This document shows positions 1 to 64,000 of a DNA stretch of 64,000 bases, one piece after another (within the stretch, counting starts at the first letter, position 1; every line of letters starts with the position of its first letter). This DNA comes from Chelativorans sp. AA-79 (lineage in GTDB: Bacteria > Pseudomonadota > Alphaproteobacteria > Rhizobiales > Rhizobiaceae), in the NCBI RefSeq assembly GCF_029457495.1, contig NZ_CP120361.1:4480001-4544000 (forward strand), given 5' to 3'. Both the position numbers and the translations under genes were made by a program. The notes under the pieces are model-generated. The model searched no databases. It saw only the letters and a program-made list of their open reading frames with translations, and was not told the DNA's origin.

Positions 1-84
1 GAGATACATCTTGTCCTCCCGGAGCTCGTCGAGCCGCGATCGGCGGTACCCGGACCGCTCGATGCGCTGAAGGACATTGATTGA
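1..84 (+). CDS. Possible 3' end of an upstream gene (partial)
   Basis: The first frame is open from base 1 to a TGA at 82-84 and would encode the last 27 residues of a protein that begins outside the window. The fragment has no recognisable motif, so no function is offered. It could equally be non-coding sequence. Confidence 0.22.
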   Translation, partial: EIHLVLPELVEPRSAVPGPLDALKDID

Positions 85-97
85 AAATCGCGATTTT
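84..97. promoter_or_regulatory. 14-bp perfect palindrome
   Basis: AAAATCGCGATTTT is a perfect palindrome immediately after the possible upstream stop codon and about 100 bases before the SGNH hydrolase start. It could be an operator or part of a terminator. There is no run of T after it, so an operator is slightly more likely. Confidence 0.3.
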
Positions 98-194
98 CGC
101 GATAGTACTCGGCTTCCTTCCATCAGACCGCGCCGGGACGAACCAACGCGCTCTTTTCCTCCAACATTCCGATACTCAACCGATCGAAGGGCCG

Positions 195-839
195 ATGAAG
201 ACCATCCTGGCATTTGGCGACAGCTTGACCTGGGGTACCGACGCCGCCGCGGAACGGCGGCATGCATTCGCCGATCGCTGGCCCAACGTTCTGGCCGCCG
301 CGCTCGGCGCCGATGTTCAGGTCGTCGCGGAAGGGCTCGGGGGACGGACGACAATCTATGACGATCCCGATTCGGTCGCAGACAAGAACGGGGCGCGTGC
401 ACTGCCGATTCTGCTCGGCAGCCACAACCCGCTCGACCTGGTTATCATCATGCTGGGCGCAAACGATCTCAAACCCGCCCTGTGCGGGCGCGCCGAAGGT
501 GCTGCAAAAGGCATCGAACAACTTGTCCGGATAGTAAAGGACTACCCGTACAACTGGGGTGCCCCGGCGCCAGAAGTGCTTGTCGTGGCGCCACCCCATT
601 TCGAGAAAAAGTTCGACGGATCGGGACCAGTCGGAGATCGGCTCATCACCGAGTCTCGCAAGCTCGCGGAGCTTTATCGCAACGTTGCCCGCAAGGCGGC
701 AATCGGCTTTTTCGATGTCGCGCCCTTCGCCAGGGCTTCCGGCGTCGATGGCGTGCATCTCGACGCGGCCAATACACGCGCGGTAGGCGCGGCACTGGCA
801 CCGGTCGTACGGGAGCTGCTGAGCCTCGCGCAGAAATAG
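195..839 (+). CDS. SGNH/GDSL-family hydrolase (arylesterase-like)
   Basis: This 214-residue protein belongs to the SGNH hydrolase superfamily of esterases and lipases. The nucleophile block GDSLTWG sits at residues 8-14 (Ser10), the oxyanion Asn of block III in GAND at about residue 90, and the Asp/His pair in DGVHLD at about 185-188. No signal peptide is present, so it is probably cytoplasmic. I chose the ATG at 195 because the conserved strand begins right after it and GAAGG lies just upstream. An in-frame start at 81 would add 38 non-conserved residues. It converges with the GntR gene (13-base gap). The substrate is unknown; ester or lactone deprotection of a sugar acid would fit the neighbourhood, but that is inference. 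Confidence 0.85.
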   Translation: MKTILAFGDSLTWGTDAAAERRHAFADRWPNVLAAALGADVQVVAEGLGGRTTIYDDPDSVADKNGARALPILLGSHNPLDLVIIMLGANDLKPALCGRAEGAAKGIEQLVRIVKDYPYNWGAPAPEVLVVAPPHFEKKFDGSGPVGDRLITESRKLAELYRNVARKAAIGFFDVAPFARASGVDGVHLDAANTRAVGAALAPVVRELLSLAQK

Positions 840-852
840 AGTGCGGCGGCCC

Positions 853-1575
853 TCACCGGCCCAGGAAGACCCGTTCCCGCGCCCCTTCGATGTGGGCGCG
901 CATGGCAGAGCGTGCCCGATCCGCATCGCCGGACTTGATGATCTCCAGCAGCCGTGCGTGCTCGGCCACGGCATTGGTGATGCGTTCCTCGTTCGTCCAG
1001 CGCGAGAGCGTACGGGCGATCTTGATGCCGACCATGATGGCCTTGGTCGCGGACTCGATGGTGGCGATGTAATACGAGTTTTCCGTCGCCCGGGCGACGG
1101 CGAGATGGAAGTTGATATCTTCTTCCCCGCCGAAGGCATCGGCTTCGGACATGGCCTCCTGCATTCGCTTATGGGCCAGTTCGATATCGGCGATCCGTTC
1201 GGCTGAATGGCGTAGGGCGGCCAGATAGGCGGCCTCACCCTCGACTCCCACACGGAACTCATAGCAGCGCTGAAGATCGGCGATGCTGCCCGGTTCGGCG
1301 AATTCGAGGACCGAGCGGTTGGGCATGTTGATGACGCGCGTACCCGCGCCCTGACGCGACTCGATAATTCCGTCGATGCGCAGCCTCAGGAGAGCCTCGC
1401 GCACGACTGGTCGGGACACGCCGTAAGCCGTCGCCAGCTCCACTTCGGTCGGCAGCCGTGTTCCCAGCGGCCACTCGCCAAGGGTGATGTTCTGATAAAT
1501 CTTTTCATACACACGATCGCTCAGAGAGCCCGACATGCCGGATTTGACGGGCGAGGACAGCTCGTCGCTGCTCAT
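853..1575 (-). CDS. FadR-type GntR regulator (FCD domain)
   Basis: A 240-residue transcription factor. An N-terminal winged helix covers about residues 20-85, with the recognition region TAYGVSRPVVREALLRL. An all-helical FCD ligand-binding domain follows, in which Asp/His positions typical of metal and acid binding can be seen (FHLAVARATEN, EHARLLE). The ATG at 1575 is preferred because AGAAGGAG lies 7 bases before it; the ATG at 1596 would place that ribosome site inside the gene. It is divergent from the enolase-superfamily operon and most likely controls it, probably in response to a sugar acid or its 2-keto-3-deoxy product. FCD regulators usually bind TTGT/ACAA-type inverted repeats, and one is present in the intergenic region. 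Confidence 0.88.
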   Translation of the reverse strand: MSSDELSSPVKSGMSGSLSDRVYEKIYQNITLGEWPLGTRLPTEVELATAYGVSRPVVREALLRLRIDGIIESRQGAGTRVINMPNRSVLEFAEPGSIADLQRCYEFRVGVEGEAAYLAALRHSAERIADIELAHKRMQEAMSEADAFGGEEDINFHLAVARATENSYYIATIESATKAIMVGIKIARTLSRWTNEERITNAVAEHARLLEIIKSGDADRARSAMRAHIEGARERVFLGR

Positions 1576-1642
1576 GATCGGGCTCCTTCTCCGCATCGCA
1601 TCTTTTGCATGTAGGGGAATTCTCCCGCCGGCTCAATCTTCG

Positions 1643-1653
1643 TTGTCATACAA
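1643..1653. promoter_or_regulatory. Candidate GntR operator TTGT-CAT-ACAA
   Basis: A perfect 4-bp inverted repeat with a 3-bp spacer lies 68 bases upstream of the GntR start. It resembles the TTGTATACAA element in front of the second FCD regulator at 41.9 kb. Assignment to the adjacent regulator is inference. Confidence 0.4.
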
Positions 1654-1762
1654 ATCCGGCATCACACCCGCATCGGCTTTTTGCATATTCCAAGCTGAAA
1701 AAGGCACAAATCGCGCTTTATTCCCGCGTTTCCACGCCGCTTGCACAACGCGCGGTCTATCA

Positions 1763-1791
1763 TTGACATACCAACTTCACATAAGTAATAC
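1763..1791 (+). promoter_or_regulatory. Putative promoter of the acid-sugar operon
   Basis: TTGACA at 1763-1768 is a perfect -35 hexamer. With a 17-base spacer the -10 would be TAATAC, a weak match. It lies about 105 bases upstream of the first gene of the operon. Confidence 0.35.
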
Positions 1792-1895
1792 CAATTGTGC
1801 TTGCAAAGTGAGTTTGTAACATGAATACGGCCATCGATCGGAATCAGAGTGTGTAGATCGGCGATTCGATTGTGGAGCCATGAGATGAGAGCGAA

Positions 1896-3092
1896 ATGAA
1901 CGACACCTATTCCAACGGAAAAGACGTTATCCGGATCACCGATGTGAAACTGACGACGGTGCAGACGCGACGCCGCACCGGCGCCATCAGTTCCCATATC
2001 GTTCTTCAGCTCTCGACGGATGCCGGGATCTCCGGCGTCGGCGAAATCTCCGATCTCGATTGCTATCGCATGTACATGCCCGATCCCGCCGCGGTGAAGA
2101 TGGGAATCGAAAAGGTCGCGCTCGGGCAGAATGCATTCGAAATCGCCGCCCTCCATGAGCGGCTGCTGGCCTACATGCCTTCCTATTTCCGCTACGCGAA
2201 CACCTATCCGCCCTTTACGCCGGCCTCCCAGATCGCCGCCGGCGTCGAGATGGCGTTCTACGATATCGTCGGCAAGGCGCTCGGCACGCCGGTCTACAAT
2301 CTCCTGGGCGGCCGTCAGCGCGATCGCTTCGAGATCACCTATCCCGTGTTCCAGGCCAAGAAGAAAAGCGATACCGAACGCTATCTCGGCTACATGGATG
2401 CGCTCGTGGCCGAAGGGGTGACCCGGTTCCGCTACTATGTGGGCGTCAATTTCGAACAGGACGAGGATTTCCTCATCGCGTTCCGTGACAGGTTCGGCGA
2501 CAAGGTCCAGCTCAAGGCGCTCGATTTCCAGGGTCACCACCACTGGAAGGATGTGCTGCGCATTTACGATCGGTTCCGCCAATACGGTTTCGAGCTTCTG
2601 GAAAGCCCGAGCTGGCGCGAGGACTACGAGGGCATGGCCGAATTGCGCAAGCAGGTCGATGTCGACATTTCCGAGCACATCTCTAGCCTCGCTCAGGCCA
2701 TGCGCATGATCCGGGCCGACGCGGTCGACGTCTTCAATATCACCATCCAGTCCGGTGGCATCTATCAGGCCAAGAAGCTCTTCGACCTGGCCGAGGCCGC
2801 GGGGCTCAAATCACTCATCAGCACGACCCAGGAGATGAGCATCGGCACCGCCGCCAACGCGCATCTGGGCGCCGTCGTCCCGCAACTGCACTATGCGGGC
2901 GATCCTGTGGGGCCGCTGCTTTACATCGACGACGTCGTCACCGAGAAGCTGCGCTACGACGGCACGCAGCTGATTGTGCCGCAGGGCCCGGGTCTCGGTT
3001 TCGAGATCGACGAGGACAAGCTCTCCGCGCTCGAGGCAGGCCTGGTCGAGTGGGACCGCCCGGCCCACGGCGCGAACTACGTCTCGGACTAA
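1896..3092 (+). CDS. Enolase-superfamily (mandelate racemase/muconate lactonising-like) protein
   Basis: A 398-residue protein with the MR/MLE two-domain layout: an N-terminal capping domain (about residues 10-135) and a TIM barrel. The three metal ligands are recognisable as Asp210 (KALDFQ), Glu236 (LESPS) and Glu260 (DISEH). The usual catalytic residues are not: the KxK motif of strand 2 is replaced by R179-Y-Y181, the strand-6 Asp by Asn281, and no His occupies the His297 position of mandelate racemase. Metal-assisted enolate chemistry is therefore likely, but acid-sugar dehydration by the standard mechanism is doubtful. It is the first gene of an operon with a cupin, a TTT importer, an IlvD-type dehydratase and an aldolase, which points to a sugar-acid substrate. 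Confidence 0.83.
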   Translation: MNDTYSNGKDVIRITDVKLTTVQTRRRTGAISSHIVLQLSTDAGISGVGEISDLDCYRMYMPDPAAVKMGIEKVALGQNAFEIAALHERLLAYMPSYFRYANTYPPFTPASQIAAGVEMAFYDIVGKALGTPVYNLLGGRQRDRFEITYPVFQAKKKSDTERYLGYMDALVAEGVTRFRYYVGVNFEQDEDFLIAFRDRFGDKVQLKALDFQGHHHWKDVLRIYDRFRQYGFELLESPSWREDYEGMAELRKQVDVDISEHISSLAQAMRMIRADAVDVFNITIQSGGIYQAKKLFDLAEAAGLKSLISTTQEMSIGTAANAHLGAVVPQLHYAGDPVGPLLYIDDVVTEKLRYDGTQLIVPQGPGLGFEIDEDKLSALEAGLVEWDRPAHGANYVSD

Positions 3093-3112
3093 TCCCCGGG
3101 GGAGAAGGACAA

Positions 3113-3505
3113 ATGGACCGAGGTCTCGGCGCACTCAAGAAATTCAATGTCATCGATACGCTGGAAGGACACCCTCCGCGCACAAACTTCAATGTCTTCC
3201 GCCTGGACGGCCGATACAATCTGCGCATCGCGCGGGTCGAGGGGCGGTTTCCCTGGCACCGGCATGTCAATGGAGACGAGGGTTGGCTGGTGCTCAAAGG
3301 CCGATTGAAGATCGACGTCAAGGACGGTCCCTCCCTGGACCTCAAGCCGTTCGAGGGCACCATGATCCCCATGGGTATGGTGCATTCTCCGATCGCCCTG
3401 GAGGACGACACGGTCGTGGCCGTCTTCAATGTCGATAACTTTCAGCACGAATATGTCGAGGAAACGCCGGACCTCGGCGCCTTCGGCGAACACGACGTCG
3501 AATGA
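3113..3505 (+). CDS. Small single-domain cupin
   Basis: A 130-residue cupin. The first motif reads FPWHRHVNGDEGWLVLKG, supplying two His and a Glu for metal binding, and the second contains PMGMVHSP with another His. The start at 3113 follows GGAGAAGG at ideal spacing; an upstream in-frame start lies inside the previous gene. It sits 20 bases after the enolase-superfamily gene. Such cupins in sugar-acid operons often act as isomerases, epimerases or lyases on keto acids, but nothing here identifies the substrate. Confidence 0.82.
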   Translation: MDRGLGALKKFNVIDTLEGHPPRTNFNVFRLDGRYNLRIARVEGRFPWHRHVNGDEGWLVLKGRLKIDVKDGPSLDLKPFEGTMIPMGMVHSPIALEDDTVVAVFNVDNFQHEYVEETPDLGAFGEHDVE

Positions 3506-3571
3506 TCGCACCACGGGAGAGATCGCCGTGCGTGCCGAAATCCGCTCTCGGATAACAAGGAGGAGATCAAA

Positions 3572-4510
3572 ATGACCCGATTCTGGAAAGCTGGACTGCT
3601 CGCAGCCGGCCTGTTGATGCCCGGCACCGCCTTGGCGCAGGTCGATTATCCCGTCGACACCGTGCGCGTATTCGTGCCCGCAAACCCGGGCGGAGGCACC
3701 GACGCCGGCGCCCGGCTTTTCGCCGAGTTCTTCCAGAAGCACTCGGACGCCTCGATAGCCATCGTCAACCAGCCTGCGGGTGGTGGGGTCGTCGCGGCCC
3801 AGTCGGTTGCGGAGGGCGCAAGCGATGGAAGCGTGCTGTTCTTCTTTCACGCCGCCCTCCACACGGCCAATCTCTTCGGCCAGTCGCCATTCTCCTGGGA
3901 ATCGTTCACTCCGCTGGCGACGACCTCCGAGATCAACGAGGTCTATGCCGTGCGTGAGGACGCGCCGTTCGACACGGTCGATGAATTGATCGCCTATGCG
4001 AAGGAGCATCCGGGCGAGCTCAATATCGGCTCGCAGTTGGGCGGGACGACGCAGGTCAAGGGTGAAGCACTCAACCAGGCTGCCGGCGGCAAGATGCGGA
4101 TCGTCGATGCGGGGACCGAGTCCGACCGCATCACCGCCCTACTCGGCGGTCAGGTGGACGTCATCTCCATGAGTGTCGCGAACGCCAAGCAATATGCCGA
4201 AGACGGGCAGATGGTCGTCCTCGCGCTGATGAACGAAAACCCGGATCCGGCCGCCCCGGAATTCCCGACCACCGTTTCCCAGGGTATCGACTTCTCGCTC
4301 CCGCTGGTGATGACGGTTTACGGGCCCGGCGAGGTCGATCAGGCCGTGGTCGATGCCTTCGACCAGATCGTCGCCGAGATCGAGGCCGATCCCGAATTTG
4401 CCGAGGCGCTGGCGAAGCAAAGCCAGGCTCCAGCTCTGCGCGGACCCGAGGCGGCGGCCGAATTCCTTGCCCGCGAGTACAAGACGATTGCCGGCCTTCT
4501 CGGCAAGTGA
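3572..4510 (+). CDS. TTT periplasmic receptor (Bug/TctC family), system 1
   Basis: A 312-residue periplasmic solute-binding protein of the Bug family, the receptor of tripartite tricarboxylate transporters. A signal peptide covers about residues 1-22, with a cleavage site after TALA. The mature protein begins DYPVDTVRVFVPANPGGGTD, the Gly-rich loop that contacts the ligand carboxylate in this family. AAGGAGG precedes the ATG. It is followed by tctB and tctA, giving a complete importer. The ligand is probably a carboxylate or sugar acid, since the flanking genes are acid-sugar dehydratases. Confidence 0.9.
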   Translation: MTRFWKAGLLAAGLLMPGTALAQVDYPVDTVRVFVPANPGGGTDAGARLFAEFFQKHSDASIAIVNQPAGGGVVAAQSVAEGASDGSVLFFFHAALHTANLFGQSPFSWESFTPLATTSEINEVYAVREDAPFDTVDELIAYAKEHPGELNIGSQLGGTTQVKGEALNQAAGGKMRIVDAGTESDRITALLGGQVDVISMSVANAKQYAEDGQMVVLALMNENPDPAAPEFPTTVSQGIDFSLPLVMTVYGPGEVDQAVVDAFDQIVAEIEADPEFAEALAKQSQAPALRGPEAAAEFLAREYKTIAGLLGK

Positions 4511-4578
4511 TCGTATAGACATGGTGTGCGGGGCCCATTCGGGTCCCGCATCGCTTTTCCCCTTGGGAGGACACTGTC

Positions 4579-5088
4579 GTGACGGCGGATCGGGTTTGCG
4601 GCCTCATCTTCTGCATTCTGGGCGTCCTGATCGTTCTGGGCAGCCGGACGATCGTTTCGAATTTCCCCGGAACGGGCGATCCCGGACCCCAGCTGGTTCC
4701 ACTTATCCTGGGCGGCGCCATGACCCTCCTGGGGGCGCTCCTGGCACTGCGCAGACCTCCGGCGCTGAGCCCCGAAACAAGCCGGGCGGTCAGCCAGGCC
4801 AAGTCGGATGGCAACTTGGGTACGCCCAATGAGATCGTCGCGCCGCCGGCGGTCTGGCGCCGGATCGCGCTCGGCGTCCTGCTGGTCGGTTACGTGGCGA
4901 CCTTCAACCACCTGGGCTTCTCGCTTGCATCCTTCCTGTTTCTGGCCGGCTCGATCCTGCTTTTAGGCACGTTCGCGATTGCCGAGATCGTCAGAAAGCT
5001 CGCCGTCGCCGCCCTCGTCGTCGTCCTGTTGGGCTACGCGCTCAACGGCCTTCTGGGGCTCTCCGTACCCGGCGTCTGGTGGAGTTGA
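4579..5088 (+). CDS. TTT small membrane subunit TctB, system 1
   Basis: A 169-residue integral membrane protein with four hydrophobic segments, as in TctB. It starts with GTG at 4579, preceded by GGGAGG. A hydrophilic loop (about residues 55-85) separates the two halves. The gene ends 8 bases before tctA. Together with TctA it forms the ion-driven membrane part of the importer. Confidence 0.82.
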   Translation: MTADRVCGLIFCILGVLIVLGSRTIVSNFPGTGDPGPQLVPLILGGAMTLLGALLALRRPPALSPETSRAVSQAKSDGNLGTPNEIVAPPAVWRRIALGVLLVGYVATFNHLGFSLASFLFLAGSILLLGTFAIAEIVRKLAVAALVVVLLGYALNGLLGLSVPGVWWS

Positions 5089-5096
5089 GGCCGCCC

Positions 5097-6590
5097 ATGG
5101 TTGATTTGTTCTTCGCCGCCGTCGTTCATCTATTCGAGCCGCACATCCTCGTTCTCGTGATGCTCGGCGTTGCCATAGGCCTCATCTTCGGCGCGTTGCC
5201 GGGCCTGAGCGCGACCATGGCGCTCGCCCTTCTGCTGCCCGTGACCTTCGCCATGCAGCCCGACGCGGGCATCGCCATGCTGGTTGCAACCTATATCGGC
5301 GGTGTCTCGGGCGGGCTCGTCGCCGCCACGCTCCTGAGGATTCCGGGAACGCCTTCTTCCATCGCCACCACGTTCGACGGCTATCCGCTTGCGCGCAAGG
5401 GCCAGGCCATCAAGGCGCTTGCCACCGGCATGGTGGCGAGCGCCGTCGGCGGCCTGCTGGGGCTTGCCGTCCTCGTCGGATTTGCGCCTGTCGTCGCCCG
5501 TTTCGCGATCCGGTTCGGAGCAGCCGAATACACGGCGCTGACGATCGCGGCCCTCGTTCTCGTCGTGGTGCTGTCGGAGTCCAACCTCCTGAAGGGACTG
5601 CTCGCCGCACTTCTGGGGCTTTCGCTTTCGACGGTCGGCTTTGCACCCATCGGTGCGGCCCAACGCTTCAGCTTCGGCAATATCGATCTGCTCGCGGGTA
5701 TCGGCATTATTCCCTTCATGGTCGGCCTGTTCGCCATTGCCCAGATCATTCGCGAGATCACCGAGCCGGGCACCCGCGTGAAAGGTAAGCTCGACCTCGA
5801 GGGCGCAGGTGTCCGTCTTGGAGAGTTCCTCGCCAACGGCATCAACATGGTGCGCTCTGCCGCCATCGGCATCGCCATAGGCGTGCTGCCCGGCATTGGC
5901 GGCTCCGCATCGAACCTGGTGGCCTACGGCGCAGCGCGGTCTGCTTCTCGCAAGCCCGAGGAATTCGGCAAGGGTTCGCTTGAAGGTATCTATGCCGCCG
6001 AAACCGCCAACAACGCCTCGGTGGGCGGTGCGCTTCTGCCGCTTCTCACGCTGGGCATCCCGGGAGACGGCGTGACGGCGATCCTGATTGGCGGCTTCAC
6101 CATCCACGGGCTCCAGCCGGGCCCGCTTCTCTTCCGCAACGAGCCCGAGCTGATCGCGACGATCTACGCGGCGTTCCTGCTCGCGACGCTGGCGCTTCTC
6201 CTCGTGCAACTGCTGACCATCAGGATGTTTCCCCGCGTTCTCCTCATTCCCAGGCACTACCTCGTTCCGGTGCTCACGCTGCTGATGGTGGTCGGGGTCT
6301 ATGTCGGCGAGTATCGCATCTTCGACGTCTGGCTGATGCTCGGCTTCGGCGTCGTCGGCTACCTTCTGGAACGCTACGGCTTCCCGCTCGGGCCCATGGT
6401 GCTCGGCTTCGTCCTGGGCACCATTTTCGAGACCAATATGCGACGGGCGCTGATGTTCGCCAATGGCGACTGGTCGATATTCGTGACTCGGCCGATCTCC
6501 GCCACACTCCTTCTGATGGCCGCTGTCTTGCTCTGCTTTTCAGTCTGGAATCTTCTGAAGGCCCGCTCAAGGCGGCAGACGGTAAGCTAG
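5097..6590 (+). CDS. TTT large membrane subunit TctA, system 1
   Basis: A 497-residue polytopic protein of the TctA family, with roughly 11-12 membrane segments. Family hallmarks are visible: GLIFGALPGLSATMALALLL near the N terminus and GIAIGVLPGIGGSASNL, the repeated PGxG loop, near the middle, followed by AAETANNASVGGALLPLL and LGIPGDG. I prefer the ATG at 5097 (GAGG 6 bases upstream) to a GTG at 5079 that overlaps tctB. It is the translocating subunit for the receptor encoded at 3572. Confidence 0.9.
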   Translation: MVDLFFAAVVHLFEPHILVLVMLGVAIGLIFGALPGLSATMALALLLPVTFAMQPDAGIAMLVATYIGGVSGGLVAATLLRIPGTPSSIATTFDGYPLARKGQAIKALATGMVASAVGGLLGLAVLVGFAPVVARFAIRFGAAEYTALTIAALVLVVVLSESNLLKGLLAALLGLSLSTVGFAPIGAAQRFSFGNIDLLAGIGIIPFMVGLFAIAQIIREITEPGTRVKGKLDLEGAGVRLGEFLANGINMVRSAAIGIAIGVLPGIGGSASNLVAYGAARSASRKPEEFGKGSLEGIYAAETANNASVGGALLPLLTLGIPGDGVTAILIGGFTIHGLQPGPLLFRNEPELIATIYAAFLLATLALLLVQLLTIRMFPRVLLIPRHYLVPVLTLLMVVGVYVGEYRIFDVWLMLGFGVVGYLLERYGFPLGPMVLGFVLGTIFETNMRRALMFANGDWSIFVTRPISATLLLMAAVLLCFSVWNLLKARSRRQTVS

Positions 6591-6631
6591 CCGATGTCCA
6601 ACCACATCATCGTGAACAAAGGCCTCTCCTC

Positions 6632-8371
6632 ATGACCAGCCATCGTTTAGCACCCCGGGATCTGCGCAGCGCCCGCTGGTTCGCACCGGACGACCTGCGC
6701 AGCTTCGGGCACCGCTCGCGCATGATGCAGATGGGCCTCGACCCGCAGGACTGGGAAGGACGTCCGATCATCGGCATTCTCAATACCTGGTCCGAGTTCA
6801 ATCCCTGTCACCTGCACTTCCGGGACCGGGCGGAAGACGTCAAACGCGGCATCGCCCAGGCCGGCGGGCTGGGGATCGAAATCCCCACGATCTCCGTCGA
6901 CGAGAGTTTCACCAAGCCCACCTCGATGCTCTACCGCAACCTCATTGCGATCGAGGCGGAAGAGACCATTCGCTCCCACCCGCTCGATGGCGTGGTGCTG
7001 ATGGGCGGATGCGACAAGTCCACGCCCGGCCTCGTCATGGGTGCGATCAGCGCCGGCATTCCTTTCATCTTCCTTCCGGCGGGGCCGATGCTGAGAGGCA
7101 ATTATGCCGGAAAGGTGCTCGGTTCCGGTTCAGATGCATGGAAATACTGGGACGAGCGCCGCGCAGGCAACATTTCGGATCAGGAGTGGCTGGGCATCGA
7201 AGGCGGCATCGCGCGCTCATATGGCCACTGCATGACCATGGGCACCGCTTCCACCATGACGGCGATTGCCGAGGCGCTCGGGCTGTGCCTGCCCGGCGCC
7301 TCCTCCATCCCCGCGCCCGATTCCGGACACAAGCGCATGAGCGCGCAATGCGGACGGCGGATCGTCGATATGGTGTGGGAAGACCTGCGCCCGCACGCGC
7401 TCGTAACACCGGCTTCGGTGCGCAATGCCGTAACGGTCGCCATGGCCATGGGCTGCTCGACCAATGCCGTTGTGCATCTTCTGGCCATGGCCCGCCGGGC
7501 CGGCGTGCCGCTCACGCTCGAGGATTTCGACGCGCTCGGCCGCACCACGCCGGTCATCGCCAATGTGCGGCCTTCGGGCAGCGCGTATCTGATGGAAGAC
7601 TTCTTTTATGCCGGTGGGCTACGTGGGCTGATGAAGCAGCTCGGCGAGCGGCTCGACCACAACGTGCTGATCTGCACCGGCGTCACGCTTGGCAAAACCC
7701 TCGAAGGTGCCGAGGTCTATAACGAGGACGTCATCCGCCCTCTTTCCAATCCCGTCTACCATGAAGGCTCGCTCGCGGTGCTGCGTGGCAATCTCTGCCC
7801 CGACGGTGCGGTCATCAAACCGGCTGCTTGCGATCCGCGATTCCACGTGCACGAGGGGCCGGCCCTCGTCTTCGATTCCTATCCGGAGATGAAAGCCGCC
7901 GTCGACGACGAGGATCTAGACGTGACGCCGGACCATGTGCTCGTGTTGCGCAATGCCGGCCCCCAGGGCGGGCCGGGTTTTCCCGAATGGGGCATGCTGC
8001 CGATCCCCAAAGCCCTTATCAAACAAGGCTACCGGGACATGCTGCGGATTTCCGACGCGCGCATGTCCGGCACCTCCTATGGCGCCTGTATCCTGCACAT
8101 GGCTCCCGAATCCTTTGTCGGCGGGCCGCTGGCGCTTCTGCGCACGGGCGACATCGTCCGGCTGGACCTGGCCAAGCGGCGGCTCGACATGCTTGTCGCC
8201 GACGACGAACTCGCGGCGCGGCGCGCCGCCTGGACCCGTCCTGAACCACGCTTCCACCGTGGCTACGGCCACATGTTCAAGGAACACGTCACGCAGGCCA
8301 ACGAAGGGTGCGATTTCGACTATCTCACCGCCCGCTTCGGGCCTTCAGCGGACGAACCCGCGATTTACTGA
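6632..8371 (+). CDS. IlvD/Edd-family Fe-S dehydratase, probably for an aldonate
   Basis: A 579-residue member of the IlvD/Edd dehydratase family. The three cluster cysteines are visible in NPCH (about residue 59), MGGCDKSTPG (about 127) and GHCMTMGTAST (about 199). That pattern is typical of the [2Fe-2S] pentonate/hexonate dehydratases (L-arabinonate, D-xylonate, D-gluconate) rather than biosynthetic dihydroxyacid dehydratase. The reaction would be aldonate to 2-keto-3-deoxyaldonate plus water. It lies in the TTT operon and directly before a DapA-type aldolase, the usual next step. The exact sugar acid cannot be read from the sequence. Confidence 0.87.
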   Translation: MTSHRLAPRDLRSARWFAPDDLRSFGHRSRMMQMGLDPQDWEGRPIIGILNTWSEFNPCHLHFRDRAEDVKRGIAQAGGLGIEIPTISVDESFTKPTSMLYRNLIAIEAEETIRSHPLDGVVLMGGCDKSTPGLVMGAISAGIPFIFLPAGPMLRGNYAGKVLGSGSDAWKYWDERRAGNISDQEWLGIEGGIARSYGHCMTMGTASTMTAIAEALGLCLPGASSIPAPDSGHKRMSAQCGRRIVDMVWEDLRPHALVTPASVRNAVTVAMAMGCSTNAVVHLLAMARRAGVPLTLEDFDALGRTTPVIANVRPSGSAYLMEDFFYAGGLRGLMKQLGERLDHNVLICTGVTLGKTLEGAEVYNEDVIRPLSNPVYHEGSLAVLRGNLCPDGAVIKPAACDPRFHVHEGPALVFDSYPEMKAAVDDEDLDVTPDHVLVLRNAGPQGGPGFPEWGMLPIPKALIKQGYRDMLRISDARMSGTSYGACILHMAPESFVGGPLALLRTGDIVRLDLAKRRLDMLVADDELAARRAAWTRPEPRFHRGYGHMFKEHVTQANEGCDFDYLTARFGPSADEPAIY

Positions 8372-8416
8372 GCCGCCCGTCGCGGCTTGTCCCAGAAAAC
8401 CGTCGAGGAGTTGACC

Positions 8417-9316
8417 ATGTCAAAAGCCTTTCGCGATGCGCTCACCGGCATCTCGGGCATTCTTGTAACCCCTTACGATGAGAATGGAGAGGTTGCCCCC
8501 GCCAGGCTTGCACCCATCGTCGACAAGGTCGTCGGCGCGGGCGTCCACATGCCGGTCGTCAATGGCAATACGGGCGAATTCTACGCCCTCACGATCGACG
8601 AGGCGTGCATCATGGCCAAGGCGGTCGTGGAGCTCGTCGATGGCCGCGCGCCCGTCCTGGGCGGTGTCGGCCGCGGGGTTCGCGATGCCTGCCGGCTTGC
8701 CGGCGAGTCGGTCAAGGCCGGCGTCTCGGGCCTCATGATCCACCAGCCGCCCGACCCCTTTGCCGCCCCGCGAGGGATCGTCGACTACGTCAAGGCCGTC
8801 GCGGATGTGGCCGAGGACACGCCCATTGTCCTTTATCTGCGCAACGATGCCATCGGCACGGCGACGATTGCCGAACTGTGCGCGATCGAGACGGTCGCGG
8901 GCGTTAAATGGGCAACGCCCAATCCGTTGAAACTGGCCGAGGCGATCGAGGCTTCGCGGCCCGGCGTGGTATGGGTCGGCGGCCTCGCCGAGGTCTGGGC
9001 CCCGGTCTTCTACGCGGTCGGCGCGCGCGGGTTTACCTCGGGGCTGATCAACATATGGCCTGAACGTTCGGTGGCGATCCACAACGCGCTCGAAGCCGGC
9101 GACTACACTCGGGCCCGTGAGCTGATCGGCGAGATGAAACCCTTCGAGGCGATCCGCGCCGAAGAGCTCAACGGCACCAATGTGACCGGCGTCAAGGCAG
9201 CGCTGCGGGCACTCGGGCACGACTGCGGCGCCACCCGCCCGCCTTCGGCCTGGCCCCTCAGCGCCTCCCAGGAAGAACGGCTTCGGGCCTTCATGAGGGC
9301 CAGCAATCTCTTGTGA
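8417..9316 (+). CDS. DapA/NAL-family aldolase or dehydratase for 2-keto-3-deoxy acids
   Basis: A 299-residue TIM-barrel class I lyase. It shows NGNTGEF (the substrate carboxylate loop of the GTTGE type), a Tyr in LYLRND and the Schiff-base Lys in GVKWATPNP. Start 8417 is chosen for GAGGAG just upstream. It is the last gene of the plus-strand operon, 45 bases after the dehydratase. The expected role is retro-aldol cleavage or dehydration of a 2-keto-3-deoxy sugar acid, as for KDG aldolase or 5-keto-4-deoxyglucarate dehydratase. Biosynthetic dihydrodipicolinate synthase is unlikely in this context. Confidence 0.85.
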   Translation: MSKAFRDALTGISGILVTPYDENGEVAPARLAPIVDKVVGAGVHMPVVNGNTGEFYALTIDEACIMAKAVVELVDGRAPVLGGVGRGVRDACRLAGESVKAGVSGLMIHQPPDPFAAPRGIVDYVKAVADVAEDTPIVLYLRNDAIGTATIAELCAIETVAGVKWATPNPLKLAEAIEASRPGVVWVGGLAEVWAPVFYAVGARGFTSGLINIWPERSVAIHNALEAGDYTRARELIGEMKPFEAIRAEELNGTNVTGVKAALRALGHDCGATRPPSAWPLSASQEERLRAFMRASNLL

Positions 9317-9337
9317 GTTCCACAGGCATTCGGCGAT

Positions 9338-9946
9338 CTACACGATCGCCGGCTGCGGAGGGGCCATCGAGAACATCTCGATCACCTCGGCATAGTCGCG
9401 ATAACCGCAGCGGGCGATCGTTCGGGCGGCGGCAGCGTCGAACAAACCGCTTCGAAGATACCGGTCGTCGATATGGACGCCCACCACCTGCCCGATCGTG
9501 AACCATCGTCCGGTGGGGCGGCCTGCGAGATCCAGCAGGTCGATCGATTGGGTGATCTTGCACTCCAGGGCGGCCGGGCTTTCGCCCACGCGCGGCGGCT
9601 TGACGAGGCGGGACGGCACGGGCGTGAGGCCGCTCATTTCGAATTCGCTGTGACCATGCGGCACGCGCGCGGAGGTGAGGTTCATCGCCTCGGCAAGCGG
9701 CCGCGTCGCCAGGTTGACGACGAACTCGCCGGTGGCGCGCACGTTGGTCACGCTGTCCTTTACGCCCTCGCTGGAGAAGCCCACCATGGGCGGGTTGCCG
9801 GCGAGCGCGTTGAAGAAGCTGTACGGCGCAAGGTTCAGCCTCCCGTCAGCATCGATCGAGGAGATCCAGCCGATCGGACGGGGTGCCACGATCGCCTTGA
9901 ATGGATCATGCGGCAGGCCGTGCCCGTCCTTCGGTTCATAAAACAT
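9338..9946 (-). CDS. Flavin reductase-like FMN-binding protein
   Basis: A 202-residue split-barrel flavoprotein of the flavin reductase-like family. The signature PRPIGWISSIDADGRLNLAPYS (about residues 22-43) is followed by FNALAGNPPMVGFSS, the FMN phosphate region. The ATG at 9946 follows GGAAAGGA; the ATG at 9964 does not. It is the last gene of the minus-strand TTT/LeuCD operon, 39 bases after the hydroxyacid dehydrogenase. The role could be flavin supply to an oxygenase or direct reduction of a substrate, but no partner oxygenase is in the window. Confidence 0.82.
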   Translation of the reverse strand: MFYEPKDGHGLPHDPFKAIVAPRPIGWISSIDADGRLNLAPYSFFNALAGNPPMVGFSSEGVKDSVTNVRATGEFVVNLATRPLAEAMNLTSARVPHGHSEFEMSGLTPVPSRLVKPPRVGESPAALECKITQSIDLLDLAGRPTGRWFTIGQVVGVHIDDRYLRSGLFDAAAARTIARCGYRDYAEVIEMFSMAPPQPAIV

Positions 9947-9985
9947 GCTTTTTCCTTTCCACAAGCACTCTCAAAAGGCTTCGCC

Positions 9986-10897
9986 TCACCTGATCTCGCC
10001 GGCGAAGAACGCGCCGATCGCCTCATCAAGCATCTCCGCCATCGCTGCACGCGTCTCCCGTGTCACGGCGGCATAGTGCGGCTGGAGGACAACGTTGTCG
10101 AATGCGAAGAAAGCGGGATCGATGTCCGGCTCGGATTCAAACACGTCGAGGCCCGCACCGGCAATCGCGCCTCGCGCAAGCGCCTCTATAAGCGCCTTCT
10201 CGTCCACCACGCTGCCGCGCGAAACGTTGATCAGGATGCCGTCCGGCCCGAGAGCCCGCAGCACGGCGGCATTGACGAGATGGTGCGTCGCCTTGCCTCC
10301 CGGGCAGCTTAGAACCAGAAAGTCGACGGTGCGGGCGAGACCTTCGGCCGCGGGGTCGTAGGGATACGGGACCTCAGGTTTCGGGCGCGGGCCGGAATAG
10401 CGCACCTTCATGCCGATTCCCGTGGCGCGCCGCGCGATCGCGGCGCCGATCTTGCCCAAGCCGACGATGCCCATCGTTCGCGAATGGACGCGGCGCGAGG
10501 GCGTCATCCGCTCCGCGCCCCAGCGACCGGCGCGCATGAAGCGATCTGCCTCAGCGATCCGGCGCGCCGTAGCGTAGACAAGCGCGACAGCGAAATCGGC
10601 TGTGTCTTCCGTCACGATGTCGGGCGTGTTTCGTATCGAGATCCCCCTGCGGGCCGCCGCCTCGAGGTCGATAGACTCCAGCCCGGTTCCATTGCAGGCG
10701 ATGAGCTCCAGGTCCGGAAGCCCGTCCATCAGCGCCGCGTCGGCGCCGGCGACACTGGTCGTCACGGCGACCCGAAAACCCGGCAGGCGCCGCGCCGGTG
10801 AGGGCCTGTCGCGCACGAGATCGAAGCGGAGAGACAACCGCGCCTCGAGTTCGGGCGGTATGGGGGCGACGAGGAGGAGTTTGGGTCTAGCCACCAT
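9986..10897 (-). CDS. D-2-hydroxyacid dehydrogenase (hydroxypyruvate/glyoxylate reductase-like)
   Basis: A 303-residue NAD(P)-dependent dehydrogenase. It has the Rossmann motif GIVGLGKIGAAIARR (about residues 143-157) and the catalytic set Arg in NVSRGSVVDE, Glu in DVFESEP and His in LQPHYAAVT. It overlaps the end of tctA by 11 bases, so it is translated with the operon. It probably interconverts a 2-keto acid and a D-2-hydroxy acid produced or consumed by the neighbouring LeuCD-like hydro-lyase. The natural substrate cannot be inferred more precisely. Confidence 0.87.
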   Translation of the reverse strand: MVARPKLLLVAPIPPELEARLSLRFDLVRDRPSPARRLPGFRVAVTTSVAGADAALMDGLPDLELIACNGTGLESIDLEAAARRGISIRNTPDIVTEDTADFAVALVYATARRIAEADRFMRAGRWGAERMTPSRRVHSRTMGIVGLGKIGAAIARRATGIGMKVRYSGPRPKPEVPYPYDPAAEGLARTVDFLVLSCPGGKATHHLVNAAVLRALGPDGILINVSRGSVVDEKALIEALARGAIAGAGLDVFESEPDIDPAFFAFDNVVLQPHYAAVTRETRAAMAEMLDEAIGAFFAGEIR

Positions 10898-12416
10898 GCG
10901 ACGCCTCCTCCGCCTGCAGGATGCGGCGCTGGCGTGCCTCGCGGAAAACGCTGCGGATGGACAGGATGAGCATGAGCGCCGTGATCGCCAGAAGCGTGGC
11001 GCTGATCGGGCGCTCCCAGAAGATGGCGAAATCTCCCCGCGACATCAGGAGTGCGCGTTTCAGATGCTCCTCCATCATCGGCCCGAGGATGAAGCCGAGC
11101 AGAAGGGGTGCCGGCGGATAACCGAATTTCTGCATCGCATAGCCGATCACGCCGAAGATGATGACGACATAAATATCGAACACCTCGTTCGAGACGGAAT
11201 AGACGCCAATGCAGATAAAGAACAGCATTACCGGGTAGAGGATGTTGTAGGGAATCGAAAGGAGCCGCACCCAAAGACCGATCAGCGGAATGTTGAGCAC
11301 GAGGAGCAGAATGTTGCCGATCCAGAAGCTCGCCACAAGGCCCCAGAACATGACCGGCTGCTCCACGAGAAAGCGCGGCCCCGGCGTTATGCCGTGGATC
11401 ATCATCGCACCGAGCAGGAAGGCCATCAGCGCGTCGCCGGGGATGCCGAGGCTCAAGGTCGGGATGAAAGCCGATTGCACGGCGGAATTGTTGGCGGCCT
11501 CGGGCGCTGCGATGCCCTCGATCGCCCCCCGGCCGAAGCGGGAAGGATCCTTGGCCACGCGTTTCTCCACCGCATAGGCCAGAAAGGTGGCGATCGTGGC
11601 GCCTGAGCCGGGAAGCGCCCCGATGCCTGAACCGATCATCGTGCCGCGCAGGGTGGGCCAGATGACGGCCCGCGCCTCGTTGCGGCTGGGAAGCATCGAG
11701 GAGAAGGTGATGGTCTTCGGGTCCACATGCACATTGTGCCGGCTGCCGACACTCGCCAGGACCTCGGCGACGCCGAACAGGCCCATGGCGATCGCGACGA
11801 GGCTCAGCCCGTCTGAGAGTTCCAACAGCCCGAAGGTGAAACGCAGCGCTCCGGTATTGATGTCGATGCCTATGGTCCCGAGCGCCAGCCCGACCACCAC
11901 CATGGCCAGCCCCTTGAGCGGCGAACCACGCGAGATGGTGGAGGCGACGATCAAGCCGAGCAGCATGATCATGAAATACTCGGCGGAGGAGAAGCGCAGC
12001 GCGAATCGTGCGATGAGCGGGGTGAAGAGCATCATCAGCACGATGGCGATCGAGCCGCCGACAAAGGATGTGATGGTGGTCACGAGCAGGGCGACTCCCG
12101 CCCTGCCCTGCTTGGCCATGGGATAACCGTCGATACACGTGACGGCCGCCGTCACCGTGCCCGGCACATTGAGCAGAATGGAAGCCGTGGAGCTTCCGTA
12201 TTGAGCGCCGTAGAAGATGCCGGCGAGCATGATCAGCGCCACGGTTGGGTCGAGATAGAAGGTGATGGGCAGGCACAGCGCCACGGCCGCCATCGCCCCC
12301 ACCCCCGGCAGCACGCCGACGAAGGTGCCGATCGTGACTCCGAGAAAGCAGAAGGCGAGGGCGTCGAGCGAGAGGGCCCGCTCAAAGCCGAGCGCGATGT
12401 TGGAGAACAGATCCAT
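10887..12416 (-). CDS. TTT large membrane subunit TctA, system 2
   Basis: A 509-residue TctA with GVTIGTFVGVLPGVGAMAAV near the N terminus, the central GIGALPGSGATIATFL loop, and APEAANNSAVQSAFIPTLSLGIPGD. I chose the ATG at 12416, with AGGGA upstream and 5 bases after tctB, over a GTG at 12431 that overlaps tctB. It translocates the substrate delivered by the receptor encoded at 14724-15689. It is clearly diverged from the TctA of system 1, so this is not a recent tandem copy. Confidence 0.9.
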   Translation of the reverse strand: MDLFSNIALGFERALSLDALAFCFLGVTIGTFVGVLPGVGAMAAVALCLPITFYLDPTVALIMLAGIFYGAQYGSSTASILLNVPGTVTAAVTCIDGYPMAKQGRAGVALLVTTITSFVGGSIAIVLMMLFTPLIARFALRFSSAEYFMIMLLGLIVASTISRGSPLKGLAMVVVGLALGTIGIDINTGALRFTFGLLELSDGLSLVAIAMGLFGVAEVLASVGSRHNVHVDPKTITFSSMLPSRNEARAVIWPTLRGTMIGSGIGALPGSGATIATFLAYAVEKRVAKDPSRFGRGAIEGIAAPEAANNSAVQSAFIPTLSLGIPGDALMAFLLGAMMIHGITPGPRFLVEQPVMFWGLVASFWIGNILLLVLNIPLIGLWVRLLSIPYNILYPVMLFFICIGVYSVSNEVFDIYVVIIFGVIGYAMQKFGYPPAPLLLGFILGPMMEEHLKRALLMSRGDFAIFWERPISATLLAITALMLILSIRSVFREARQRRILQAEEASHGG

Positions 12417-12421
12417 CGTCC

Positions 12422-12883
12422 CTAGCCCCACCAGAACGGATGAAGAGGAAGGCGGAAGCCCTTCAGGAAGACGAGATAGGCGATGATCGACACTGCCACG
12501 GCCGTCGCGAGCGCCCGTCGCAAGCGCATCGTGCTGTCCCCGAATGCGCTGACGAGCACCAGGACGAAGGCGGCCGGAACAAGGCCCATGCGGTCCACCA
12601 TCAAGGCGAAGGCCACGAGGCCGGCAAGGATCGCCACAAAGGATCGCACCGGAACACTCGGCGACTCGGCGCTGCCGTGCAGCGCCTCCGGGATCAGCGC
12701 TACGGCAAGCAGCAGGAGGATGACACCGAGCACGACGGGCAGGAAGCCGGGGCCCATCCGGCTGAGATGGCCGATCGGATAGCCGGACCCTCCCCAGACC
12801 AGAAACAGGCCGAGCAGGAAGAGGACGCCTGCCCCAACAATCTCCCAGCGGTTGAATCGGCCTGCGGGTGGAAGGCGGCTCAT
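12422..12883 (-). CDS. TTT small membrane subunit TctB, system 2
   Basis: A 153-residue membrane protein with four predicted segments. The ATG at 12883 overlaps the stop of the LeuD-like gene (ATGA), and GGAGG is 7 bases upstream, indicating translational coupling. The conserved GYPIGHLSRMGPGFLPV stretch after the first membrane segment is typical of TctB. Confidence 0.82.
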   Translation of the reverse strand: MSRLPPAGRFNRWEIVGAGVLFLLGLFLVWGGSGYPIGHLSRMGPGFLPVVLGVILLLLAVALIPEALHGSAESPSVPVRSFVAILAGLVAFALMVDRMGLVPAAFVLVLVSAFGDSTMRLRRALATAVAVSIIAYLVFLKGFRLPLHPFWWG

Positions 12884-13398
12884 CTCAACGCCTCCCCGGC
12901 CAGGCGGGCCCTCAGCGCCGGCGCCAGCCCGCCCGCGCGCCATACCTCGATCATGCGCGGCGCAAGCGGGCGGTAGCTCAGCGTCTTTCGAGTTCTCAGG
13001 TTGCGCACAGCACCATGGGCGAGGTCGGTTTCCACGGTATCTCCCTCCTCGATGATCGAGGTGATGCCGGGACAGGGGATGACGGGCAGGCCGGCGTTGA
13101 GCGCCTTGCGGATGAAGGCGGAATCGCAGCTTTCCACCAGCGCGGCGGCAATGCCCGACTCCTTCATGGCCACGGCGGCATGGGGGTGGCTGTGGTGGCC
13201 GAAATTGCGGCCGGCAACGACGATGTCTCCTTCTTGCACCCGCCGCGGAAAGTCAGGGACGATGGTGGCGAAGCACATCGCCTTGAGCGCGGGAATGTCG
13301 AAGGTGCCGAGGTCCGGCACCTTGGAATACTGGATAATGCCGTCGTCGGCGCTGATGTTGTCGCCGAACTTCCAGGCGCGGCCCGTGATCAACGTCAT
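12880..13398 (-). CDS. Aconitase-family small (swivel) subunit, LeuD-like
   Basis: A 172-residue swivel-domain subunit of an isopropylmalate dehydratase-like hydro-lyase. It shows GDNISADDGI near the N terminus and the substrate-binding GRNFGHHSHPHAAVAMK loop, where LeuD normally has GSSRExA. Here it is GHHSHPHA, so substrate recognition differs from leucine biosynthesis. The start overlaps the large-subunit stop by ATGA. It works with the product of 13395-14669. Lying between TTT transporter genes, it most likely hydrates or dehydrates an imported di- or tricarboxylate. Confidence 0.85.
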   Translation of the reverse strand: MTLITGRAWKFGDNISADDGIIQYSKVPDLGTFDIPALKAMCFATIVPDFPRRVQEGDIVVAGRNFGHHSHPHAAVAMKESGIAAALVESCDSAFIRKALNAGLPVIPCPGITSIIEEGDTVETDLAHGAVRNLRTRKTLSYRPLAPRMIEVWRAGGLAPALRARLAGEALR

Positions 13399-14669
13399 TG
13401 GACGATCTCCGCGAGCATCTCGCGCGGATCGGCAATCCGCCCCGCCACCGCGGAGGCGGCGACGACATAGGGACCGGCGAGATAGGACAGCGATTCGCGG
13501 CTCCCGTTGCGGCCGCGATAGTTCATCTGGTGGGTGGAGAGGGAGACCTCGCCCGGATTGAGAAAGCCTTCATAGCCCCAGCAGGTGGTGCAGCCGGGCG
13601 CAAGCACCGTGGCACCAGCCTCCATGAATATCTCCAACAGACCCTCGCGCGCGGCAGCAGCATAGACTTCGCGGCTGCCGGGCGTAATGTAGAAAGTGAC
13701 GTGCGGGGCCACCCGATTGCCCTTCAGGACCGCCGCCGCCGCGCGCAGATCGTCCAACCGGCTATTGGCGCAGGAGCCGATCGCGGCCTGGTCGATCTTC
13801 AGCCCCGCGGGCTCCTTGACCGGCACGACCTGGTGCAACTCAGGCGGGACAGTCACCATGGGCGAAAGGCCGGACAGGTCGTATGTCGCCTCGAAAGCAT
13901 ATTCGGCACCCTCGTCGCTCTCGAAGAGATGGATCGGCTCTCCGTTCGCCCGTTCCGCCGCATAGGCAAGGGCGAGTTCATCGACCGGCATGAGCGCGGT
14001 GTCGGCACCGGCATGATAAGAGCAGGCAAGGATCGACTGCCGCTCGTCGAGGCTCAGTGTCTGGATTGCCGGGCCGCAATATTCGATGCACGACTGGGAG
14101 AGACGGTCTCCCTGGGCGAAGTCCCGGATGATGGTCTGCACGAGATCGCGCGCCAGAACCCCGAAGGGCAGGCTGCCCTCCAGCCGCATTCTCACGGGTT
14201 TCGGCACCATCATCCAGTTCTCGTCTGTGAGCTGCGTGACGACCACCTCCGACGAGACTGGGACGTTGAGTGCGCCGACGACTCCTATGCTGGCGATATT
14301 CGGCTCGTCGGAAAAGACGAGCATGCCGGGCCTTGCAAAGCCGTTCTCCGTCAGGACAAGATGGCGCAATCCGCTCCCGGGACCATAGAAACGCGCCCCG
14401 TTCCGCATCGCGAAGTCCTTCATTTCGCGATGGGTCTGGTAGTAGGCCGTGCCCATTCCCGCCGAAGTGGTGTGGTCGACGACCATGATCACCTTTTCGG
14501 GCCGCGCGAGCCGGCTGACGCCGGCTTGCTCCATTATGCGCTTGCGCGCCGGCCACGCGATCTCCTGGCAACAGGTGTAGTCGGGAGAGACGTTGACGTA
14601 TTCTCCCGGCTCGACGCTTTCGCGTCCCGCTGCGCGCGCGATGATCTTCTGCGTGACGGTCTGTTTCAT
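13395..14669 (-). CDS. Aconitase-family large subunit, LeuC/homoaconitase-like
   Basis: A 424-residue catalytic subunit with a [4Fe-4S] cluster. The cysteines are in AIGSCANSR (about residue 290) and APGCTTCWGY (CxxC, about residues 350-353). It also has VVDHTTSAGMGTAYYQTHR near the N terminus, and QMNYRGRNGS, the active-site Arg region. The start at 14669 matches the family N terminus (MKQTVTQKIIARAAGRE); an extension to 14711 would add 14 unconserved residues and no start has a strong ribosome site. It pairs with the LeuD-like subunit. Context between TTT genes argues for catabolism of an imported hydroxy-dicarboxylate such as a malate homologue, not leucine synthesis. Confidence 0.86.
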   Translation of the reverse strand: MKQTVTQKIIARAAGRESVEPGEYVNVSPDYTCCQEIAWPARKRIMEQAGVSRLARPEKVIMVVDHTTSAGMGTAYYQTHREMKDFAMRNGARFYGPGSGLRHLVLTENGFARPGMLVFSDEPNIASIGVVGALNVPVSSEVVVTQLTDENWMMVPKPVRMRLEGSLPFGVLARDLVQTIIRDFAQGDRLSQSCIEYCGPAIQTLSLDERQSILACSYHAGADTALMPVDELALAYAAERANGEPIHLFESDEGAEYAFEATYDLSGLSPMVTVPPELHQVVPVKEPAGLKIDQAAIGSCANSRLDDLRAAAAVLKGNRVAPHVTFYITPGSREVYAAAAREGLLEIFMEAGATVLAPGCTTCWGYEGFLNPGEVSLSTHQMNYRGRNGSRESLSYLAGPYVVAASAVAGRIADPREMLAEIVQ

Positions 14670-14723
14670 GAAAAGCCCAAGTCTGTCGGAGGCAAGCGGC
14701 GCCTGCAGCATCGCTTCGACCGC

Positions 14724-15689
14724 TCAATCGGCGCGCATATCCGCCGTGTCGATGAGCTCCAGCATGCGCTTCGCGTCGGCAGCCAGATAGTCCGTGAACT
14801 CGCTCGAGGGCTTGTAGAAGATCTGCACACCCTGATTCGTCAGCCGTTCGCGAACATCTTCCTCCTGGAGTGTCTTCGCAATGGCTTCATCAAGCTTCGC
14901 GATCACGTCGGGAGGTGTTCCGGCAGGAGCGGAAATGCCGTACCAGGTGCTCATCTGGAAGCCCTCATAGCCGAGCTCCTCCATTGTAGGGACGTCCGGA
15001 ATCTGATCGGAGCGCTCGCTCGCCGCCACACCCAGCGGGCGGAGCTGCCCTTCCTGGATATACTGGAGGAGCGGCGCGACATTGAGAAACGCCATGTCCA
15101 CATTGCCGGCCAGGAGGTCCACCACCGCCGGCGCGGCCCCGCCGTAAGGGATGTGCGTCAGCTCGGTCCCCGTAACCTGCTGGAAGAGAACGGCCGCGAA
15201 CTGCGGAAGACTGCCGACACCCACTGAGGCGAAGGAGATGGCCTCCGGCGCTTCCTTGGCCTTGGCGATGAGATCATCGATCGTCTCCATGCCGGAAGAC
15301 GCATTGACCACCAGCACGTTTGGCACGTTCGCGACCATGCTCACGGGCGCGAAGTCCTCGATCCCGTCATAGTTGGTCGTCATCAGCGCCGGGGTGATGA
15401 CATGGCTCGGCGATCCTCCGATGAAAAGCGTGTAACCATCCGGATCCGACTGCGCCACATGCGTGGCGGCGATCGCCGTGCCCGCACCGGGCCTGTTTTC
15501 CACCACCACCGGCTGACCGAGTATGTCGCCCATCCCTTCGGCGATGGTACGCCCGATCAGATCCGCCGGTCCTCCCGCCGAGTAGGGGTTGACCAGTGTG
15601 ACGGGACGGGACGGAAAATCCTGCGCGCCCGCGGCACCCGCCAGACAGGTCAGGCCGACGGCCGCAAAAGCGACTGCGAACTTCTTCAT
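14724..15689 (-). CDS. TTT periplasmic receptor (Bug/TctC family), system 2
   Basis: A 321-residue Bug receptor. A signal peptide runs through about residue 22 (AGAAGAQ) and the mature sequence begins DFPSRPVTLVNPYSAGGPAD, with the ligand-binding Gly-rich loop. AAGAGGAGGAGC precedes the ATG. It is the first gene of the minus-strand operon running down to 9338, and a promoter-like sequence lies about 90 bases upstream. It captures the substrate for TctAB of the same operon. Confidence 0.9.
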   Translation of the reverse strand: MKKFAVAFAAVGLTCLAGAAGAQDFPSRPVTLVNPYSAGGPADLIGRTIAEGMGDILGQPVVVENRPGAGTAIAATHVAQSDPDGYTLFIGGSPSHVITPALMTTNYDGIEDFAPVSMVANVPNVLVVNASSGMETIDDLIAKAKEAPEAISFASVGVGSLPQFAAVLFQQVTGTELTHIPYGGAAPAVVDLLAGNVDMAFLNVAPLLQYIQEGQLRPLGVAASERSDQIPDVPTMEELGYEGFQMSTWYGISAPAGTPPDVIAKLDEAIAKTLQEEDVRERLTNQGVQIFYKPSSEFTDYLAADAKRMLELIDTADMRAD

Positions 15690-15779
15690 CTTGCTCCTCC
15701 TCTTCCGGATCCTTGCGGATCCGGTCTCCTCATCGACATCCAGACGCGAACACCACCCCCGCGACAGTTCGTTATTAAT

Positions 15780-15809
15780 TTTATAGGCTAGTTTAATGTA
15801 CTTTGTAAA
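15780..15809 (-). promoter_or_regulatory. Putative promoter of TTT system 2 operon
   Basis: Reading the minus strand, TTTACA is followed after 18 bases by TATAAA (or TTACAA with 17). This is the most A+T-rich stretch between the two minus-strand transcription units and lies about 90 bases before the receptor gene. Confidence 0.45.
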
Positions 15810-15866
15810 CTGCGGGATAAGGCGTCGAGGAATCGCGAGGCGAAGCTTTCCCGCTGCCCGGATCGC

Positions 15867-17939
15867 TTAGCCAGCCGCCTGGTCGAGGACCTCCAGCAGA
15901 TTGAAGGCGCGTTCGGCTCCGAAGCCGCTCTCCGCCGCCATCGCATCGACCGAAGCAAGAATTCGGTCGCGCGGCATTCGCGCCGCCCAATGCAGAGGGC
16001 CGCCGGCCAGCGCCGGAAAGCCGTAGCCGTGGACGAGCACCAGGTCGATGTCGCCCGCCCGCTCGGCGATTCCTTCGGCGAGCACCAGCGCCGCCTCGTT
16101 GACGATGGCCGCCAGCAGCCGATTTCTGATCTCGTCGTCACCGATGGCGCGCCGCTCGATGCCTTTTCTTTCCGACTCCGCCTCGATGACCGCCTGTACG
16201 TCCGGATCCGGCGCGCCGCGGGAAGAAGCGGAATAGTCGTACCAGCCCTTGCCCGTCTTGCGCCCGAAGCGGCCGATGTTGCAGAGAATGTCGGGAATTT
16301 CGACATAGCGCATCCGCGGATCGCGTTTGGGAGCAAGCCGCTTTCGAGTCGCCCAGGCGATGTCGAGCCCCGCAAGGTCGAATACGGCGAAGGGCCCCAT
16401 CGCCATGCCGAAATCGACCATCGCGCGGTCGACATCCTGCGGCAGGCAGCCCTCCTCGAGCAGGAACTCGCATTGGCGGCGGTAGGCGCTGAAGATGCGG
16501 TTGCCGATGAAGCCCTCGCCGACGCGGGCCACCACCCCCACCTTGCCGAGGCGCTTGCAGATCGAGATCAGCGTGGCCAGCGTCGCGGGCGCGATGTTTT
16601 CCGTGCGCACGATCTCCACGAGGCGCATGATGTGGGCGGGGTTGAAGAAGTGCAGCCCGCCAACGCGCTCCGGCCTGCTCGTTGCGGCGGCCATCTCGTC
16701 GAGATCGAGATAGGAGGTGTTGCTGGCCAGCACTGCCTCGGCACGCACGATCCCGTCCAGCCGGGCCAGGAGGGCCTTTTTGGCGGCCATGTCCTCGGTG
16801 ATCGCCTCGATGACGAGGTCACGGTCCGACATCTCCTCCAGACCGCCAGGCGAAAGTCGCGCCATCAGTTCATCCGCGGAGTGGACGCGGCCCCGGGAGG
16901 CGGCTTTTTCCGCTTCGCCGCGCAGCGCGGCGAGAGCGCTTTCCAGAACGGCTGGGTCGCTTTCGGAAAGGCGCACGTCGAAGCCGCGCAGCATGAAGGC
17001 GAGCGCAATGCCCTGCCCCATGCGCCCAGCGCCGACCACACCGACTTTGCTCACCCGAAGGGGTTCGGCGCCTTCCGGCGGGCGCGCCGCCTGGCGCTCG
17101 GAGAAGAAGAGGTGGCGCAAGGCCTTCGCCTGGGGTCCGACGCGCAGCCGCAGGGAGGTCTCGCGCTCACGGTACAGGGCCTTTTCCGCGGGCAGGACGG
17201 CGGAGGCCTTCACCGCTGCAATGGCCTCGGGCACTGCGGCGGCACCCTTCGCCCGTGCAAGCGCCTCGCGCTCAGCCGCTTCGATTTCCTCAGGATCGTT
17301 GGACGCCACGGCCAGTTCCCTGACGACCCGCTTGCGCCCGGTCATCGTCTTCAGATGCTCCAGGGCGCTATCCACGACGTCCCCCTCTGCCACCGCATCG
17401 ATCATCCCGAGCAAACATGCCTCCTGCGCCTTCACTCTGCGGCCGGAGGTGATGAGCGAGATCGCCCTGGCAATGCCGACGAGACGCGGCAGGCGCTGCG
17501 TGCCTCCGGCGCCGGGAATGAGGCCGAGAGTGACCTCCGGCAGGCCGATGATGCTGCGCGGCGTGGCGAGGCGCGCGTCGCAACCGAGCGCAAGTTCGTA
17601 ACCGCCGCCAAGTGCGGCTCCGTCGATCGCCGCCACCACGGGCACGGGAAGACTCTCGATGGCGGCAATGACCTCCGGGAGATGCGGCGCCTGTGGGGGT
17701 GCGTCGAATTCGCGAATATCGGAGCCGGCGACAAAATTGCCGTTGGCACCGGTGAGAACCACTCCGGCAAGCCCATCGTCATCGCGAAGGCGCGCGAACA
17801 CCTCCAACAGGTCGCGCCGCACCTGCAGCGAGCCGGCATTCACCGGAGGATTATCAATGGTGACGACAGCGATCCTTCCGGGTGCAAGATCGCTCCGCGT
17901 CTCCACCCGAACCGTTTTGCAGCTCTCGTCCGTATTCAT
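15867..17939 (-). CDS. Fused enoyl-CoA hydratase/3-hydroxyacyl-CoA dehydrogenase (PimF/FadJ-like)
   Basis: A 690-residue bifunctional beta-oxidation enzyme. The N-terminal crotonase domain (about 1-200) keeps both acid/base glutamates, in GGGYELALGCD and GLPEVTLGLIPGAGGTQRLP. The dehydrogenase domain starts near residue 298 with VGVVGAGRMGQGIA and has the catalytic His in GLHFFNPAHIMRLVEIV. The ATG at 17939 follows GGGGAGCACC. It lies 31 bases after two acyl-CoA dehydrogenase genes, an arrangement like pimCDF of Rhodopseudomonas palustris, which oxidises medium-chain dicarboxylic acids. Substrate assignment is by analogy only. Confidence 0.87.
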   Translation of the reverse strand: MNTDESCKTVRVETRSDLAPGRIAVVTIDNPPVNAGSLQVRRDLLEVFARLRDDDGLAGVVLTGANGNFVAGSDIREFDAPPQAPHLPEVIAAIESLPVPVVAAIDGAALGGGYELALGCDARLATPRSIIGLPEVTLGLIPGAGGTQRLPRLVGIARAISLITSGRRVKAQEACLLGMIDAVAEGDVVDSALEHLKTMTGRKRVVRELAVASNDPEEIEAAEREALARAKGAAAVPEAIAAVKASAVLPAEKALYRERETSLRLRVGPQAKALRHLFFSERQAARPPEGAEPLRVSKVGVVGAGRMGQGIALAFMLRGFDVRLSESDPAVLESALAALRGEAEKAASRGRVHSADELMARLSPGGLEEMSDRDLVIEAITEDMAAKKALLARLDGIVRAEAVLASNTSYLDLDEMAAATSRPERVGGLHFFNPAHIMRLVEIVRTENIAPATLATLISICKRLGKVGVVARVGEGFIGNRIFSAYRRQCEFLLEEGCLPQDVDRAMVDFGMAMGPFAVFDLAGLDIAWATRKRLAPKRDPRMRYVEIPDILCNIGRFGRKTGKGWYDYSASSRGAPDPDVQAVIEAESERKGIERRAIGDDEIRNRLLAAIVNEAALVLAEGIAERAGDIDLVLVHGYGFPALAGGPLHWAARMPRDRILASVDAMAAESGFGAERAFNLLEVLDQAAG

Positions 17940-17970
17940 GGTGCTCCCCTCAACTGTTCCCATCGGTGAC

Positions 17971-19161
17971 CTAGCTCGGCAGGCCCAGCACAGCTTTCGC
18001 CAGCACGTTGCGCATGATCTCGCTTGAGCCGCCGAAGATGGTCGTCGGCCGCGCCATCAGATAGGTGCCGGCTGCGTGGAGACGCGGATCGCCGTCGAGC
18101 GGGTCCCTGAGTCCCGCCGTTTCGCCTGCCACCTCCATCATCTCTTCCGAAATGCGTTGATACAGCTCGCTCTGGAAGATCTTCAGGATTGCCACGTCGG
18201 CGCCGATGGGCTCGCCACGGCGCAGCTTTTCCACGTAAGTCTCGAAGAGCGAAGTGAGATCTGCAAGGTCGAGCTTGAGGCGCGCGAACCGGTCTTCAAA
18301 GCCTGGATCGCCGGCAACGCCCATCCGCTTCGCGAGCAACCTCAGCCGCGACAGCGCGCCCTCTGAGAGCCGTGGCGCGCCGATGAAGACGCGCTCGTGG
18401 CCGAGCAGCGCCTTGGCCATCGTCCAGCCGTCATTGACCTTCCCCACGAGATGGTCCCTCGGCACGCGCACATTTTCGAAGAAGACCTCGCTGAACTCAT
18501 CGTGGAGCTCCAGGTTCATGATGGGCCTGACGGAGACGCCTTCCGCGTCCATCGGCACCAGCAGGAAACTGATGCCTGCCTGCTTCTTGACCGACCTGTC
18601 GGTGCGCGCGAGGATGAAGATCCAGTTGGCGTCACCGCCAAGCGTGGTCCAGGTCTTCTGGCCATTGATCACCCATTCCTCGCCGTCCAGCACGGCCTCG
18701 GTGCGCACAGCGGCAAGGTCCGAGCCGGCGTTGGGCTCACTGTAGCCTTGCGCCCATATGTGTTCGCCCGAAAGGATCTTCGGCAGGAAGAAGGCCTTCT
18801 GCTCCTCGGTGCCGTAGCGGATGATGAGCGGCCCGAGCATGACGATGCCGATATCGCTGACACGCGCGCAGCCGTAACGCTCGAACTCCTCGATCATGAT
18901 GAGCTGCTTGCCCGCCGAAAGTCCCATCCCGCCATATTCGCGCGGCCAGTTCGGGCAGAGCCAGCCGCGCCGCGAGAGCGTGAGATACCAGGGCTTGTTC
19001 TCCTCCCAATGCAGGCGCCGCTGCGCGTAGCGCGGGATATCCGGATAGTTTTCCTCAACGAAGCGGCGCACCACTTTCCGGAAATTCTCGTCGGAAAGAA
19101 GGTTCAGGTCTTCCTCGTCAGCTCGCGCATTCGCGGCCGAATCTGCGATTTCCGGCATCAT
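17971..19161 (-). CDS. Acyl-CoA dehydrogenase, large partner (PimC-like)
   Basis: A 396-residue flavoprotein dehydrogenase. It has QGYSEPNAGSDLAAVRT and INGQKTWTT (FAD and substrate contacts in the middle domain) and the C-terminal helical domain ending GGSSEIMRNVLAKAVLGLP. It overlaps the preceding, shorter acyl-CoA dehydrogenase gene by ATGA, so the two are translationally coupled and probably form a heteromer, as proposed for PimC/PimD and steroid-type dehydrogenase pairs. It introduces the 2,3 double bond for the downstream fused hydratase/dehydrogenase. Confidence 0.88.
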   Translation of the reverse strand: MMPEIADSAANARADEEDLNLLSDENFRKVVRRFVEENYPDIPRYAQRRLHWEENKPWYLTLSRRGWLCPNWPREYGGMGLSAGKQLIMIEEFERYGCARVSDIGIVMLGPLIIRYGTEEQKAFFLPKILSGEHIWAQGYSEPNAGSDLAAVRTEAVLDGEEWVINGQKTWTTLGGDANWIFILARTDRSVKKQAGISFLLVPMDAEGVSVRPIMNLELHDEFSEVFFENVRVPRDHLVGKVNDGWTMAKALLGHERVFIGAPRLSEGALSRLRLLAKRMGVAGDPGFEDRFARLKLDLADLTSLFETYVEKLRRGEPIGADVAILKIFQSELYQRISEEMMEVAGETAGLRDPLDGDPRLHAAGTYLMARPTTIFGGSSEIMRNVLAKAVLGLPS

Positions 19162-20219
19162 GCGGCCTCCGCGGTAAGATTTGCAAAGCGGCGGCGGTGG
19201 AGCGCCGGCGAACCGTAAAGGTTGCCCAGAACCATGGCCTTGCGGGCGAAGAGCCCGACATCGTATTCATCGGTGAAGCCGATGGCGCCGTGCATCTGGA
19301 TCGCTTCGCGGGCAACCAGAAAGGCCGTTTCGCCCGCGCGGCACTTGGCGCGCGAGACCGCCGCCGAGCGGGTAGCCCCCTCCGCGCCGCCGTCGATCGC
19401 CGCGGCAGCAGCCTCCACCGAGGCACGTGTCAGCTCGAGCTGGATCTTCATGTCGGTGGCCCGGTGCTGGAGCGCCTGGAAGCTGCCAATCGGCCTGTCG
19501 AATTGCCGGCGCGTCCGAAGATAGTCCATCGTCATCTGTAAGGCGCGCTCCGCCATGCCAAGGAGATAGGAGGCTGTGGCCAGCGCGGCCTCGTCGATCG
19601 CCTCATCGACTTCCTTCGCCGGGAGGATCGCAAGGGGGAGGCATCCATCCATGGCGAGCGTGCCCATTTCGCTGCCGTCCTGCATCGGCACGAGAGAAAG
19701 GCTCAGCCCCGCCGCATCACGCCTCAGAAGCGCAACACCATCGGGCGTGACGACGGCAAAGGCATCCGCGCCGGCCGCATATGGAACGAAGTGCTTGCGC
19801 CCACTCACCCGCCCGCCTCTTATGTTCGCACCGTCGCGCCATTCGAGGCTGTTGGCCTCATCTTGCCAAGCTGCAAGGCAGACCATCGCACCGGCGACAG
19901 CGTCATCCATAGGATTCGCCTGAACAAGGCGACAGGCAAGCGCCGCACCGATCAGCGGCTCCGGTACCAGGCCGGATCCGACCTCCTGTGCGAGGGCGCA
20001 ATATTCACGCATCCCGAGACCCAGCCCTCCGGAATCCTCCGGCAGACGAAGCGAGAGCCAGCCCATCTCGGCCATCAGCGCAAAGACGGAGCGGTCGAAC
20101 CCCGGAGACGTGAAGCGCAGGGCGCGAATGCGCGCAAGAGACCCGTCATTCGGCACCACTGCGCGCGCGCTTTCGCGGATCATGCGGACGTTTTCCGCCC
20201 AGTCCTCTTCGGCTTGCAT
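19158..20219 (-). CDS. Acyl-CoA dehydrogenase, small partner (PimD-like)
   Basis: A 353-residue acyl-CoA dehydrogenase homologue, first gene of the minus-strand operon. The C-terminal helical domain is recognisable (RTRRQFDRPIGSFQALQHRATDM, IQMHGAIGFTDEYDVG). The middle domain is shorter and lacks the clear flavin-contact motif of the large partner, as in the non-canonical subunits of heteromeric dehydrogenases. GGAGG-like sequence precedes the ATG. A motif shared with the distant binding-protein gene lies 14-36 bases upstream of the start, suggesting co-regulation. Confidence 0.85.
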   Translation of the reverse strand: MQAEEDWAENVRMIRESARAVVPNDGSLARIRALRFTSPGFDRSVFALMAEMGWLSLRLPEDSGGLGLGMREYCALAQEVGSGLVPEPLIGAALACRLVQANPMDDAVAGAMVCLAAWQDEANSLEWRDGANIRGGRVSGRKHFVPYAAGADAFAVVTPDGVALLRRDAAGLSLSLVPMQDGSEMGTLAMDGCLPLAILPAKEVDEAIDEAALATASYLLGMAERALQMTMDYLRTRRQFDRPIGSFQALQHRATDMKIQLELTRASVEAAAAAIDGGAEGATRSAAVSRAKCRAGETAFLVAREAIQMHGAIGFTDEYDVGLFARKAMVLGNLYGSPALHRRRFANLTAEAA

Positions 20220-20232
20220 CTTTCCTCCAATA

Positions 20233-20255
20233 TTCTAAAGATCAGTCCATTGTCC
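20233..20255 (-). promoter_or_regulatory. Candidate operator, copy 1 of a shared motif
   Basis: On the minus strand it reads GGACAAT, two bases, then ACTGATCTTTAGA. Copy 2 at 29860 has the same layout with a single difference in the second block (ACTGGTCTTTAGA). Both lie just upstream of operons of the CoA region. The likely binder is the UTRA-GntR regulator at 23017, by proximity. Confidence 0.5.
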
Positions 20256-20320
20256 TATTCGGTGCTTTCCGGGATGCCGACCGGCTTTCGGTTAGCAGCT
20301 TCGCGTATAAAATACAAACA

Positions 20321-20347
20321 TCTAGTCTTTTGGACTATAGAGTTTTG
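20321..20347. promoter_or_regulatory. Inverted repeat upstream of the crotonase gene
   Basis: TCTAGTC, a 5-base spacer and GACTATAGA form an imperfect inverted repeat, followed by GTTTTG. The left arm plus spacer (CTAGTCTTTT) resembles the CTG(A/G)TCTTTAG core of the shared motif. The 11-base string ATAGAGTTTTG (20337-20347) recurs on the minus strand at 22955-22965, just before the UTRA regulator gene. Confidence 0.42.
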
Positions 20348-20392
20348 ACACCTGTCGTGCTAGAGGGCGCCAAGAGACGTGGAAAGGGAACA

Positions 20393-21154
20393 ATGACGCT
20401 CAAGATCGACAAGCGTGACCGCATTGCAACGGTGACACTCGACCGCCCCCCGGTAAACGCGCTGACTCTCTCGCTCTACGAAGAGATCGCCGATCGCTTC
20501 GAGAACGCCTCCGACTGGGAGGACGTCAACTGCATCATTTTCACCGGGGCAGGCACACGCGCCTTCTGCGCCGGCCTCGATCTGCACGAGTTCCTGGCCG
20601 CGACGGTGGAGGAAGACCCCAAGCGGGCCGCCATCATCCGCCGTTGCTTCGGTGCCGTGCGCAACACAGCCGTTCCCGTGATCGCCGCCGTCAATGGCCC
20701 TGCCCTGGGGGCGGGCTGCGTGCTGGCTTCCCTTTGCGACATGCGGATCGCCGCGGAGAACGCCACCTTCGGCCTGCCGGAAATCAATGTCGGCCGCTGC
20801 GGCGGCGGCGCACATCTCGGCCGGCTGATCCCTCAGGGCGCGTTGCGCAGGATGTTCTTTACCGGCCAGCCGATCACGGCAGCCGAGGCTTACCGGATCG
20901 GCCTCGTCGAAGAGGTCGTCCCGGCCGAAGCGCTTGGCGAAGCCGCCGAACGCCTGGCGCGGCTCCTTGCAGAAAAGGCGCCGCTGGGCCTGAGGCTTGG
21001 CAAGGCCGCGCTGAACGAGGTTGAGTTCATGCCGGTGGAGGAAGGCTATGCGCGCGAGCAACAGTACAGCACGCGGCTGATGGCCACGGAGGATGCGCGG
21101 GAGGCCACCCGCGCTGTCGTCGAAAAGCGCCGGCCGGTCTTCCACGGCCGCTGA
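20393..21154 (+). CDS. Enoyl-CoA hydratase/isomerase-family protein
   Basis: A 253-residue crotonase-fold protein. The oxyanion loops are present (CAGLDL at about 59-64, NGPALGAGC at about 101-109). Only one of the two glutamates of true hydratases remains: Glu130 in GLPEINVG is kept, while the position of rat Glu144 is Val110 (GAGCVLASLCD). This favours isomerase, hydrolase or ring-opening chemistry over simple hydration. The start at 20393 follows GGAAAGGGAAC. It is divergent from the acyl-CoA dehydrogenase operon and 40 bases before the ABC permease gene, so it may be co-transcribed with the importer. Confidence 0.85.
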   Translation: MTLKIDKRDRIATVTLDRPPVNALTLSLYEEIADRFENASDWEDVNCIIFTGAGTRAFCAGLDLHEFLAATVEEDPKRAAIIRRCFGAVRNTAVPVIAAVNGPALGAGCVLASLCDMRIAAENATFGLPEINVGRCGGGAHLGRLIPQGALRRMFFTGQPITAAEAYRIGLVEEVVPAEALGEAAERLARLLAEKAPLGLRLGKAALNEVEFMPVEEGYAREQQYSTRLMATEDAREATRAVVEKRRPVFHGR

Positions 21155-21194
21155 TGGAATCGAGGTGCCGCCCATGAAATCGCAGGAGGCCAGC

Positions 21195-22949
21195 ATGACC
21201 GCCGAAACCGATCTCCGCTGGGAGGAGCGAACGGCACCGAGGCAAGGCTTCTTCGCCTCGCTCCTGCGCGACCCGCGCACACCGCTTGCTCTCGGCGTGG
21301 CCGTGTTGCTCGCCATCCTAGTACTGCCGCCGATCCTGATGCTCGCACAAAGCTCGGTGGCGGAAGTCGGCGCCAGCGGGGCGGTAGCCGGCTGGACTCT
21401 CGACCATTTCCGCAACCTGTTGACCGACCGGAATCTGGCGGAAAGCTTTTTCAACAGCATCATCTTCGCAGCAGGCAGCGCATTGGTCTCTTTTCTCGTC
21501 GGCGGCATTCTTGCCTGGCTCGTGGAGCGCACCAATGCGCCGCTGAAGGTGCTTGCCTATGTCACCGCCATCGTCTCCATGGGCACGCCCTATGTGCTTT
21601 ACGTCGTGGCGTGGCTCTTCCTGCTCGGCAATGTCGGGCCACTCAACATGGCCTACCGGCAACTCACCGGCTCGCCGGACATCCTGTTCTCGGTCAACTC
21701 CATGGCCGGCATGGTGCTGATCGAGGGATTCCTCTGGTCGCCGCTGGTCTTTCTCATGCTCTCCTCCACTTTCCGTGCCGCAAACGCCGATATGGAGGAG
21801 GCTGCACGCATGAGCGGCGCAAGCGTCTGGGACACGATCCGACGCGTGACGCTGCCGCTTGCCATGCCGTCGGTGATCGCGCTGGCCCTCTTCGTGTTCA
21901 TCCGCGCTGTGGAAGCCTTCGAGGTGCCTCTTCTGGTGGGAATGCCGGGCGGCATCGACGTCCTGACGACGGATGTCTACGAGAGCACGCAGCAGATGCC
22001 ACCCGATCTCGGCCATTCCTCGGCCTTCGCCATGGTGCTCATGGTCTTCGTGGCGATCCTCTTCACCTTCTACGGGCGGCTCGCCAAGAACGCGGACCGC
22101 TACCAGAGCATCACCGGCAAAGGATATCGGCCGCGGCTCTTCGATCTCGGTGGATATCGCCGTCTCGCAGGCCTGTTCATCCTCGTCGATTTCCTGATCG
22201 TGCTTCTCCTGCCGATCCTGGCGCTCATCTGGTTGTCGCTGCTTCCCTATATGAGCGGCGTCTCGCTCCGGATGCTGCCCTTCCTCAACATCGACAATTA
22301 TCGCGCAGTCTTCGATCATCCGCACTACCTTGAGCTCGCGGTGAACACGATCCTGGTCTCCGCGGGCGCGGCGACGATGGTCGTCGTCCTCACCGCGGTC
22401 TCGGGATGGATCGCCGCGCGGCGCGGACCAGGCGCCTGGCTGATCGACCAGCTCTCCACCATTCCGCTGATCTTCCCGGGTATCGTCATGGGCGTGGCGA
22501 TGATGCAGATTTACCTGCGCCTCCCCCTTCCGATCTACGGCACCCTGTGGGCGATCGTCATCGCCTATCTCATCCGCTACATGCCCTATGGCATGCGATA
22601 CGCCTATTCCGGCGTGCTGCAGATCCATCGTGAGCTCGAGGAGGCCGCGTCCGTCTCGGGCGCCCCGCTCCTTTCCACCTTGCGCCGGGTCGTTGCGCCG
22701 CTTCTGTCTCCGGCGCTGATCTCGGCCTGGATCTTCATCTTTCTCATCTGCTCGAAGGAGCTTGCCGTCGCGGTTCTGCTCGCGGGACCCAACTCCCAGG
22801 TCATCGCCGTCGCCATGCTCGATCTGTGGGTCAACGGACAGGGCGGGGAACTCGCCGCCTTCGGTCTCGTCTGGACCGTCGTCATGGTCACCCTCGCCAT
22901 CATCTTCTTCCTCTTTACGCGCAGCCGCGGGATGGAGGCTTTCCGGTGA
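21195..22949 (+). CDS. Fused two-domain ABC importer permease (iron(III)/AfuB-type)
   Basis: A 584-residue membrane protein containing two tandem permease domains of the BPD type, about 12 membrane segments. Each half carries an EAA loop for the ATPase: EEAARMSGASVWDTIRRVTL and EEAASVSGAPLLSTLRRVVA. I chose the ATG at 21195 because AGGAGG lies 5 bases before it; an ATG at 21174 is also possible. No ATPase or binding-protein gene is adjacent; the matching partners are about 7-8 kb downstream at 29924 and 31014. Despite annotation habits, this permease family also moves small organic acids and phosphonates. Confidence 0.88.
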   Translation: MTAETDLRWEERTAPRQGFFASLLRDPRTPLALGVAVLLAILVLPPILMLAQSSVAEVGASGAVAGWTLDHFRNLLTDRNLAESFFNSIIFAAGSALVSFLVGGILAWLVERTNAPLKVLAYVTAIVSMGTPYVLYVVAWLFLLGNVGPLNMAYRQLTGSPDILFSVNSMAGMVLIEGFLWSPLVFLMLSSTFRAANADMEEAARMSGASVWDTIRRVTLPLAMPSVIALALFVFIRAVEAFEVPLLVGMPGGIDVLTTDVYESTQQMPPDLGHSSAFAMVLMVFVAILFTFYGRLAKNADRYQSITGKGYRPRLFDLGGYRRLAGLFILVDFLIVLLLPILALIWLSLLPYMSGVSLRMLPFLNIDNYRAVFDHPHYLELAVNTILVSAGAATMVVVLTAVSGWIAARRGPGAWLIDQLSTIPLIFPGIVMGVAMMQIYLRLPLPIYGTLWAIVIAYLIRYMPYGMRYAYSGVLQIHRELEEAASVSGAPLLSTLRRVVAPLLSPALISAWIFIFLICSKELAVAVLLAGPNSQVIAVAMLDLWVNGQGGELAAFGLVWTVVMVTLAIIFFLFTRSRGMEAFR

Positions 22950-22954
22950 CGCGA

Positions 22955-22965
22955 CAAAACTCTAT
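22955..22965 (-). promoter_or_regulatory. Repeat of ATAGAGTTTTG before the regulator gene
   Basis: The minus strand carries the same 11 bases found at 20337-20347 in the crotonase promoter. It lies 52 bases upstream of the UTRA-GntR start and could mediate autoregulation. Chance occurrence is not excluded. Confidence 0.3.
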
Positions 22966-23016
22966 TATCTGGATCATGAACCGATTTGATCGCGCTCCCA
23001 GGAGGCCCGGGGGAAC

Positions 23017-23760
23017 ATGAACATCCAGCAAAAGAAGGCGGTGGACTTCAGCCGCAGTTCCATCTCCCGCTATATCCAGCTTGCCACGCTGTTCCGCCGG
23101 CGCATCGAGTCGGGCCAGTGGCCGGTGGGCAGCCAAATCCCGACCGTCGAGGAACTGGCGAGCGAATGCGGCGTGGCCCGCGCGACGATCCGCCAGGCGC
23201 TCGATATTCTTGAACGGGAACAACTCATCGAGCGCTATCGCGCCAAGGGCACTTTCGTGCGCCGCCACCCGCAGGAGGAGCTTTGGTGCGCGGTGGGAAC
23301 CGACTGGTCGGGCCTTCTGCGGCCCAGCCACTCCGCGCGCATCGAGGTGCTTTCCGATACGCCTGACGTGCGGCTCGAACATGTGCTCTACCAGATCGGA
23401 GAGCTTGCGCCCGCATACCGGCATCTGCACCGCCGCCACTGGCGCCACGACCAGCCGTTCCTTTTGACGGACGTCTATATCGACGAGCGGCTGCGCGACC
23501 GGATCACCAAGGAGGACATAGAGACCAAGACCGCGTTGCGGCTGGTCGCCGACATTCCCGACCTGGAAATCATCAACGCCCAGCAGACGCTTACCATCGG
23601 AACAGCGGACATGGAGACGGCCGAATCGCTCTCCATGCCGCTCAATGCGCCCGTCGCCTATGTGCACCGCCGAGCGGTGGACAGCAACGGCATAGCGGTC
23701 CTGATCGCCCAGGGCATTTATCGTGGCGAGGTCGTCCGCTTCGATATCAAGCTCAAATGA
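23017..23760 (+). CDS. GntR regulator of the HutC type (UTRA domain)
   Basis: A 247-residue transcription factor. The N-terminal winged helix (about 12-80) includes IPTVEELASECGVARATIRQ, and the C-terminal UTRA ligand-binding domain (about 95-240) ends YVHRRAVDSNGIAVLIAQGI. GGGGGAAC precedes the ATG. It lies in the middle of the CoA/ABC region, downstream of the permease, and is the obvious candidate to control the operons with the shared motifs at 20.2 and 29.9 kb. The effector is probably the imported acid or a CoA-pathway intermediate. Confidence 0.88.
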   Translation: MNIQQKKAVDFSRSSISRYIQLATLFRRRIESGQWPVGSQIPTVEELASECGVARATIRQALDILEREQLIERYRAKGTFVRRHPQEELWCAVGTDWSGLLRPSHSARIEVLSDTPDVRLEHVLYQIGELAPAYRHLHRRHWRHDQPFLLTDVYIDERLRDRITKEDIETKTALRLVADIPDLEIINAQQTLTIGTADMETAESLSMPLNAPVAYVHRRAVDSNGIAVLIAQGIYRGEVVRFDIKLK

Positions 23761-23808
23761 GATGCGGGCAATAGTCCGCATCGGCGCCCCCCGACGGGGA
23801 GCGCCGCC
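23761..23808. terminator. Two inverted repeats between convergent genes
   Basis: GATGCGG and CCGCATC form a perfect 7-bp stem with an 8-base loop at 23761-23782. A second G+C-rich repeat (GGCGCCCC against GGGGAGCGCC) follows immediately. They lie between the convergent regulator and hydrolase genes and may terminate both. No T tract is present. Confidence 0.4.
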
Positions 23809-23818
23809 ACGCCGGCAA

Positions 23819-24670
23819 TCAGTTCTTCAACTGATCGGCCCAGTCGGCGATCGCGTCCGCAACCTCAGTCGGTTTCTCGGCCGGCAGCGCGTGGCTGGCT
23901 CCTTCGATCACCTTGACGGTTACGCGGTCGCCGAACTCGTCCTTCAGCTCCTGCCGGGAGGAAGCCGGACGGAAGGGATCGGAGCCGCCCTGCAAATCGA
24001 GCATCGGCGCTGTTCCGCCTGCCCACCAATCCTCACGATTCGTCAGCTTCCGCGCAGCTCTCTGGCTCCTTGTCACCTCCTGGTGCCAGCCTTCGAGCCA
24101 AGGCGTCGGATCGCTGCCCTCGGCGAAGAAGGCAAGCCGCAGGCCTTCAAGGCGCTGTTCGCGCGTGGATGCCGGATCGTTGATCATGGTGATCGCGTCG
24201 CTGAGTTCCTTGGGCCACTCCTTCGCCCCCGCGGCGACCAGCACCACGCCGCGCGTCAGTTCGGGATGGTCGGACGCGATGGTTCGGGCGATCCAGTTGC
24301 CATAGGCATGACCGGCCACAATCGCCTGCTCGCCTTCGTTGCGGATGACCGCGGCAAAATCGTCGGCGAAATCATGAAAGGACACGCCCTCCATCGGCCC
24401 CTTGCTTTCGCCAACGCCCCGAGGCTCCGGCCTGAGGACACGATAGCCGCGTTCGGCCAGCCTCTCCGCGAGCAGGCCGAACTCCTCGGTGCCTCGACCC
24501 GTCGAAGCGATGAAGAGGATGAGCGGTCCCTCCCCTTGCGCGTAGTAGCTGATGGTCGCCTCTCCGTTCGTCACGGACTTCATCGTCGCCTCCTCGGCGT
24601 GCGCCGTCGCCCCCGCCGAGGCGGCAATAAAGGCCAATGCGGCAAGAAGACCTTTTCCTCGATGCGTCAT
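23819..24670 (-). CDS. Secreted alpha/beta-hydrolase-fold protein lacking the serine nucleophile
   Basis: A 283-residue protein with a signal peptide (about residues 1-25, ending TAHA) and an alpha/beta-hydrolase fold. The nucleophile elbow reads GHAYG at residues 120-124, so Ala122 stands where Ser, Cys or Asp is expected. The acid Asp231 (GGSDPF) and His260 (GASHALP) are retained. RutD-type proteins show a similar GHALG elbow. The ATG at 24670 follows AGGGAGG. It is divergent from a second, apparently intact hydrolase. It may be a binding protein, or catalyse a reaction needing only the His/Asp pair. Confidence 0.82.
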   Translation of the reverse strand: MTHRGKGLLAALAFIAASAGATAHAEEATMKSVTNGEATISYYAQGEGPLILFIASTGRGTEEFGLLAERLAERGYRVLRPEPRGVGESKGPMEGVSFHDFADDFAAVIRNEGEQAIVAGHAYGNWIARTIASDHPELTRGVVLVAAGAKEWPKELSDAITMINDPASTREQRLEGLRLAFFAEGSDPTPWLEGWHQEVTRSQRAARKLTNREDWWAGGTAPMLDLQGGSDPFRPASSRQELKDEFGDRVTVKVIEGASHALPAEKPTEVADAIADWADQLKN

Positions 24671-24820
24671 ATGGGTTTCCTCCCTTGGTCGTGCTTCATT
24701 CAACAAAGCGAAAGTACATTAGACTGACTAATTGACCTTTTCTAGCCCCATGTGGTTTATGTCAGTGCTGTCGAGAGCATCGAGTGTGAGGTTCGGCGGA
24801 GCGGATGGAGGAAGCGCGAA

Positions 24821-25645
24821 ATGAGCGAGACAGGCATCCTTGAAGTGACCGGGGCTTCGATCCACTACCGGATCGACGGCAGCGAAGGCGCACCCTGGAT
24901 CGTCTTCAGCAACTCGATCACCACCGGTCTTTCGGTGTGGGACGAGCAGGCAGCCGCACTCTCGAACCGGTACCGCATCCTGCGCTACGACCAGCGTGGT
25001 CACGGGCAGACGAGCGTACCGCCCGGCCCTTGTACGTTCGACCATCTCGGCGGCGACGTGCAGGCACTGCTCGATCATCTCCGAATCGAGACATGCACGT
25101 TCGTCGGGCTCTCGATGGGAGTGCCGACGGGCCTGCATCTCTACGCCCACCATCCAGAACGCGTCGAAAGACTGGTGTTCTGCAACGGCCAGGCCGGCAC
25201 CGCGCCCGGCGGCGCGCGCGGCTGGGAGGAGCGGATCGAACAGGCCCGCCGAGACGGGATGGAGGCTTTGGCGGAGGCGACGGTGCGCCGCTGGTTCTCG
25301 CCCGACTTCATCGCCTCGGGCAGCGCCGAGAACATCCGCCGCATGATCGCCGCGACGCCGCTCGAAGGCTTCGTCGCCTGTGCCAGAGCCTTGCAGGACT
25401 ATGCCTTCGCGGATGTCCTGCAGACGATCCGGGTTCCCACCCTGCTCATCGTCGGCAAGGACGACGGCAAGATGCCGGACACGATGAGGCACATGCGCGC
25501 CATGATCGGCGGTGCCGCGCTGGTCGAGATTCCTTCTGCCGGGCACATCCCCAATGTCGCGCAGCCCGAGCTCTTCAATCGCGCGCTCCGAGAATTTCTC
25601 GACAAGGGGTCCACCGAAGGCGGCGAGTCTTCGGATCTTCAATAG
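24821..25645 (+). CDS. Alpha/beta hydrolase, 3-oxoadipate enol-lactonase-like (PcaD-like)
   Basis: A 274-residue cytoplasmic hydrolase with a complete triad: Ser in VGLSMG (about residue 96), Asp in GKDDGKMP and His in SAGHIPN. Length and motifs resemble enol-lactone hydrolases such as PcaD. The start at 24821 follows GGAGGAAG. It is the first plus-strand gene before a GST, a CoA-transferase and a carboxymuconolactone decarboxylase-family protein. PcaC- and PcaD-like genes side by side suggest lactone or ring-cleavage chemistry, though the rest of the protocatechuate pathway is absent here. Confidence 0.84.
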   Translation: MSETGILEVTGASIHYRIDGSEGAPWIVFSNSITTGLSVWDEQAAALSNRYRILRYDQRGHGQTSVPPGPCTFDHLGGDVQALLDHLRIETCTFVGLSMGVPTGLHLYAHHPERVERLVFCNGQAGTAPGGARGWEERIEQARRDGMEALAEATVRRWFSPDFIASGSAENIRRMIAATPLEGFVACARALQDYAFADVLQTIRVPTLLIVGKDDGKMPDTMRHMRAMIGGAALVEIPSAGHIPNVAQPELFNRALREFLDKGSTEGGESSDLQ

Positions 25646-25662
25646 GTCAAACATCCGTAATA

Positions 25663-25705
25663 TTGACTTTTATGATGACCCTCCGTAACGTCTGGCTGGG
25701 TTACG
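25663..25705 (+). promoter_or_regulatory. Putative promoter and inverted repeat before the GST gene
   Basis: TTGACT, a 17-base spacer and TAACGT form a weak promoter-like pair. It overlaps an inverted repeat, CGTAAC (25684-25689) against GTTACG (25700-25705). A related CCGTAAT string occurs 28 bases upstream of the left arm. Confidence 0.33.
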
Positions 25706-25748
25706 AGGGGCGGTGCTCCTTTCGGCCGCTGAGGGAGATGGAATTCAC

Positions 25749-26417
25749 GTGAAGCTTCATTGGTCACCCCGCTCACCCTTCGTGCGCAAGGTCATGATCG
25801 TGCTGCATGAGACCGGTCTTCAAAATCAGGTCGAATGCGTCCGCTCCGTCGTGGCTTTCGCAGGCACGCCGAACGAGGCAGTCCTTGCCGACAATCCGCT
25901 CGGGAAGATTCCCACCCTCGTGCTCGACGACGGCGGCGCACTTTTCGACTCGCGCGTCATCTGTGAATATCTGGACGGCCTTCACGACGGGCCGAGACTG
26001 TTTCCCAACGCCGGGCCGGAGCGTTTCCGCCAGCTGCGCTGGATGGCGCTGGCGGACGGGCTCACGGACATCCTGCTTCTCTGGCGCACCGAACGCACGC
26101 GACCGGACAGCGCATGGGACGTGCTTCTCTCCGCCTTCGAGCGCAAGACACGAGCCTGCTTCGAAAGGCTAGAGGCGGAGGCTGGCGAGATCACGACCGC
26201 CCCGTTCGGAATCGGCCACGCCGCCATCATTTGCGCGCTCGGGCAGATGGACTTCCGCTTCCAGGGGAGCCGCTGGGAAAGCGCGTTCCCGAGGCTTGCC
26301 GCCTGGTATGCGGAGGCGACGTCCCGGCCCTCGGTGGCGGCCACCGCCGTCGTGGATGATGCACCAGCCGGCGCGCCAGGCGATTCCGTCTCACCGTTCA
26401 CTTTCACGGCGGCATGA
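25749..26417 (+). CDS. Glutathione S-transferase family protein
   Basis: A 222-residue GST-fold protein. The thioredoxin-like N-terminal domain begins KLHWSPRSPFVRKVMIVLHE, with Ser residues near the glutathione thiol, and has the cis-Pro in GKIPTLVLDDG and the gamma-glutamyl site DSRVICEYLD. A helical C-terminal domain follows. The start is a GTG at 25749, which gives the typical GST N terminus. It overlaps the CoA-transferase gene by ATGA. In catabolic clusters such enzymes isomerise (maleylacetoacetate-type) or dehalogenate intermediates, so a pathway role is more likely than detoxification. Confidence 0.84.
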   Translation: MKLHWSPRSPFVRKVMIVLHETGLQNQVECVRSVVAFAGTPNEAVLADNPLGKIPTLVLDDGGALFDSRVICEYLDGLHDGPRLFPNAGPERFRQLRWMALADGLTDILLLWRTERTRPDSAWDVLLSAFERKTRACFERLEAEAGEITTAPFGIGHAAIICALGQMDFRFQGSRWESAFPRLAAWYAEATSRPSVAATAVVDDAPAGAPGDSVSPFTFTAA

Positions 26418-27634
26418 CCATGGCCGGTCCGCTTTCGCATATCCGCGTGCTCGACATGAGCCGCATCATGGCCGGCCCCTGGTCAGGACAGATCCTGGCC
26501 GATCTCGGAGCCGACGTGATCAAGATCGAGCGGCTTGGCGCGGGCGATGATACGCGCCGCTGGGGACCGCCGTTCCTGAAAGACGCGCAAGGCCGAGACA
26601 CCGCCGAATCCGGCTACTATCTCTCGGTCAATCGCGGCAAGCGGTCGGTAGAGGTGGACATTGCTGCGCCCGAGGGCCAGGAGATCGTGCGCGCGCTCGC
26701 CGCGCGGTCGGACATCCTGCTCGAAAACTTCAAGACCGGTACTTTGGCCCGTTACGGCCTGGCTTACGAGGACCTGAAGAAGGTCAATCCAAACCTCATC
26801 TACTGCTCCATCACAGGCTTCGGCGCCACAGGGCCGAAGCGTGACCAGGTGGCCTACGATTTCATGATCCAGGCCATGGGCGGGCTGATGAGCGTGACGG
26901 GCGAGCGGGACGACGCGCCTGGCGGCGGCCCGCAGAAGGTGGGCGTTCCCATCGTCGACATCATGACGGGCATGTATGCCACCATCGCCGTGCTGGCTGC
27001 GCTCGCGCGGAGATCGGAGACCGGCCAGGGCGAGCGGATCGACATCGGCATGCTTGATGTATCGGTGGCCATGCTCGCCAATCAGGCGATGAACTTTCTG
27101 GTCTCCGGAAAGACGCCGACCCGTAAGGGCAACAAGCATCCCAACATCCAGCCGCAGGACGTTTTCGCGGTGAAGGATGGACACATCGTGCTCGCCGTCG
27201 GCAATGACGAGCAGTTCCGCCGCTTTGCCGAAGCGATCGGCAGGCCCGGCCTGGCCGACGATCCTCGTTATGCGACCAATGTGGAGCGTGTGCGCAACCT
27301 CGACACGCTGCACCCGCTGATCTCGCAGGTGCTTGCCGAAAACACGCTCGATCATTGGCTTGACGCCTTCGGCAGCTGCAGCGTGCCATGCGGTCCGATC
27401 AACACCATTCCGAGGGTCTTCGAAGATCCTCAGGTCCGCCACCGGCAGATGCTGCGGCGGCTGGAGCATCCGCTTGCGGGCGAAGTACCGCAGGTGGTGA
27501 GTCCGATGCGGTTCGAAAATGCGCCGCTGGAGTTCAAGACCCCTCCGCCGCTCCTCGGCCAGCACACCGAGGCCCTTCTGGAGGAACTTGGCCTTCTCCA
27601 GGAAAAAGCCGCCGGTCGGAGTGGAACGCGATGA
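26414..27634 (+). CDS. Family III CoA-transferase (CaiB/BaiF), copy 1
   Basis: A 406-residue class III CoA-transferase. The N-terminal nucleotide loop reads LSHIRVLDMSRIMAGPW with GADVIKIE, and the catalytic Asp is in VGVPIVDIMTGMYA (about residue 180). It shares ATGA with the upstream GST stop. It transfers CoA from a donor thioester to an organic acid, and could activate the imported substrate because no acyl-CoA ligase is seen. It is related to, but clearly different from, the second copy at 32171. Confidence 0.88.
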   Translation: MTMAGPLSHIRVLDMSRIMAGPWSGQILADLGADVIKIERLGAGDDTRRWGPPFLKDAQGRDTAESGYYLSVNRGKRSVEVDIAAPEGQEIVRALAARSDILLENFKTGTLARYGLAYEDLKKVNPNLIYCSITGFGATGPKRDQVAYDFMIQAMGGLMSVTGERDDAPGGGPQKVGVPIVDIMTGMYATIAVLAALARRSETGQGERIDIGMLDVSVAMLANQAMNFLVSGKTPTRKGNKHPNIQPQDVFAVKDGHIVLAVGNDEQFRRFAEAIGRPGLADDPRYATNVERVRNLDTLHPLISQVLAENTLDHWLDAFGSCSVPCGPINTIPRVFEDPQVRHRQMLRRLEHPLAGEVPQVVSPMRFENAPLEFKTPPPLLGQHTEALLEELGLLQEKAAGRSGTR

Positions 27635-27641
27635 GGAGCCG

Positions 27642-28304
27642 ATGGCCCATGACCACCAGCAAGACCACTTTCCGGAGGACGAGACCGTGACGGCGCGCAT
27701 CACACTTCCCGGGCCGGAGAGCCTGTCACCCGAGCAGCGCGCCGTCTTCGACGCCGTCGTCCGCGGACCGCGCGGAGTCGTGGTCGGCCCCTTGCGTGCT
27801 GCTATCCACAGCCCCGAGCTTGCCGACCGATGGCAGCAGCTTGGCGAATTCCTTCGCTACAGGACGAGTCTTCCCGCGCGGCTCAACGAATTGGCCATCC
27901 TCGTCACCGCGCGGCGTTGGAACAGCGAACTGGAATGGAGCGTGCATGTCGAAGCGGCGAGGAAGGCGGGTCTGAAGGAGGAGGCGATCGAAGCGATACG
28001 CCAAGGGCGCCCACCGCGTTTTGCCGATGACGACGAGAGCGAAATCTACGCCTTTGCGCGCGAGCTTCAGCTTCATGGCCAGGTGAGCGAAGAAACCTAC
28101 AGGGCCGTGTCCAAGCGTTGGCGGGAACGCGGCGTGGTGGAGCTGACGGCGGTCATCGGCTATTACACCATGGTCTCGATGACGCTGAACGCGCACCGCA
28201 TCCCGCTTCCCGATGGCATGCCGCCTACCTTGAGCAGCGCCGGAGACGACGTGCCGTCGACCTTGAGCGCGCTTGCGCCGCTCGCAAGCGAGGGGCGGAC
28301 ATGA
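27642..28304 (+). CDS. Carboxymuconolactone decarboxylase (CMD)-family protein
   Basis: A 220-residue all-helical protein with the CMD signature RLNELAILVTARRWNSELEW followed by SVHVEAARKAG, giving the conserved Glu and His. It has no CxxC, so it is not an AhpD-type peroxidase. The start at 27642 follows GAGGAG; an alternative is the GTG at 27687. It lies 7 bases after the CoA-transferase. The enzyme may decarboxylate or isomerise a lactone intermediate processed by the PcaD-like hydrolase, but many CMD proteins have other or unknown roles. Confidence 0.8.
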   Translation: MAHDHQQDHFPEDETVTARITLPGPESLSPEQRAVFDAVVRGPRGVVVGPLRAAIHSPELADRWQQLGEFLRYRTSLPARLNELAILVTARRWNSELEWSVHVEAARKAGLKEEAIEAIRQGRPPRFADDDESEIYAFARELQLHGQVSEETYRAVSKRWRERGVVELTAVIGYYTMVSMTLNAHRIPLPDGMPPTLSSAGDDVPSTLSALAPLASEGRT

Positions 28305-28322
28305 GTCCGCCCGGGTGAAACC

Positions 28323-29192
28323 ATGACGATCAGCGACGCCGACATCAGCAGGCTCGCACGCGATCTCTACTCCTGGTCGCTGCGCAAGGTCCCGGACGAC
28401 ACAAAGGCCGCGCTGGAGCGGGCGCGCGACCTGGAGACTTCCGACACTGCACGGCGCACGCTGAACATGATGCTCGCCAGCGCCCGCGCCGCGGAAGAGC
28501 AGGACCGCTTCGTGTGCTCGGATTCGGGCGTTCCGGTCTATTTCGTGCGCATCGGCACAAGGGCGCGGTGGGATTCCAATATCAAGAGCGCCATCCGCGA
28601 GGGCTTCGAGACGCTGGTCGAAACGATCGACCCGCCCATTCTCAAACACGTGACCAATCCGCTGACGCTCGAGCGCGGCTATGCGGGCAAGGATATGCCC
28701 ATTGTCACCTTCGACCTCGTCGAAGATGCCGACTATATCGACATCACCTGCTCGCCCAAGGCGCTCGGCTCCGGCCGCTGGGCGGCCATGGAACTCTTCA
28801 CCTTCCCCACGCTCGAGACGATCGAGAGCTATATCCTCGACGTGGCGATCAAGGCTGGTTCCCAGCACTGCCCGCCCGTGGTCATGGGGGTCGGGATCGG
28901 CGGCACCTTCGATTATTGCGCCAAGATGGCCAAGGAGGCCACGCTGCGGCCGATCGGCAGCACCAGTGACGAGCCGATCCTGGCCGCGATGGAAGAGCGG
29001 CTGCGCGATGCCGTCAACGCCACAGGCTTCGGGCCGATGGGGACCGGTGGCGACACCACCGTACTCGCCGTGCATGTGAACTATGCAGCCGGCCACGGCT
29101 TCACCCCGGTCGCCGTCTGCTTCAACTGCTGGATAAACCGGCGAACGCGTGCACGCATATACAGTGACGGGACGGTGGAAAGGGTCGAATAG
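28323..29192 (+). CDS. Class I fumarase/tartrate dehydratase-like alpha subunit
   Basis: A 289-residue Fe-S hydro-lyase alpha subunit. Candidate cluster ligands are Cys65 (VCSDSGVP), Cys183 (QHCPPV) and Cys269 (FNCWINRR). GVGIGGTFDY is the family Gly-rich segment. The usual PKGGGSEN active-site motif is altered to PKALGSGRW at about 145-153, so the substrate is probably not fumarate or tartrate. It pairs with the beta subunit encoded 8 bases downstream. Mesaconate or another substituted butenedioate would suit a CoA-transferase cluster, but this is inference. Confidence 0.86.
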   Translation: MTISDADISRLARDLYSWSLRKVPDDTKAALERARDLETSDTARRTLNMMLASARAAEEQDRFVCSDSGVPVYFVRIGTRARWDSNIKSAIREGFETLVETIDPPILKHVTNPLTLERGYAGKDMPIVTFDLVEDADYIDITCSPKALGSGRWAAMELFTFPTLETIESYILDVAIKAGSQHCPPVVMGVGIGGTFDYCAKMAKEATLRPIGSTSDEPILAAMEERLRDAVNATGFGPMGTGGDTTVLAVHVNYAAGHGFTPVAVCFNCWINRRTRARIYSDGTVERVE

Positions 29193-29200
29193 GCGGCGCG

Positions 29201-29830
29201 ATGGCAGAACTCCATCACCATACGCTTCCACTCTGCCCGGAAGCCGCCGCGAGCCTCCAGCTCGGCGACATGGTCACGCTCGACGGGCCGATCGTCGTGA
29301 CCGCCGGCATCCCCACCCATCAGCGCATCCTCGATTGTATCCGCGACGGGCACAATCCACCGATTGGCCTCGACAACGCCGCCTTCTTCCATCTGGGCAG
29401 CTACAGCAAGGCGGGCGACGACGGCTTCGACGTTCTGTACATGAACCCGACCACAAGCACCCGTTTCAATGCGATGATGCCGGAGATCATCCGGCACTTC
29501 CGGCTTCGTTGCGTCGGTGGCAAGGGCGGGCTCGATGCCGATTGCGCCAAGGCGCTGGGCGAGGTAGGCGGCGTATATCTCTCCTTCCTCGGCGGCGGGG
29601 CGCCACTCATTTCCGGCGCCATCCGGCGCATCCGGCAGGTGGCCTGGGACGATCTCATCGCGCACTATCGGCTGGTTGCCATGGAGGTCGAACGACTCGG
29701 CCCGCTGACCGTGGCCATCGATGCGCGAGGCAACAGTCTCTACGACAGCCTGGCTGAGAGGGCGGCCGCTCGCCGCGCGGAGATTCTGGCAAAACTCGCA
29801 TCCGCCCGGGAAAAAGCCGCCGGCTCTTGA
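29201..29830 (+). CDS. Class I fumarase/tartrate dehydratase-like beta subunit
   Basis: A 209-residue C-terminal-type subunit with VTAGIPTHQRI near residues 35-45, NPTTSTRFNAMMPEIIRHF and the KGG loop (VGGKGGLDADCAKAL). These are hallmarks of the FumA C-terminal/TtdB domain. It completes the dehydratase with the alpha subunit at 28323. It is the last gene before the promoter and operator of the binding-protein operon. Confidence 0.86.
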   Translation: MAELHHHTLPLCPEAAASLQLGDMVTLDGPIVVTAGIPTHQRILDCIRDGHNPPIGLDNAAFFHLGSYSKAGDDGFDVLYMNPTTSTRFNAMMPEIIRHFRLRCVGGKGGLDADCAKALGEVGGVYLSFLGGGAPLISGAIRRIRQVAWDDLIAHYRLVAMEVERLGPLTVAIDARGNSLYDSLAERAAARRAEILAKLASAREKAAGS

Positions 29831-29842
29831 GGCAACGTCCGC

Positions 29843-29883
29843 TTGACCGGCCCTGTAAAGGACAATAAACTGGTCTTTAGATA
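29843..29883 (+). promoter_or_regulatory. Putative promoter with overlapping operator, copy 2 of shared motif
   Basis: TTGACC at 29843-29848 and TAAACT at 29866-29871 are separated by 17 bases. Overlapping the -10 box is the motif GGACAAT, two bases, ACTGGTCTTTAGA (29860 onward), nearly identical to copy 1 at 20233-20255. An operator covering the -10 box implies repression. It precedes the binding-protein gene by about 40 bases. Confidence 0.52.
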
Positions 29884-29923
29884 CATTTAGGCCAGCAGAC
29901 CGGAAATTCAAAGGGAGGAAGGA

Positions 29924-30961
29924 ATGCTCTTCGGAAGATTCGCCAAGGCGGCCGTGCTCGCGAGCACGCTGGCAATCGGCACCACACAGGCTTTCGCCAT
30001 CGACCAGGCGACGATCGACGCCGCCAAGCAGGAGGGCGAGGTGGTCTGGTACTCCGGCATGATCGTGAACCAGATCGTCCGGCCAATCGTCGAGGCGTTC
30101 GAGGCCAAGTATCCCGGCATCAAGGTCAACGCTGCGCGTCATACCTCGTCGGAAGTCGTTCTGAAGGTGCAGAGTGAGGCGCAGGCAGGAAGGCCGATGG
30201 CGGATGTCTTTGACGGCTCCTCGGCTGTCTTCCCCCTGATGGAGGCGGGTCTCGTCGAACCCTACAAGCCCGAAGCCGCCGCCGATTTCGACGAGCGCAC
30301 CAAGGACCCTGACGGCTACTGGACGGCCGCCAATCTCTACTTCATGGTTCCGGCGATCAACACCACGCTCGTTTCGGAAGCCGACCGCCCCGACACCTAC
30401 GAAAAGCTGCTCAACCCCAAATGGACCGGCAAGATCGCATGGACGTCCGATCCGACGATGCTCGGCGCCCCCGGCTTCATCTACACCGTGATGCAGACCA
30501 TGGGCGAAGAAAAAGGCAGCGAATATCTGGAGAAGCTCGCCGCGCAGAACATCGTCAACGTGCCCGCGAGCCAGCGCGTCGTGCTCGACAAGGTGATCGC
30601 CGGCGAGTTCCCGATCGGTCTCATGACATTCAACCACCACTCGGCCATCAGCGCGCAGAAGGGTGCGCCGGTGGAGTGGGTGAAGCTCGAACCGGTGATC
30701 CAGGCGGTCAATCCGCTCGGCATCGTCAAGAACGCGCAGCACCCCAACGCCGCCAAGCTTCTGGTCGAGTTCATCCTTTCGGAGGAGGGGCAGTCGGTGA
30801 TGCGCGATGCGCTCTATATCCCCGCCAACCCGAATGTCCCGGCGGCCGAGCCGACGCTGAAGCCCAAGGAGGGAGGCTTCGAGACCTTCGTGATATCGCC
30901 GGAGGCCACGGCGCGAGACCTGAAGGACATGGTCGCCATCTACGATAGGATGTTCAAATAA
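29924..30961 (+). CDS. ABC importer periplasmic binding protein (Fbp/AfuA-like)
   Basis: A 345-residue solute-binding protein with a signal peptide of about 25 residues (ending AFA) and a mature start IDQATIDAAKQEGEVVWYSG, typical of the iron(III)-type family. The paired tyrosines used for ferric iron are not evident near the C-terminal domain, and the genetic context is catabolic, so an organic acid ligand is more likely than iron. GGAGGAAGG precedes the ATG. It is followed by its ATPase, and the likely permease is the lone fused gene at 21195. Confidence 0.87.
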   Translation: MLFGRFAKAAVLASTLAIGTTQAFAIDQATIDAAKQEGEVVWYSGMIVNQIVRPIVEAFEAKYPGIKVNAARHTSSEVVLKVQSEAQAGRPMADVFDGSSAVFPLMEAGLVEPYKPEAAADFDERTKDPDGYWTAANLYFMVPAINTTLVSEADRPDTYEKLLNPKWTGKIAWTSDPTMLGAPGFIYTVMQTMGEEKGSEYLEKLAAQNIVNVPASQRVVLDKVIAGEFPIGLMTFNHHSAISAQKGAPVEWVKLEPVIQAVNPLGIVKNAQHPNAAKLLVEFILSEEGQSVMRDALYIPANPNVPAAEPTLKPKEGGFETFVISPEATARDLKDMVAIYDRMFK

Positions 30962-31013
30962 CCGCTACGGTCCGCGCCCCGAAAACCGTGGGTGCTGCTC
31001 TTTGGAATATCGA

Positions 31014-32174
31014 ATGATGACGGATTCTTCAGCGCTTCATGTAGATTTTCTCACCAAGGTCTATCAGGAGTCCGGCGGCTCGCCCGCCGGCGGCGTCCGA
31101 GACGCGAGCTTCGACCTTCCCGAGGGAACCTTCTTCACCCTTCTCGGCCCCAGCGGCTGCGGCAAGACGACCACGCTGCGCTGCATCGCAGGCCTGGAGT
31201 TCCCCGACCGGGGCTCGATCCGCGTCGGCGACCGGACGTTCTACAACTCCTCCGACGGCACCTGGGTGCCGATGAACCTGCGCAAGATCGGCATGGTCTT
31301 CCAGTCCTACGCGATCTGGCCGCATATGACGGTTTTCGAGAACGTCGCCTTTCCCTTGCGCGTGGCGAAGGACGAGAGGTTCAGCCGCCGCGACATCGAG
31401 GCGATGGTCAACGAGGCGCTGCGCACCGTCAGCCTCGATGGATTTGGCGGCAGGCCCGCCACCCGGCTTTCGGGCGGCCAGCAGCAGCGTGTGGCGCTCG
31501 CCCGGGCGATCGTCCGCAAGCCTAGGCTGCTGCTCCTCGACGAGCCGCTGAGCAATCTCGACGCGACCCTGCGCGAGGAGATGCGCAACGAGCTGAAACG
31601 CCTGCAGCGGCAGATCGGCGTCACGACCGTCTATGTCACGCACGACCAGACGGAGGCGCTGGAGATGTCGGATACGATCGCCATCATCAACGAAGGACGC
31701 ATCGTCCAGATGGGCTCCCCGCGCGAGATCTACTTCTCGCCCCAGGATTCCTTCGTCGCCAGTTTCGTGGGTTCCACCAACCTCGTCCGCGGCCGGCTCA
31801 TCGGGACCAGTGGCGGCGATGCGATCTCCGTCGAGATCGGCGGAGGCCAGACGATCGCCTGTTCACCACGCTCCCATTGCAGCAATTCCGGGCCGATCTC
31901 CGTGTCGGTGCGTCCGGAGACGATCCGTCTTTCCGCGCCGGGCGGGCCCGGCGGCGGAACATGCAACCGCGTGGAGGGCGAGGTGGTCATGTCCGGTTTC
32001 GTCGGCAACATGAACCGGTACCATATTCGCGTCGGCGACACGGTGTTCCAGGCGGGTGCCGAAGCCACGGCGGACTATCCAGTGGGCACCCGCGTCGCCA
32101 TGGACTTTCCCATCGAGACCACCCTTGCCTTCCCCTCAGCCTCCAGCGACCCGAGAAGCACCCCCCAAACATGA
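31014..32174 (+). CDS. ABC importer ATPase (PotA/FbpC type)
   Basis: A 386-residue ATPase. Walker A is GPSGCGKTT (about residues 45-53), the signature LSGGQQQRVALARA, and Walker B LLLLDEPLSNLD followed by the H-loop VTHDQTEAL. A C-terminal TOBE-type domain (about 290-375) follows. The start at 31014 or 31017 has only a weak ribosome site. The stop overlaps the second CoA-transferase gene by ATGA, which ties import directly to CoA activation. Confidence 0.9.
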   Translation: MMTDSSALHVDFLTKVYQESGGSPAGGVRDASFDLPEGTFFTLLGPSGCGKTTTLRCIAGLEFPDRGSIRVGDRTFYNSSDGTWVPMNLRKIGMVFQSYAIWPHMTVFENVAFPLRVAKDERFSRRDIEAMVNEALRTVSLDGFGGRPATRLSGGQQQRVALARAIVRKPRLLLLDEPLSNLDATLREEMRNELKRLQRQIGVTTVYVTHDQTEALEMSDTIAIINEGRIVQMGSPREIYFSPQDSFVASFVGSTNLVRGRLIGTSGGDAISVEIGGGQTIACSPRSHCSNSGPISVSVRPETIRLSAPGGPGGGTCNRVEGEVVMSGFVGNMNRYHIRVGDTVFQAGAEATADYPVGTRVAMDFPIETTLAFPSASSDPRSTPQT

Positions 32175-33406
32175 GCGGCTGCCTTTCCCATATTCGCGTG
32201 CTCGACCTGAGCCGCGTCTTCGCGGGCCCCTGGGCTACGCAGATCCTGGCTGATTTCGGCGCCGAGGTGATCAAGGTCGAGCATCCCGTCTACGGCGACG
32301 AAGCCCGCCATCTCGGCGTACACCGGCTGGACGAAGCCGGCAACGAAACCGGAGAGACCTCCTCCTTCCTCGCAATGAACCGCGGCAAGCAATCCGTGGC
32401 GATCGATTTCAAGAGCGCAGAGGGCCGGGAGCTAATCCGCCGGCTTGCGGCCAAATGCGACGTGGTGGTGGAGAATTTCAAGAGCGGCACTCTCGACCGG
32501 CAGGGCCTTGGCTATGAGGACCTGAAGGCGATCAATCCCGATATCATCTACTGCTCGATCACGGGCTTCGGCCAGACCGGTCCCTACGCCCACCTGCCCG
32601 GCTACGATCCGCTCTTCCAGGCCATGAGCGGCCTCATGAGCATCACCGGCGTGCCGGACGGCGAGCCCGGCGCGGGCCCCAATCTGGTGGGCTTCAGCGT
32701 TTCCGACATCATTGCGGGACTCTATGCGGCGATCGCCGTTCTCGGCGCAGTCAGCCACCGCGACAACGGCGGCAGCGGCCAGCATATCGACCTGTCGCTT
32801 CTCGATTGCCAGATGGCGGCGCTTTCGCATATCGGCATGAACTATCTTGTCTCAGGCCGTATGCCGGTACGCGCGGGAGCGGCTTCCCAGACCACATGCC
32901 CGTGGCAGGCCTTCCGCTGCGCGGACATGGATTTGATGATCGCGGTCGGCAACGATCGGCAATTCGCCAAGCTTTGCGAGGTTCTCGGGCTCGAAGGCGT
33001 CGCGGAGGACGCGCGGTTCCGCACCAATCGCGACCGCATGGCGCACAAGGCCATCCTCGTGTCGATCCTGGCCGAATGCTTCTCGCGGCGCACGGCAGCC
33101 GAGTGGCGCACCGATCTGGACCGCGCCGGCGTTCCGAGCAGCCCCATCAACAATTTCAGGCAGGCGCTGGAGGACCCGCAGATCGCCCATCGCGAAATGC
33201 TCTTTGAGATGCCCCATCCGCAACACGGCCCGTTTCGATTCTTCGCCAATCCGATCAGGTATTCCGAGACGCCCGCCAGCTATCGGAAATATCCGCCGCA
33301 GCTGGGCGCCGATACCGCACGGGTGCTCCAGGAATTGCTCGATCTCGGCTCCGAAGAGATCTCCAGCCTGGCGGCAGACAAGATCATCGCGCCGGACTCA
33401 CGCTGA
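32171..33406 (+). CDS. Family III CoA-transferase (CaiB/BaiF), copy 2
   Basis: A 411-residue class III CoA-transferase with LSHIRVLDLSRVFAGPW at the N terminus, GAEVIKVEHP and the catalytic Asp in FSVSDIIAGLYA (about residue 180). It is translationally coupled to the ABC ATPase by an ATGA overlap. The simplest reading is that it activates the acid brought in by the ABC importer, as succinyl-CoA- or acetyl-CoA-dependent transferases do for glutarate and related acids. Confidence 0.88.
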   Translation: MSGCLSHIRVLDLSRVFAGPWATQILADFGAEVIKVEHPVYGDEARHLGVHRLDEAGNETGETSSFLAMNRGKQSVAIDFKSAEGRELIRRLAAKCDVVVENFKSGTLDRQGLGYEDLKAINPDIIYCSITGFGQTGPYAHLPGYDPLFQAMSGLMSITGVPDGEPGAGPNLVGFSVSDIIAGLYAAIAVLGAVSHRDNGGSGQHIDLSLLDCQMAALSHIGMNYLVSGRMPVRAGAASQTTCPWQAFRCADMDLMIAVGNDRQFAKLCEVLGLEGVAEDARFRTNRDRMAHKAILVSILAECFSRRTAAEWRTDLDRAGVPSSPINNFRQALEDPQIAHREMLFEMPHPQHGPFRFFANPIRYSETPASYRKYPPQLGADTARVLQELLDLGSEEISSLAADKIIAPDSR

Positions 33407-33518
33407 AGACGCGCTTGCAGCCACGTTCTCCTGCAGGAGGCGGATAGCAGACCATCGCAGGGCACCAGATGCCCATGCCGGCGGCCCGACCATGTCGCGG
33501 ATTGGAAATCCGCCGCCT

Positions 33519-34286
33519 TCAGATCTTCCCGCGCAACACCTTCAACCAGCCAAGGCCGGCGTCCGTTGCGGCGCGCGGCCTGTACTCCGCTCCGAAAAAG
33601 CCGTCATAACCTTCCGCCGCGATCGCCGGCAGCAGGCGGTCGAAAGCCACCTCCCCTTCATCCGGCTCCGCCCGTGAGGGAACGGCGGCGAACTGCACGT
33701 GGCCGATGAGACCGCGATGGCGCCGAAACCGGTGAAGCAGGTCTCCGCCCATGATCTGCTGGTGATAGCAATCGAACATGACCTTCAATTCACGTCGACC
33801 CACACGCTCCACGATCGCCGCGGCTTCTTCGACCGTTCCAACAAGATAGCCCGGCACGTCGCGCGCATTCAGCGGTTCGATGAAAATCGTGATGCCGTGG
33901 GGAGCGCCGAGTTCACAGGCATAAGCGAGATTTTCCGCGAAGATCGCGGCAGCGCCATCACCGCGCGCAAGCCCCGCCATGACATGGACCGCACGCGCCT
34001 CGATCGCAGCGGCATACTCGACAGCGTCGCGGATGGCGGCGCGCGCCTCCCCCTCGCGGCCGGCAAGGGCCGAAAGCCCGAACTCCCCGGCTCCTCCTTT
34101 GGACGTGTTCAGACCGAGCATGGGCAGGCCGGTTTCTTCGAGCGCCGCCTTCACCCCATCCGGATCGGTGTCGTAGGGCCAATGACATTCGACCGCATCA
34201 AATCCAGCCGCCTTGGCGCGGCGGATGGCATCGGGCAGCGGCAGGTCGCTCCAGAGGAAACCCAAATTGGCCGACAGCCGGATCAT
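33519..34286 (-). CDS. otnI: 2-oxo-tetronate isomerase (hydroxypyruvate isomerase family)
   Basis: A 255-residue xylose-isomerase-like TIM barrel. Conserved metal and substrate residues can be seen in VECHWPY, IFIEPLNARDVPGY, MFDCYHQQIMGGD and GHVQFAAVPSRAEPDEGEV, which match the hydroxypyruvate isomerase/OtnI group. The ATG at 34286 overlaps the otnC stop (ATGA) with GGAG upstream. In characterised tetronate pathways OtnI converts 2-oxo- to 3-oxo-tetronate, which the DUF1537 kinase then phosphorylates. Its position next to otnC and the kinase supports that role. Confidence 0.85.
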   Translation of the reverse strand: MIRLSANLGFLWSDLPLPDAIRRAKAAGFDAVECHWPYDTDPDGVKAALEETGLPMLGLNTSKGGAGEFGLSALAGREGEARAAIRDAVEYAAAIEARAVHVMAGLARGDGAAAIFAENLAYACELGAPHGITIFIEPLNARDVPGYLVGTVEEAAAIVERVGRRELKVMFDCYHQQIMGGDLLHRFRRHRGLIGHVQFAAVPSRAEPDEGEVAFDRLLPAIAAEGYDGFFGAEYRPRAATDAGLGWLKVLRGKI

Positions 34287-34933
34287 GACGGCCACTCCAC
34301 ATCGAATTTCGAGACAATGCGCTGAATATCCTCTCCTGAGAGGTGTCGGGGCTGGTGTCCGCGGGTCAGCAACGCGAGCTTCGCGGTCGCCTCGAGTTCC
34401 TCAATGGCGTTGACCGCCGCGAAAAGGTCCTTCCCCGCCACCACGGGGCCGTGATGGGCGAGCATTACCGCCGACCGCCTGCCGGCAAGCTCGCGAATGG
34501 CGTCGCCCATCGCCGCATCGCCCGGGACGAAGAAGGGGAGGAGCTTCACCTTGCCGAGCTGCATGATCGAATAGGCCGTCAGCGGCGGCAGGAGGTCGTC
34601 CGGATCGACATCCGGCAGAACCGACCACGCGACGGAATGGGTGGAATGCAGATGGACGACGGCGCCCGCCGATGAGCGCGTCTCGTAGAACGCCTGGTGC
34701 AAGGGCATTTCCTTGGTCGGCTTGTCGCCGTCCACGTGCCTGCCGTCGGGACTGAGCCGGCTCAGCCGCGCGGGGTCCAGCCGGCCGAAGGAGGAGCCGG
34801 TCGGGGTTACCAGCAGATCCCCATTCGGCAGCCGCGACGAAATGTTGCCGGTCGAGCCATGCGTGAGGCCGCGCTCGAAGAGCGAGCGGGCGAAGAGGCA
34901 GATCTCCTCGCGTAGCCTGGCTTCGGCGCTCAT
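34283..34933 (-). CDS. otnC: 3-oxo-tetronate 4-phosphate decarboxylase (class II aldolase family)
   Basis: A 216-residue class II aldolase/adducin-domain protein. GSTGNISSRL binds phosphate, and zinc ligands are in HLHSTHS and AHHGPV. It lies between otnI and the kinase gene, with ATGA overlaps at both ends, giving a tightly coupled trio. In known pathways OtnC decarboxylates 3-oxo-tetronate 4-phosphate to dihydroxyacetone phosphate. The other common activity of this fold, fuculose/ribulose-phosphate aldol cleavage, is less likely here. Confidence 0.86.
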   Translation of the reverse strand: MSAEARLREEICLFARSLFERGLTHGSTGNISSRLPNGDLLVTPTGSSFGRLDPARLSRLSPDGRHVDGDKPTKEMPLHQAFYETRSSAGAVVHLHSTHSVAWSVLPDVDPDDLLPPLTAYSIMQLGKVKLLPFFVPGDAAMGDAIRELAGRRSAVMLAHHGPVVAGKDLFAAVNAIEELEATAKLALLTRGHQPRHLSGEDIQRIVSKFDVEWPS

Positions 34934-36192
34934 CGGGAGCTTCCCTCCAGCGTCTTCAGTGCCGTCTCGAAGAATTCGGCGCCGCCGAAATTGCCCGACT
35001 TCAACGACAGCCACAACGGCCTGTCGGTGGCTTTGACGGCCGGCACGCCGGGCGCGATTTCCGGCCCGATCTCAAGGGCAGGCAACCGGAGGCCTTCCAC
35101 AACCGCGCCCGAAGTCTCGCCGCCCGCCACGACCAGACGTTCCACCCCGCCGGCTGCAAGACGCCTTGCCAGCTCGGCGAAGAATGCCTCGATCGCGCTC
35201 GCGATCTCCTCGCGCCCATAGCGCTTCTGCGCCGCGGCAACTGCCGCGGGCTCGTCCGAGGTGAAGACCAGCGGCGCATCGTCGGCCATCCTGGCCAACG
35301 CCCAGCCGGCGGCGTCCGCGACCGTCACACGTCCCGCCATCAGGTCTTCCGGCCGCACCTCGAGCGCAGGATGTCCTTCCCGGTAGCGAGCGACCTGCGC
35401 CCGCGTCATGCGCGAGCAGGAGCCGGAGAGGATCGCCGCCGGACCGCGCGCGGGCTCCCAGCCGCCGCGGCTTTCTGCCAGCAGCCCGGATTGCCTGAAA
35501 TTGTCCGGCAGGCCGAGGGCAATTCCCGAACCGCCGGTGACGAGCTTGAGATCACGCGCAGCCCTGCCGATCGCCTGCAGGTCCTCGTCGCGTACGGCAT
35601 CGACGACGACCACCGGCCGGCAGGCTGAAACCTCGCCATCGAGCGCGGCGCGGATGGCCTCCGCCCCGCGCGTCACGACGGATTCGGGGACGTGGCCGAC
35701 AGCATGTTCGGTCTGGCTGGCCAGCCATCGCCGGATGTCCGGATCGGTCATCGGCGTGAGCGGATGCTGCTCCATTCCGCTTTCGCTGAGGAGCCGGTCG
35801 CCGACGAAGAGATGCCCCTGATAGACGGTCCGGCCGGTTGTCGGGAAGGCGGGACAGACGATCGTGCGGTCGGCGCCGAGGCGCGCGAGCAATGCGTCGA
35901 TCACCGGGCCGATATTGCCCTCGGGCGTGGAGTCGAAGGTCGAGCAATATTTGAAAAAGAACTGCCGGCACCCCTGTGCCATGAGCCATTCGAGAGCCTT
36001 GAGCGAGAGGGCGACGGCCTCCGCCGGCGGAATTGTCCGCGACTTCAGGGCCACGATCCCCGCTTCCACAGAAGGATCGGAGGAGGCGTCCGGGATCCCG
36101 CAATATTGCGTGACCCGCATCCCGCCCTTCGCAAGGGTGTTCGCCAGATCGGAAGAGCCGGTGAAGTCATCTCCGATGCAGCCGAGCAGCAT
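34930..36192 (-). CDS. otnK: Four-carbon acid-sugar kinase (DUF1537 family)
   Basis: A 420-residue kinase of the DUF1537 family. The N-terminal acid-sugar binding motif is GCIGDDFTGSSDLA (about residues 4-17), with PAFPTTGRTVYQGHLFVG in the first domain, and the C-terminal nucleotide domain carries VAGGETSGAVVEGL. It phosphorylates 3-oxo-tetronate or D-threonate/D-erythronate at O4. Both an OtnC and a PdxA2-like partner are present in this locus, so the preferred substrate is ambiguous. Its ATG overlaps the end of the DRL-family gene by one base. Confidence 0.86.
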   Translation of the reverse strand: MLLGCIGDDFTGSSDLANTLAKGGMRVTQYCGIPDASSDPSVEAGIVALKSRTIPPAEAVALSLKALEWLMAQGCRQFFFKYCSTFDSTPEGNIGPVIDALLARLGADRTIVCPAFPTTGRTVYQGHLFVGDRLLSESGMEQHPLTPMTDPDIRRWLASQTEHAVGHVPESVVTRGAEAIRAALDGEVSACRPVVVVDAVRDEDLQAIGRAARDLKLVTGGSGIALGLPDNFRQSGLLAESRGGWEPARGPAAILSGSCSRMTRAQVARYREGHPALEVRPEDLMAGRVTVADAAGWALARMADDAPLVFTSDEPAAVAAAQKRYGREEIASAIEAFFAELARRLAAGGVERLVVAGGETSGAVVEGLRLPALEIGPEIAPGVPAVKATDRPLWLSLKSGNFGGAEFFETALKTLEGSSR

Positions 36193-37625
36193 CAGGCACT
36201 CCTTTCGCGAAAGGCCGTAGTGTTAGTGTTACCGGCCAGAGGGGGCGATGTAAAAAACCATGCATCCTGCTCCAGCCGCGCAATGAACAAAGGGGAGTTC
36301 CTGTCGAGATCGAGATCGGCCAGCCGGATCGGCTCACCGGCACGCACCGGCCGCACCAACCGCCGGTCGGCCGCAAGATAGAAGGGCGCGGGCCGTTCCG
36401 CCGCGAGCGCGGCCGCAGGCAGCAGGGCCGCGGTCACATCCTCGATCGCGTGATGGTGGCCGCTTGCAACGAGCACCCTGCCCTGCTCCAGATCCCGCTC
36501 CGCCACCGCGACGAGATCGAATCTCGGGCGAGGCTCCGGCGCGCCGCTCGAGCGGCCGAGCAGCGCCGCATCGAGTATGCTGGTCGCCGCCTCGAGCCCG
36601 AGGAGGTGACGCGGAAGGTAGATCATGGCCGTCTCGCCGGTCCGGCTGAGGATATGCCCCTTGCCCGCCAGCATGTCCCAGCTTGCTTCATCGCGGCATC
36701 GTATCACCACGAACACGCCGCCGGCAAAACTCACCTCGCCGGGCAGCCGGAGGCAATGGAAGACATCCATCCTGCGCTCGCCCGAGAGCAGTCCGCCCTC
36801 ACGAAGTGTGGAAAAGAAGGTCGGGACCTCGGAGATGCGGGCGATGGGACAGTGAAGATCGGGCCGGTCCGGCTCAAGATCGACCGAATGGCTCACGACG
36901 GCCAGTTCGCAAAGGTCCGGCACCGCGCGCTGCGGCAGTGCCGCTGCCGCTTGGGCCCGGGCAGCTACGAGTTCCGCGACGTCGCGATCGCCGAGGTCGA
37001 GGAGGGCAGCGAACTTCGCCGCCGAGACAGTCGCGCCGTTGCTGGTGAGCGTGCCCGCGGCCGGATCGAATACAAAGTCGTACTCGCTCGACTTCCCCGC
37101 CGCGACGACCTCAAAGCCGAGGACTTCCGCCCAGGTGACGAGGTCGATCAGGAGGCTCGGCTGGTCGCCGTCGACCGGCGTGACGACTGCCCCTGCCGCC
37201 GCAGCCCTGCGGGCCAATCCCGGCCCGACGACGCTGTCCACCTCCTTTGTGACCAGCGCGACATGGCGCCCTGCCGCAATCGCCATCTCCGCGTGCCGTG
37301 CACCGGCTTCCGGACTGCCCGTTGCCTCGACGAGGATGTCGAAAGGCAGGTCGATCACGTCCGCCAGGTCACCGGCGGCTATAAGGCTACCCGCGGCAAA
37401 AGCCGCTCGCGCGTCTTCTGCGTTTTCGCAGACGGTAATCCTGTCCTCCTCCGCGCCTGCTGCACACAGCGCGGCAGCAGCCCGTCGCGCATCGACGTCC
37501 ACCGCCATGGCGACATGCATCAGCGGCACACGGCTTGCCAGAAGGCTGCGCCCGAAGGCGCCGGAGCCGACCAGGCACACCACCACTTTCCGGTTTGCGC
37601 CCGCGTAATTGGCGTGACGGAACAT
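36192..37625 (-). CDS. DRL/homoserine dehydrogenase-like oxidoreductase with SAF domain
   Basis: A 477-residue protein with an N-terminal Rossmann domain (VVVCLVGSGAFGRSLLA, about residues 14-30), a catalytic middle domain including PVDGDQPSLLIDLV and GKSSEYDF, and a C-terminal SAF-type domain. The layout matches the predicted homoserine dehydrogenase family that includes Brucella DRL, a DXR-like reductoisomerase that replaces IspC. Here it is the first gene of the otn operon, so it probably oxidises or oxido-isomerises a sugar acid to the 2- or 3-oxo acid. It would stand in for the LtnD/DenD dehydrogenase that is otherwise missing. Confidence 0.78.
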   Translation of the reverse strand: MFRHANYAGANRKVVVCLVGSGAFGRSLLASRVPLMHVAMAVDVDARRAAAALCAAGAEEDRITVCENAEDARAAFAAGSLIAAGDLADVIDLPFDILVEATGSPEAGARHAEMAIAAGRHVALVTKEVDSVVGPGLARRAAAAGAVVTPVDGDQPSLLIDLVTWAEVLGFEVVAAGKSSEYDFVFDPAAGTLTSNGATVSAAKFAALLDLGDRDVAELVAARAQAAAALPQRAVPDLCELAVVSHSVDLEPDRPDLHCPIARISEVPTFFSTLREGGLLSGERRMDVFHCLRLPGEVSFAGGVFVVIRCRDEASWDMLAGKGHILSRTGETAMIYLPRHLLGLEAATSILDAALLGRSSGAPEPRPRFDLVAVAERDLEQGRVLVASGHHHAIEDVTAALLPAAALAAERPAPFYLAADRRLVRPVRAGEPIRLADLDLDRNSPLFIARLEQDAWFFTSPPLAGNTNTTAFRERSA

Positions 37626-37645
37626 GTCGTTCTCCCGATCTCGCT

Positions 37646-39169
37646 TTAGACGCTCGACGGATCCCGCCGGGCGCGGCGCAGGACGTTACGGAAGCCCACC
37701 GCCTTTGCTATCAGTGGCCAGGCGAGCATCAGCACGCCCAATCCCATGATGGTGCTGACCAGCGGATTGGACCAGAAGATCGTTAGCGAACCGTCCGACA
37801 TCAGCAGCGACTGGCGGAACGCGTCCTCCGCCTTGTCGCCCAGCACCATTGCAAGCACAAGCGGCGCGAGCGGATAGTTCAGCTTCTTGAAGACATAGCC
37901 GGCGATGCCGAAGATCAGGACCAGCCACATGTCGAAGGTGGAGTTGGCGATCTGATAGGCGCCCGAAAAGATCACCGCCACGATGATGGGCCCGATGATC
38001 GCGAATGGGACACGAAGGATCGACGCATAGAGCGGCACCGTCGAAAGCACGAGCAGCACGGCGACGAGATTGCCGAGATACATGGACGCGATCAGTCCCC
38101 ATACGAAATCCGGCCGGTCGATGAACAGCATCGGCCCTGGCGTCAGGCCCCAGATCATGAGCCCGCCCATCATGACGGCGGCCGTGGCCGAGCCCGGCAC
38201 GCCCAGCGCGAGCATCGGCAGGAGCGCCGAGGTGCCGGCGGAGTGGTCGGCAGTCTCGGGGCTGATGATGCCCCGCGGATCGCCCTTGCCGAAGCGCGAC
38301 TGATCCTTGGCGAAACGGCGGGCCAGCCCGTAGCTCATGAAGGAGGCCGCCGTCGGGCCGGCGGGCGTGATGCCCATCCAGATGCCGATCAGGATCGAGC
38401 GGCCGATCGAGACGGCATAGCGGGGGATCTCCGCGAGCGTCTTGAACACGTCACTCGCGCGGATCCTGGCCTTCACGCCCTCGAAGCGCAGCCCCTCCTC
38501 CGTGGTAAGCAGCAGTTCCCCGATGCCGAAGAGTCCCATCACGGCGACGAGAAAGGAGACGCCCTTGATGAGGTCCGGAATATCGAAGGTCAGGCGCAGT
38601 CCGCCCGAAATCGTGTCCATGCCGACGCTGGCGAAAGCAAAGCCCATCATCATGGAAACAAGCGTCTTGGCGGGTGCGCTGGCGCCCATTCCGATGAAGC
38701 TTGCGAAGGCGAGGAAGTAAACGGCGAAAAATTCCGGTGACGAGAACTGCAGCGCGAAGCGCGCGACCCAGCCTGAAAGAAGCGTGATCATCACAACGCC
38801 GGAGATCGCCCCGATTCCTGCCGAGACGAAAGCCAGCGTCAGGGCGCGCGTCGCGTGGCCGTCGCGCGCCATTGGGTAGCCGTCGAAGGTCGTGGCCACG
38901 GAGGACGGCTCGCCGGGAATGTTGAAGAGGATCGAGGTCGTGGACCCGCCGAAGAGAGCGCCCCAGTACATGCAGGACAAAAGGATGATGGCGGAGACCG
39001 GGTCCATCGCGAAGGTCAGCGGCAGGAGAAGCGAGACGCCGTTGGGGGCGCCGAGGCCGGGCAGGACCCCCACGAGGATGCCAAGCAGCACGCCGACGAC
39101 CATGATCATGAAGTGGTAGCCGCTGATCACGGTGGCGAAGCCATCCATAAGGTGGCTGAAATTCTCCAT
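37646..39169 (-). CDS. TTT large membrane subunit TctA, system 3
   Basis: A 507-residue TctA with GVLLGILVGVLPGLGAPNGV near the N terminus, the central GIWMGITPAGPTAASFM loop and SPETADHSAGTSALLPMLALGVPGS. The third TctA of the window, it lies between the DRL gene and tctB. With TctB and the receptor at 39783 it should import the acid processed by the otn genes. Confidence 0.9.
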   Translation of the reverse strand: MENFSHLMDGFATVISGYHFMIMVVGVLLGILVGVLPGLGAPNGVSLLLPLTFAMDPVSAIILLSCMYWGALFGGSTTSILFNIPGEPSSVATTFDGYPMARDGHATRALTLAFVSAGIGAISGVVMITLLSGWVARFALQFSSPEFFAVYFLAFASFIGMGASAPAKTLVSMMMGFAFASVGMDTISGGLRLTFDIPDLIKGVSFLVAVMGLFGIGELLLTTEEGLRFEGVKARIRASDVFKTLAEIPRYAVSIGRSILIGIWMGITPAGPTAASFMSYGLARRFAKDQSRFGKGDPRGIISPETADHSAGTSALLPMLALGVPGSATAAVMMGGLMIWGLTPGPMLFIDRPDFVWGLIASMYLGNLVAVLLVLSTVPLYASILRVPFAIIGPIIVAVIFSGAYQIANSTFDMWLVLIFGIAGYVFKKLNYPLAPLVLAMVLGDKAEDAFRQSLLMSDGSLTIFWSNPLVSTIMGLGVLMLAWPLIAKAVGFRNVLRRARRDPSSV

Positions 39170-39220
39170 TGAGCTCCTCCCGGAAAGCCGCCGTTTCAGA
39201 CGGATGCGGCTTCCTGCCGG

Positions 39221-39721
39221 TCAGTAGATGCCGAGCCAGTTTTCGACCGGCCCCTTGAGCAGCGGAACCTGAAAGCCGATCTCGAAGACGAAGTAGAAGA
39301 AAACCGCGACCGCCAGGCCGGACAACAGCGCACGCCAGGGCCGATATCCGCCCTGCCAGATCATGGCTGCGGCAATATAGAGCAAGGCGCCGACATAGAG
39401 TCCGAGCAGCAGCGAAACGACGAGGAAGCCGACCAGCGGCAGGAAGAAGCCGAGCACCGGCTTCGCCCGCTCCCAGTTGAGGAAAGTCTCGTCGCCGTGC
39501 GGGTTCGCCAGGACAGTGCGGCCCAGCGTCCAGAGACTGCCGGCGACGATGAGGACGCCGACGCAGAACGGGAAAAAGCCGGAGCCGGGCCCCGTTTCGC
39601 TCCAGCCGATCCCGATCTCGATCGAACCATAGCAGACGGCGCTCCCGATCAGACCCGTCGCTATGGCGGTCGCGATCTCCATCGCGTAACGCGAGAGTTG
39701 TCTGCCGTTCCCGTTCGACAT
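39221..39721 (-). CDS. TTT small membrane subunit TctB, system 3
   Basis: A 166-residue membrane protein with the TctB four-segment pattern and GWSETGPGSGFFPFCVG after the first segment. The ATG at 39721 is preferred because GGGGAGG precedes it; an upstream ATG at 39736 contains that ribosome site. A 51-base gap separates it from tctA. Confidence 0.83.
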   Translation of the reverse strand: MSNGNGRQLSRYAMEIATAIATGLIGSAVCYGSIEIGIGWSETGPGSGFFPFCVGVLIVAGSLWTLGRTVLANPHGDETFLNWERAKPVLGFFLPLVGFLVVSLLLGLYVGALLYIAAAMIWQGGYRPWRALLSGLAVAVFFYFVFEIGFQVPLLKGPVENWLGIY

Positions 39722-39782
39722 CACGATCCTCCCCATTCCCGAGGCAAAAGCGGCGCCCGCTCACACAGGCGCCGCCGCGTGG

Positions 39783-40766
39783 TCACTGAATGAGCCAGCC
39801 TTCGCGCTCGAGCACCTTCTTCACGCTTGCGGCGTCCTTCTGGACATAGCCGTCGAACTGCTCGCCCGTCATGAAGTCGCCGGATTGCGAGGTCTTGGCC
39901 AGATAGTCCGCCCATTCCGGCGTCTGGCTGACCTTCTGGAGGAGATCGCGATAGTAGGCAACGACCTCTTCATCCACTCCGGCGGGCAGCCATACCGTGC
40001 GGGGCATCCGGTAGTTCTCGAGATCGATGCCGGCCTCCTTGCAGGTCGGGATATCGTGCCAGCCTTTTCCATCGTGGATGGGCTGGCTCTCGGGGAAGCG
40101 TTCGGGGCGGAAGACGCAGAGCGGCTTCACCATGCCCGCCTCCCATTGCCCGCGGTTCTCGTTCGGGTTGTTGACATTGGCATCGATGTGGCCGCCCGCC
40201 AGTTGCGTCGCGGCCGCGCCGCCACCCTTGAAGGGGATGTAGCGGAACTGGGCGCCCACCACGTCGCCGAGCATGGAGACGAGGATCTGATCGGTATCCT
40301 TCGACTGGCTGCCGCCGAAGGTGACGGCGTTCGGTGTCGCCTTGGCGGCCGCTATGAAGGCTGCCGCATCATCAAATTCCGATTCCCCGTTCACCCATAT
40401 CAGGAATTCGTCGAGCGCCATGGCCGCCACGGGGACGAGGTCCTCGGCCTTGTAGGGCACCTTTGCCACGCTCGGCAGCAGATATTCGTTGTTGGTGCCG
40501 AAGATCAGCTTGTGCGGGTCTCCGCGGTAGCCGGTGGCATAAACATAGCCCTCCGCGCCGCTGCCTCCGCCCTTGTTCGTCACGACGATGGAAGAATCCA
40601 TCAGTTCGTGCTTGGTGATGATGGACTGCACGGTCCTGGCGAAAGTGTCCGTGCCGCCGCCCGCACCGGACGTGACGACGAACTCGACCGGCCTGCTCGG
40701 CTCGAAGGCAAGCGCGGGAGCGCTCACCGCGAGGGTCAGGGCCAGTGCAGAAACAAGTCTCATCAT
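39783..40766 (-). CDS. TTT periplasmic receptor (Bug/TctC family), system 3
   Basis: A 327-residue Bug receptor with a signal peptide to about residue 20 (APALA) and a mature start FEPSRPVEFVVTSGAGGGTD. GGGAGGAAAG precedes the ATG. It differs from the other two receptors in the ligand loop (SGAGGGTDTFAR), so it probably binds a different acid. It is encoded between the PdxA-like gene and tctB of the same operon. Confidence 0.9.
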   Translation of the reverse strand: MMRLVSALALTLAVSAPALAFEPSRPVEFVVTSGAGGGTDTFARTVQSIITKHELMDSSIVVTNKGGGSGAEGYVYATGYRGDPHKLIFGTNNEYLLPSVAKVPYKAEDLVPVAAMALDEFLIWVNGESEFDDAAAFIAAAKATPNAVTFGGSQSKDTDQILVSMLGDVVGAQFRYIPFKGGGAAATQLAGGHIDANVNNPNENRGQWEAGMVKPLCVFRPERFPESQPIHDGKGWHDIPTCKEAGIDLENYRMPRTVWLPAGVDEEVVAYYRDLLQKVSQTPEWADYLAKTSQSGDFMTGEQFDGYVQKDAASVKKVLEREGWLIQ

Positions 40767-40821
40767 GTTCTTTCCTCCCGTTTGTAGAGCTTCAAAATCG
40801 TCGATCGCGCTGCGATCTCCT

Positions 40822-41871
40822 CTATTCGGCCGCACGCTTCAGCGAGCGGCTGCTCGCCATGCGAACGGCCAGAAGAACGGCCTCCCGCGAGGCGCCGATA
40901 TCCGCGATGCCGCGGCCCGCGATATCGTAGGCAGTGCCATGGGCCGGCGTGCAGAGCGGGAACGGCAGCCCGCCGATCATCGTCACGCCCTTGTCGAAAC
41001 CCATCACCTTCATCGCGATCTGGCCCTGGTCGTGATACATGGTCAGCACCGCGTGAAACCCTTCCTTCAACGCACGGAGGAACACCGTGTCGGCAGGGAA
41101 CGGGCCATCGGCGAGGAGCCCGCGCTCCTGCGCCTGCCGCACCGCCGGTTCGATGATGTCGATCTCTTCCATGCCGAAGCTGCCGCCGTCGCCGGCGTGA
41201 GGGTTGAGACCCGCCACCGCGATCCTCGGCGCCTCGATGCCGGCCTGCCGGAGACAGTCCGCGGTCAATTCGAGTTCGGCCAGGATCGCCTCCTGCGTGA
41301 TGCTTCCGGCCACCGCGCCCAGCGGGATGTGAGAGGTCACGCGGGCGTTCCAGATGCGGTCGAGCACATTGAACTCGCGCATCCGGCCCTCGTAGCCCAG
41401 CACATCCGAAACGAAGCGGATTTCATCGTCATAGCCGGGATAGGCGTAGCGCATGGCCTTCTTGTTGAAGGGCGTGAAGCAGACCCCGTCGACCCGCCCT
41501 TCCTTGGCAAGCAGCAAGGCGGTCCGGAAGTTCTCGATCGCGAATGTGCCCCCGGCAAGGCTCGCCTCGCCTTTTCGCACTTCCTCCGGGTCCAAATGCT
41601 CGAGATCCACGAAAACCGGCCTCTCGGAAGGCGCGGTCGGGATGTCGGCGGGCCTGCAAGTTTCGAGGTCGAGCGACACGCCGGCGATCTCGGCGCCCTC
41701 ATCCAGGACGCGCCGGTCGCCAATGGTAATGAAATGACAGAGGCCTCGAAGTTCGGGCAGCGCCAGAAGGCGCGCCGTCAATTCCGGGCTGATGCCGGCC
41801 GGATCGCCCATCGCCAGCGCCAGCACGGGCCGTTCGGCGAAAAAAGCAGGTGATGGGGTCGCGCTGATGAT
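40822..41871 (-). CDS. PdxA2-like 4-phospho-acid-sugar dehydrogenase, with an unusual start
   Basis: A PdxA-family dehydrogenase of about 349 residues. RPVLALAMGDPAGISPELTA, AGLNPHAGDGGSFGMEE and MYHDQGQIAMKVMGFDKGV are the family metal and substrate motifs. In tetronate clusters PdxA2 oxidises and decarboxylates D-threonate or D-erythronate 4-phosphate to dihydroxyacetone phosphate. No ATG, GTG or TTG lies where translation should start. The best fit is an ATC at 41871, 4 bases after GGGGAGGG; a TTG at 41937 or 41967 would run through the operator palindrome. The start is therefore provisional. Confidence 0.78.
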   Translation of the reverse strand: MISATPSPAFFAERPVLALAMGDPAGISPELTARLLALPELRGLCHFITIGDRRVLDEGAEIAGVSLDLETCRPADIPTAPSERPVFVDLEHLDPEEVRKGEASLAGGTFAIENFRTALLLAKEGRVDGVCFTPFNKKAMRYAYPGYDDEIRFVSDVLGYEGRMREFNVLDRIWNARVTSHIPLGAVAGSITQEAILAELELTADCLRQAGIEAPRIAVAGLNPHAGDGGSFGMEEIDIIEPAVRQAQERGLLADGPFPADTVFLRALKEGFHAVLTMYHDQGQIAMKVMGFDKGVTMIGGLPFPLCTPAHGTAYDIAGRGIADIGASREAVLLAVRMASSRSLKRAAE

Positions 41872-41927
41872 GGTTCCCTCCCCTCGAATGCAATCGGATA
41901 TTCGTCGTCTATCACGTATTCTGAATG

Positions 41928-41937
41928 TTGTATACAA
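41928..41937. promoter_or_regulatory. Perfect palindrome TTGTATACAA, candidate GntR operator
   Basis: A 10-base perfect palindrome in the divergent region between the PdxA-like gene and the FCD-GntR gene. It matches the general form of FCD-family operators and resembles the TTGT-CAT-ACAA site at 1643. It would let one regulator control both directions. Confidence 0.55.
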
Positions 41938-42020
41938 AATTATGCGTGCATTGTAAAACCCGTTCAAGGTGGCATATGATGCCGGTTAGGCAGGACATCA
42001 CGGGAAAGGTGGGTGACCGT

Positions 42021-42686
42021 ATGCTCGAAAGGACCTCAGGCCGCGGTGCCATCGAGCGTCAGTCTCTTCACAGGGAGATCGTCAATCGCCTGCGCGACAT
42101 GATCATCGAGGGCGAGTTGCGGCCCGGCGAGCGCCTCTACGAAACTCAATTGGGCGAGGCGCTGGGGGTTTCCCGCACGCCGCTGCGCGAGGCTTTGAAA
42201 TCGCTTGCCAGCGAGGGGTTGGTGGAGCTCGTTCCAAGCCGCGGCGCGGTGGTGCGGAAATTCACGCCCAAGGACGTGAAGGACATGCTGGTCCTTATTC
42301 GCTCGATGGAGGAACTGGCCGCACGGCTCGCCTGCGCGGCAGCGAGTGACGAGCAGATTGCACAGCTCCGCGCTCTGCACAATCAGATGACCGCCCATTA
42401 CCGGGCGGGAGAGCGCATGGAATATTACAAGCTCAACCAGCAGATCCACAGCTCGATCGTCGCTCTCGCCGACAACCCCCACCTCGCCGCCTTCCATGAG
42501 ATTCTGCAGGCGCGGCTGAAGCGCGTGCGCTTCATCGGCCACGAGGGGCCGCAGAAGTGGGCTGCCGCCATGGCCGAACACGACGAGATCATGGCCGCGC
42601 TCGAAGCGCGCGACGCCGATCGCCTCGCGGGGGCGCTGGGACGCCATCTCGATAATGCCTGGCATCGCGTCGAGCAATCCGTCTAG
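42021..42686 (+). CDS. FadR-type GntR regulator (FCD domain) of the tetronate locus
   Basis: A 221-residue regulator with a winged helix (about 15-75, including LGEALGVSRTPLREALKSL) and an FCD effector domain with the metal-binding pattern NQQIHSSIVALADN and EHDEIMAAL. Start 42021 follows AGGTGG at good spacing; an ATG at 41976 would extend it by 15 residues. It is divergent from the PdxA-TTT-otn operon, and the palindrome between them is the likely binding site. Confidence 0.87.
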   Translation: MLERTSGRGAIERQSLHREIVNRLRDMIIEGELRPGERLYETQLGEALGVSRTPLREALKSLASEGLVELVPSRGAVVRKFTPKDVKDMLVLIRSMEELAARLACAAASDEQIAQLRALHNQMTAHYRAGERMEYYKLNQQIHSSIVALADNPHLAAFHEILQARLKRVRFIGHEGPQKWAAAMAEHDEIMAALEARDADRLAGALGRHLDNAWHRVEQSV

Positions 42687-42801
42687 CTGTAACGCTACGC
42701 GATAGTAATGCGAAATTCTTTCCTACATAAAATAAAATGAACTTTGTTTTGGCAACATGATCGTAAACTCATCCGCCTTAACTGGCGCATAAGACTTGGT
42801 T

Positions 42802-42830
42802 TTGACACCATTGACTTAGCCTTTTATTCA
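42802..42830 (+). promoter_or_regulatory. Putative promoter of the PQQ dehydrogenase operon
   Basis: TTGACA, a 17-base spacer and TATTCA lie in a 260-base, A+T-rich intergenic region and end about 120 bases before the small membrane gene. The rest of that intergenic region shows no coding potential. Confidence 0.5.
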
Positions 42831-42950
42831 CGAATCGGCAGCAGTTTCCTTCCCTAAACGCGGAGCATGGATGCCCGCTACCGGATTTTTCGGTGAGAAG
42901 CCGCGGAAGTGATTGGCCGGACGGCACTCCGCCTCGACAGGAGCAATATA

Positions 42951-43328
42951 ATGGCTCAGGGAATACGCATCGGCGCCGGACTCATCGCCCTGGGAGCCGC
43001 GGCAGGCCTGGCAATATCCATAGCAGCGTATCTTTCCCGCGGGAGCGGGATCAACGGCACCGAAGGCGCACTGCTGGTCATCGCCTCAAGTGCGGCGATC
43101 CTGGTTGCAGCCCTGGCGCTCGTCTTCAAGCCCGCCATGCACGGTCTATTACGCGGTGTCCTTCTCTTTCTCTTGTTCCTTGGAATTCTGGGAACAGGCG
43201 CCGCCGCCTATTTTCTTGCCAGCATCTGGCTTCAACTCGCGATGGCGGTCTGCCTGGTGGGCTGGCTCGCCGTCATCATCCGCCCGCGCGGACGGGCCCA
43301 TACCGTCAAAGAAGGAGCATCCGCATGA
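42951..43328 (+). CDS. Small four-helix membrane protein, anchor of the PQQ dehydrogenase
   Basis: A 125-residue integral membrane protein with four hydrophobic segments (about residues 5-28, 38-60, 66-88 and 91-110). AGGAGC precedes the ATG. It overlaps the PQQ dehydrogenase gene by ATGA. Membrane-bound quinoprotein glucose dehydrogenases normally carry a five-helix N-terminal domain on the same chain; here the membrane part appears to be a separate subunit that could anchor the enzyme and pass electrons to ubiquinone. Confidence 0.72.
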   Translation: MAQGIRIGAGLIALGAAAGLAISIAAYLSRGSGINGTEGALLVIASSAAILVAALALVFKPAMHGLLRGVLLFLLFLGILGTGAAAYFLASIWLQLAMAVCLVGWLAVIIRPRGRAHTVKEGASA

Positions 43329-45232
43329 TATCCATCCGTTCCTTCTGCTGCGGCTTGCTCCTGACGAGTGCGATCGGTCTTGCGACGGCAAATGCCGACG
43401 ATACCTGGGCAACGTTCAATGGCGACCTCAAAGCGCAAAAATATTCAACGGCGGAGCAGATCACGCCGGAGAATGCAGGGCGATTGAAAAAGGCCTGGGA
43501 GGTCCATACGGGCGACATGTCGAACGGCAGCGGCGACGTGCCGATGTCGGTGTGGTCGGCGACACCCCTGTTCGTGAACGATACGGTCTATGTCGGCACG
43601 CCCTTCTACAGGATCCTCGCCATCGAACCCGATACGGGCAAGGTGAAGTGGACTTATGACAGCAAAGCCGTCCTGAAGGCGCTCACCCAACCCGATCTCA
43701 AGAATCGCGGCGTCGCCTACTGGGAGGCGGAAAGCCCGCTGCCGGGCCAGAGCTGCCAGAAACGCATCTATATCGGCACCATGGATGCGAAGCTTCACGC
43801 GGTCGACGCCGATACCGGCACGCCCTGCGCGGATTTCGGGAAAGACGGCGTCCTCGACATCAACGCCTGGAACACCACCAACAACAAATGGCCGCTCTCC
43901 ATCCTCCAGCCGCCGACCGTCTACAAGGACAAGCTCTTCATCGGCTGGGCGGGCAAGGACTGGGTGGAAAGCGAAGCACCGCCCGGGACCATCTTTGCTG
44001 TCGACGCCAGGACCGGCAAGCTCGAATGGACCTTCGATTCCATTCCGCGGGAGATGCGGGCCAAGACAGGCACGGCCAATGTCTGGGCCAGCATGTCCAT
44101 CGATCCGGACCGCAACATACTGTATCTCCCGATCAGTTCCCCGAGCCCGAATTTCTACGGCGGCAACCGCCTCGACCCCATACCGCTCGCCACCTCGGTG
44201 ACGGCGCTGGACACGGAGACCGGGCAGGTCATCTGGAGCCGGCAATTGGTGCACCACGATATCTGGGACCTGGACACCAACGCGCCGCCTACGCTGGTCG
44301 ACATTGAAAAGGACGGGCGGCTCATCCCCGCTCTCGTGCAGACCTCGAAGCAGGGCTTCCTCTACGTGCTGAACCGCTATACCGGCGAGCCGGTCTATCC
44401 GATCGAGGAGCGTCCGGTCCCGGTCTCCGACGTGGAGGGCGAGGTGGCGGCCAAGACGCAGCCCTTCGTCGACCGGCCGCAGCCGTTGGTTCGCCCCGAA
44501 TGGCCGGGCGTGTTCTGGCTCGCCGATGCGCTGAGCTTCGGCTATTGCAGCCGCAAGGCGAAGGAACTCCGCTATGACGGCCACTTCACGCCGCCGAGCC
44601 TGAAAGGCACGCTTGTCTACCCCCCGACGACCGGCGGCGTGGAATGGGGCGGCGGCGCGGTGGATCCGGAAAGCCAGACTTTCGTGGTCAATCACTCCCA
44701 TGTGGTGCAAATCTACCAGCTGGTCCGCCGAGACGACTACAACAAGGATACCAGCGACGGTGCGGACAAGAGCGGCGGCTTTTTCCCCATGCGGGACAGC
44801 CCCTATGGCTTCCGCCTTTCGAACTTTCTCAATCCGCTCGGCATGCCCTGCTGGAACCCGCCATACGGCGAGCTTTCCGCCTATGACCTGAAGACGGGCG
44901 ACCTCTTGTGGCAGAAGCCGCTGGGTGCGGTCCAGAAATGGGGCTTCTACATGCCCGATTCCTGGGGCTCGGTGACGATCGGTGCGCCCGTCGTGACCAA
45001 GGGCGGGGTCGTCTTCATCGGCGCTTCCATGGACTCCAAGGTCCGCGCGATGGACATGAAGACGGGAGATGTTCTGTGGAAGGCGCAGGTCGATGCGCCG
45101 GCGGTGGCAATGCCCGCAGTCTACACCTACAAGGGCAAGCAATATGTCGTCTTCGTCGCCGGCGGCAACTCCATCCTGACGCCGCGCGTCGGCGACCAGG
45201 TGATCGCCTTCACCCTGCCGGACGGAAACTGA
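43325..45232 (+). CDS. PQQ-dependent dehydrogenase (glucose/quinate dehydrogenase family)
   Basis: A 635-residue quinoprotein with a signal peptide (about 1-24, ending ANA). It is an eight-bladed propeller with repeated tryptophan-docking segments (ALDTETGQVIWS, AYDLKTGDLLWQ, AMDMKTGDVLWK) and HHDIWDLD at about 312-319, the PQQ and calcium region of GDH/QuiA enzymes. It starts at the ATG overlapping the anchor gene; the frame stays open upstream, but that region belongs to the anchor gene in another frame. It oxidises a sugar or polyol in the periplasm; the substrate is not determined. No PQQ synthesis genes are in the window. Confidence 0.87.
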   Translation: MISIRSFCCGLLLTSAIGLATANADDTWATFNGDLKAQKYSTAEQITPENAGRLKKAWEVHTGDMSNGSGDVPMSVWSATPLFVNDTVYVGTPFYRILAIEPDTGKVKWTYDSKAVLKALTQPDLKNRGVAYWEAESPLPGQSCQKRIYIGTMDAKLHAVDADTGTPCADFGKDGVLDINAWNTTNNKWPLSILQPPTVYKDKLFIGWAGKDWVESEAPPGTIFAVDARTGKLEWTFDSIPREMRAKTGTANVWASMSIDPDRNILYLPISSPSPNFYGGNRLDPIPLATSVTALDTETGQVIWSRQLVHHDIWDLDTNAPPTLVDIEKDGRLIPALVQTSKQGFLYVLNRYTGEPVYPIEERPVPVSDVEGEVAAKTQPFVDRPQPLVRPEWPGVFWLADALSFGYCSRKAKELRYDGHFTPPSLKGTLVYPPTTGGVEWGGGAVDPESQTFVVNHSHVVQIYQLVRRDDYNKDTSDGADKSGGFFPMRDSPYGFRLSNFLNPLGMPCWNPPYGELSAYDLKTGDLLWQKPLGAVQKWGFYMPDSWGSVTIGAPVVTKGGVVFIGASMDSKVRAMDMKTGDVLWKAQVDAPAVAMPAVYTYKGKQYVVFVAGGNSILTPRVGDQVIAFTLPDGN

Positions 45233-45347
45233 CGGCGGAAATTGCGGTCCGCCTATCCGGCTCGTCCTCTCGGCGGGCCGGGTGAAGCGTGTATCGAGCG
45301 GTCGATATACGCGGCCGCCGGAAGGCAGCACCCTCCGCCTTGCTGGT

Positions 45348-45824
45348 CTATTTGCGATCCACCGCGCCGACATCGAGGAGCGGCGAGGCGTCGATGGTGC
45401 CCGCATTGAGCATGGCCCCGACCTTTTCCAGCGCCGCGATGATCATGGCCTGCTCCCAATCGGGCAGCGCTTCGAACTGCTCCGAGAATATGCGCTGCAG
45501 AGGGTCCGGCGCAGCCTCCAGCATCTGCTTGCCCGCCTCGGTCGCCGCTACCCAGACGATGCGGCGGTCTCGCTCACCGCGCGTGCGGGTGACGAGACCC
45601 CTCGCCTCCAGCTTGTCCACCAGCGCGGTGGCCGTGGCCTGTCCCACGCCGGCCGTGCCGGCAATGTCCTTCGGCGTTGCGCGGCCTGCCGCCGCAACGA
45701 TCTCAAGGACAATGAGCTGCGGTGTGGTCAGACCCGTGGCACGGGCCAGAATGCGGGCGTTGAGCTCCGTCGCCCGCAGAATGCGTCGGAGTGCGATGAG
45801 ACTTGTCTGGGTACGGTTTTCCAT
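45348..45824 (-). CDS. ectR: MarR-family regulator of ectoine genes
   Basis: A 158-residue MarR protein with the winged helix ATPKDIAGTAGVGQATATALVDKLEARGLVTR and the wing RGERDRR. It is divergent from ectA, the same position as EctR1 repressors of methylotrophs and other halotolerant bacteria. It probably binds the 190-base intergenic region, which contains a 33-base inverted repeat, and relieves repression under osmotic stress. Confidence 0.82.
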   Translation of the reverse strand: MENRTQTSLIALRRILRATELNARILARATGLTTPQLIVLEIVAAAGRATPKDIAGTAGVGQATATALVDKLEARGLVTRTRGERDRRIVWVAATEAGKQMLEAAPDPLQRIFSEQFEALPDWEQAMIIAALEKVGAMLNAGTIDASPLLDVGAVDRK

Positions 45825-45880
45825 GCAGCACGGCTTTGCCCGAGGATCATCAACTCCTTTGATAGCAGAAAAAATATGAT

Positions 45881-45913
45881 TTGATTAGCGAAGGAATTAT
45901 CACGCTGAATCAA
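45881..45913. promoter_or_regulatory. Long inverted repeat between ectR and ectA
   Basis: TTGATT (45881) and AATCAA (ending 45913) with inner GCG and CGC form an imperfect inverted repeat around an A+T-rich centre. Its position 52 bases upstream of the putative ectA promoter fits a MarR-type operator. Confidence 0.4.
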
Positions 45914-45964
45914 CCAGAACGCTGCATTTTGCCGCCTCTTGCACATAAAAATTTCCTTTTCCTG

Positions 45965-45992
45965 TTGAAAAATCCTTCGCCAATCGTAATAT
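45965..45992 (+). promoter_or_regulatory. Putative ectA promoter
   Basis: TTGAAA, a 16-base spacer and TAATAT lie 26 bases before the ectA start. The match to a housekeeping promoter is good. Confidence 0.48.
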
Positions 45993-46017
45993 CCGTCCGC
46001 ATCAGGAGAGGAGATCA

Positions 46018-46557
46018 ATGTCTAGCAGCAATATTCAACTTGTCCGAAAACGATCGAATGAAATTGCCTTCCGCACGCCCCGCACGGAAGACGGCGCGGA
46101 CGTCTGGCGCCTGATCAAGTCCTGCGAGCCCCTCGACGAGAATTCCCTCTACTGCAACCTGCTCCAGTGCGACCATTTCGGCGACACATGCGTGGCCGCC
46201 GAGCGCGATGGCGCCATTGTCGGCTGGATTTCCGCCTATCTCATGCCCGACGACCCGCAGACCCTGTTCGTCTGGCAGGTCGCGGTCGACGAGAGCGCCC
46301 AGGGTCAGGGCGTCGCGAAGAAGATGCTTCGCGAACTCATGAAACGAGATGCCTGTGCGCAGGTGCGCCGGCTCAAGACCACCATCACCTCGGACAACGC
46401 GGCGAGCTGGGCATTGTTCAGATCCTTCGCACGCGGCCAGGGCGCGGAGCTCGCGAGCGAGCCCTATTTCCGCAAGAACGAGCATTTCGACGGCGAGCAC
46501 GCCACCGAGCACATGGTGACCATCGTGCTCCCAGAGGAGGCGCGGAGCGCGGCCTGA
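46018..46557 (+). CDS. ectA: L-2,4-diaminobutyrate acetyltransferase
   Basis: A 179-residue GNAT acetyltransferase making N4-acetyl-2,4-diaminobutyrate, the second step of ectoine synthesis. The acetyl-CoA loop reads VDESAQGQGVAKKML (about residues 90-104), and TPRTEDGADVWRLIKSCEPLDENSLY near the N terminus is typical of EctA. AGGAGAGGAG precedes the ATG. First gene of the ectABCD-ask operon. Confidence 0.94.
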   Translation: MSSSNIQLVRKRSNEIAFRTPRTEDGADVWRLIKSCEPLDENSLYCNLLQCDHFGDTCVAAERDGAIVGWISAYLMPDDPQTLFVWQVAVDESAQGQGVAKKMLRELMKRDACAQVRRLKTTITSDNAASWALFRSFARGQGAELASEPYFRKNEHFDGEHATEHMVTIVLPEEARSAA

Positions 46558-46609
46558 GAAAGGCCGGGATGCAACGCAGCCCCGAAACAACCAATCCGAA
46601 GGGAAGACC

Positions 46610-47896
46610 ATGACCACCGTACCAACGGACGAGAAAGCCATCTTTGAACGGCGCGAGTCGGCGGCGCGCAGCTACTGCCGCAGCTTTCCGGTCGTCTTCG
46701 AGAAGGCGCAAGGCGCCGTGCTGACCGGGAGCGACGGCCGCGACTATATCGATTTCCTGGCCGGCTGTTCCTCTCTGAACTACGGCCACAACGATCCCGA
46801 CATGAAGGCGGCGCTCGTCGACTATATCGCCGGAGACGGCGTGGCGCACGGGCTGGATATGCACACCGGCGCCAAGGCCCGCTTCCTCGAAGCCTTCGAG
46901 CGCATCATCCTGCAGCCGCGCCGGATGGACCATCGCGTCATGTTCATGGGGCCGACAGGGGCGAACGCCGTGGAGGCGGCCTTGAAGCTCGCCCGCAAGG
47001 TGACCGGGCGGAGCAATGTGATAGCCTTCACCAACGGCTTTCATGGCGTCACCCTCGGCGCGCTCGCCGCGACCGGCAACGGCTATCACCGCGCCGGTGC
47101 CGGCCTGCCGCTTTCGGGCGTGACCCGCATGCCTTTCGAAGGGGCGATGGGCGACCTCGACACCGCCGACCTCCTGAACCGCATGCTCGCGGAACCCTCG
47201 AGCGGTATCGAGCCGCCAGCAGCCGTCATCCTGGAGACCGTACAGGGCGAAGGCGGCCTCAACGCCGCCTCGCGCGAGTGGGTACGCCGCATCGCCGAGA
47301 TCGCGCGCAACCATGGCGCACTGCTGATCGTCGACGACATCCAGGCCGGCTGCGGCCGCACGGGCCATTTCTTCTCCTTCGAGGAGATGGGGATCGAGCC
47401 GGACATCGTGACCATGGCGAAATCACTCTCGGGCTTCGGCCTGCCGTTCGCCGCGCTGCTGGTGAAGCAGGAATATGACGTTTTCGGACCGGCCGAGCAC
47501 AACGGCACGTTCCGCGGCAACAATCACGCCTTCGTCACAGCGCGCGTGGCGCTTGAAAAATTCTGGGCCGACAGCACGCTCCAGGAAGTGGTGATCCGGC
47601 GCGGAGCCTATCTCAAGTCGCGCCTGGAAAAGATCGCCGGCCAGCTTCCCGGCACCCGCCTCAAGGGGCGCGGCATGATGCTGGGCATCGATGTCGGTTC
47701 CGGCGAACTTGCGGAACGGATCTGCGCGCGCTGCTTCGAGGACGGCCTCGTCATCGAGACGTCAGGCGCGCATGACGAAGTGGTGAAGGTGCTGGCGCCG
47801 CTCACCATCGACGAGGAGACCTTCGCCCGGGGCCTGGACATCCTGGAGCGGGCCGTGAGCGAGATCGCCCAATCCACCAAGATCGCAGCGGAGTGA
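46610..47896 (+). CDS. ectB: L-2,4-diaminobutyrate aminotransferase
   Basis: A 428-residue class III PLP aminotransferase that converts aspartate semialdehyde and glutamate to diaminobutyrate. [13 protein letters not shown] holds the PLP-interacting Asp, and the Schiff-base Lys lies in [13 protein letters not shown] (about residue 270). [10 protein letters not shown] is the family signature. It follows ectA after 52 bases and ends 5 bases before ectC. Confidence 0.95.
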
Positions 47897-47901
47897 TACC
47901 C

Positions 47902-48300
47902 ATGATCGTACGCGACCTGAACGAGGCCAAGAATACCGACCGTCACGTCTTCTCGAATGGCTGGGACAGCGTCCGGCTGCTCCTGAAGTCCGACGGCATG
48001 GGTTTCAGCTTCCACATCACCACGATCCATGCGGGTGCGGAACTGCCGATGCACTACAAGAACCACCTGGAGTGCGTCTATTGCGTGGACGGCACCGGGA
48101 CGATCGAGGACTGCGCCACCGGCGAGATCCACGGGATCCGCCCCGGCGTCGTCTACGCGCTCGACAACCACGACAAGCACATCCTGCGCTGCGACGCGGA
48201 CAAGCCGATGATCATGGCCTGCGTCTTCAACCCGCCCGTGACGGGCAACGAGGTGCACCAGGACGACGGCTCCTACGCACTGGAGGCCGAGCAGGCGTGA
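47902..48300 (+). CDS. ectC: L-ectoine synthase
   Basis: A 132-residue cupin that cyclises N-acetyldiaminobutyrate to ectoine. It begins [16 protein letters not shown], as in other EctC proteins, and has [19 protein letters not shown] and [12 protein letters not shown] with the metal-binding Glu, Tyr and His. I set the start at 47902 (GGAG upstream); a GTG at 47893 overlapping ectB is possible. Confidence 0.95.
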
Positions 48301-48342
48301 CTTCGTCCGCCTGCGCAAACCGAAAGAAGAAGGAGAAAAAGA

Positions 48343-49275
48343 ATGTCTGCAATCACCGAGACCCTCGAGCGAGGACAGGACCCCTATCCGAGCCGCCTGC
48401 CCGAGGAGCGCTGGCTGCCGCGCCAGGACAAGACCGTGTGGAGCCAGTGGCGCCCCGACGCGCCGCTGACGGCGCAGCAGGCCGACCAGTTCGACCGTGA
48501 CGGCTTCATCGTGCTCGAGAACCTCTTCTCCGAGGAGGAGGTGAAGGCGCTTATGGCCGAGTCGGCGGCGCTGCGCGGCGGCGAGCGCGACCTGGAGGAA
48601 GGCAGCGTCATCACCGAGCCCAACTCGGAGGAAGTGCGCACCGTCTTCAAGCTGCCGGAGCAGAGCCCGCTTTTCAACCGGCTCGCGCGCGACCGCCGCA
48701 TCGCCGGCATCACCAGCTTCCTGCTGGGCGACGATGTCTACATCCACCAGTCGCGCCTCAACTACAAGCCGGGCTTCAACGGCAAGGAGTTCTACTGGCA
48801 CTCCGATTTCGAGACCTGGCACGCCGAGGACGGCATGCCGCGCATGCGCGCCGTCTCCGCCTCGCTGCTCCTGACCGACAACGACGCGCTCAACGGCGCA
48901 CTGATGCTGATGCCGGGCTCGCACAAGCACTTCATCGCCTGTGCCGGCGAGACGCCCGAGGACAACCACAAGAACTCGCTCAAGAAGCAGGAAGTCGGCG
49001 TGCCGTCGCATGACGCGCTGACGAAGCTTGCCGCCGAGCACGGGATCACCGCAGCCACCGGCAAGGCGGGCACGCTCGTGCTGTTCGACTGCAACACGAT
49101 GCACGGCTCCAACGGCAATATCACCCCGTTCTCCCGTTCGAACGCCTTCTTCGTGTTCAACGCCATGTCGAACCAGTTGGTCGAGCCGTTCGGCGCCAAG
49201 AAGCCGCGGCCCGACTTCCTGGCCCAGCGGGGCGAGGCGAAGGCGCTCGATATCGCATCCGGCAAGCTGGTCTGA
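48343..49275 (+). CDS. ectD: Ectoine 5-hydroxylase
   Basis: A 310-residue non-heme iron, 2-oxoglutarate-dependent dioxygenase of the PhyH family that makes 5-hydroxyectoine. The iron ligands His and Asp are in FYWHSDFETWHAEDGMP (about residues 146-162), the EctD signature, and the distal His is in NTMHGSNGN. AGAAGGAGAAAAAG precedes the ATG. Its presence means the strain makes hydroxyectoine as well, useful under heat and desiccation. Confidence 0.95.
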   Translation: MSAITETLERGQDPYPSRLPEERWLPRQDKTVWSQWRPDAPLTAQQADQFDRDGFIVLENLFSEEEVKALMAESAALRGGERDLEEGSVITEPNSEEVRTVFKLPEQSPLFNRLARDRRIAGITSFLLGDDVYIHQSRLNYKPGFNGKEFYWHSDFETWHAEDGMPRMRAVSASLLLTDNDALNGALMLMPGSHKHFIACAGETPEDNHKNSLKKQEVGVPSHDALTKLAAEHGITAATGKAGTLVLFDCNTMHGSNGNITPFSRSNAFFVFNAMSNQLVEPFGAKKPRPDFLAQRGEAKALDIASGKLV

Positions 49276-49297
49276 CGCGGAGGCGAAGGCTTAAACC

Positions 49298-50800
49298 ATG
49301 ACAGGACCGAAAGAAGCAGGCGCCGCGGCGAGCCGCGGCGCACCGCTGGCCGCGCGCCCCGGCCACACGGTCGAGAAGATCGGCGGCACATCCATGAGCC
49401 GGGCGCGCGAGCTCATCGACACGATCCTGGTCGGAGAACGCAAAGGCGAGGAGCTCTATCGGCGTGCCTTCGTGGTCTCGGCCTTCGGCGGCATCACGGA
49501 CAAGCTGCTGGAGCACAAGAAGTCCGGCAAGCCCGGCGTCTATGCGCTCTTTGCGCAGGCCGACAACGAGCACGGCTGGATGGATGCGTTGAGCGAGGTG
49601 AACCGCGCCATGCGCGACATCAACGCCGACATGTTCGATCATCCGGGCGACAGGCATGCGGCCGACGATTTCGTGCGCGAGCGCATCGAGGGCGCCCGCG
49701 GCTGCCTAATCGACCTGCAGCGCCTGTGCTCCTACGGCCATTTTCAGTTGGTCGAGCACATGCAGACCATCCGTGAGATGCTCTCGGCCTTGGGCGAAGC
49801 CCATTCCGCGAACAATCTCGCGCTGCTCCTGCGCCGCCACGGCGTGAATGCCCGCTTCCTCGACCTCACCGGGTGGCGCGACGAAAGCCAGCCGGATCTG
49901 CAGGAACGCATCGAAACGGCTTTCGCCGAGGTGGACCTTTCGCGCGAGCTGCCCATCGTCACCGGCTACGCCCAGTGCCGGGAGGGATTGATGCGCGAGT
50001 TCGATCGCGGCTATTCGGAGGTCACCTTCGCCACCATCGCAGCGCTCACGGGCGCGCGAGAGGCGATCATCCACAAAGAATTCCACCTCTCGAGCGCCGA
50101 TCCGCGCCTCGTGGGCCAAGGAAAGGTGCGCAAGATCGGACGCACCAACTACGACGTGGCCGACCAGCTCTCCAATATGGGCATGGAGGCGATCCACCCG
50201 AAAGCGGCCAAGAAGCTGCGCCAGGCGGGTGTGCCGCTGCGCGTCGCCAACGCCTTCGAGCCGCACGACCCGGGCACGCTGATCGATACCGAGCCCGCAG
50301 GCACTCCAGGCGTCGAGATGATCACCGGCCTGCCCGTCACCAGCCTTGAGCTGTTCGAGCAGGACATGGTGGGTGTGAAGGGCTATGATGCGGCCATCCT
50401 GGACGTGCTCACACGCCATCGCGTCCGGATCGTCTCCAAGGTCTCCAACGCCAACGCCATCGTCCATTATGTGGAGGCGCCGCTGAAGGCGGTCCGGCGC
50501 GTGGAGAGGGATCTTGCCGAATGTTACCCCTCCGCCAGCATCACCACGCGCCGCGCCGGCATGGTGTCCGTCATCGGCCGCGAGCTCAAGGGGCTCGGGG
50601 TTATGCTGAAGGGCCTCACGGCGCTCGCCGATGCCGGCATCGAGCCTCTGGCGACGCAAGAGACCGGCCGGGGCGTCGACGTCCAGTTCCTGGTCGCCAG
50701 CGAGGAGAGGGAAATGGCGGTCAAGATCCTGCACCGCGCCTTCGTCGAGACCGCGAAGCCCCCGCTTCGTGTGGAGACCAGGCTTCCGCTGGCAAGCTGA
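49298..50800 (+). CDS. ask: Ectoine-specific aspartokinase
   Basis: A 500-residue aspartokinase of the Ask_Ect group. The kinase motif is VEKIGGTSMSRARELIDT (about residues 26-43), with HKEFHLSSADPR in the catalytic core and two ACT regions at the C terminus. The dedicated kinase supplies aspartyl phosphate for diaminobutyrate and is expected to escape the feedback inhibition of the general enzyme. It is the last gene of the ect operon and converges with the methyltransferase (3-base gap). Confidence 0.93.
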   Translation: MTGPKEAGAAASRGAPLAARPGHTVEKIGGTSMSRARELIDTILVGERKGEELYRRAFVVSAFGGITDKLLEHKKSGKPGVYALFAQADNEHGWMDALSEVNRAMRDINADMFDHPGDRHAADDFVRERIEGARGCLIDLQRLCSYGHFQLVEHMQTIREMLSALGEAHSANNLALLLRRHGVNARFLDLTGWRDESQPDLQERIETAFAEVDLSRELPIVTGYAQCREGLMREFDRGYSEVTFATIAALTGAREAIIHKEFHLSSADPRLVGQGKVRKIGRTNYDVADQLSNMGMEAIHPKAAKKLRQAGVPLRVANAFEPHDPGTLIDTEPAGTPGVEMITGLPVTSLELFEQDMVGVKGYDAAILDVLTRHRVRIVSKVSNANAIVHYVEAPLKAVRRVERDLAECYPSASITTRRAGMVSVIGRELKGLGVMLKGLTALADAGIEPLATQETGRGVDVQFLVASEEREMAVKILHRAFVETAKPPLRVETRLPLAS

Positions 50801-50803
50801 CGT

Positions 50804-51226
50804 TCAGTCCAGCGCAATTTCGCGCAGCGGATCGCCGCCGTCGATGAAGAGCCGCCCTCGCGGCCCCAGCACCGCGGCGATCCGGCGTCTGGCGCGCCGT
50901 CCGGCCTCCGGATGGCGGCCATCCAGTGCGCCGACGCGTATGGCAACGGCAAGATCATAGGGCTGCTCGCCGGCTTCGAGTTCCAAATCCTCGGCGGCGA
51001 TCTGGCGCAGGCTCAATCTGCCGGATGCGACTTCATCCCGCGACAGCATACGCGCCTGCGCGATCGCTTTTGCCGAGCGGTCGATCGCGAGGACATGGCC
51101 GTCGCCGATCCGGTGAGCGATCTCGCGGGCGAGCACTCCCGGCCCGCATCCGATCTCCAGCACGCGCATGCCTTCGCGCAAGGACAGCGCATCCGCGATG
51201 GCAAGAAGCCGTAGCGAGAGGGCCAT
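50804..51226 (-). CDS. Small class I SAM-dependent methyltransferase
   Basis: A 140-residue protein with motif I VLEIGCGPGVLAREIA (about residues 22-37), motif II VLAIDRSAKAIAQA and AAEDLELE. This is short for a full methyltransferase; a frame extending to 51376 would add 50 residues without clear conservation. GGAAGAA precedes the chosen ATG. The substrate is unknown and the gene is not obviously linked to its neighbours. Confidence 0.65.
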   Translation of the reverse strand: MALSLRLLAIADALSLREGMRVLEIGCGPGVLAREIAHRIGDGHVLAIDRSAKAIAQARMLSRDEVASGRLSLRQIAAEDLELEAGEQPYDLAVAIRVGALDGRHPEAGRRARRRIAAVLGPRGRLFIDGGDPLREIALD

Positions 51227-51516
51227 GCTTTCTTCCGGTTCGATCCATTCTTCATACAGGCCGGGACGGCACCACCGCAGAATAGCCGGCGAAACCGCCT
51301 TTGCGCAGTCACAAAACGGAAATTCCCGGCCGGAAGCAAGCCGGCTGGGCCAGCCGGCCCAGCCGGTCGGAATCATCTGCCCAGTGCGGCGGGATGAGAC
51401 GTTTCAACATCGCTGCCGTCGGCGGAAATGGCGTATGCTCGGAACTGTAGAGGGTTTGTTAACCATACCGCCATAGCTCTTTGAATGAGAGCCATCGGGT
51501 AATTGGGGAAGATGAA

Positions 51517-52134
51517 ATGTCCATTTCTCGCCGCGGATTTTTGATCGGGCTGCCGCTGTTCGCGGCGGGTTGCGCCTCAGGCGAGTTCCGGACCGCGCAA
51601 TCCAACTATGGCGCCCGGCCGGACGAGCCTTTCCCGATCAGGGCCGTTCCGCTCTCCCAGATCAAGCCCGAGCTGCGGCGCAGGGAAGTGGAGTTCGATG
51701 GCGACTATCCGGAGGGCACCATTGTCGTGAACACGCCGGAACGGCGGCTCTACTACGTGCTCGGCAACGGCCGGGCCATCAGATACGGCATCGGCGTCGG
51801 CCGGGAGGGCCTTGCCCTTCGCGGCAACGCGGTCGTCGGGCGGAAGGCGGAATGGCCGAGCTGGCGCCCGACCGACAACATGATTCGCCGCGATCCGCGC
51901 AACAGGCGATATGCCGGCGGCGTCCCCGGCGGCCCGAACAACCCGCTCGGCGCGCGTGCCCTTTATCTCTACCGGAACGGCCGGGACACGATGTTCCGCA
52001 TCCACGGCACGAACCAGCCGCAGACGATCGGCGGAGCGGTCTCGAGCGGATGCATCCGCATGCTCAACCACGACGTGATCGACCTCTACGAACGGGCTTC
52101 GGTGGGAACACGCGTGGTGGTCATCCAGGCCTGA
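51517..52134 (+). CDS. L,D-transpeptidase (YkuD-family) lipoprotein
   Basis: A 205-residue exported protein. The N terminus SRRGFLIGLPLFAAGCAS combines a twin-arginine-like motif with a lipobox (AAGC, Cys at about residue 19). The YkuD domain shows HGTNQPQTIG and the catalytic SSGCIRML (Cys about 183). It cross-links or modifies peptidoglycan, or attaches proteins to it. GGGGAAGATG precedes the ATG. It is a single-gene unit. Confidence 0.9.
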   Translation: MSISRRGFLIGLPLFAAGCASGEFRTAQSNYGARPDEPFPIRAVPLSQIKPELRRREVEFDGDYPEGTIVVNTPERRLYYVLGNGRAIRYGIGVGREGLALRGNAVVGRKAEWPSWRPTDNMIRRDPRNRRYAGGVPGGPNNPLGARALYLYRNGRDTMFRIHGTNQPQTIGGAVSSGCIRMLNHDVIDLYERASVGTRVVVIQA

Positions 52135-52250
52135 CACCTGCGCGAGAGCGCCTTTGCAGGCGCGGGCGCCGCGGCTGTGGATAAGCGCCGCTGGCCCGAA
52201 CATGGGAATGCAACTATCTTCGCCGCCCGTTCATCGATTCTGGAACCGGC

Positions 52251-54569
52251 ATGGCAACCGACATCAATCGCATCGCTTCCCTCATCGCCACCGAGATCAG
52301 CGCCCGGCCGGAGCAGGCGGTCGCCGCGATCGCGCTCCTCGACGAGGGCGCGACCGTCCCCTTCATCGCTCGTTACCGCAAGGAGGTGACCGGCGGGCTC
52401 GACGACACCCAGCTCCGACTCCTGTCCGAGCGTCTCGTCTATCTGCGCGAACTCGACGCGCGGCGGGATGCCATCCTTTCCTCCATCCGCGAGCAGGGCA
52501 AGCTCACGCCCGAGCTGGAAGAGAAGATCGCCGCCGCGGCGACCAAGGCGGAACTGGAGGACATCTACCTCCCCTACAAGCCCAAGCGCCGCACCAAGGC
52601 GGAGATCGCGCGCGAGCGCGGGCTGGGGCCGCTTGCCGAGGCGATCCTCGCCGACCGTGCCGCCGTCCCGGCGGAGCTGGCGCAGGCCTATGTCACCGAC
52701 GACGTGCCGGACGTGAAGGCCGCGCTGGAGGGCGCGCGCGACATCCTGGCCGAGCAGTTCTCCGAAAATGCCGACCTCGTCGGCCGCCTCAGGACCTATA
52801 TGAAGGAGAAGGCGTTCCTGCGTTCGCGCGTCGTCGAAGGCAAGGAGGAAGCAGGCGCGAAATTCTCCGACTATTTCGATCACCTGGAACGCTGGGCAGG
52901 CGTTCCCAGCCACCGCGCGCTCGCCATGCTGCGCGGGCGCAACGAGGATGTTCTGTCGCTCGACATCGAGGTCGATGCCGACGATGCCTCGCCCGTGAAG
53001 CCCGTCGTGCGCATGATCGCGGACGCCTACCAGATCGGCGGGTCCCTTCCGGGCGACCAGTGGCTCATGGAGGTCGCGGGCTGGACCTGGCGCATCAAGC
53101 TCTCGCTGCACCTCTCGCTCGATCTGATGCGGGATCTGCGCGAGCGGGCGGAGGAAGAGGCGATCCACGTCTTCGCACGCAACCTGAAGGACCTGCTGCT
53201 CGCCGCCCCGGCCGGCTCCCGTCCCACAATGGGTCTCGATCCGGGTATCCGCACCGGCGTCAAAGTCGCCGTGGTGGACGGCACCGGCAAGCTGGTCGCA
53301 ACGACGACCGTCTACCCCTTCCCGCCGCGCAACGACGTGCGCGGAACCCAGGCGGAGCTTGCCTCGCTCATCCGCAGGCACAATGTGGAGCTGGTGGCCA
53401 TCGGCAACGGAACGGGCAGCCGCGAAACGGAGAAGCTCGTCGCCGAGATGCTGTCCGAGATGCCGGCGCCGAAACCCCTGAAGGTGGTCGTGTCCGAGGC
53501 GGGTGCCTCGGTCTATTCGGCTTCGGAGACGGCGGCGGCCGAGTTTCCGGGTCTCGACGTCTCGCTGCGCGGCGCCGTCTCGATTGCCCGCCGCCTGCAG
53601 GATCCGCTCGCCGAGCTCGTCAAGATCGAGCCGAAGTCGATCGGCGTCGGGCAGTACCAGCACGATGTCGACCAGTACCGTCTGGCGCGCGCGCTCGATG
53701 CGGTGGTGGAGGACGCGGTGAATGCGGTCGGCGTCGACCTCAACATGGCCTCCGCCCCTCTGCTTGCCCGCGTATCGGGCCTCGGCGCCTCGCTGGCAGA
53801 GGCGGTCGTGGCGCACCGCGACGCGAACGGTCCCTTCTCCAGCCGGCAGGACCTCCTGAAGGTGGCGCGGCTCGGCCAGCGCACTTTCGAGCAGTGTGCC
53901 GGCTTCCTGCGCATCCCGAAGGGCGCCGAGCCGCTCGATGCGTCCGCCGTGCACCCCGAAGCCTATGGCGTGGCGCGCAAGATCGTCTCCGCCTGCGGCC
54001 GCGACGTGCGTTCACTGATGGGTGATAGTGCCGCCCTGAAGGCGCTCGACCCGCGCGTTTTCGTGGACGAGCGCTTCGGCCTGCCCACCGTGCGCGACAT
54101 CATCGCCGAGTTGGAAAAGCCCGGCCGCGATCCGCGCCCGGCCTTCCGCACGGCGACCTTCGCGGAGGGCGTCGACGACATCAAGGATCTGGAGCCCGGC
54201 ATGATGCTCGAAGGCACCGTGACCAATGTCGCCGCCTTCGGCGCCTTCGTCGATGTCGGCGTGCATCAGGACGGGCTGGTGCACGTGTCCCAGCTTGCCG
54301 ACCGCTTCGTCAAGGACGCGCACGAGGTGGTGAAGGCCGGCGACGTGGTGAAGGTCCGCGTGCTGGAGGTCGACATCAAGCGCAAACGCATCAGCCTTTC
54401 CATGCGCAAGGACGGAGCGGCGGGCGGACGGCCGCAGCAGCAGCGCGGCGGCGGCAAGCCAGCGCACAACCCCCCGCCGCGCAATGGCCGGAATGCACCC
54501 TCCGGGCAAGGCGGTCAGGCGCAGGGCGCGCTCGGTGCCGCTCTCATGGATGCATTGAAGAGGCGATAG
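52251..54569 (+). CDS. tex: Tex family RNA-binding transcription accessory protein
   Basis: A 772-residue Tex/Spt6-like protein. The N-terminal helical region contains [17 protein letters not shown], the YqgF-like fold begins near 325 ([17 protein letters not shown]), helix-hairpin-helix motifs lie around 490-560, and a C-terminal S1 domain ([20 protein letters not shown], about 650-725) is followed by a low-complexity Gly/Gln/Arg tail. It is a housekeeping nucleic-acid binding factor. A signature of this kind of chromosome-backbone gene indicates that the preceding clusters are chromosomal. Confidence 0.95.
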
Positions 54570-54605
54570 GCTTGCAATTGAAGAACTGATCCCCTTCACG
54601 GCGCG

Positions 54606-55784
54606 TCACTCCTGGCCACGGTAACGGGCGCGCGGGCGGATGAGCTTTCCTTCCTCGCACTGCTCCAGCGCATGGGCGATCCAGCCCACCGTGCGGCCGA
54701 CGGCGAACAGAGAGAGCGCTGCGCCCCGGGGGAGGCGCAGCGCGCGCCTCAGCGCCACCAGAGCGAAGTCCACGTTCGGCAGCTTGCCCAGCCGGTCCAT
54801 GGCGGCAAGCACGTCCACGCGCCTTGCCGCTAGCGGCAGCATGCCGAGCAGTGCGGAACCCCGCGGGTCGCCCTCCGGATAGAGCGGATGGTCGAAGCCC
54901 GGCAGCCGGTCACCGCGCCACAAACGCTCTTCCACAACCTTCGCCGCATCGCCCGACCGCTCCACTTCATCGAAGAATATCTCGACCAGACTCGTGGAGC
55001 CGCCGTGGAGTGGGCCGCTCAGCGCCGCGAGGCCGGCAGCGAGGGCCGAAGCAAGCGACGCGCCGGTCGAAGCCACGATGCGGACCGCGAAAGTCGATGC
55101 GTTCAATTCATGATCGGCGAGAACCACGAGCGCGGCGCGGACGAGGTCGGCACCGCCTTTGTCGAGCTTCCAGGCGTCGGCCAGCACCGTATGAACCGGA
55201 GCACTGGTGGGGCGTGTGCCCGCTGCCGCTGCCGCCACCGCGCGCACCAGAGCCACCGCGGGCGGCCAGAGCCGGCGTGTCTCGCGCTGCCATGTGAGGG
55301 CCGTCGATCCATATACCAGGGGCAGAAGCGCGGCTGCACGTTCGATCACGGAGAGATTGCCCAACGCGGCGGCGAGCCGGATCCATGCCTGGTCGACGGC
55401 GGGCGCGGGGCCGGCGAACGGGTCCTCCGCACCGCAGTCCCACATCAGGCGGGCGATCTCCTCCAGGCTGGCATGGCCGGCGAGCTCCACCGCGTCCTGC
55501 CCGCGATAGAAGAGGCGGCCATGCTCGATCAAGGTGATGCGCGAGGAGAGCACCGGCAGGCCCCAGTCGAGCGTGGCGGCGGCGACGCGCTCGGGCTTCC
55601 GGCCGTGCCGTTTCCGCTTTGTGAGGGCATCCACGTCCACGGAACTGTAGAGGCTGCGGTGCGAATCCGCCGGGTCCGCGATTGCGCGCAGCACCCCCCG
55701 GCTCACATAAGCGTAGAGGGTCGTGCGCTTCACCCCGAGCCGTGCCGTTGCCTCATCCGCATCGATATAGCCGGCGACCGCCAT
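54606..55784 (-). CDS. Citrate-synthase-like protein with N-terminal helix-turn-helix
   Basis: A 392-residue protein. Residues 4-40 (YIDADEATARLGVKRTTLYA and following) form a MerR/excisionase-like DNA-binding helix-turn-helix. The remainder is a citrate synthase fold with ALSGPLHGG and a GFDHPLY motif where active enzymes have GFGHRVY; the usual Arg is absent. It could be a metabolite-sensing regulator derived from citrate synthase, or a moonlighting enzyme. It is divergent from an intact citrate synthase, with two inverted repeats between them. The ATG at 55784 has GAGG upstream. Confidence 0.82.
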   Translation of the reverse strand: MAVAGYIDADEATARLGVKRTTLYAYVSRGVLRAIADPADSHRSLYSSVDVDALTKRKRHGRKPERVAAATLDWGLPVLSSRITLIEHGRLFYRGQDAVELAGHASLEEIARLMWDCGAEDPFAGPAPAVDQAWIRLAAALGNLSVIERAAALLPLVYGSTALTWQRETRRLWPPAVALVRAVAAAAAGTRPTSAPVHTVLADAWKLDKGGADLVRAALVVLADHELNASTFAVRIVASTGASLASALAAGLAALSGPLHGGSTSLVEIFFDEVERSGDAAKVVEERLWRGDRLPGFDHPLYPEGDPRGSALLGMLPLAARRVDVLAAMDRLGKLPNVDFALVALRRALRLPRGAALSLFAVGRTVGWIAHALEQCEEGKLIRPRARYRGQE

Positions 55785-55798
55785 GACCAGCCTCAACA

Positions 55799-55815
55799 TT
55801 GATTCTCTGAATCAA
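55799..55815. promoter_or_regulatory. Perfect inverted repeat between the two citrate synthase genes
   Basis: TTGATTC, TCT, GAATCAA: 7-base arms with a 3-base spacer. It lies 15 bases upstream of the HTH-citrate synthase start and 54 bases upstream of the other, a suitable position for autoregulation and divergent control. Confidence 0.55.
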
Positions 55816-55817
55816 GA

Positions 55818-55842
55818 TTGACGACATTGATCATTCCGTCAA
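55818..55842. promoter_or_regulatory. Second inverted repeat TTGACG/CGTCAA
   Basis: Six-base arms separated by 13 bases, directly next to the first inverted repeat. It could be a second operator half or include the -35 box of the plus-strand gene. Confidence 0.33.
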
Positions 55843-55868
55843 GATGCAGGAATCTCATGAGGTGATCC

Positions 55869-56945
55869 ATGTCTGTGGGACTTGACGACGTAATCGCAGC
55901 CGAAACCGTGCTCAGCCATGTGGACGGAGAAGCCGGCCGGCTGATCGTCCGCGGCCACGACGTCGAGGAACTGGCCGGGCGCAGGAGCTATGAGGCGGTC
56001 GCCGCGCTTCTCTGGAGCGGCTTTGCGGAAGAGGATGGCGAGGCGGCCGTTCGCTCCGCCCTCGGTGCTGCGCGGGTCGCCGCTTTCCCGGTGGCTGAGC
56101 GGCTGCTCCCCTTCTCCGACGGGCTTGCTCCCGTCGAGGCACTGCGCCTCATGCTTGGCGCCCTGCCCGACGCTTCGGAGGTTCCGGCGCACATCCTTGT
56201 CACCGCGGCCATGCCTGTCTTCGTCGCAGCGATCGCGCGGGACCGGCAGGGCGCCTCGCCCGTCGCACCCGATGCCGGCCTCGGCCAGGCCGAGGACTTC
56301 CTGCGGATGCTGCGCGGCGCCGCCGTTCCGCCCGAGCATGTGAAGGCGATGGAGACCTATCTCGTCACGGTGGTCGACCACGGGCTCAACGCCTCGACCT
56401 TCGCGGCACGCGTGGTCGCCGCCACCCGCGCCGGCATGGTCTCCTCGGTCGTGGCCGCGCTCTGCGCATTGAAGGGCCCGCTGCACGGCGGCGCGCCGGG
56501 ACCCGTGCTCGACATGCTGGACGATATCGGCGCGGAGAGGAATATCGAGCCCTGGCTCACGGATGCGCTCGACCGCGGCGAGCGGCTGATGGGCTTCGGC
56601 CACCGCGTCTACCGCGTGCGCGACCCCCGCGCGGACGTGCTGAAGGCCGTCGCCAATGGCCTGCGCGGCGGCGAAAATCGCATCCGCTTCGCCGAGGAGG
56701 TTGAGGCCGGCGCGCTCGACATCCTCGCCCGGCGCAAGGCCTCGCGCCCGCTCAAGACCAATGTGGAATTCTACACCGCGCTCGTGCTCGAGGCGCTGGA
56801 ACTTCCGCGCGAGACCTTCACGCCGGTCTTCGCGATCGGGCGCGTGGCCGGCTGGGCGGCGCATGTGCTGGAGCAGGAGAGCACCGGGCGCCTCATCCGC
56901 CCGCAGTCGCGCTATGTGGGCCCGGTTCCGCGCCGCGCGGCCTAG
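55869..56945 (+). CDS. Citrate synthase/methylcitrate synthase
   Basis: A 358-residue citrate synthase of the short bacterial type. The catalytic His and Arg are in GFGHRVYRVRDPRA (about 241-254), LHGGAPG binds oxaloacetate, and TNVEFYTALVLEAL carries the acidic active-site residue. No prpB or prpD is nearby, so a methylcitrate role is not supported. It is transcribed away from the HTH-containing homologue, which may regulate it. Confidence 0.87.
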   Translation: MSVGLDDVIAAETVLSHVDGEAGRLIVRGHDVEELAGRRSYEAVAALLWSGFAEEDGEAAVRSALGAARVAAFPVAERLLPFSDGLAPVEALRLMLGALPDASEVPAHILVTAAMPVFVAAIARDRQGASPVAPDAGLGQAEDFLRMLRGAAVPPEHVKAMETYLVTVVDHGLNASTFAARVVAATRAGMVSSVVAALCALKGPLHGGAPGPVLDMLDDIGAERNIEPWLTDALDRGERLMGFGHRVYRVRDPRADVLKAVANGLRGGENRIRFAEEVEAGALDILARRKASRPLKTNVEFYTALVLEALELPRETFTPVFAIGRVAGWAAHVLEQESTGRLIRPQSRYVGPVPRRAA

Positions 56946-56948
56946 ACC

Positions 56949-57050
56949 GGTTCACCGTTTCATTGAAACGCCGATCAGATCTATCTGATTGTTTGTGCCG
57001 CATTTGTGCGACGCCAGATGATTCCATCTGGCTGCAAAATGCTCTAGCGC
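56949..57050. repeat. Intergenic mosaic of three perfect inverted repeats
   Basis: The 102 bases between two convergent genes contain CGTTTCA-T-TGAAACG (56956-56970), ATCAGAT-CT-ATCTGAT (56974-56989) and GCCAGATG-ATTC-CATCTGGC (57013-57032). The density of perfect palindromes and the flanking TGCAAAATGCTCTAG resemble dispersed intergenic repeats of Rhizobiales genomes as I recall them. It may also act as a bidirectional terminator. Confidence 0.6.
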
Positions 57051-57965
57051 TCAGTAGGTCTTGAGGCCGTTCACCATCAGCGCCACCCGGTAAAGCGAGG
57101 TGGTGGCCACGATATAAAGGCGATTGCGCTTGGCGCCGCCGAAGACGCAGTTCGCCACCACCTCCGGCACGCGTATCTTGCCGATCAGCGTGCCGTCCGG
57201 ATCGTAGCAGTGGATCCCGTCGCCCGCGCTTGTCCAGATGCGCCCGTCCTCGTCCAGGCGGAAACCGTCGAAGAGGCCGGCGGTGCAGTCCGCGAAGACC
57301 CGGCCGCCTGACAACCTGCCGTTCTCGCCGACATCGAACACGCGCATATGAGCGGGATTCTCCGCGCCATGCGTGCGGCCGGTATCCACCACGTAGAGCC
57401 TCTTCTCGTCCGGTGAAAAGGCGAGCCCGTTGGGCCTCACCATATCGGTCACCACCGCCTCCACGGCCCCCGAAGCGGGATCGACGCGATAGACATGGCA
57501 AGCACCGATCTCGCTCTCGGCCTTGTGACCTTCGTAATCGCTGTCGATGCCGTAAGCAGGATCGGTGAACCAGATGGAACCGTCCGACTTCACCACCACG
57601 TCGTTGGGCGAGTTGAACCGCTTGCCCTGCCAGCGATCGGCAATGGTGATGATGGTTCCGTCATGCTCGGTGCGGCTTATCCGGCGATTGCCGTGCTCGC
57701 AGGTGACGAGCCGCCCTTGCCGGTCGACCGTGTTGCCGTTGGAATAGCCGGCCGGCTGCCGGAAGGTGCTGACGCCGCCATCCGTCTCGTCGAAGCGCAT
57801 CATCCGGTCGTTCGGGATGTCCGACCAGACAAGATAGCGGCCGGCGGCGAACCAGGCCGACCCCTCCGCCCAGGCACAGCCGGTGTAAAGGCATTCCAGC
57901 CGCGCATTCGAGCTGAAGAGCCGGTTGAAGCGCGGATCGAGAACCTCATAGATGCTTTCGGACAT
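57051..57965 (-). CDS. SMP-30/gluconolactonase family lactonase
   Basis: A 304-residue six-bladed propeller. Conserved metal-site residues occur in WAEGSAWF (Glu), RFNSPNDVVV (Asn/Asp) and RPNGLAFSPDEKRLYVVDT. GGGAGGAAG precedes the ATG. Such enzymes open sugar lactones, for example gluconolactone. It lies 35 bases after a gluconokinase-like gene on the same strand, consistent with a lactone, aldonate, phospho-aldonate route. Confidence 0.88.
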   Translation of the reverse strand: MSESIYEVLDPRFNRLFSSNARLECLYTGCAWAEGSAWFAAGRYLVWSDIPNDRMMRFDETDGGVSTFRQPAGYSNGNTVDRQGRLVTCEHGNRRISRTEHDGTIITIADRWQGKRFNSPNDVVVKSDGSIWFTDPAYGIDSDYEGHKAESEIGACHVYRVDPASGAVEAVVTDMVRPNGLAFSPDEKRLYVVDTGRTHGAENPAHMRVFDVGENGRLSGGRVFADCTAGLFDGFRLDEDGRIWTSAGDGIHCYDPDGTLIGKIRVPEVVANCVFGGAKRNRLYIVATTSLYRVALMVNGLKTY

Positions 57966-58000
57966 GACTTCCTCCCAAACCGGGCGCCCGCTCGCGCCCC

Positions 58001-58528
58001 TCAAGGTTCGCTCTTCTTCTTCCGCCGCAGGAAGGCAATCGAAGCCGCGACGAGCTCGTCCACCGGCAGAAGCCCGTTCAGCGAAACCGCGGCTTCGTCC
58101 TCTCCCGGCGTCTCCAGCGCGGCGAACTGGCTTTCGACCAGGCTCGCCGGCATGAAGTGCCCCTCGCGGTTGCCGACGCGCCGATAGGCCGTCTCGCGAT
58201 CGATCGCCAGATGGATGAAGACAAGAGAAGGATTGAGGCGCCGCAACTGGTCGCGATAGCGGCGTCTCAGTGCCGAGCAGGCGGCGACCGCACCCTGGTT
58301 GCCGCTGGAATTCGCCGCGACCGCGCGGCCGACCGCTTCCAGCCAGCCGGCGCGGTCCTCATCCGTCAGAGGCTGGCCGCTTGCCATCTTGGCGACGTTT
58401 TCGGGCGGGTGCAGCGCGTCTCCTTCCACGAAGGCGACACCCAGCGCCGCGGCAAGCGCGGATCCGACCGAGCTTTTGCCGCAGCCCGTCACGCCCATGA
58501 CCACCGCCGGCGGTGTTCCGTTATCCAG
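58001..58528 (-). CDS. gntK: Gluconokinase, apparent CTG start
   Basis: A 175-residue kinase of the GntK family: P-loop VVMGVTGCGKSSVG (about residues 9-22), FVEGDALHPPENVAKM, DEDRAGWL and the LID region including REGHFMPASLVESQ. It phosphorylates gluconate to 6-phosphogluconate. The normal N terminus would begin MDNGTPPAVVMG, but the first codon in frame is CTG, preceded by GGGGAGGGG. A GTG at 58504 or ATG at 58498 would truncate the first beta strand. The start is therefore provisional. Confidence 0.84.
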   Translation of the reverse strand: MDNGTPPAVVMGVTGCGKSSVGSALAAALGVAFVEGDALHPPENVAKMASGQPLTDEDRAGWLEAVGRAVAANSSGNQGAVAACSALRRRYRDQLRRLNPSLVFIHLAIDRETAYRRVGNREGHFMPASLVESQFAALETPGEDEAAVSLNGLLPVDELVAASIAFLRRKKKSEP

Positions 58529-58703
58529 AGGTCCCCTCCCCTTCGCGCAGTGCAGGAATCGCGGGCTTCGGTACCGAATCCGCCCGTTCCATCGCGGCGA
58601 CACGATAGAGAAGACGGCGCCGCGAATCCAGCATTGGAAGGCAAGACCATGGCGGCTGGGAATGGCAGGGCGTCTGGCCCAAGTGATCGACCTTGCAGCG
58701 CCC

Positions 58704-58731
58704 TTGTTGCCGGCAGTGCCGATCATATAGA
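58704..58731 (+). promoter_or_regulatory. Putative promoter of the EamA transporter gene
   Basis: TTGTTG, a 16-base spacer and TATAGA, ending 69 bases before the start. The rest of the 271-base divergent region (58529-58799) shows no clear operator or gene. Confidence 0.35.
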
Positions 58732-58799
58732 GGCATGATGCCGATCCAGTTTGCCGGCGACCCGGCATCGGCTACAGCCACGGTTTCGAAAGCACCGAC

Positions 58800-59711
58800 A
58801 TGACAGCCCAGACCAGCACCGCGCCGCTCGCCCCGGCATCCGATACCACACGGCTCGGCATCATCGTCATGATCGTGGCGATCCTGCTCTTCGCGCTGAA
58901 CGATGCGATGGGCAAGTGGCTGGTCGCGACCTACACAATCGGCCAGGTGCTTCTCATCCGCAGCGCGGCCGCGCTTGCCATTCTCGCGCCCTTTCTCTGG
59001 AAGGGTGGACTGCGCCCGCTGGTCCAGGTGGAGCGGCCCGGCCTCCAGTTCCTGCGCGTTCTCTTCTCCACCGGCGAGGTCTACGGCTTCTATTTCGCCG
59101 TCGCCTATCTCCCGCTCGCGGACGTGATGACCTACTGGCTCGCCGCCCCCATCTATGTCGCAGCGCTCTCGCCCCTTCTTCTGGGCGAGCGGGTCGGCTG
59201 GCGACGCTGGGTGGCGATCTTCGTCGGGTTCGTCGGCGTGATCATCGCGCTCGACCCCTCGGCCGCCGCGCTTACGCCCCCGGCCGTCATCTCCATTGTC
59301 GGCAGCTTCGCCTTCGCCTTCATGCTTCTTTCCTCGCGCGCGCTACGCGCCACACCGGACAGGACGCTGGTCTTCTGGCAAATCGTCGGCGCGGGGCTCA
59401 TCGGCCTGGTCACCGCCCCCTTCGGCTGGGTCACGCCGACGGGCACGGACTTTCTTCTGCTCGCCCTGCTCGGCGTCGTGGCCATGCTGGCGCATGTGGG
59501 CGTCAACCGGGCCATGAAACTCGCCGATGCCGCCACCGTCGCGCCGTTCCAATACATGCTGCTGCTTTGGGCGGTCGTGTTCGGCTGGGCGTTCTTCGGC
59601 GACATCCCGCGCCTGGAAATCCTGATCGGCGGCGCGATCATCGTGGCCGCCGGCCTGTTCATCTTCTTCCGCGAGAGGAAGGTGACGGCTCCCGTGGTGG
59701 CGGAGCATTAA
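58800..59711 (+). CDS. EamA-family (DMT) transporter
   Basis: A 303-residue membrane protein with about ten segments in two EamA repeats (about residues 15-150 and 160-295). It is an exporter or importer of small metabolites; the family does not reveal the substrate. It is divergent from gluconokinase and converges with the mutarotase-like gene. Confidence 0.87.
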   Translation: MTAQTSTAPLAPASDTTRLGIIVMIVAILLFALNDAMGKWLVATYTIGQVLLIRSAAALAILAPFLWKGGLRPLVQVERPGLQFLRVLFSTGEVYGFYFAVAYLPLADVMTYWLAAPIYVAALSPLLLGERVGWRRWVAIFVGFVGVIIALDPSAAALTPPAVISIVGSFAFAFMLLSSRALRATPDRTLVFWQIVGAGLIGLVTAPFGWVTPTGTDFLLLALLGVVAMLAHVGVNRAMKLADAATVAPFQYMLLLWAVVFGWAFFGDIPRLEILIGGAIIVAAGLFIFFRERKVTAPVVAEH

Positions 59712-59730
59712 GACCGAGGCATCCGGCCGC

Positions 59731-60834
59731 TCAGCCCCGCAGAAAACCCGTGTCACAGGGTATTTCGACCGAGTTGCCGGCATCGCTCACGAGCCGCAGG
59801 CCCGTACCGGTCGGTTCGACCGCCTCCACCGAACGCCATCCTTCCGGCAGGGCGACGCCACCGATGACGTTGCGCACGGAAACGGAGCCGCCAGGCACAA
59901 GGTCCAATGCCGTCGGAATGCCTGCACGCGACAGCGGGTTCTCCGCAATCGAGCCGCGATGGCCGGCACCGCCGAAGCTGCGCCCTTCCTCGATGCCGAG
60001 CACGCCCACGTGGCGCCCGTTCCATGGCGCATAGTCACGCCCGGCATTGGAGAACCACAGCATGGTTACGGGAAGCTCGGCCGGATTCTTGAGGCTCAGG
60101 AAGATTTCCCCCGCGTCGCGGCGCACCGCCGCCGCCCAGCCCAGCGCGTTGCCTGGCCGCTCTACGAGCATGACGAACTCCTCGTGGCGTTCCGCCGGCG
60201 GATACTCGCGCAGATCGACAAGGCGGCCGTCCGCGCGAGGAAGGGCGGTAAGCTCCTCGAACCGGGCGGGATAGGCGAGCGCCGAACGGCCGCGGTCCGG
60301 ATCCCCTTCAAGCGGCTTCGGAGGCGTCTCGCCCCAAGCCTTGGGCGAGAAGGAGAGCCGCCCGCCGGCAGGTCCGAAGCGCGTCATGGCGTGGTTGGCG
60401 ACGGGAATTCGCCCCTCACCGCCGATGAAGATATGGCGCTCGTAGAGGAAGGCGTGGCCATCGCGCAGGGTGAAGTGCTTTTCCAGCCGGGCTCCCAGGA
60501 TGTCGCGCTTCAAAGCGAAGCGCGCGGTCACCGTATCGCCCCCTCGCCCAGTCGAAAGATGGTCCCATTCGCTGTTTGCCGGCCAGCCGTGCGGCGGTCC
60601 CGGCTCCAGGTCGCTCGCCGAAAAGGGAGCACAGAAGAAATCCCCGGAAAGCCAGCGCACATTGGCGGGGATGTCCTCATCCCGCGCGGTCCCGTCGTCA
60701 TCAACCCAAGGCGCAATGTGCAGCGGCCGGATCGTACGGCCGTTCTGCTCTATGGAGAATTCACGAATATGGCCAACCCGCAGATCGACCGTGACGGCGA
60801 TCCCCTCGGCCTCGAACCTGCAGAACCGCTCCAC
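59731..60834 (-). CDS. Galactose-mutarotase-fold protein of unknown specificity
   Basis: A 367-residue protein whose beta-rich sequence, with HFTLRDGHAFLYERHIFIGGEG and PVANHAMTRF, resembles the aldose-epimerase (galactose mutarotase) superfamily. The catalytic His/Glu pair cannot be placed with certainty. It begins with GTG at 60834, 2 bases after the stop of the SDR gene and with GGGGGAA upstream, so the two are coupled. It probably acts on a sugar or sugar lactone anomer. Confidence 0.6.
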   Translation of the reverse strand: MERFCRFEAEGIAVTVDLRVGHIREFSIEQNGRTIRPLHIAPWVDDDGTARDEDIPANVRWLSGDFFCAPFSASDLEPGPPHGWPANSEWDHLSTGRGGDTVTARFALKRDILGARLEKHFTLRDGHAFLYERHIFIGGEGRIPVANHAMTRFGPAGGRLSFSPKAWGETPPKPLEGDPDRGRSALAYPARFEELTALPRADGRLVDLREYPPAERHEEFVMLVERPGNALGWAAAVRRDAGEIFLSLKNPAELPVTMLWFSNAGRDYAPWNGRHVGVLGIEEGRSFGGAGHRGSIAENPLSRAGIPTALDLVPGGSVSVRNVIGGVALPEGWRSVEAVEPTGTGLRLVSDAGNSVEIPCDTGFLRG

Positions 60835-60836
60835 GC

Positions 60837-61613
60837 TTATTCCCCCCGGACGATCAGACCGCCATCAACGCGCACGATCTCGCCCGTGATGAAGGAGGAG
60901 CGGTCGCTCGCGAGGAACAGGACGAGCTCGGCGACCTCCTCCGGCTGGCCGAAGCGGCCGAGCGGATGGGCGTTGTTCCAGGTCTGGATCAATTTCTGCG
61001 GATCGGGATGCTCGGCGAAGACCTTCTCGTTGAGCGGCGTCATGATCGTGCCCGGCGCAACCGCGTTGACGCGGATCTTGTGCGGTGCAAGCTCGACGGC
61101 AGCCTGTTGGGTGAGCGCGTTGATGCCGCCCTTGGCAGCCGCATAGGCGGCCCAGCCCTTGAAGCCTGCCAGGGCCTGCACGGAAGACATGTTGACGATC
61201 GATCCCCCGCCACGCCTGCGCATCTCGGGGATGCACACGCGCATGCCGCGCCAGACGCTGGTGAGATTGGTGTCGATCACCGTGTTCCAGTTCTCCTCGT
61301 CGATCTCGTCCACCACGCCCCGGATGCCGCGCGCGGCATTGTTGACGAGAATGTCGATGCCGCCGAACGCATCCACCGCAGTGCGTGCCGCCTTCTCCAT
61401 GTCGGCGTAGCGGGTGACGTCGGTCTCTACGAAAGCCGCCCTGCCGCCGGCAGCCTCCACCTCCCGATGAGCGGGCTCCCCGGCTTCGGTATCGATGTCG
61501 GCGATCACGACCGCCGCGCCTTCGCGGGCAAGGGCGAGCGCACAGGCCTTGCCGATGCCCATCGCCGCCCCGGTTACCAGAGCCACCCGTCCGGCGAGTT
61601 CCTTGCCGCTCAT
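60837..61613 (-). CDS. SDR-family NAD(P)-dependent dehydrogenase
   Basis: A 258-residue classical short-chain dehydrogenase. TGAAMGIGKA (about residues 15-24) binds the cofactor, NNAARG follows, and the catalytic Ser, Tyr and Lys lie in NMSSVQA and YAAAKGG. The Asp after strand 2 (IADID) suggests NAD preference. The ATG at 61613 follows GGGAGAG. Translationally close to the mutarotase-like gene, it probably oxidises the sugar that the lactonase then opens. Confidence 0.88.
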   Translation of the reverse strand: MSGKELAGRVALVTGAAMGIGKACALALAREGAAVVIADIDTEAGEPAHREVEAAGGRAAFVETDVTRYADMEKAARTAVDAFGGIDILVNNAARGIRGVVDEIDEENWNTVIDTNLTSVWRGMRVCIPEMRRRGGGSIVNMSSVQALAGFKGWAAYAAAKGGINALTQQAAVELAPHKIRVNAVAPGTIMTPLNEKVFAEHPDPQKLIQTWNNAHPLGRFGQPEEVAELVLFLASDRSSFITGEIVRVDGGLIVRGE

Positions 61614-61834
61614 GATCTTCTCTCCCTGACAGCCTTCAGCCGCGAGTTGTCCGCTCGATTCCGCCCATGGTTCAGCATACCCATCTATCGGCGCCGACCG
61701 CGAGTCGGTCAACACGGAACAATCGAGTGATCGGGAGACATCTGCGTTTCCACGCTACCAAATGGCGAGGCGCGGCCTTATCATGGCCATCACCGTCTTG
61801 CTCAATCATTTCTTTGCATGAGGAGGAGTCGCGG

Positions 61835-62839
61835 ATGATCCTGCCGGAGAAGCGCCCGACGATCAAAGCCGTGCCGGCGTCCGAGGGCCAAGAGACGCGA
61901 AACCGCGGCACGGCGTTGAAGCCCGAATGGTTCGAGGATGCGGCGGTGAACCTGTCCGCCGCCGAGCGCAGGGCCGCGACGCTGACCACGCGGCGCACGG
62001 TGAAGAAGGAATGGCAGGCGGCCTGGCTGGTGCGGGCCATCACCTGCGTCGACCTCACCACGCTTGCCGGCGACGATACGGCCGGCCGCGTGCGCCGGCT
62101 CTGCGCCAAGGCGAAAAAGCCGCTTTCCGATGAACTGCAGGCGGCGCTCGGCCTTGCCGAGGAGCGCATCACCGTGGGCGCGGTCTGCGTCTATCCCACC
62201 ATGGTGCCCCATGCGGTGAAGGCGCTGCAGGGGTCCGGCATCCCGGTCGCCTCCGTCGCGACCGGGTTCCCGGCAGGCCTCACGCCCCTGCCCCAGCGCC
62301 TTGCAGAAATCCACTACGCTGTGGAGCAAGGAGCGGAGGAGATCGACATCGTGATCACCCGCGAGCACGTGCTGACGCAGAACTGGCGTGCGCTCTACGA
62401 CGAAGTGCGCGCCATGCGCGAGGCCTGCGGGCATGCGCATCTGAAGGCCATCCTCGCCACCGGTGACCTCGCCACGCTGCGCAATGTCTATCGCGCCTCG
62501 ATGGTGGCCATGCAGGCCGGCGCCGACTTCATCAAGACCTCCACCGGCAAGGAGGAGGTGAATGCCATCCTGCCCGTCGGGCTCACCATGGTGCGCGCCA
62601 TCCGCGACTATCAGGAATTCTCCGGCGAGGTCGTAGGCTTCAAACCGGCGGGCGGCATGCGGACCGCCAAGGACGCGCTCGCCTGGCTGATCCTCATGAA
62701 GGAGGAACTGGGGACCGCCTCGACCATGCCCGACCGCTTCCGCCTGGGCGCCAGCTCCATGCTGGCCGACATCGAAAGGCAGCTCGAACACTTCGCCACC
62801 GGGCGCTACTCCGCGTCCTACCGGCATCCGATGGCTTGA
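61835..62839 (+). CDS. deoC: Deoxyribose-phosphate aldolase
   Basis: A 334-residue class I aldolase of the DeoC family. The Schiff-base Lys is in DFIKTSTGKEE (about residue 231), the proton-relay Lys in GFKPAGGMR, and VCVYPTMVPHAVKAL with ATGFPAGLTP are family motifs. AGGAGGAG precedes the ATG. It splits deoxyribose 5-phosphate into glyceraldehyde 3-phosphate and acetaldehyde; the aldehyde dehydrogenase encoded 11 bases downstream could remove the aldehyde. Confidence 0.92.
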   Translation: MILPEKRPTIKAVPASEGQETRNRGTALKPEWFEDAAVNLSAAERRAATLTTRRTVKKEWQAAWLVRAITCVDLTTLAGDDTAGRVRRLCAKAKKPLSDELQAALGLAEERITVGAVCVYPTMVPHAVKALQGSGIPVASVATGFPAGLTPLPQRLAEIHYAVEQGAEEIDIVITREHVLTQNWRALYDEVRAMREACGHAHLKAILATGDLATLRNVYRASMVAMQAGADFIKTSTGKEEVNAILPVGLTMVRAIRDYQEFSGEVVGFKPAGGMRTAKDALAWLILMKEELGTASTMPDRFRLGASSMLADIERQLEHFATGRYSASYRHPMA

Positions 62840-62850
62840 GGCAGCAGTCC

Positions 62851-64000
62851 ATGGAGCAGATCAGGGATATCATGCGCACGATGGAGTACGGGCCGGCCCC
62901 GGAAGCAAACGAGGATGTGACGGCCTGGCTCAAGGCGCGCGCCTCCGGCATCGGCCACTTCATCGGCGGGACATTCACCTCGTCCAAGGGCGGAGAAAGC
63001 TTCGTCACCATCAACCCGGCGACCGAGGCGGAGCTCGCGCGGGTGGCACGGGGCACGGCGGCCGATGTGGACGCCGCTGTGAAGGCCGCGCGCGCAGCCT
63101 CTCCCAAATGGGCAGCACTCTCCGGCCACGAGCGGGCGCGCTATCTCTATGCCATCGCCCGGCACATCAAGAAGCGCGAGCGCTTCTTCTCCGTGCTCGA
63201 AAGCATGGACAACGGCAAGCCGATCCGCGAGACGCGCGACATCGACATCCCGCTTGCGGCCCGCCATTTCTACCACCACGCCGGCTGGGCGGAGATGGTG
63301 GAAAGCGAGTTCGAGGGCTTTTCGCCGGTGGGTGTCTGCGGGCAGATCATCCCGTGGAACTTCCCGCTCCTGATGCTCGCCTGGAAGATCGCCCCGGCGC
63401 TCGCCGCCGGCAACACGGTGGTGCTGAAGCCGGCCGAATTGACGCCGCTCACGGCCGCCGCGTTCGCGGAGGTGTGCCTTGCGGTGGGGCTGCCTGCGGG
63501 CGTGGTCAACATCGTCGATGGCGACGGGCGCACGGGTGCGGCGATCTGCGAGCACGAGGACATCGACAAGATCGCCTTCACCGGCTCGACGGAGGTGGGC
63601 CGCATCATCCGCGAGCAGCTTGCAGGCTCGGGCAAGAAGCTGTCGCTGGAGCTCGGCGGCAAGTCGCCCTTCATCGTCTTCGAGGACGCCGACCTCGACG
63701 GCGCGGTGGAAGGCGTTGTGGACGCCATCTGGTTCAACCAGGGCCAGGTCTGCTGCGCGGGCTCGCGCCTCATCGTGCAGGAAGGCGTTGCCGAGCGCTT
63801 CTACGACAAGCTGCGCCGGCGCATGGAGACGCTGCGTGTCGGCTCGCCGCTCGATAAGAGCGTCGATGTCGGAGCGATCGTGTCGGCGGAGCAGCTTGAG
63901 CGCATCACCTCGCTCGTGAAAAAGGGCGAGGAGGAAGGCGGCACGCTCTGGCGCGCCGAAGGTGCACTGCCGGAAAAGGGCTTCTTCTTCCCGCCCGCCT
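62851..64000 (+). CDS. Aldehyde dehydrogenase (truncated by the window end)
   Basis: At least 383 residues of an aldehyde dehydrogenase continuing past the end of the window. It shows GQIIPWNFPLLMLAWK, GSTEVG (cofactor), LELGGKSP with the general base Glu, and the catalytic Cys in FNQGQVCCAGSR. The frame has no stop before base 64000. It follows deoC by 11 bases. The deoC-aldehyde dehydrogenase pairing, usual in Rhizobiales, suggests deoxyribose or deoxynucleoside use. Confidence 0.9.
   Translation, partial: MEQIRDIMRTMEYGPAPEANEDVTAWLKARASGIGHFIGGTFTSSKGGESFVTINPATEAELARVARGTAADVDAAVKAARAASPKWAALSGHERARYLYAIARHIKKRERFFSVLESMDNGKPIRETRDIDIPLAARHFYHHAGWAEMVESEFEGFSPVGVCGQIIPWNFPLLMLAWKIAPALAAGNTVVLKPAELTPLTAAAFAEVCLAVGLPAGVVNIVDGDGRTGAAICEHEDIDKIAFTGSTEVGRIIREQLAGSGKKLSLELGGKSPFIVFEDADLDGAVEGVVDAIWFNQGQVCCAGSRLIVQEGVAERFYDKLRRRMETLRVGSPLDKSVDVGAIVSAEQLERITSLVKKGEEEGGTLWRAEGALPEKGFFFPPA

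Follow-up and report, generated by a model that had tools for sequence, protein, structure and literature searches.

A two-armed catabolic locus

The window analysed here, a 64,000-nucleotide stretch of Chelativorans sp. AA-79 (NZ_CP120361.1), contains a unit of about 23 neighbouring genes in two divergent runs, 9338–20219 on the minus strand and 20393–33406 on the plus strand (Table 1). Gene starts differing from those of the open frames were read from ribosome-binding sites, and annotation of the window reaches rightward to 39169. Family searches of the window recovered every gene type named in a preliminary description of this DNA, whose boundaries (15867–33406) proved too narrow: it overlooked both the minus-strand alpha/beta hydrolase and a leftward continuation, 9338–15689, which we count in the unit and whose homologues recur with the core in other genomes.

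Table 1. Genes and features of the unit, in window positions.
Feature	Position	Strand	Basis and distribution
Flavin-reductase-like protein (fldRed)	9338–9964	-	PF01613, 80 bits; homologue in 20/80 loci
D-isomer-type 2-hydroxyacid dehydrogenase (hacidDH)	9986–10897	-	PF02826/PF00389; homologue in 44/80 loci
TctA, large membrane subunit of importer	10887–12431	-	PF01970, 530 bits
TctB, small membrane subunit of importer	12422–12943	-	PF07331
LeuD/homoaconitase-type hydro-lyase, small subunit	12880–13398	-	TIGR02087, 119.8 bits (cut-off 108.95)
LeuC/homoaconitase-type hydro-lyase, large subunit	13395–14711	-	PF00330; hacA_fam 324.5 bits (cut-off 385.7)
TctC, solute-binding protein	14724–15689	-	PF03401
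FadB/FadJ-like enoyl-CoA hydratase/3-hydroxyacyl-CoA dehydrogenase fusion	15867–17963	-	PF00378+PF02737+PF00725
Acyl-CoA dehydrogenase, large partner, distant PimC relative	17971–19161	-	Family match; nearest solved sequence 4x28
Acyl-CoA dehydrogenase, small partner, IpdE2/PimD-like	19158–20219	-	Family match
Divergent promoter region with inverted repeat at 20323–20337	20220–20392	.	Weak, by itself not above chance
Crotonase (ech)	20393–21154	+	PF00378; 41/80 loci
Fbp-type ABC importer permease	21195–22949	+	PF00528, two stretches
UTRA-GntR regulator	23017–23760	+	PF00392+PF07702; 31/80 loci
Alpha/beta hydrolase (abh2)	23819–24706	-	PF12697; 21/80 loci
PcaD-type enol-lactonase	24821–25645	+	TIGR02427, 264.7 bits (cut-off 255.85); longer frame 24752–25645
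YibF-type glutathione S-transferase (gst)	25713–26417	+	Family match; 56/80 loci
Family III CoA-transferase CoAT1 (CaiB-type)	26414–27634	+	PF02515, 438 bits
Carboxymuconolactone-decarboxylase-family protein (cmd) without CxxC	27687–28304	+	PF02627; longer frame 27519–28304
Class-I-fumarase-type alpha subunit (FumA/FumB-type), variant motif CSD	28323–29192	+	PF05681, 219.8 bits
Class-I-fumarase-type beta subunit, Arg-to-Gly variant	29201–29830	+	PF05683, 76.1 bits
ABC importer solute-binding protein (SBP)	29924–30961	+	PF13343/PF13416
ABC importer ATPase with TOBE domain	31014–32174	+	PF00005+PF08402; frame 31002–32174
Family III CoA-transferase CoAT2 (CaiB-type)	32171–33406	+	PF02515, 431 bits; longer frame 31877–33406, start refined

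By family matches, the solute-binding protein, permease and ATPase of one Fbp-type ABC importer are all present in the unit. The preliminary description had regarded these scattered genes as a split importer, and their homologues are indeed contiguous in two Pseudolabrys loci (L008 and L010). Two copies of the inverted repeat TAG[T/A]C-N0-7-G[T/A]CTA lie in the window, at 20323 and 24720, both intergenic within the unit; the pattern was picked after both had been seen. With a fixed gap and one mismatch allowed, the window held 1 occurrence against 0.8 expected, which is chance level, and 21 related loci yielded 2 matches in 437 kb. Given the post hoc pattern, the chance-level count and its rarity in related loci, we do not claim it as an operator.

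Much of the unit recurs in other Proteobacteria

A scan with fumA retained 80 loci out of 111 relatives. Because clustering of open reading frames merged CoAT1 with CoAT2, gene counts were taken from a tblastn panel (at least 60 bits and at least 40% identity; at least 30% for hacidDH, fldRed, tctC, abh2, ech, lactonases, fumB, leuD, PaaH, CoAT2 and pca controls); 17 of the 80 loci are at most 18 kb long, so that absences there mean little. Homologues of gst and cmd occurred together, within about 21 kb or less, in 51 of the 80 loci (core loci). CoAT1 accompanied them in 43 and was missing from the stretch examined in the other 8; gst, CoAT1 and cmd lay on the same strand within 4.5 kb in 35/80. 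This co-occurrence is above chance, as just 10 of the 297 whole genomes searched in the order (own genome counted) carry a close cmd relative (E ≤ 1e-60); the 63/297 found at E ≤ 1e-25 take in distant paralogues. In a phylum-wide search at E ≤ 1e-45, cmd turned up in 2 of 398 genomes, one being our own, a number that may be too low because at most seven candidates were scored per genome. A wide protein search with CMD returned 4,483 relatives at E ≤ 1e-30, and any names given among the 120 listed were family names only.

A six-gene core (GntR, GST, CoAT1, CMD, a lactonase and crotonase) was present in all eight cmd-centred loci, taken from ten candidates (nine from the order-wide search and G641 from the phylum-wide search); two of the eight are contigs already in the fumA set (L140 = L069, L144 = L062). 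The fumAB genes were missing from four of these eight in the stretch examined and are thus not obligatory; conversely, 29/80 fumA-centred loci lacked the gst–cmd pair, suggesting that fumAB serves other pathways too.

Much of the unit is found in records titled Sulfitobacter, Roseibium, Devosia, Roseomonas, Pseudomonas and Burkholderiales, and Roseomonas plasmids carry near-complete gene sets. The preliminary description had staked its reading on co-conservation, and the genes do recur together in records from alpha-, beta- and gammaproteobacteria. The distribution is best read as that of a pathway that is sporadic and in some cases carried on plasmids. The window could instead hold several unrelated catabolic operons side by side in a catabolic island, since both flanks are clearly other sugar-acid operons (arabinonate dehydratase at 6632–8371 on the left; xylose-isomerase-like, class II aldolase and OtnK-like genes at 33519–36192 on the right), and relatives may be without some parts. 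However, the same sets appear in distant lineages with shuffled gene order and different importers, and leuC homologues occur in core loci only (10 of 80 loci, all 10 core), and we regard this reading as very unlikely.

Lactonases alternate and some relatives carry a distinct dioxygenase

The lactonase of related loci is either PcaD or an amidohydrolase related to 4-sulfomuconolactone hydrolase and LigI. Among the 51 core loci, PcaD was found in 9, the amidohydrolase in 25, both in none and neither in 17 in the stretch examined (P = 0.001 if loci were independent, a guide only, as the sequences are related). Across all 80 loci, 42 carried a lactonase of either type (13 PcaD and 29 amidohydrolase, zero overlap); owing to the lower tblastn threshold, the 29 include a few remote paralogues (about 32–34% identity, for example L053, L074, L081 and L082). 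The window PcaD is the sole strong PcaD-type match in its genome and may therefore instead, or also, serve ordinary protocatechuate degradation.

No solved relative of CMD was found by sequence. Its fold is closer to AhpD-type proteins than to several solved carboxymuconolactone decarboxylases, so that decarboxylation by CMD can be proposed only tentatively. An AhpD peroxidase was provisionally set aside despite this fold, since 14 sequences had no conserved Cys pair. A CMD–PcaD fusion lies close to ApbA–fumAB in two Advenella loci.

Some related clusters encode a PcaHG-like intradiol dioxygenase of a distinct kind, with no PcaB nearby. Any pcaH-like match occurred in 8/80 loci, one of them distant; a PcaH-like clade, from which this distant type (L028) and a canonical-looking pair (L141) were left out, comprises copies in 7/80 loci and in P. 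marcusii, directly behind fumAB in five. These eight copies group at a support of 0.87 and carry Val at a position occupied by Trp or Tyr in the 10 other sequences, not counting L028. In each of the seven genomes that have a clade copy, a further pcaH is closer to the canonical one of our genome (50–70% versus 42–46%; genes were assigned to loci by coordinates), and a PcaB-like match was present in 10/10 genomes tested (34–38% identical to own-genome PcaB outside the own genome). The separate clade, the second pcaH and the PcaB-like matches led us to reject a plain protocatechuate 3,4-dioxygenase. No PcaB-type cycloisomerase was found in the 80 loci at a minimum of 30% identity and 60 bits; one 28% match in L045 fell below threshold. 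The Chelativorans genome has no clade-type pcaH, the best match being its own canonical gene (44%). Its canonical-looking pca genes sit outside the unit (pcaB, pcaC, pcaG and pcaI were named by eye with homology support, not by family scan). Because no ring-cleaving oxygenase is among the unit's genes, the substrate is probably imported ready-made.

These lactonases and dioxygenases could also belong to a gallate-type route, in which 2-pyrone-4,6-dicarboxylate (PDC) or 4-oxalomesaconate comes from the PcaHG-like enzyme or from another organism, the lactonase opens it, and the hydroxyacid dehydrogenase and FumAB/LeuCD act on oxo- and mesaconate-like parts. LigI is the nearest solved protein for one tested amidohydrolase, PcaHG is reported to convert gallate to PDC (PMC12481942), a Variovorax plasmid has a tannase-family gene in line with cmd and amidohydrolase, and 60/80 loci have an oxidoreductase, be it of the D-hydroxyacid, ApbA or Ldh2 type. 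However, PcaD is not known to act on PDC; such a route would leave CoAT1, ech, FadB and the 3-oxoadipyl-CoA thiolase unexplained, and family searches not specifically aimed at a CHA aldolase showed none among the unit's genes. We regard it as quite unlikely.

The fumarase-type subunits form a variant clade

In class I enzymes, the Gln of the alpha-subunit CQDTG motif and the Arg-Asp of the beta-subunit TARD motif bind substrate. The window FumAB belong to a clade without two residues that hardly vary among the distant class I enzymes read: CSD[A/S/N]G replaces CQDTG in 86/86 alpha sequences, with loss of its Gln, and Gly occupies the Arg position in 84/85 beta sequences, the 85th match beginning after that site. 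Six distant relatives had CQDTG in five and CHDTG in one; RD was present in 5/5 beta subunits read, the sixth not being located. As controls, six of 84 plasmid records below 60% identity were viewed with 8 kb flanks (one unannotated, one cut by the record start). A literature search on the Leishmania enzyme gave no paper naming the residue. Public records label this clade 'fumarate hydratase'; CSD and the lost Arg form a sequence mark that tells it apart from the remaining class I enzymes read.

A decidedly unlikely, speculative role for the variant FumAB is that of a (carboxy)muconate hydratase in place of PcaB: water would be added to that half of a 3-carboxymuconate-type acid which resembles mesaconate, and the hydroxy acid so formed would lactonise to 4-carboxymuconolactone. 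Elsewhere, this ortho-cleavage step is carried out by bacterial fumarase-II-type and by fungal cycloisomerases; if the proposal were true, FumAB would be a further independent solution, in an Fe-S enzyme.

CoA-transferases, dehydrogenases and thiolase

Both CoA-transferases match family III over their full length (PF02515). In the solved-structure comparison, which covers CoAT1, the nearest entries are 4ed9 (374 bits) and SUGCT (9br6; 335 bits), with racemases at about 125 bits or less; a relative 57% identical to CoAT1 sits in an ACAD–TctC–CoAT–FadB–PcaF cluster. Activation of the acid by CoA-transferases, as previously suggested, is supported. The label 'pimCDF-like' fails as a family statement: with 283 bits against 623.85 for PimC (TIGR03204) and 116.1 against 652.7 for PimD (TIGR03203), we reject PimCD membership for both dehydrogenases. 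The small partner also falls short of the IpdE2 model (127 bits; cut-off 450), and the nearest solved sequence to the large partner, 4x28, is a heteromeric dehydrogenase.

The reported lack of an acyl-CoA ligase or thiolase holds for the unit's 23 genes but not for some related clusters, in which a thiolase is present. That of the P. marcusii cluster adjoins a FadB homologue and scores 703 bits with the PcaF model, above its cut-off of 597; the Chelativorans genome has a homologue 79% identical to it outside the unit (C1:829163–830359). A pcaF homologue occurred in 9/80 loci, one at only 40% identity; of the 51 core loci, just 6 have PcaF and just 11 have FadB or PaaH.

The two CoA-transferases, paired dehydrogenases and FadB-like fusion would also suit a branched or cyclic aliphatic dicarboxylate that is activated with CoA, desaturated by the dehydrogenases and degraded by beta-oxidation, PcaD and CMD acting on a side lactone. 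Two distant fumAB loci (Thermus and Aminobacter plasmids) carry CaiB and CoA ester lyase, joined in Thermus by ACAD and MaoC, a setting that C5 dicarboxylates would predict, and class I fumarases can hydrate mesaconate (PMC4682846). However, the dehydrogenase pair occurs in only 7–10 of the 80 loci, against 51 for cmd and 42 for a lactonase, and the relatives' intradiol dioxygenases would not be predicted. We consider the preliminary guess of a branched or cyclic dicarboxylate unlikely; the muconolactone/PDC-type lactonases and intradiol dioxygenases in related clusters speak more for an aromatic-ring-cleavage-type lactone or tricarboxylate.

A proposed route to 3-oxoadipyl-CoA

We give about even chances to the reading that the genes form one catabolic unit for uptake of a muconolactone-type or polycarboxylic acid and its conversion to 3-oxoadipyl-CoA, in keeping with the earlier idea of one catabolic system for an acid. 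The reactions, their order and the substrate that we infer are as follows. TctABC and the Fbp-type importer would take up the polycarboxylic acid or lactone, with GntR-UTRA as regulator. Acting together, the 2-hydroxyacid dehydrogenase and the hydro-lyases of FumAB-like and LeuCD-like type would tune how far a polycarboxylate, either unsaturated or hydroxylated, is hydrated and oxidised. The (enol-)lactone would then be opened by PcaD, whose place in other strains is taken by the LigI/sulfomuconolactone-hydrolase-type amidohydrolase; decarboxylation may fall to the CMD-fold protein, and GST is a possible isomerase. CoAT1 would place CoA on the resulting dicarboxylate, CoAT2 and the paired acyl-CoA dehydrogenases feeding in a saturated acid, and ech and the FadB-like fusion would yield 3-oxoadipyl-CoA, which a thiolase encoded elsewhere in the genome would cleave to succinyl-CoA and acetyl-CoA.

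The imported substrate would most likely be a ring-cleavage-type compound of the carboxymuconate, muconolactone or 2-pyrone-dicarboxylate class. Recurrence in many lineages suggests a common environmental acid, which lignin or tannin breakdown might release. The unit joins a variant fumarase, a LeuCD-type hydro-lyase, a GST, an AhpD-fold CMD and CaiB transferases, all annotated by family only. The preliminary description knew no characterised pathway with such a combination, and the portions of the literature open to our search likewise held no description of one.

Comparison with known systems

Paired acyl-CoA dehydrogenases and a FadB-like fusion recall pimCDF and pimeloyl-CoA degradation, but the unit's two dehydrogenases lie far under the PimC and PimD cut-offs. 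With itaconate/methylsuccinate clusters and mesaconase (PMC12290011, PMC4682846), it shares a CoA-transferase, an acyl-CoA dehydrogenase and a class I fumarase relationship, those fumarases acting as mesaconases; unlike those clusters, its 23 genes include neither CoA ester lyase nor MaoC, and unlike mesaconase its FumAB clade has neither the CQDTG nor the RD residues. The amidohydrolase that replaces PcaD in many relatives is of the same family as the 4-sulfocatechol-route enzyme and LigI-type lactonases, yet two such proteins score far below the 4-sulfomuconolactone hydrolase cut-off (121 and 152 versus 500 bits) and the window has PcaD. The protocatechuate branch of the beta-ketoadipate pathway (PcaHGBCDIJF) is like the unit in its PcaD-type lactonase, which is above the curated cut-off here, in its CMD-family protein, in the probable convergence on 3-oxoadipyl-CoA and, for some relatives, in a PcaHG-like dioxygenase. 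In contrast to that branch, homologues of own-genome PcaB, PcaC and PcaI were found in 0/80 loci at the threshold used, CoA transfer would fall to a family III enzyme, and the unit adds GST, crotonase, FumAB, LeuCD, a hydroxyacid dehydrogenase and two importers.

Gene content and borders of the unit

The preliminary description had proposed an acid-degradation system that combines paired acyl-CoA dehydrogenases with CoA-transferases, a fumarase-type hydro-lyase and a split importer, and Pfam and NCBIfam scans recovered every gene type it named. The window spans C1:4480001-4544000 of the 5.76-Mb, three-contig host genome, and the unit within it comprises 23 genes arranged in two divergent runs. 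To its left lies a sugar-acid operon that includes an L-arabinonate dehydratase (1080 bits versus a cut-off of 882), and the group to its right looks like a threonate-type operon; we take both to be separate from the unit. Two intergenic inverted repeats of the type TAG[T/A]C/G[T/A]CTA are possible GntR operators, and relatives gave no support for this assignment.

Features of the unit, its flanks and related loci (plain positions refer to the window, C1 to the host contig, L-numbers to fetched loci)
Feature	Position	Strand	Content
Left sugar-acid operon	3572-9316	+	TctC/TctA, L-arabinonate dehydratase, KdgD-like protein
Minus-strand run	9338-20219	-	flavin-reductase-like, 2-hydroxyacid dehydrogenase, TctA, TctB, LeuD-like, LeuC-like, TctC, FadB-like fusion, two acyl-CoA dehydrogenases
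Inverted repeat	20323-20337
Plus-strand run	20393-33406	+	crotonase, ABC permease, GntR-UTRA, PcaD, GST, CoAT1, CMD, FumA, FumB, SBP, ATPase, CoAT2
Alpha/beta hydrolase	23819-24706	-	inside the plus-strand run
Inverted repeat	24720-24730
Right group	33519-39169	-	xylose-isomerase-like TIM barrel, class II aldolase, four-carbon acid-sugar-kinase type, DRL oxidoreductase, TctA
Host thiolase	C1:829163-830359
Second FumAB locus (L087)	C1:1708000-1726000		FumAB at locus 8354-9890
Host protocatechuate genes	C1:2151-2154 kb		names assigned by eye
Variovorax plasmid esterase-family gene	L121:14916-18069
Granulosicoccus FAD monooxygenase	L013:3844-5124

Co-conservation across species

A FumA scan of a one-genome-per-species collection (84,980 species) yielded 111 relatives, and 80 loci were kept; homologues were detected by ORF clustering and a tblastn panel within the fetched stretches only. 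FumA adjoins FumB in 78 of these loci. Most frequent among the other genes were gst (56 of 80), cmd (51), the CoA-transferase CoAT1 (49), the 2-hydroxyacid dehydrogenase (44), the crotonase (ech, 41) and gntR (31), followed by the alpha/beta hydrolase (21), the flavin-reductase-like gene (20), the second CoA-transferase CoAT2 (15), PcaD (13), LeuC, LeuD and pimC (10 each), pcaF (9), pimD (7), and FadB and PaaH (6 each). Almost the entire set is present on a Roseomonas haemaphysalidis plasmid, with genes for a PcaD-like hydrolase, FumAB, the hydroxyacid dehydrogenase, GntR, GST, CoAT1, CMD, crotonase, pimC, CoAT2 and pimD on one side and TctC, LeuC, LeuD and flavin reductase opposite; R. marmotae has the same set, GntR not being listed there.

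Eight of ten candidate loci centred on cmd were also fetched, two of them contigs shared with the FumA set. Because all eight hold gntR, gst, CoAT1, cmd, a lactonase and ech together and only four hold FumAB, these six genes are the conserved heart of the unit. The importers, FumAB, LeuCD, pimCD/CoAT2 and FadB/PaaH/PcaF have the look of modules added to it. Distant fumarase/tartrate dehydratase relatives were found on 84 plasmid records, and in the six of these neighbourhoods that were compared the panel matched neither gst nor cmd; two contained a CoA-transferase match, at only 37-38% identity.

A variant fumarase-like enzyme

In the FumAB clade, CSD stands in every one of the 86 alpha sequences, at a place where six distant relatives have CQD (five) or CHD (one). 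The beta sequences have Gly in 84 of 85 cases, versus Arg in the aligned solved fumarases and in 5/5 distant relatives; at this place the aligned entry 6uqm has Arg and entry 6uq8 of the Leishmania enzyme has Ala, which we take to be an engineered change. In class I fumarases, the Gln of CQD and this Arg bind a malate carboxylate. Because both are replaced in the clade, which retains other pocket residues (the TTSxR motif and the Lys of GKGG), its substrate is probably none of fumarate, malate and tartrate in their plain form. An oxidoreductase lies near FumAB in 60 of the 80 loci (D-hydroxyacid type 44, ApbA 11, Ldh2 6), suggesting that the product or substrate is a 2-hydroxy or 2-oxo acid.

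A further FumAB copy belonging to this variant clade (L087) is present in the host, surrounded by TAXI-TRAP, MaoC, SDR, AMP-ligase and DUF6282 genes in a cluster resembling one on a Mameliella alba plasmid. Such clusters perhaps encode another undescribed acid pathway, and, judging from this differing gene company, the clade serves at least two pathways. Distant FumAB relatives occur with GntR, CoA ester lyase and CaiB genes on a Thermus plasmid (L159, which additionally has ACAD and MaoC genes) and on Aminobacter pUSP2 (L160); both are probably C5-dicarboxylate clusters.

Evidence for a proposed muconolactone-like intermediate

Three lines point to a putative muconolactone-like intermediate: lactonases, a PcaHG-like dioxygenase and a CMD-PcaD fusion. 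The window PcaD scores above the cut-off of the 3-oxoadipate enol-lactonase model. At other loci an amidohydrolase stands in for it, with 4-sulfomuconolactone hydrolase as its best NCBIfam model (far under cut-off in the two tested) and LigI as its nearest solved relative (one tested). PcaD is encoded in 9 of the 51 core loci, which are defined by gst and cmd homologues, and the amidohydrolase in 25; the two never occur together, and 17 core loci have neither. The cmd-centred loci divide five to three between PcaD and the amidohydrolase.

A PcaHG-like intradiol dioxygenase is encoded at seven loci (L018, L029, L056, L059, L060, L066 and L077) and in the related cluster on a P. marcusii plasmid, immediately behind FumAB in five loci. 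A match for the PcaG partner accompanies it at all seven loci except L066, whose sequence ends there. The beta subunits retain the iron-ligand positions Tyr/Tyr/His/His and group on a separate branch (support 0.87), with a branch-specific Val versus Trp or Tyr in 10 other sequences, at the position of Trp449. Genomes with this clade have pca-type genes, including a PcaB-like one, located elsewhere, and no PcaB homologue exceeded the threshold in any of the 80 loci. The CMD-PcaD fusion stands beside ApbA-FumAB in two Advenella loci (L038 and L039).

Separately, a Variovorax plasmid has a tannase/feruloyl-esterase-family gene in line with those for the lactonase and CMD, and a FAD monooxygenase gene (PRK07538 subfamily) is in line with a GST gene beside a fairly complete Granulosicoccus unit.

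Candidate pathway exit

The pathway would exit at 3-oxoadipyl-CoA, a proposal based on the PcaF-class thiolase of the P. marcusii cluster (703 bits versus a 3-oxoadipyl-CoA thiolase model cut-off of 597; other cluster thiolases were assigned by similarity only), a host thiolase 79% identical to it, and a CoAT1 relative (57% identity) in an IS1071-flanked ACAD-TctC-CoAT-FadB-PcaF cluster. FadB adjoins the thiolase in the P. marcusii and Primorskyibacter clusters and lies within ~6 kb of it in that of Granulosicoccus. Against this exit, however, a PcaF homologue is present in only 6 of the 51 core loci and a FadB or PaaH homologue in 11. Because the window PcaD is the only strong PcaD match in the host genome (next best, 35% identity), it may in addition take part in the ordinary breakdown of protocatechuate.

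Distribution and relation to known systems

A search for cmd through 297 genomes of the order gave matches at E<=1e-60 in 10 of them; the 12 other same-family genomes had none at that level and one weaker match (2.6e-35). This sporadic occurrence, together with the plasmid copies, fits horizontal spread. Searches of a 5.39-million-paper library by enzyme-name combinations showed no description of this gene set; in kind, the unit is an aromatic- or dicarboxylate-type catabolic cluster rather than a new category of system.
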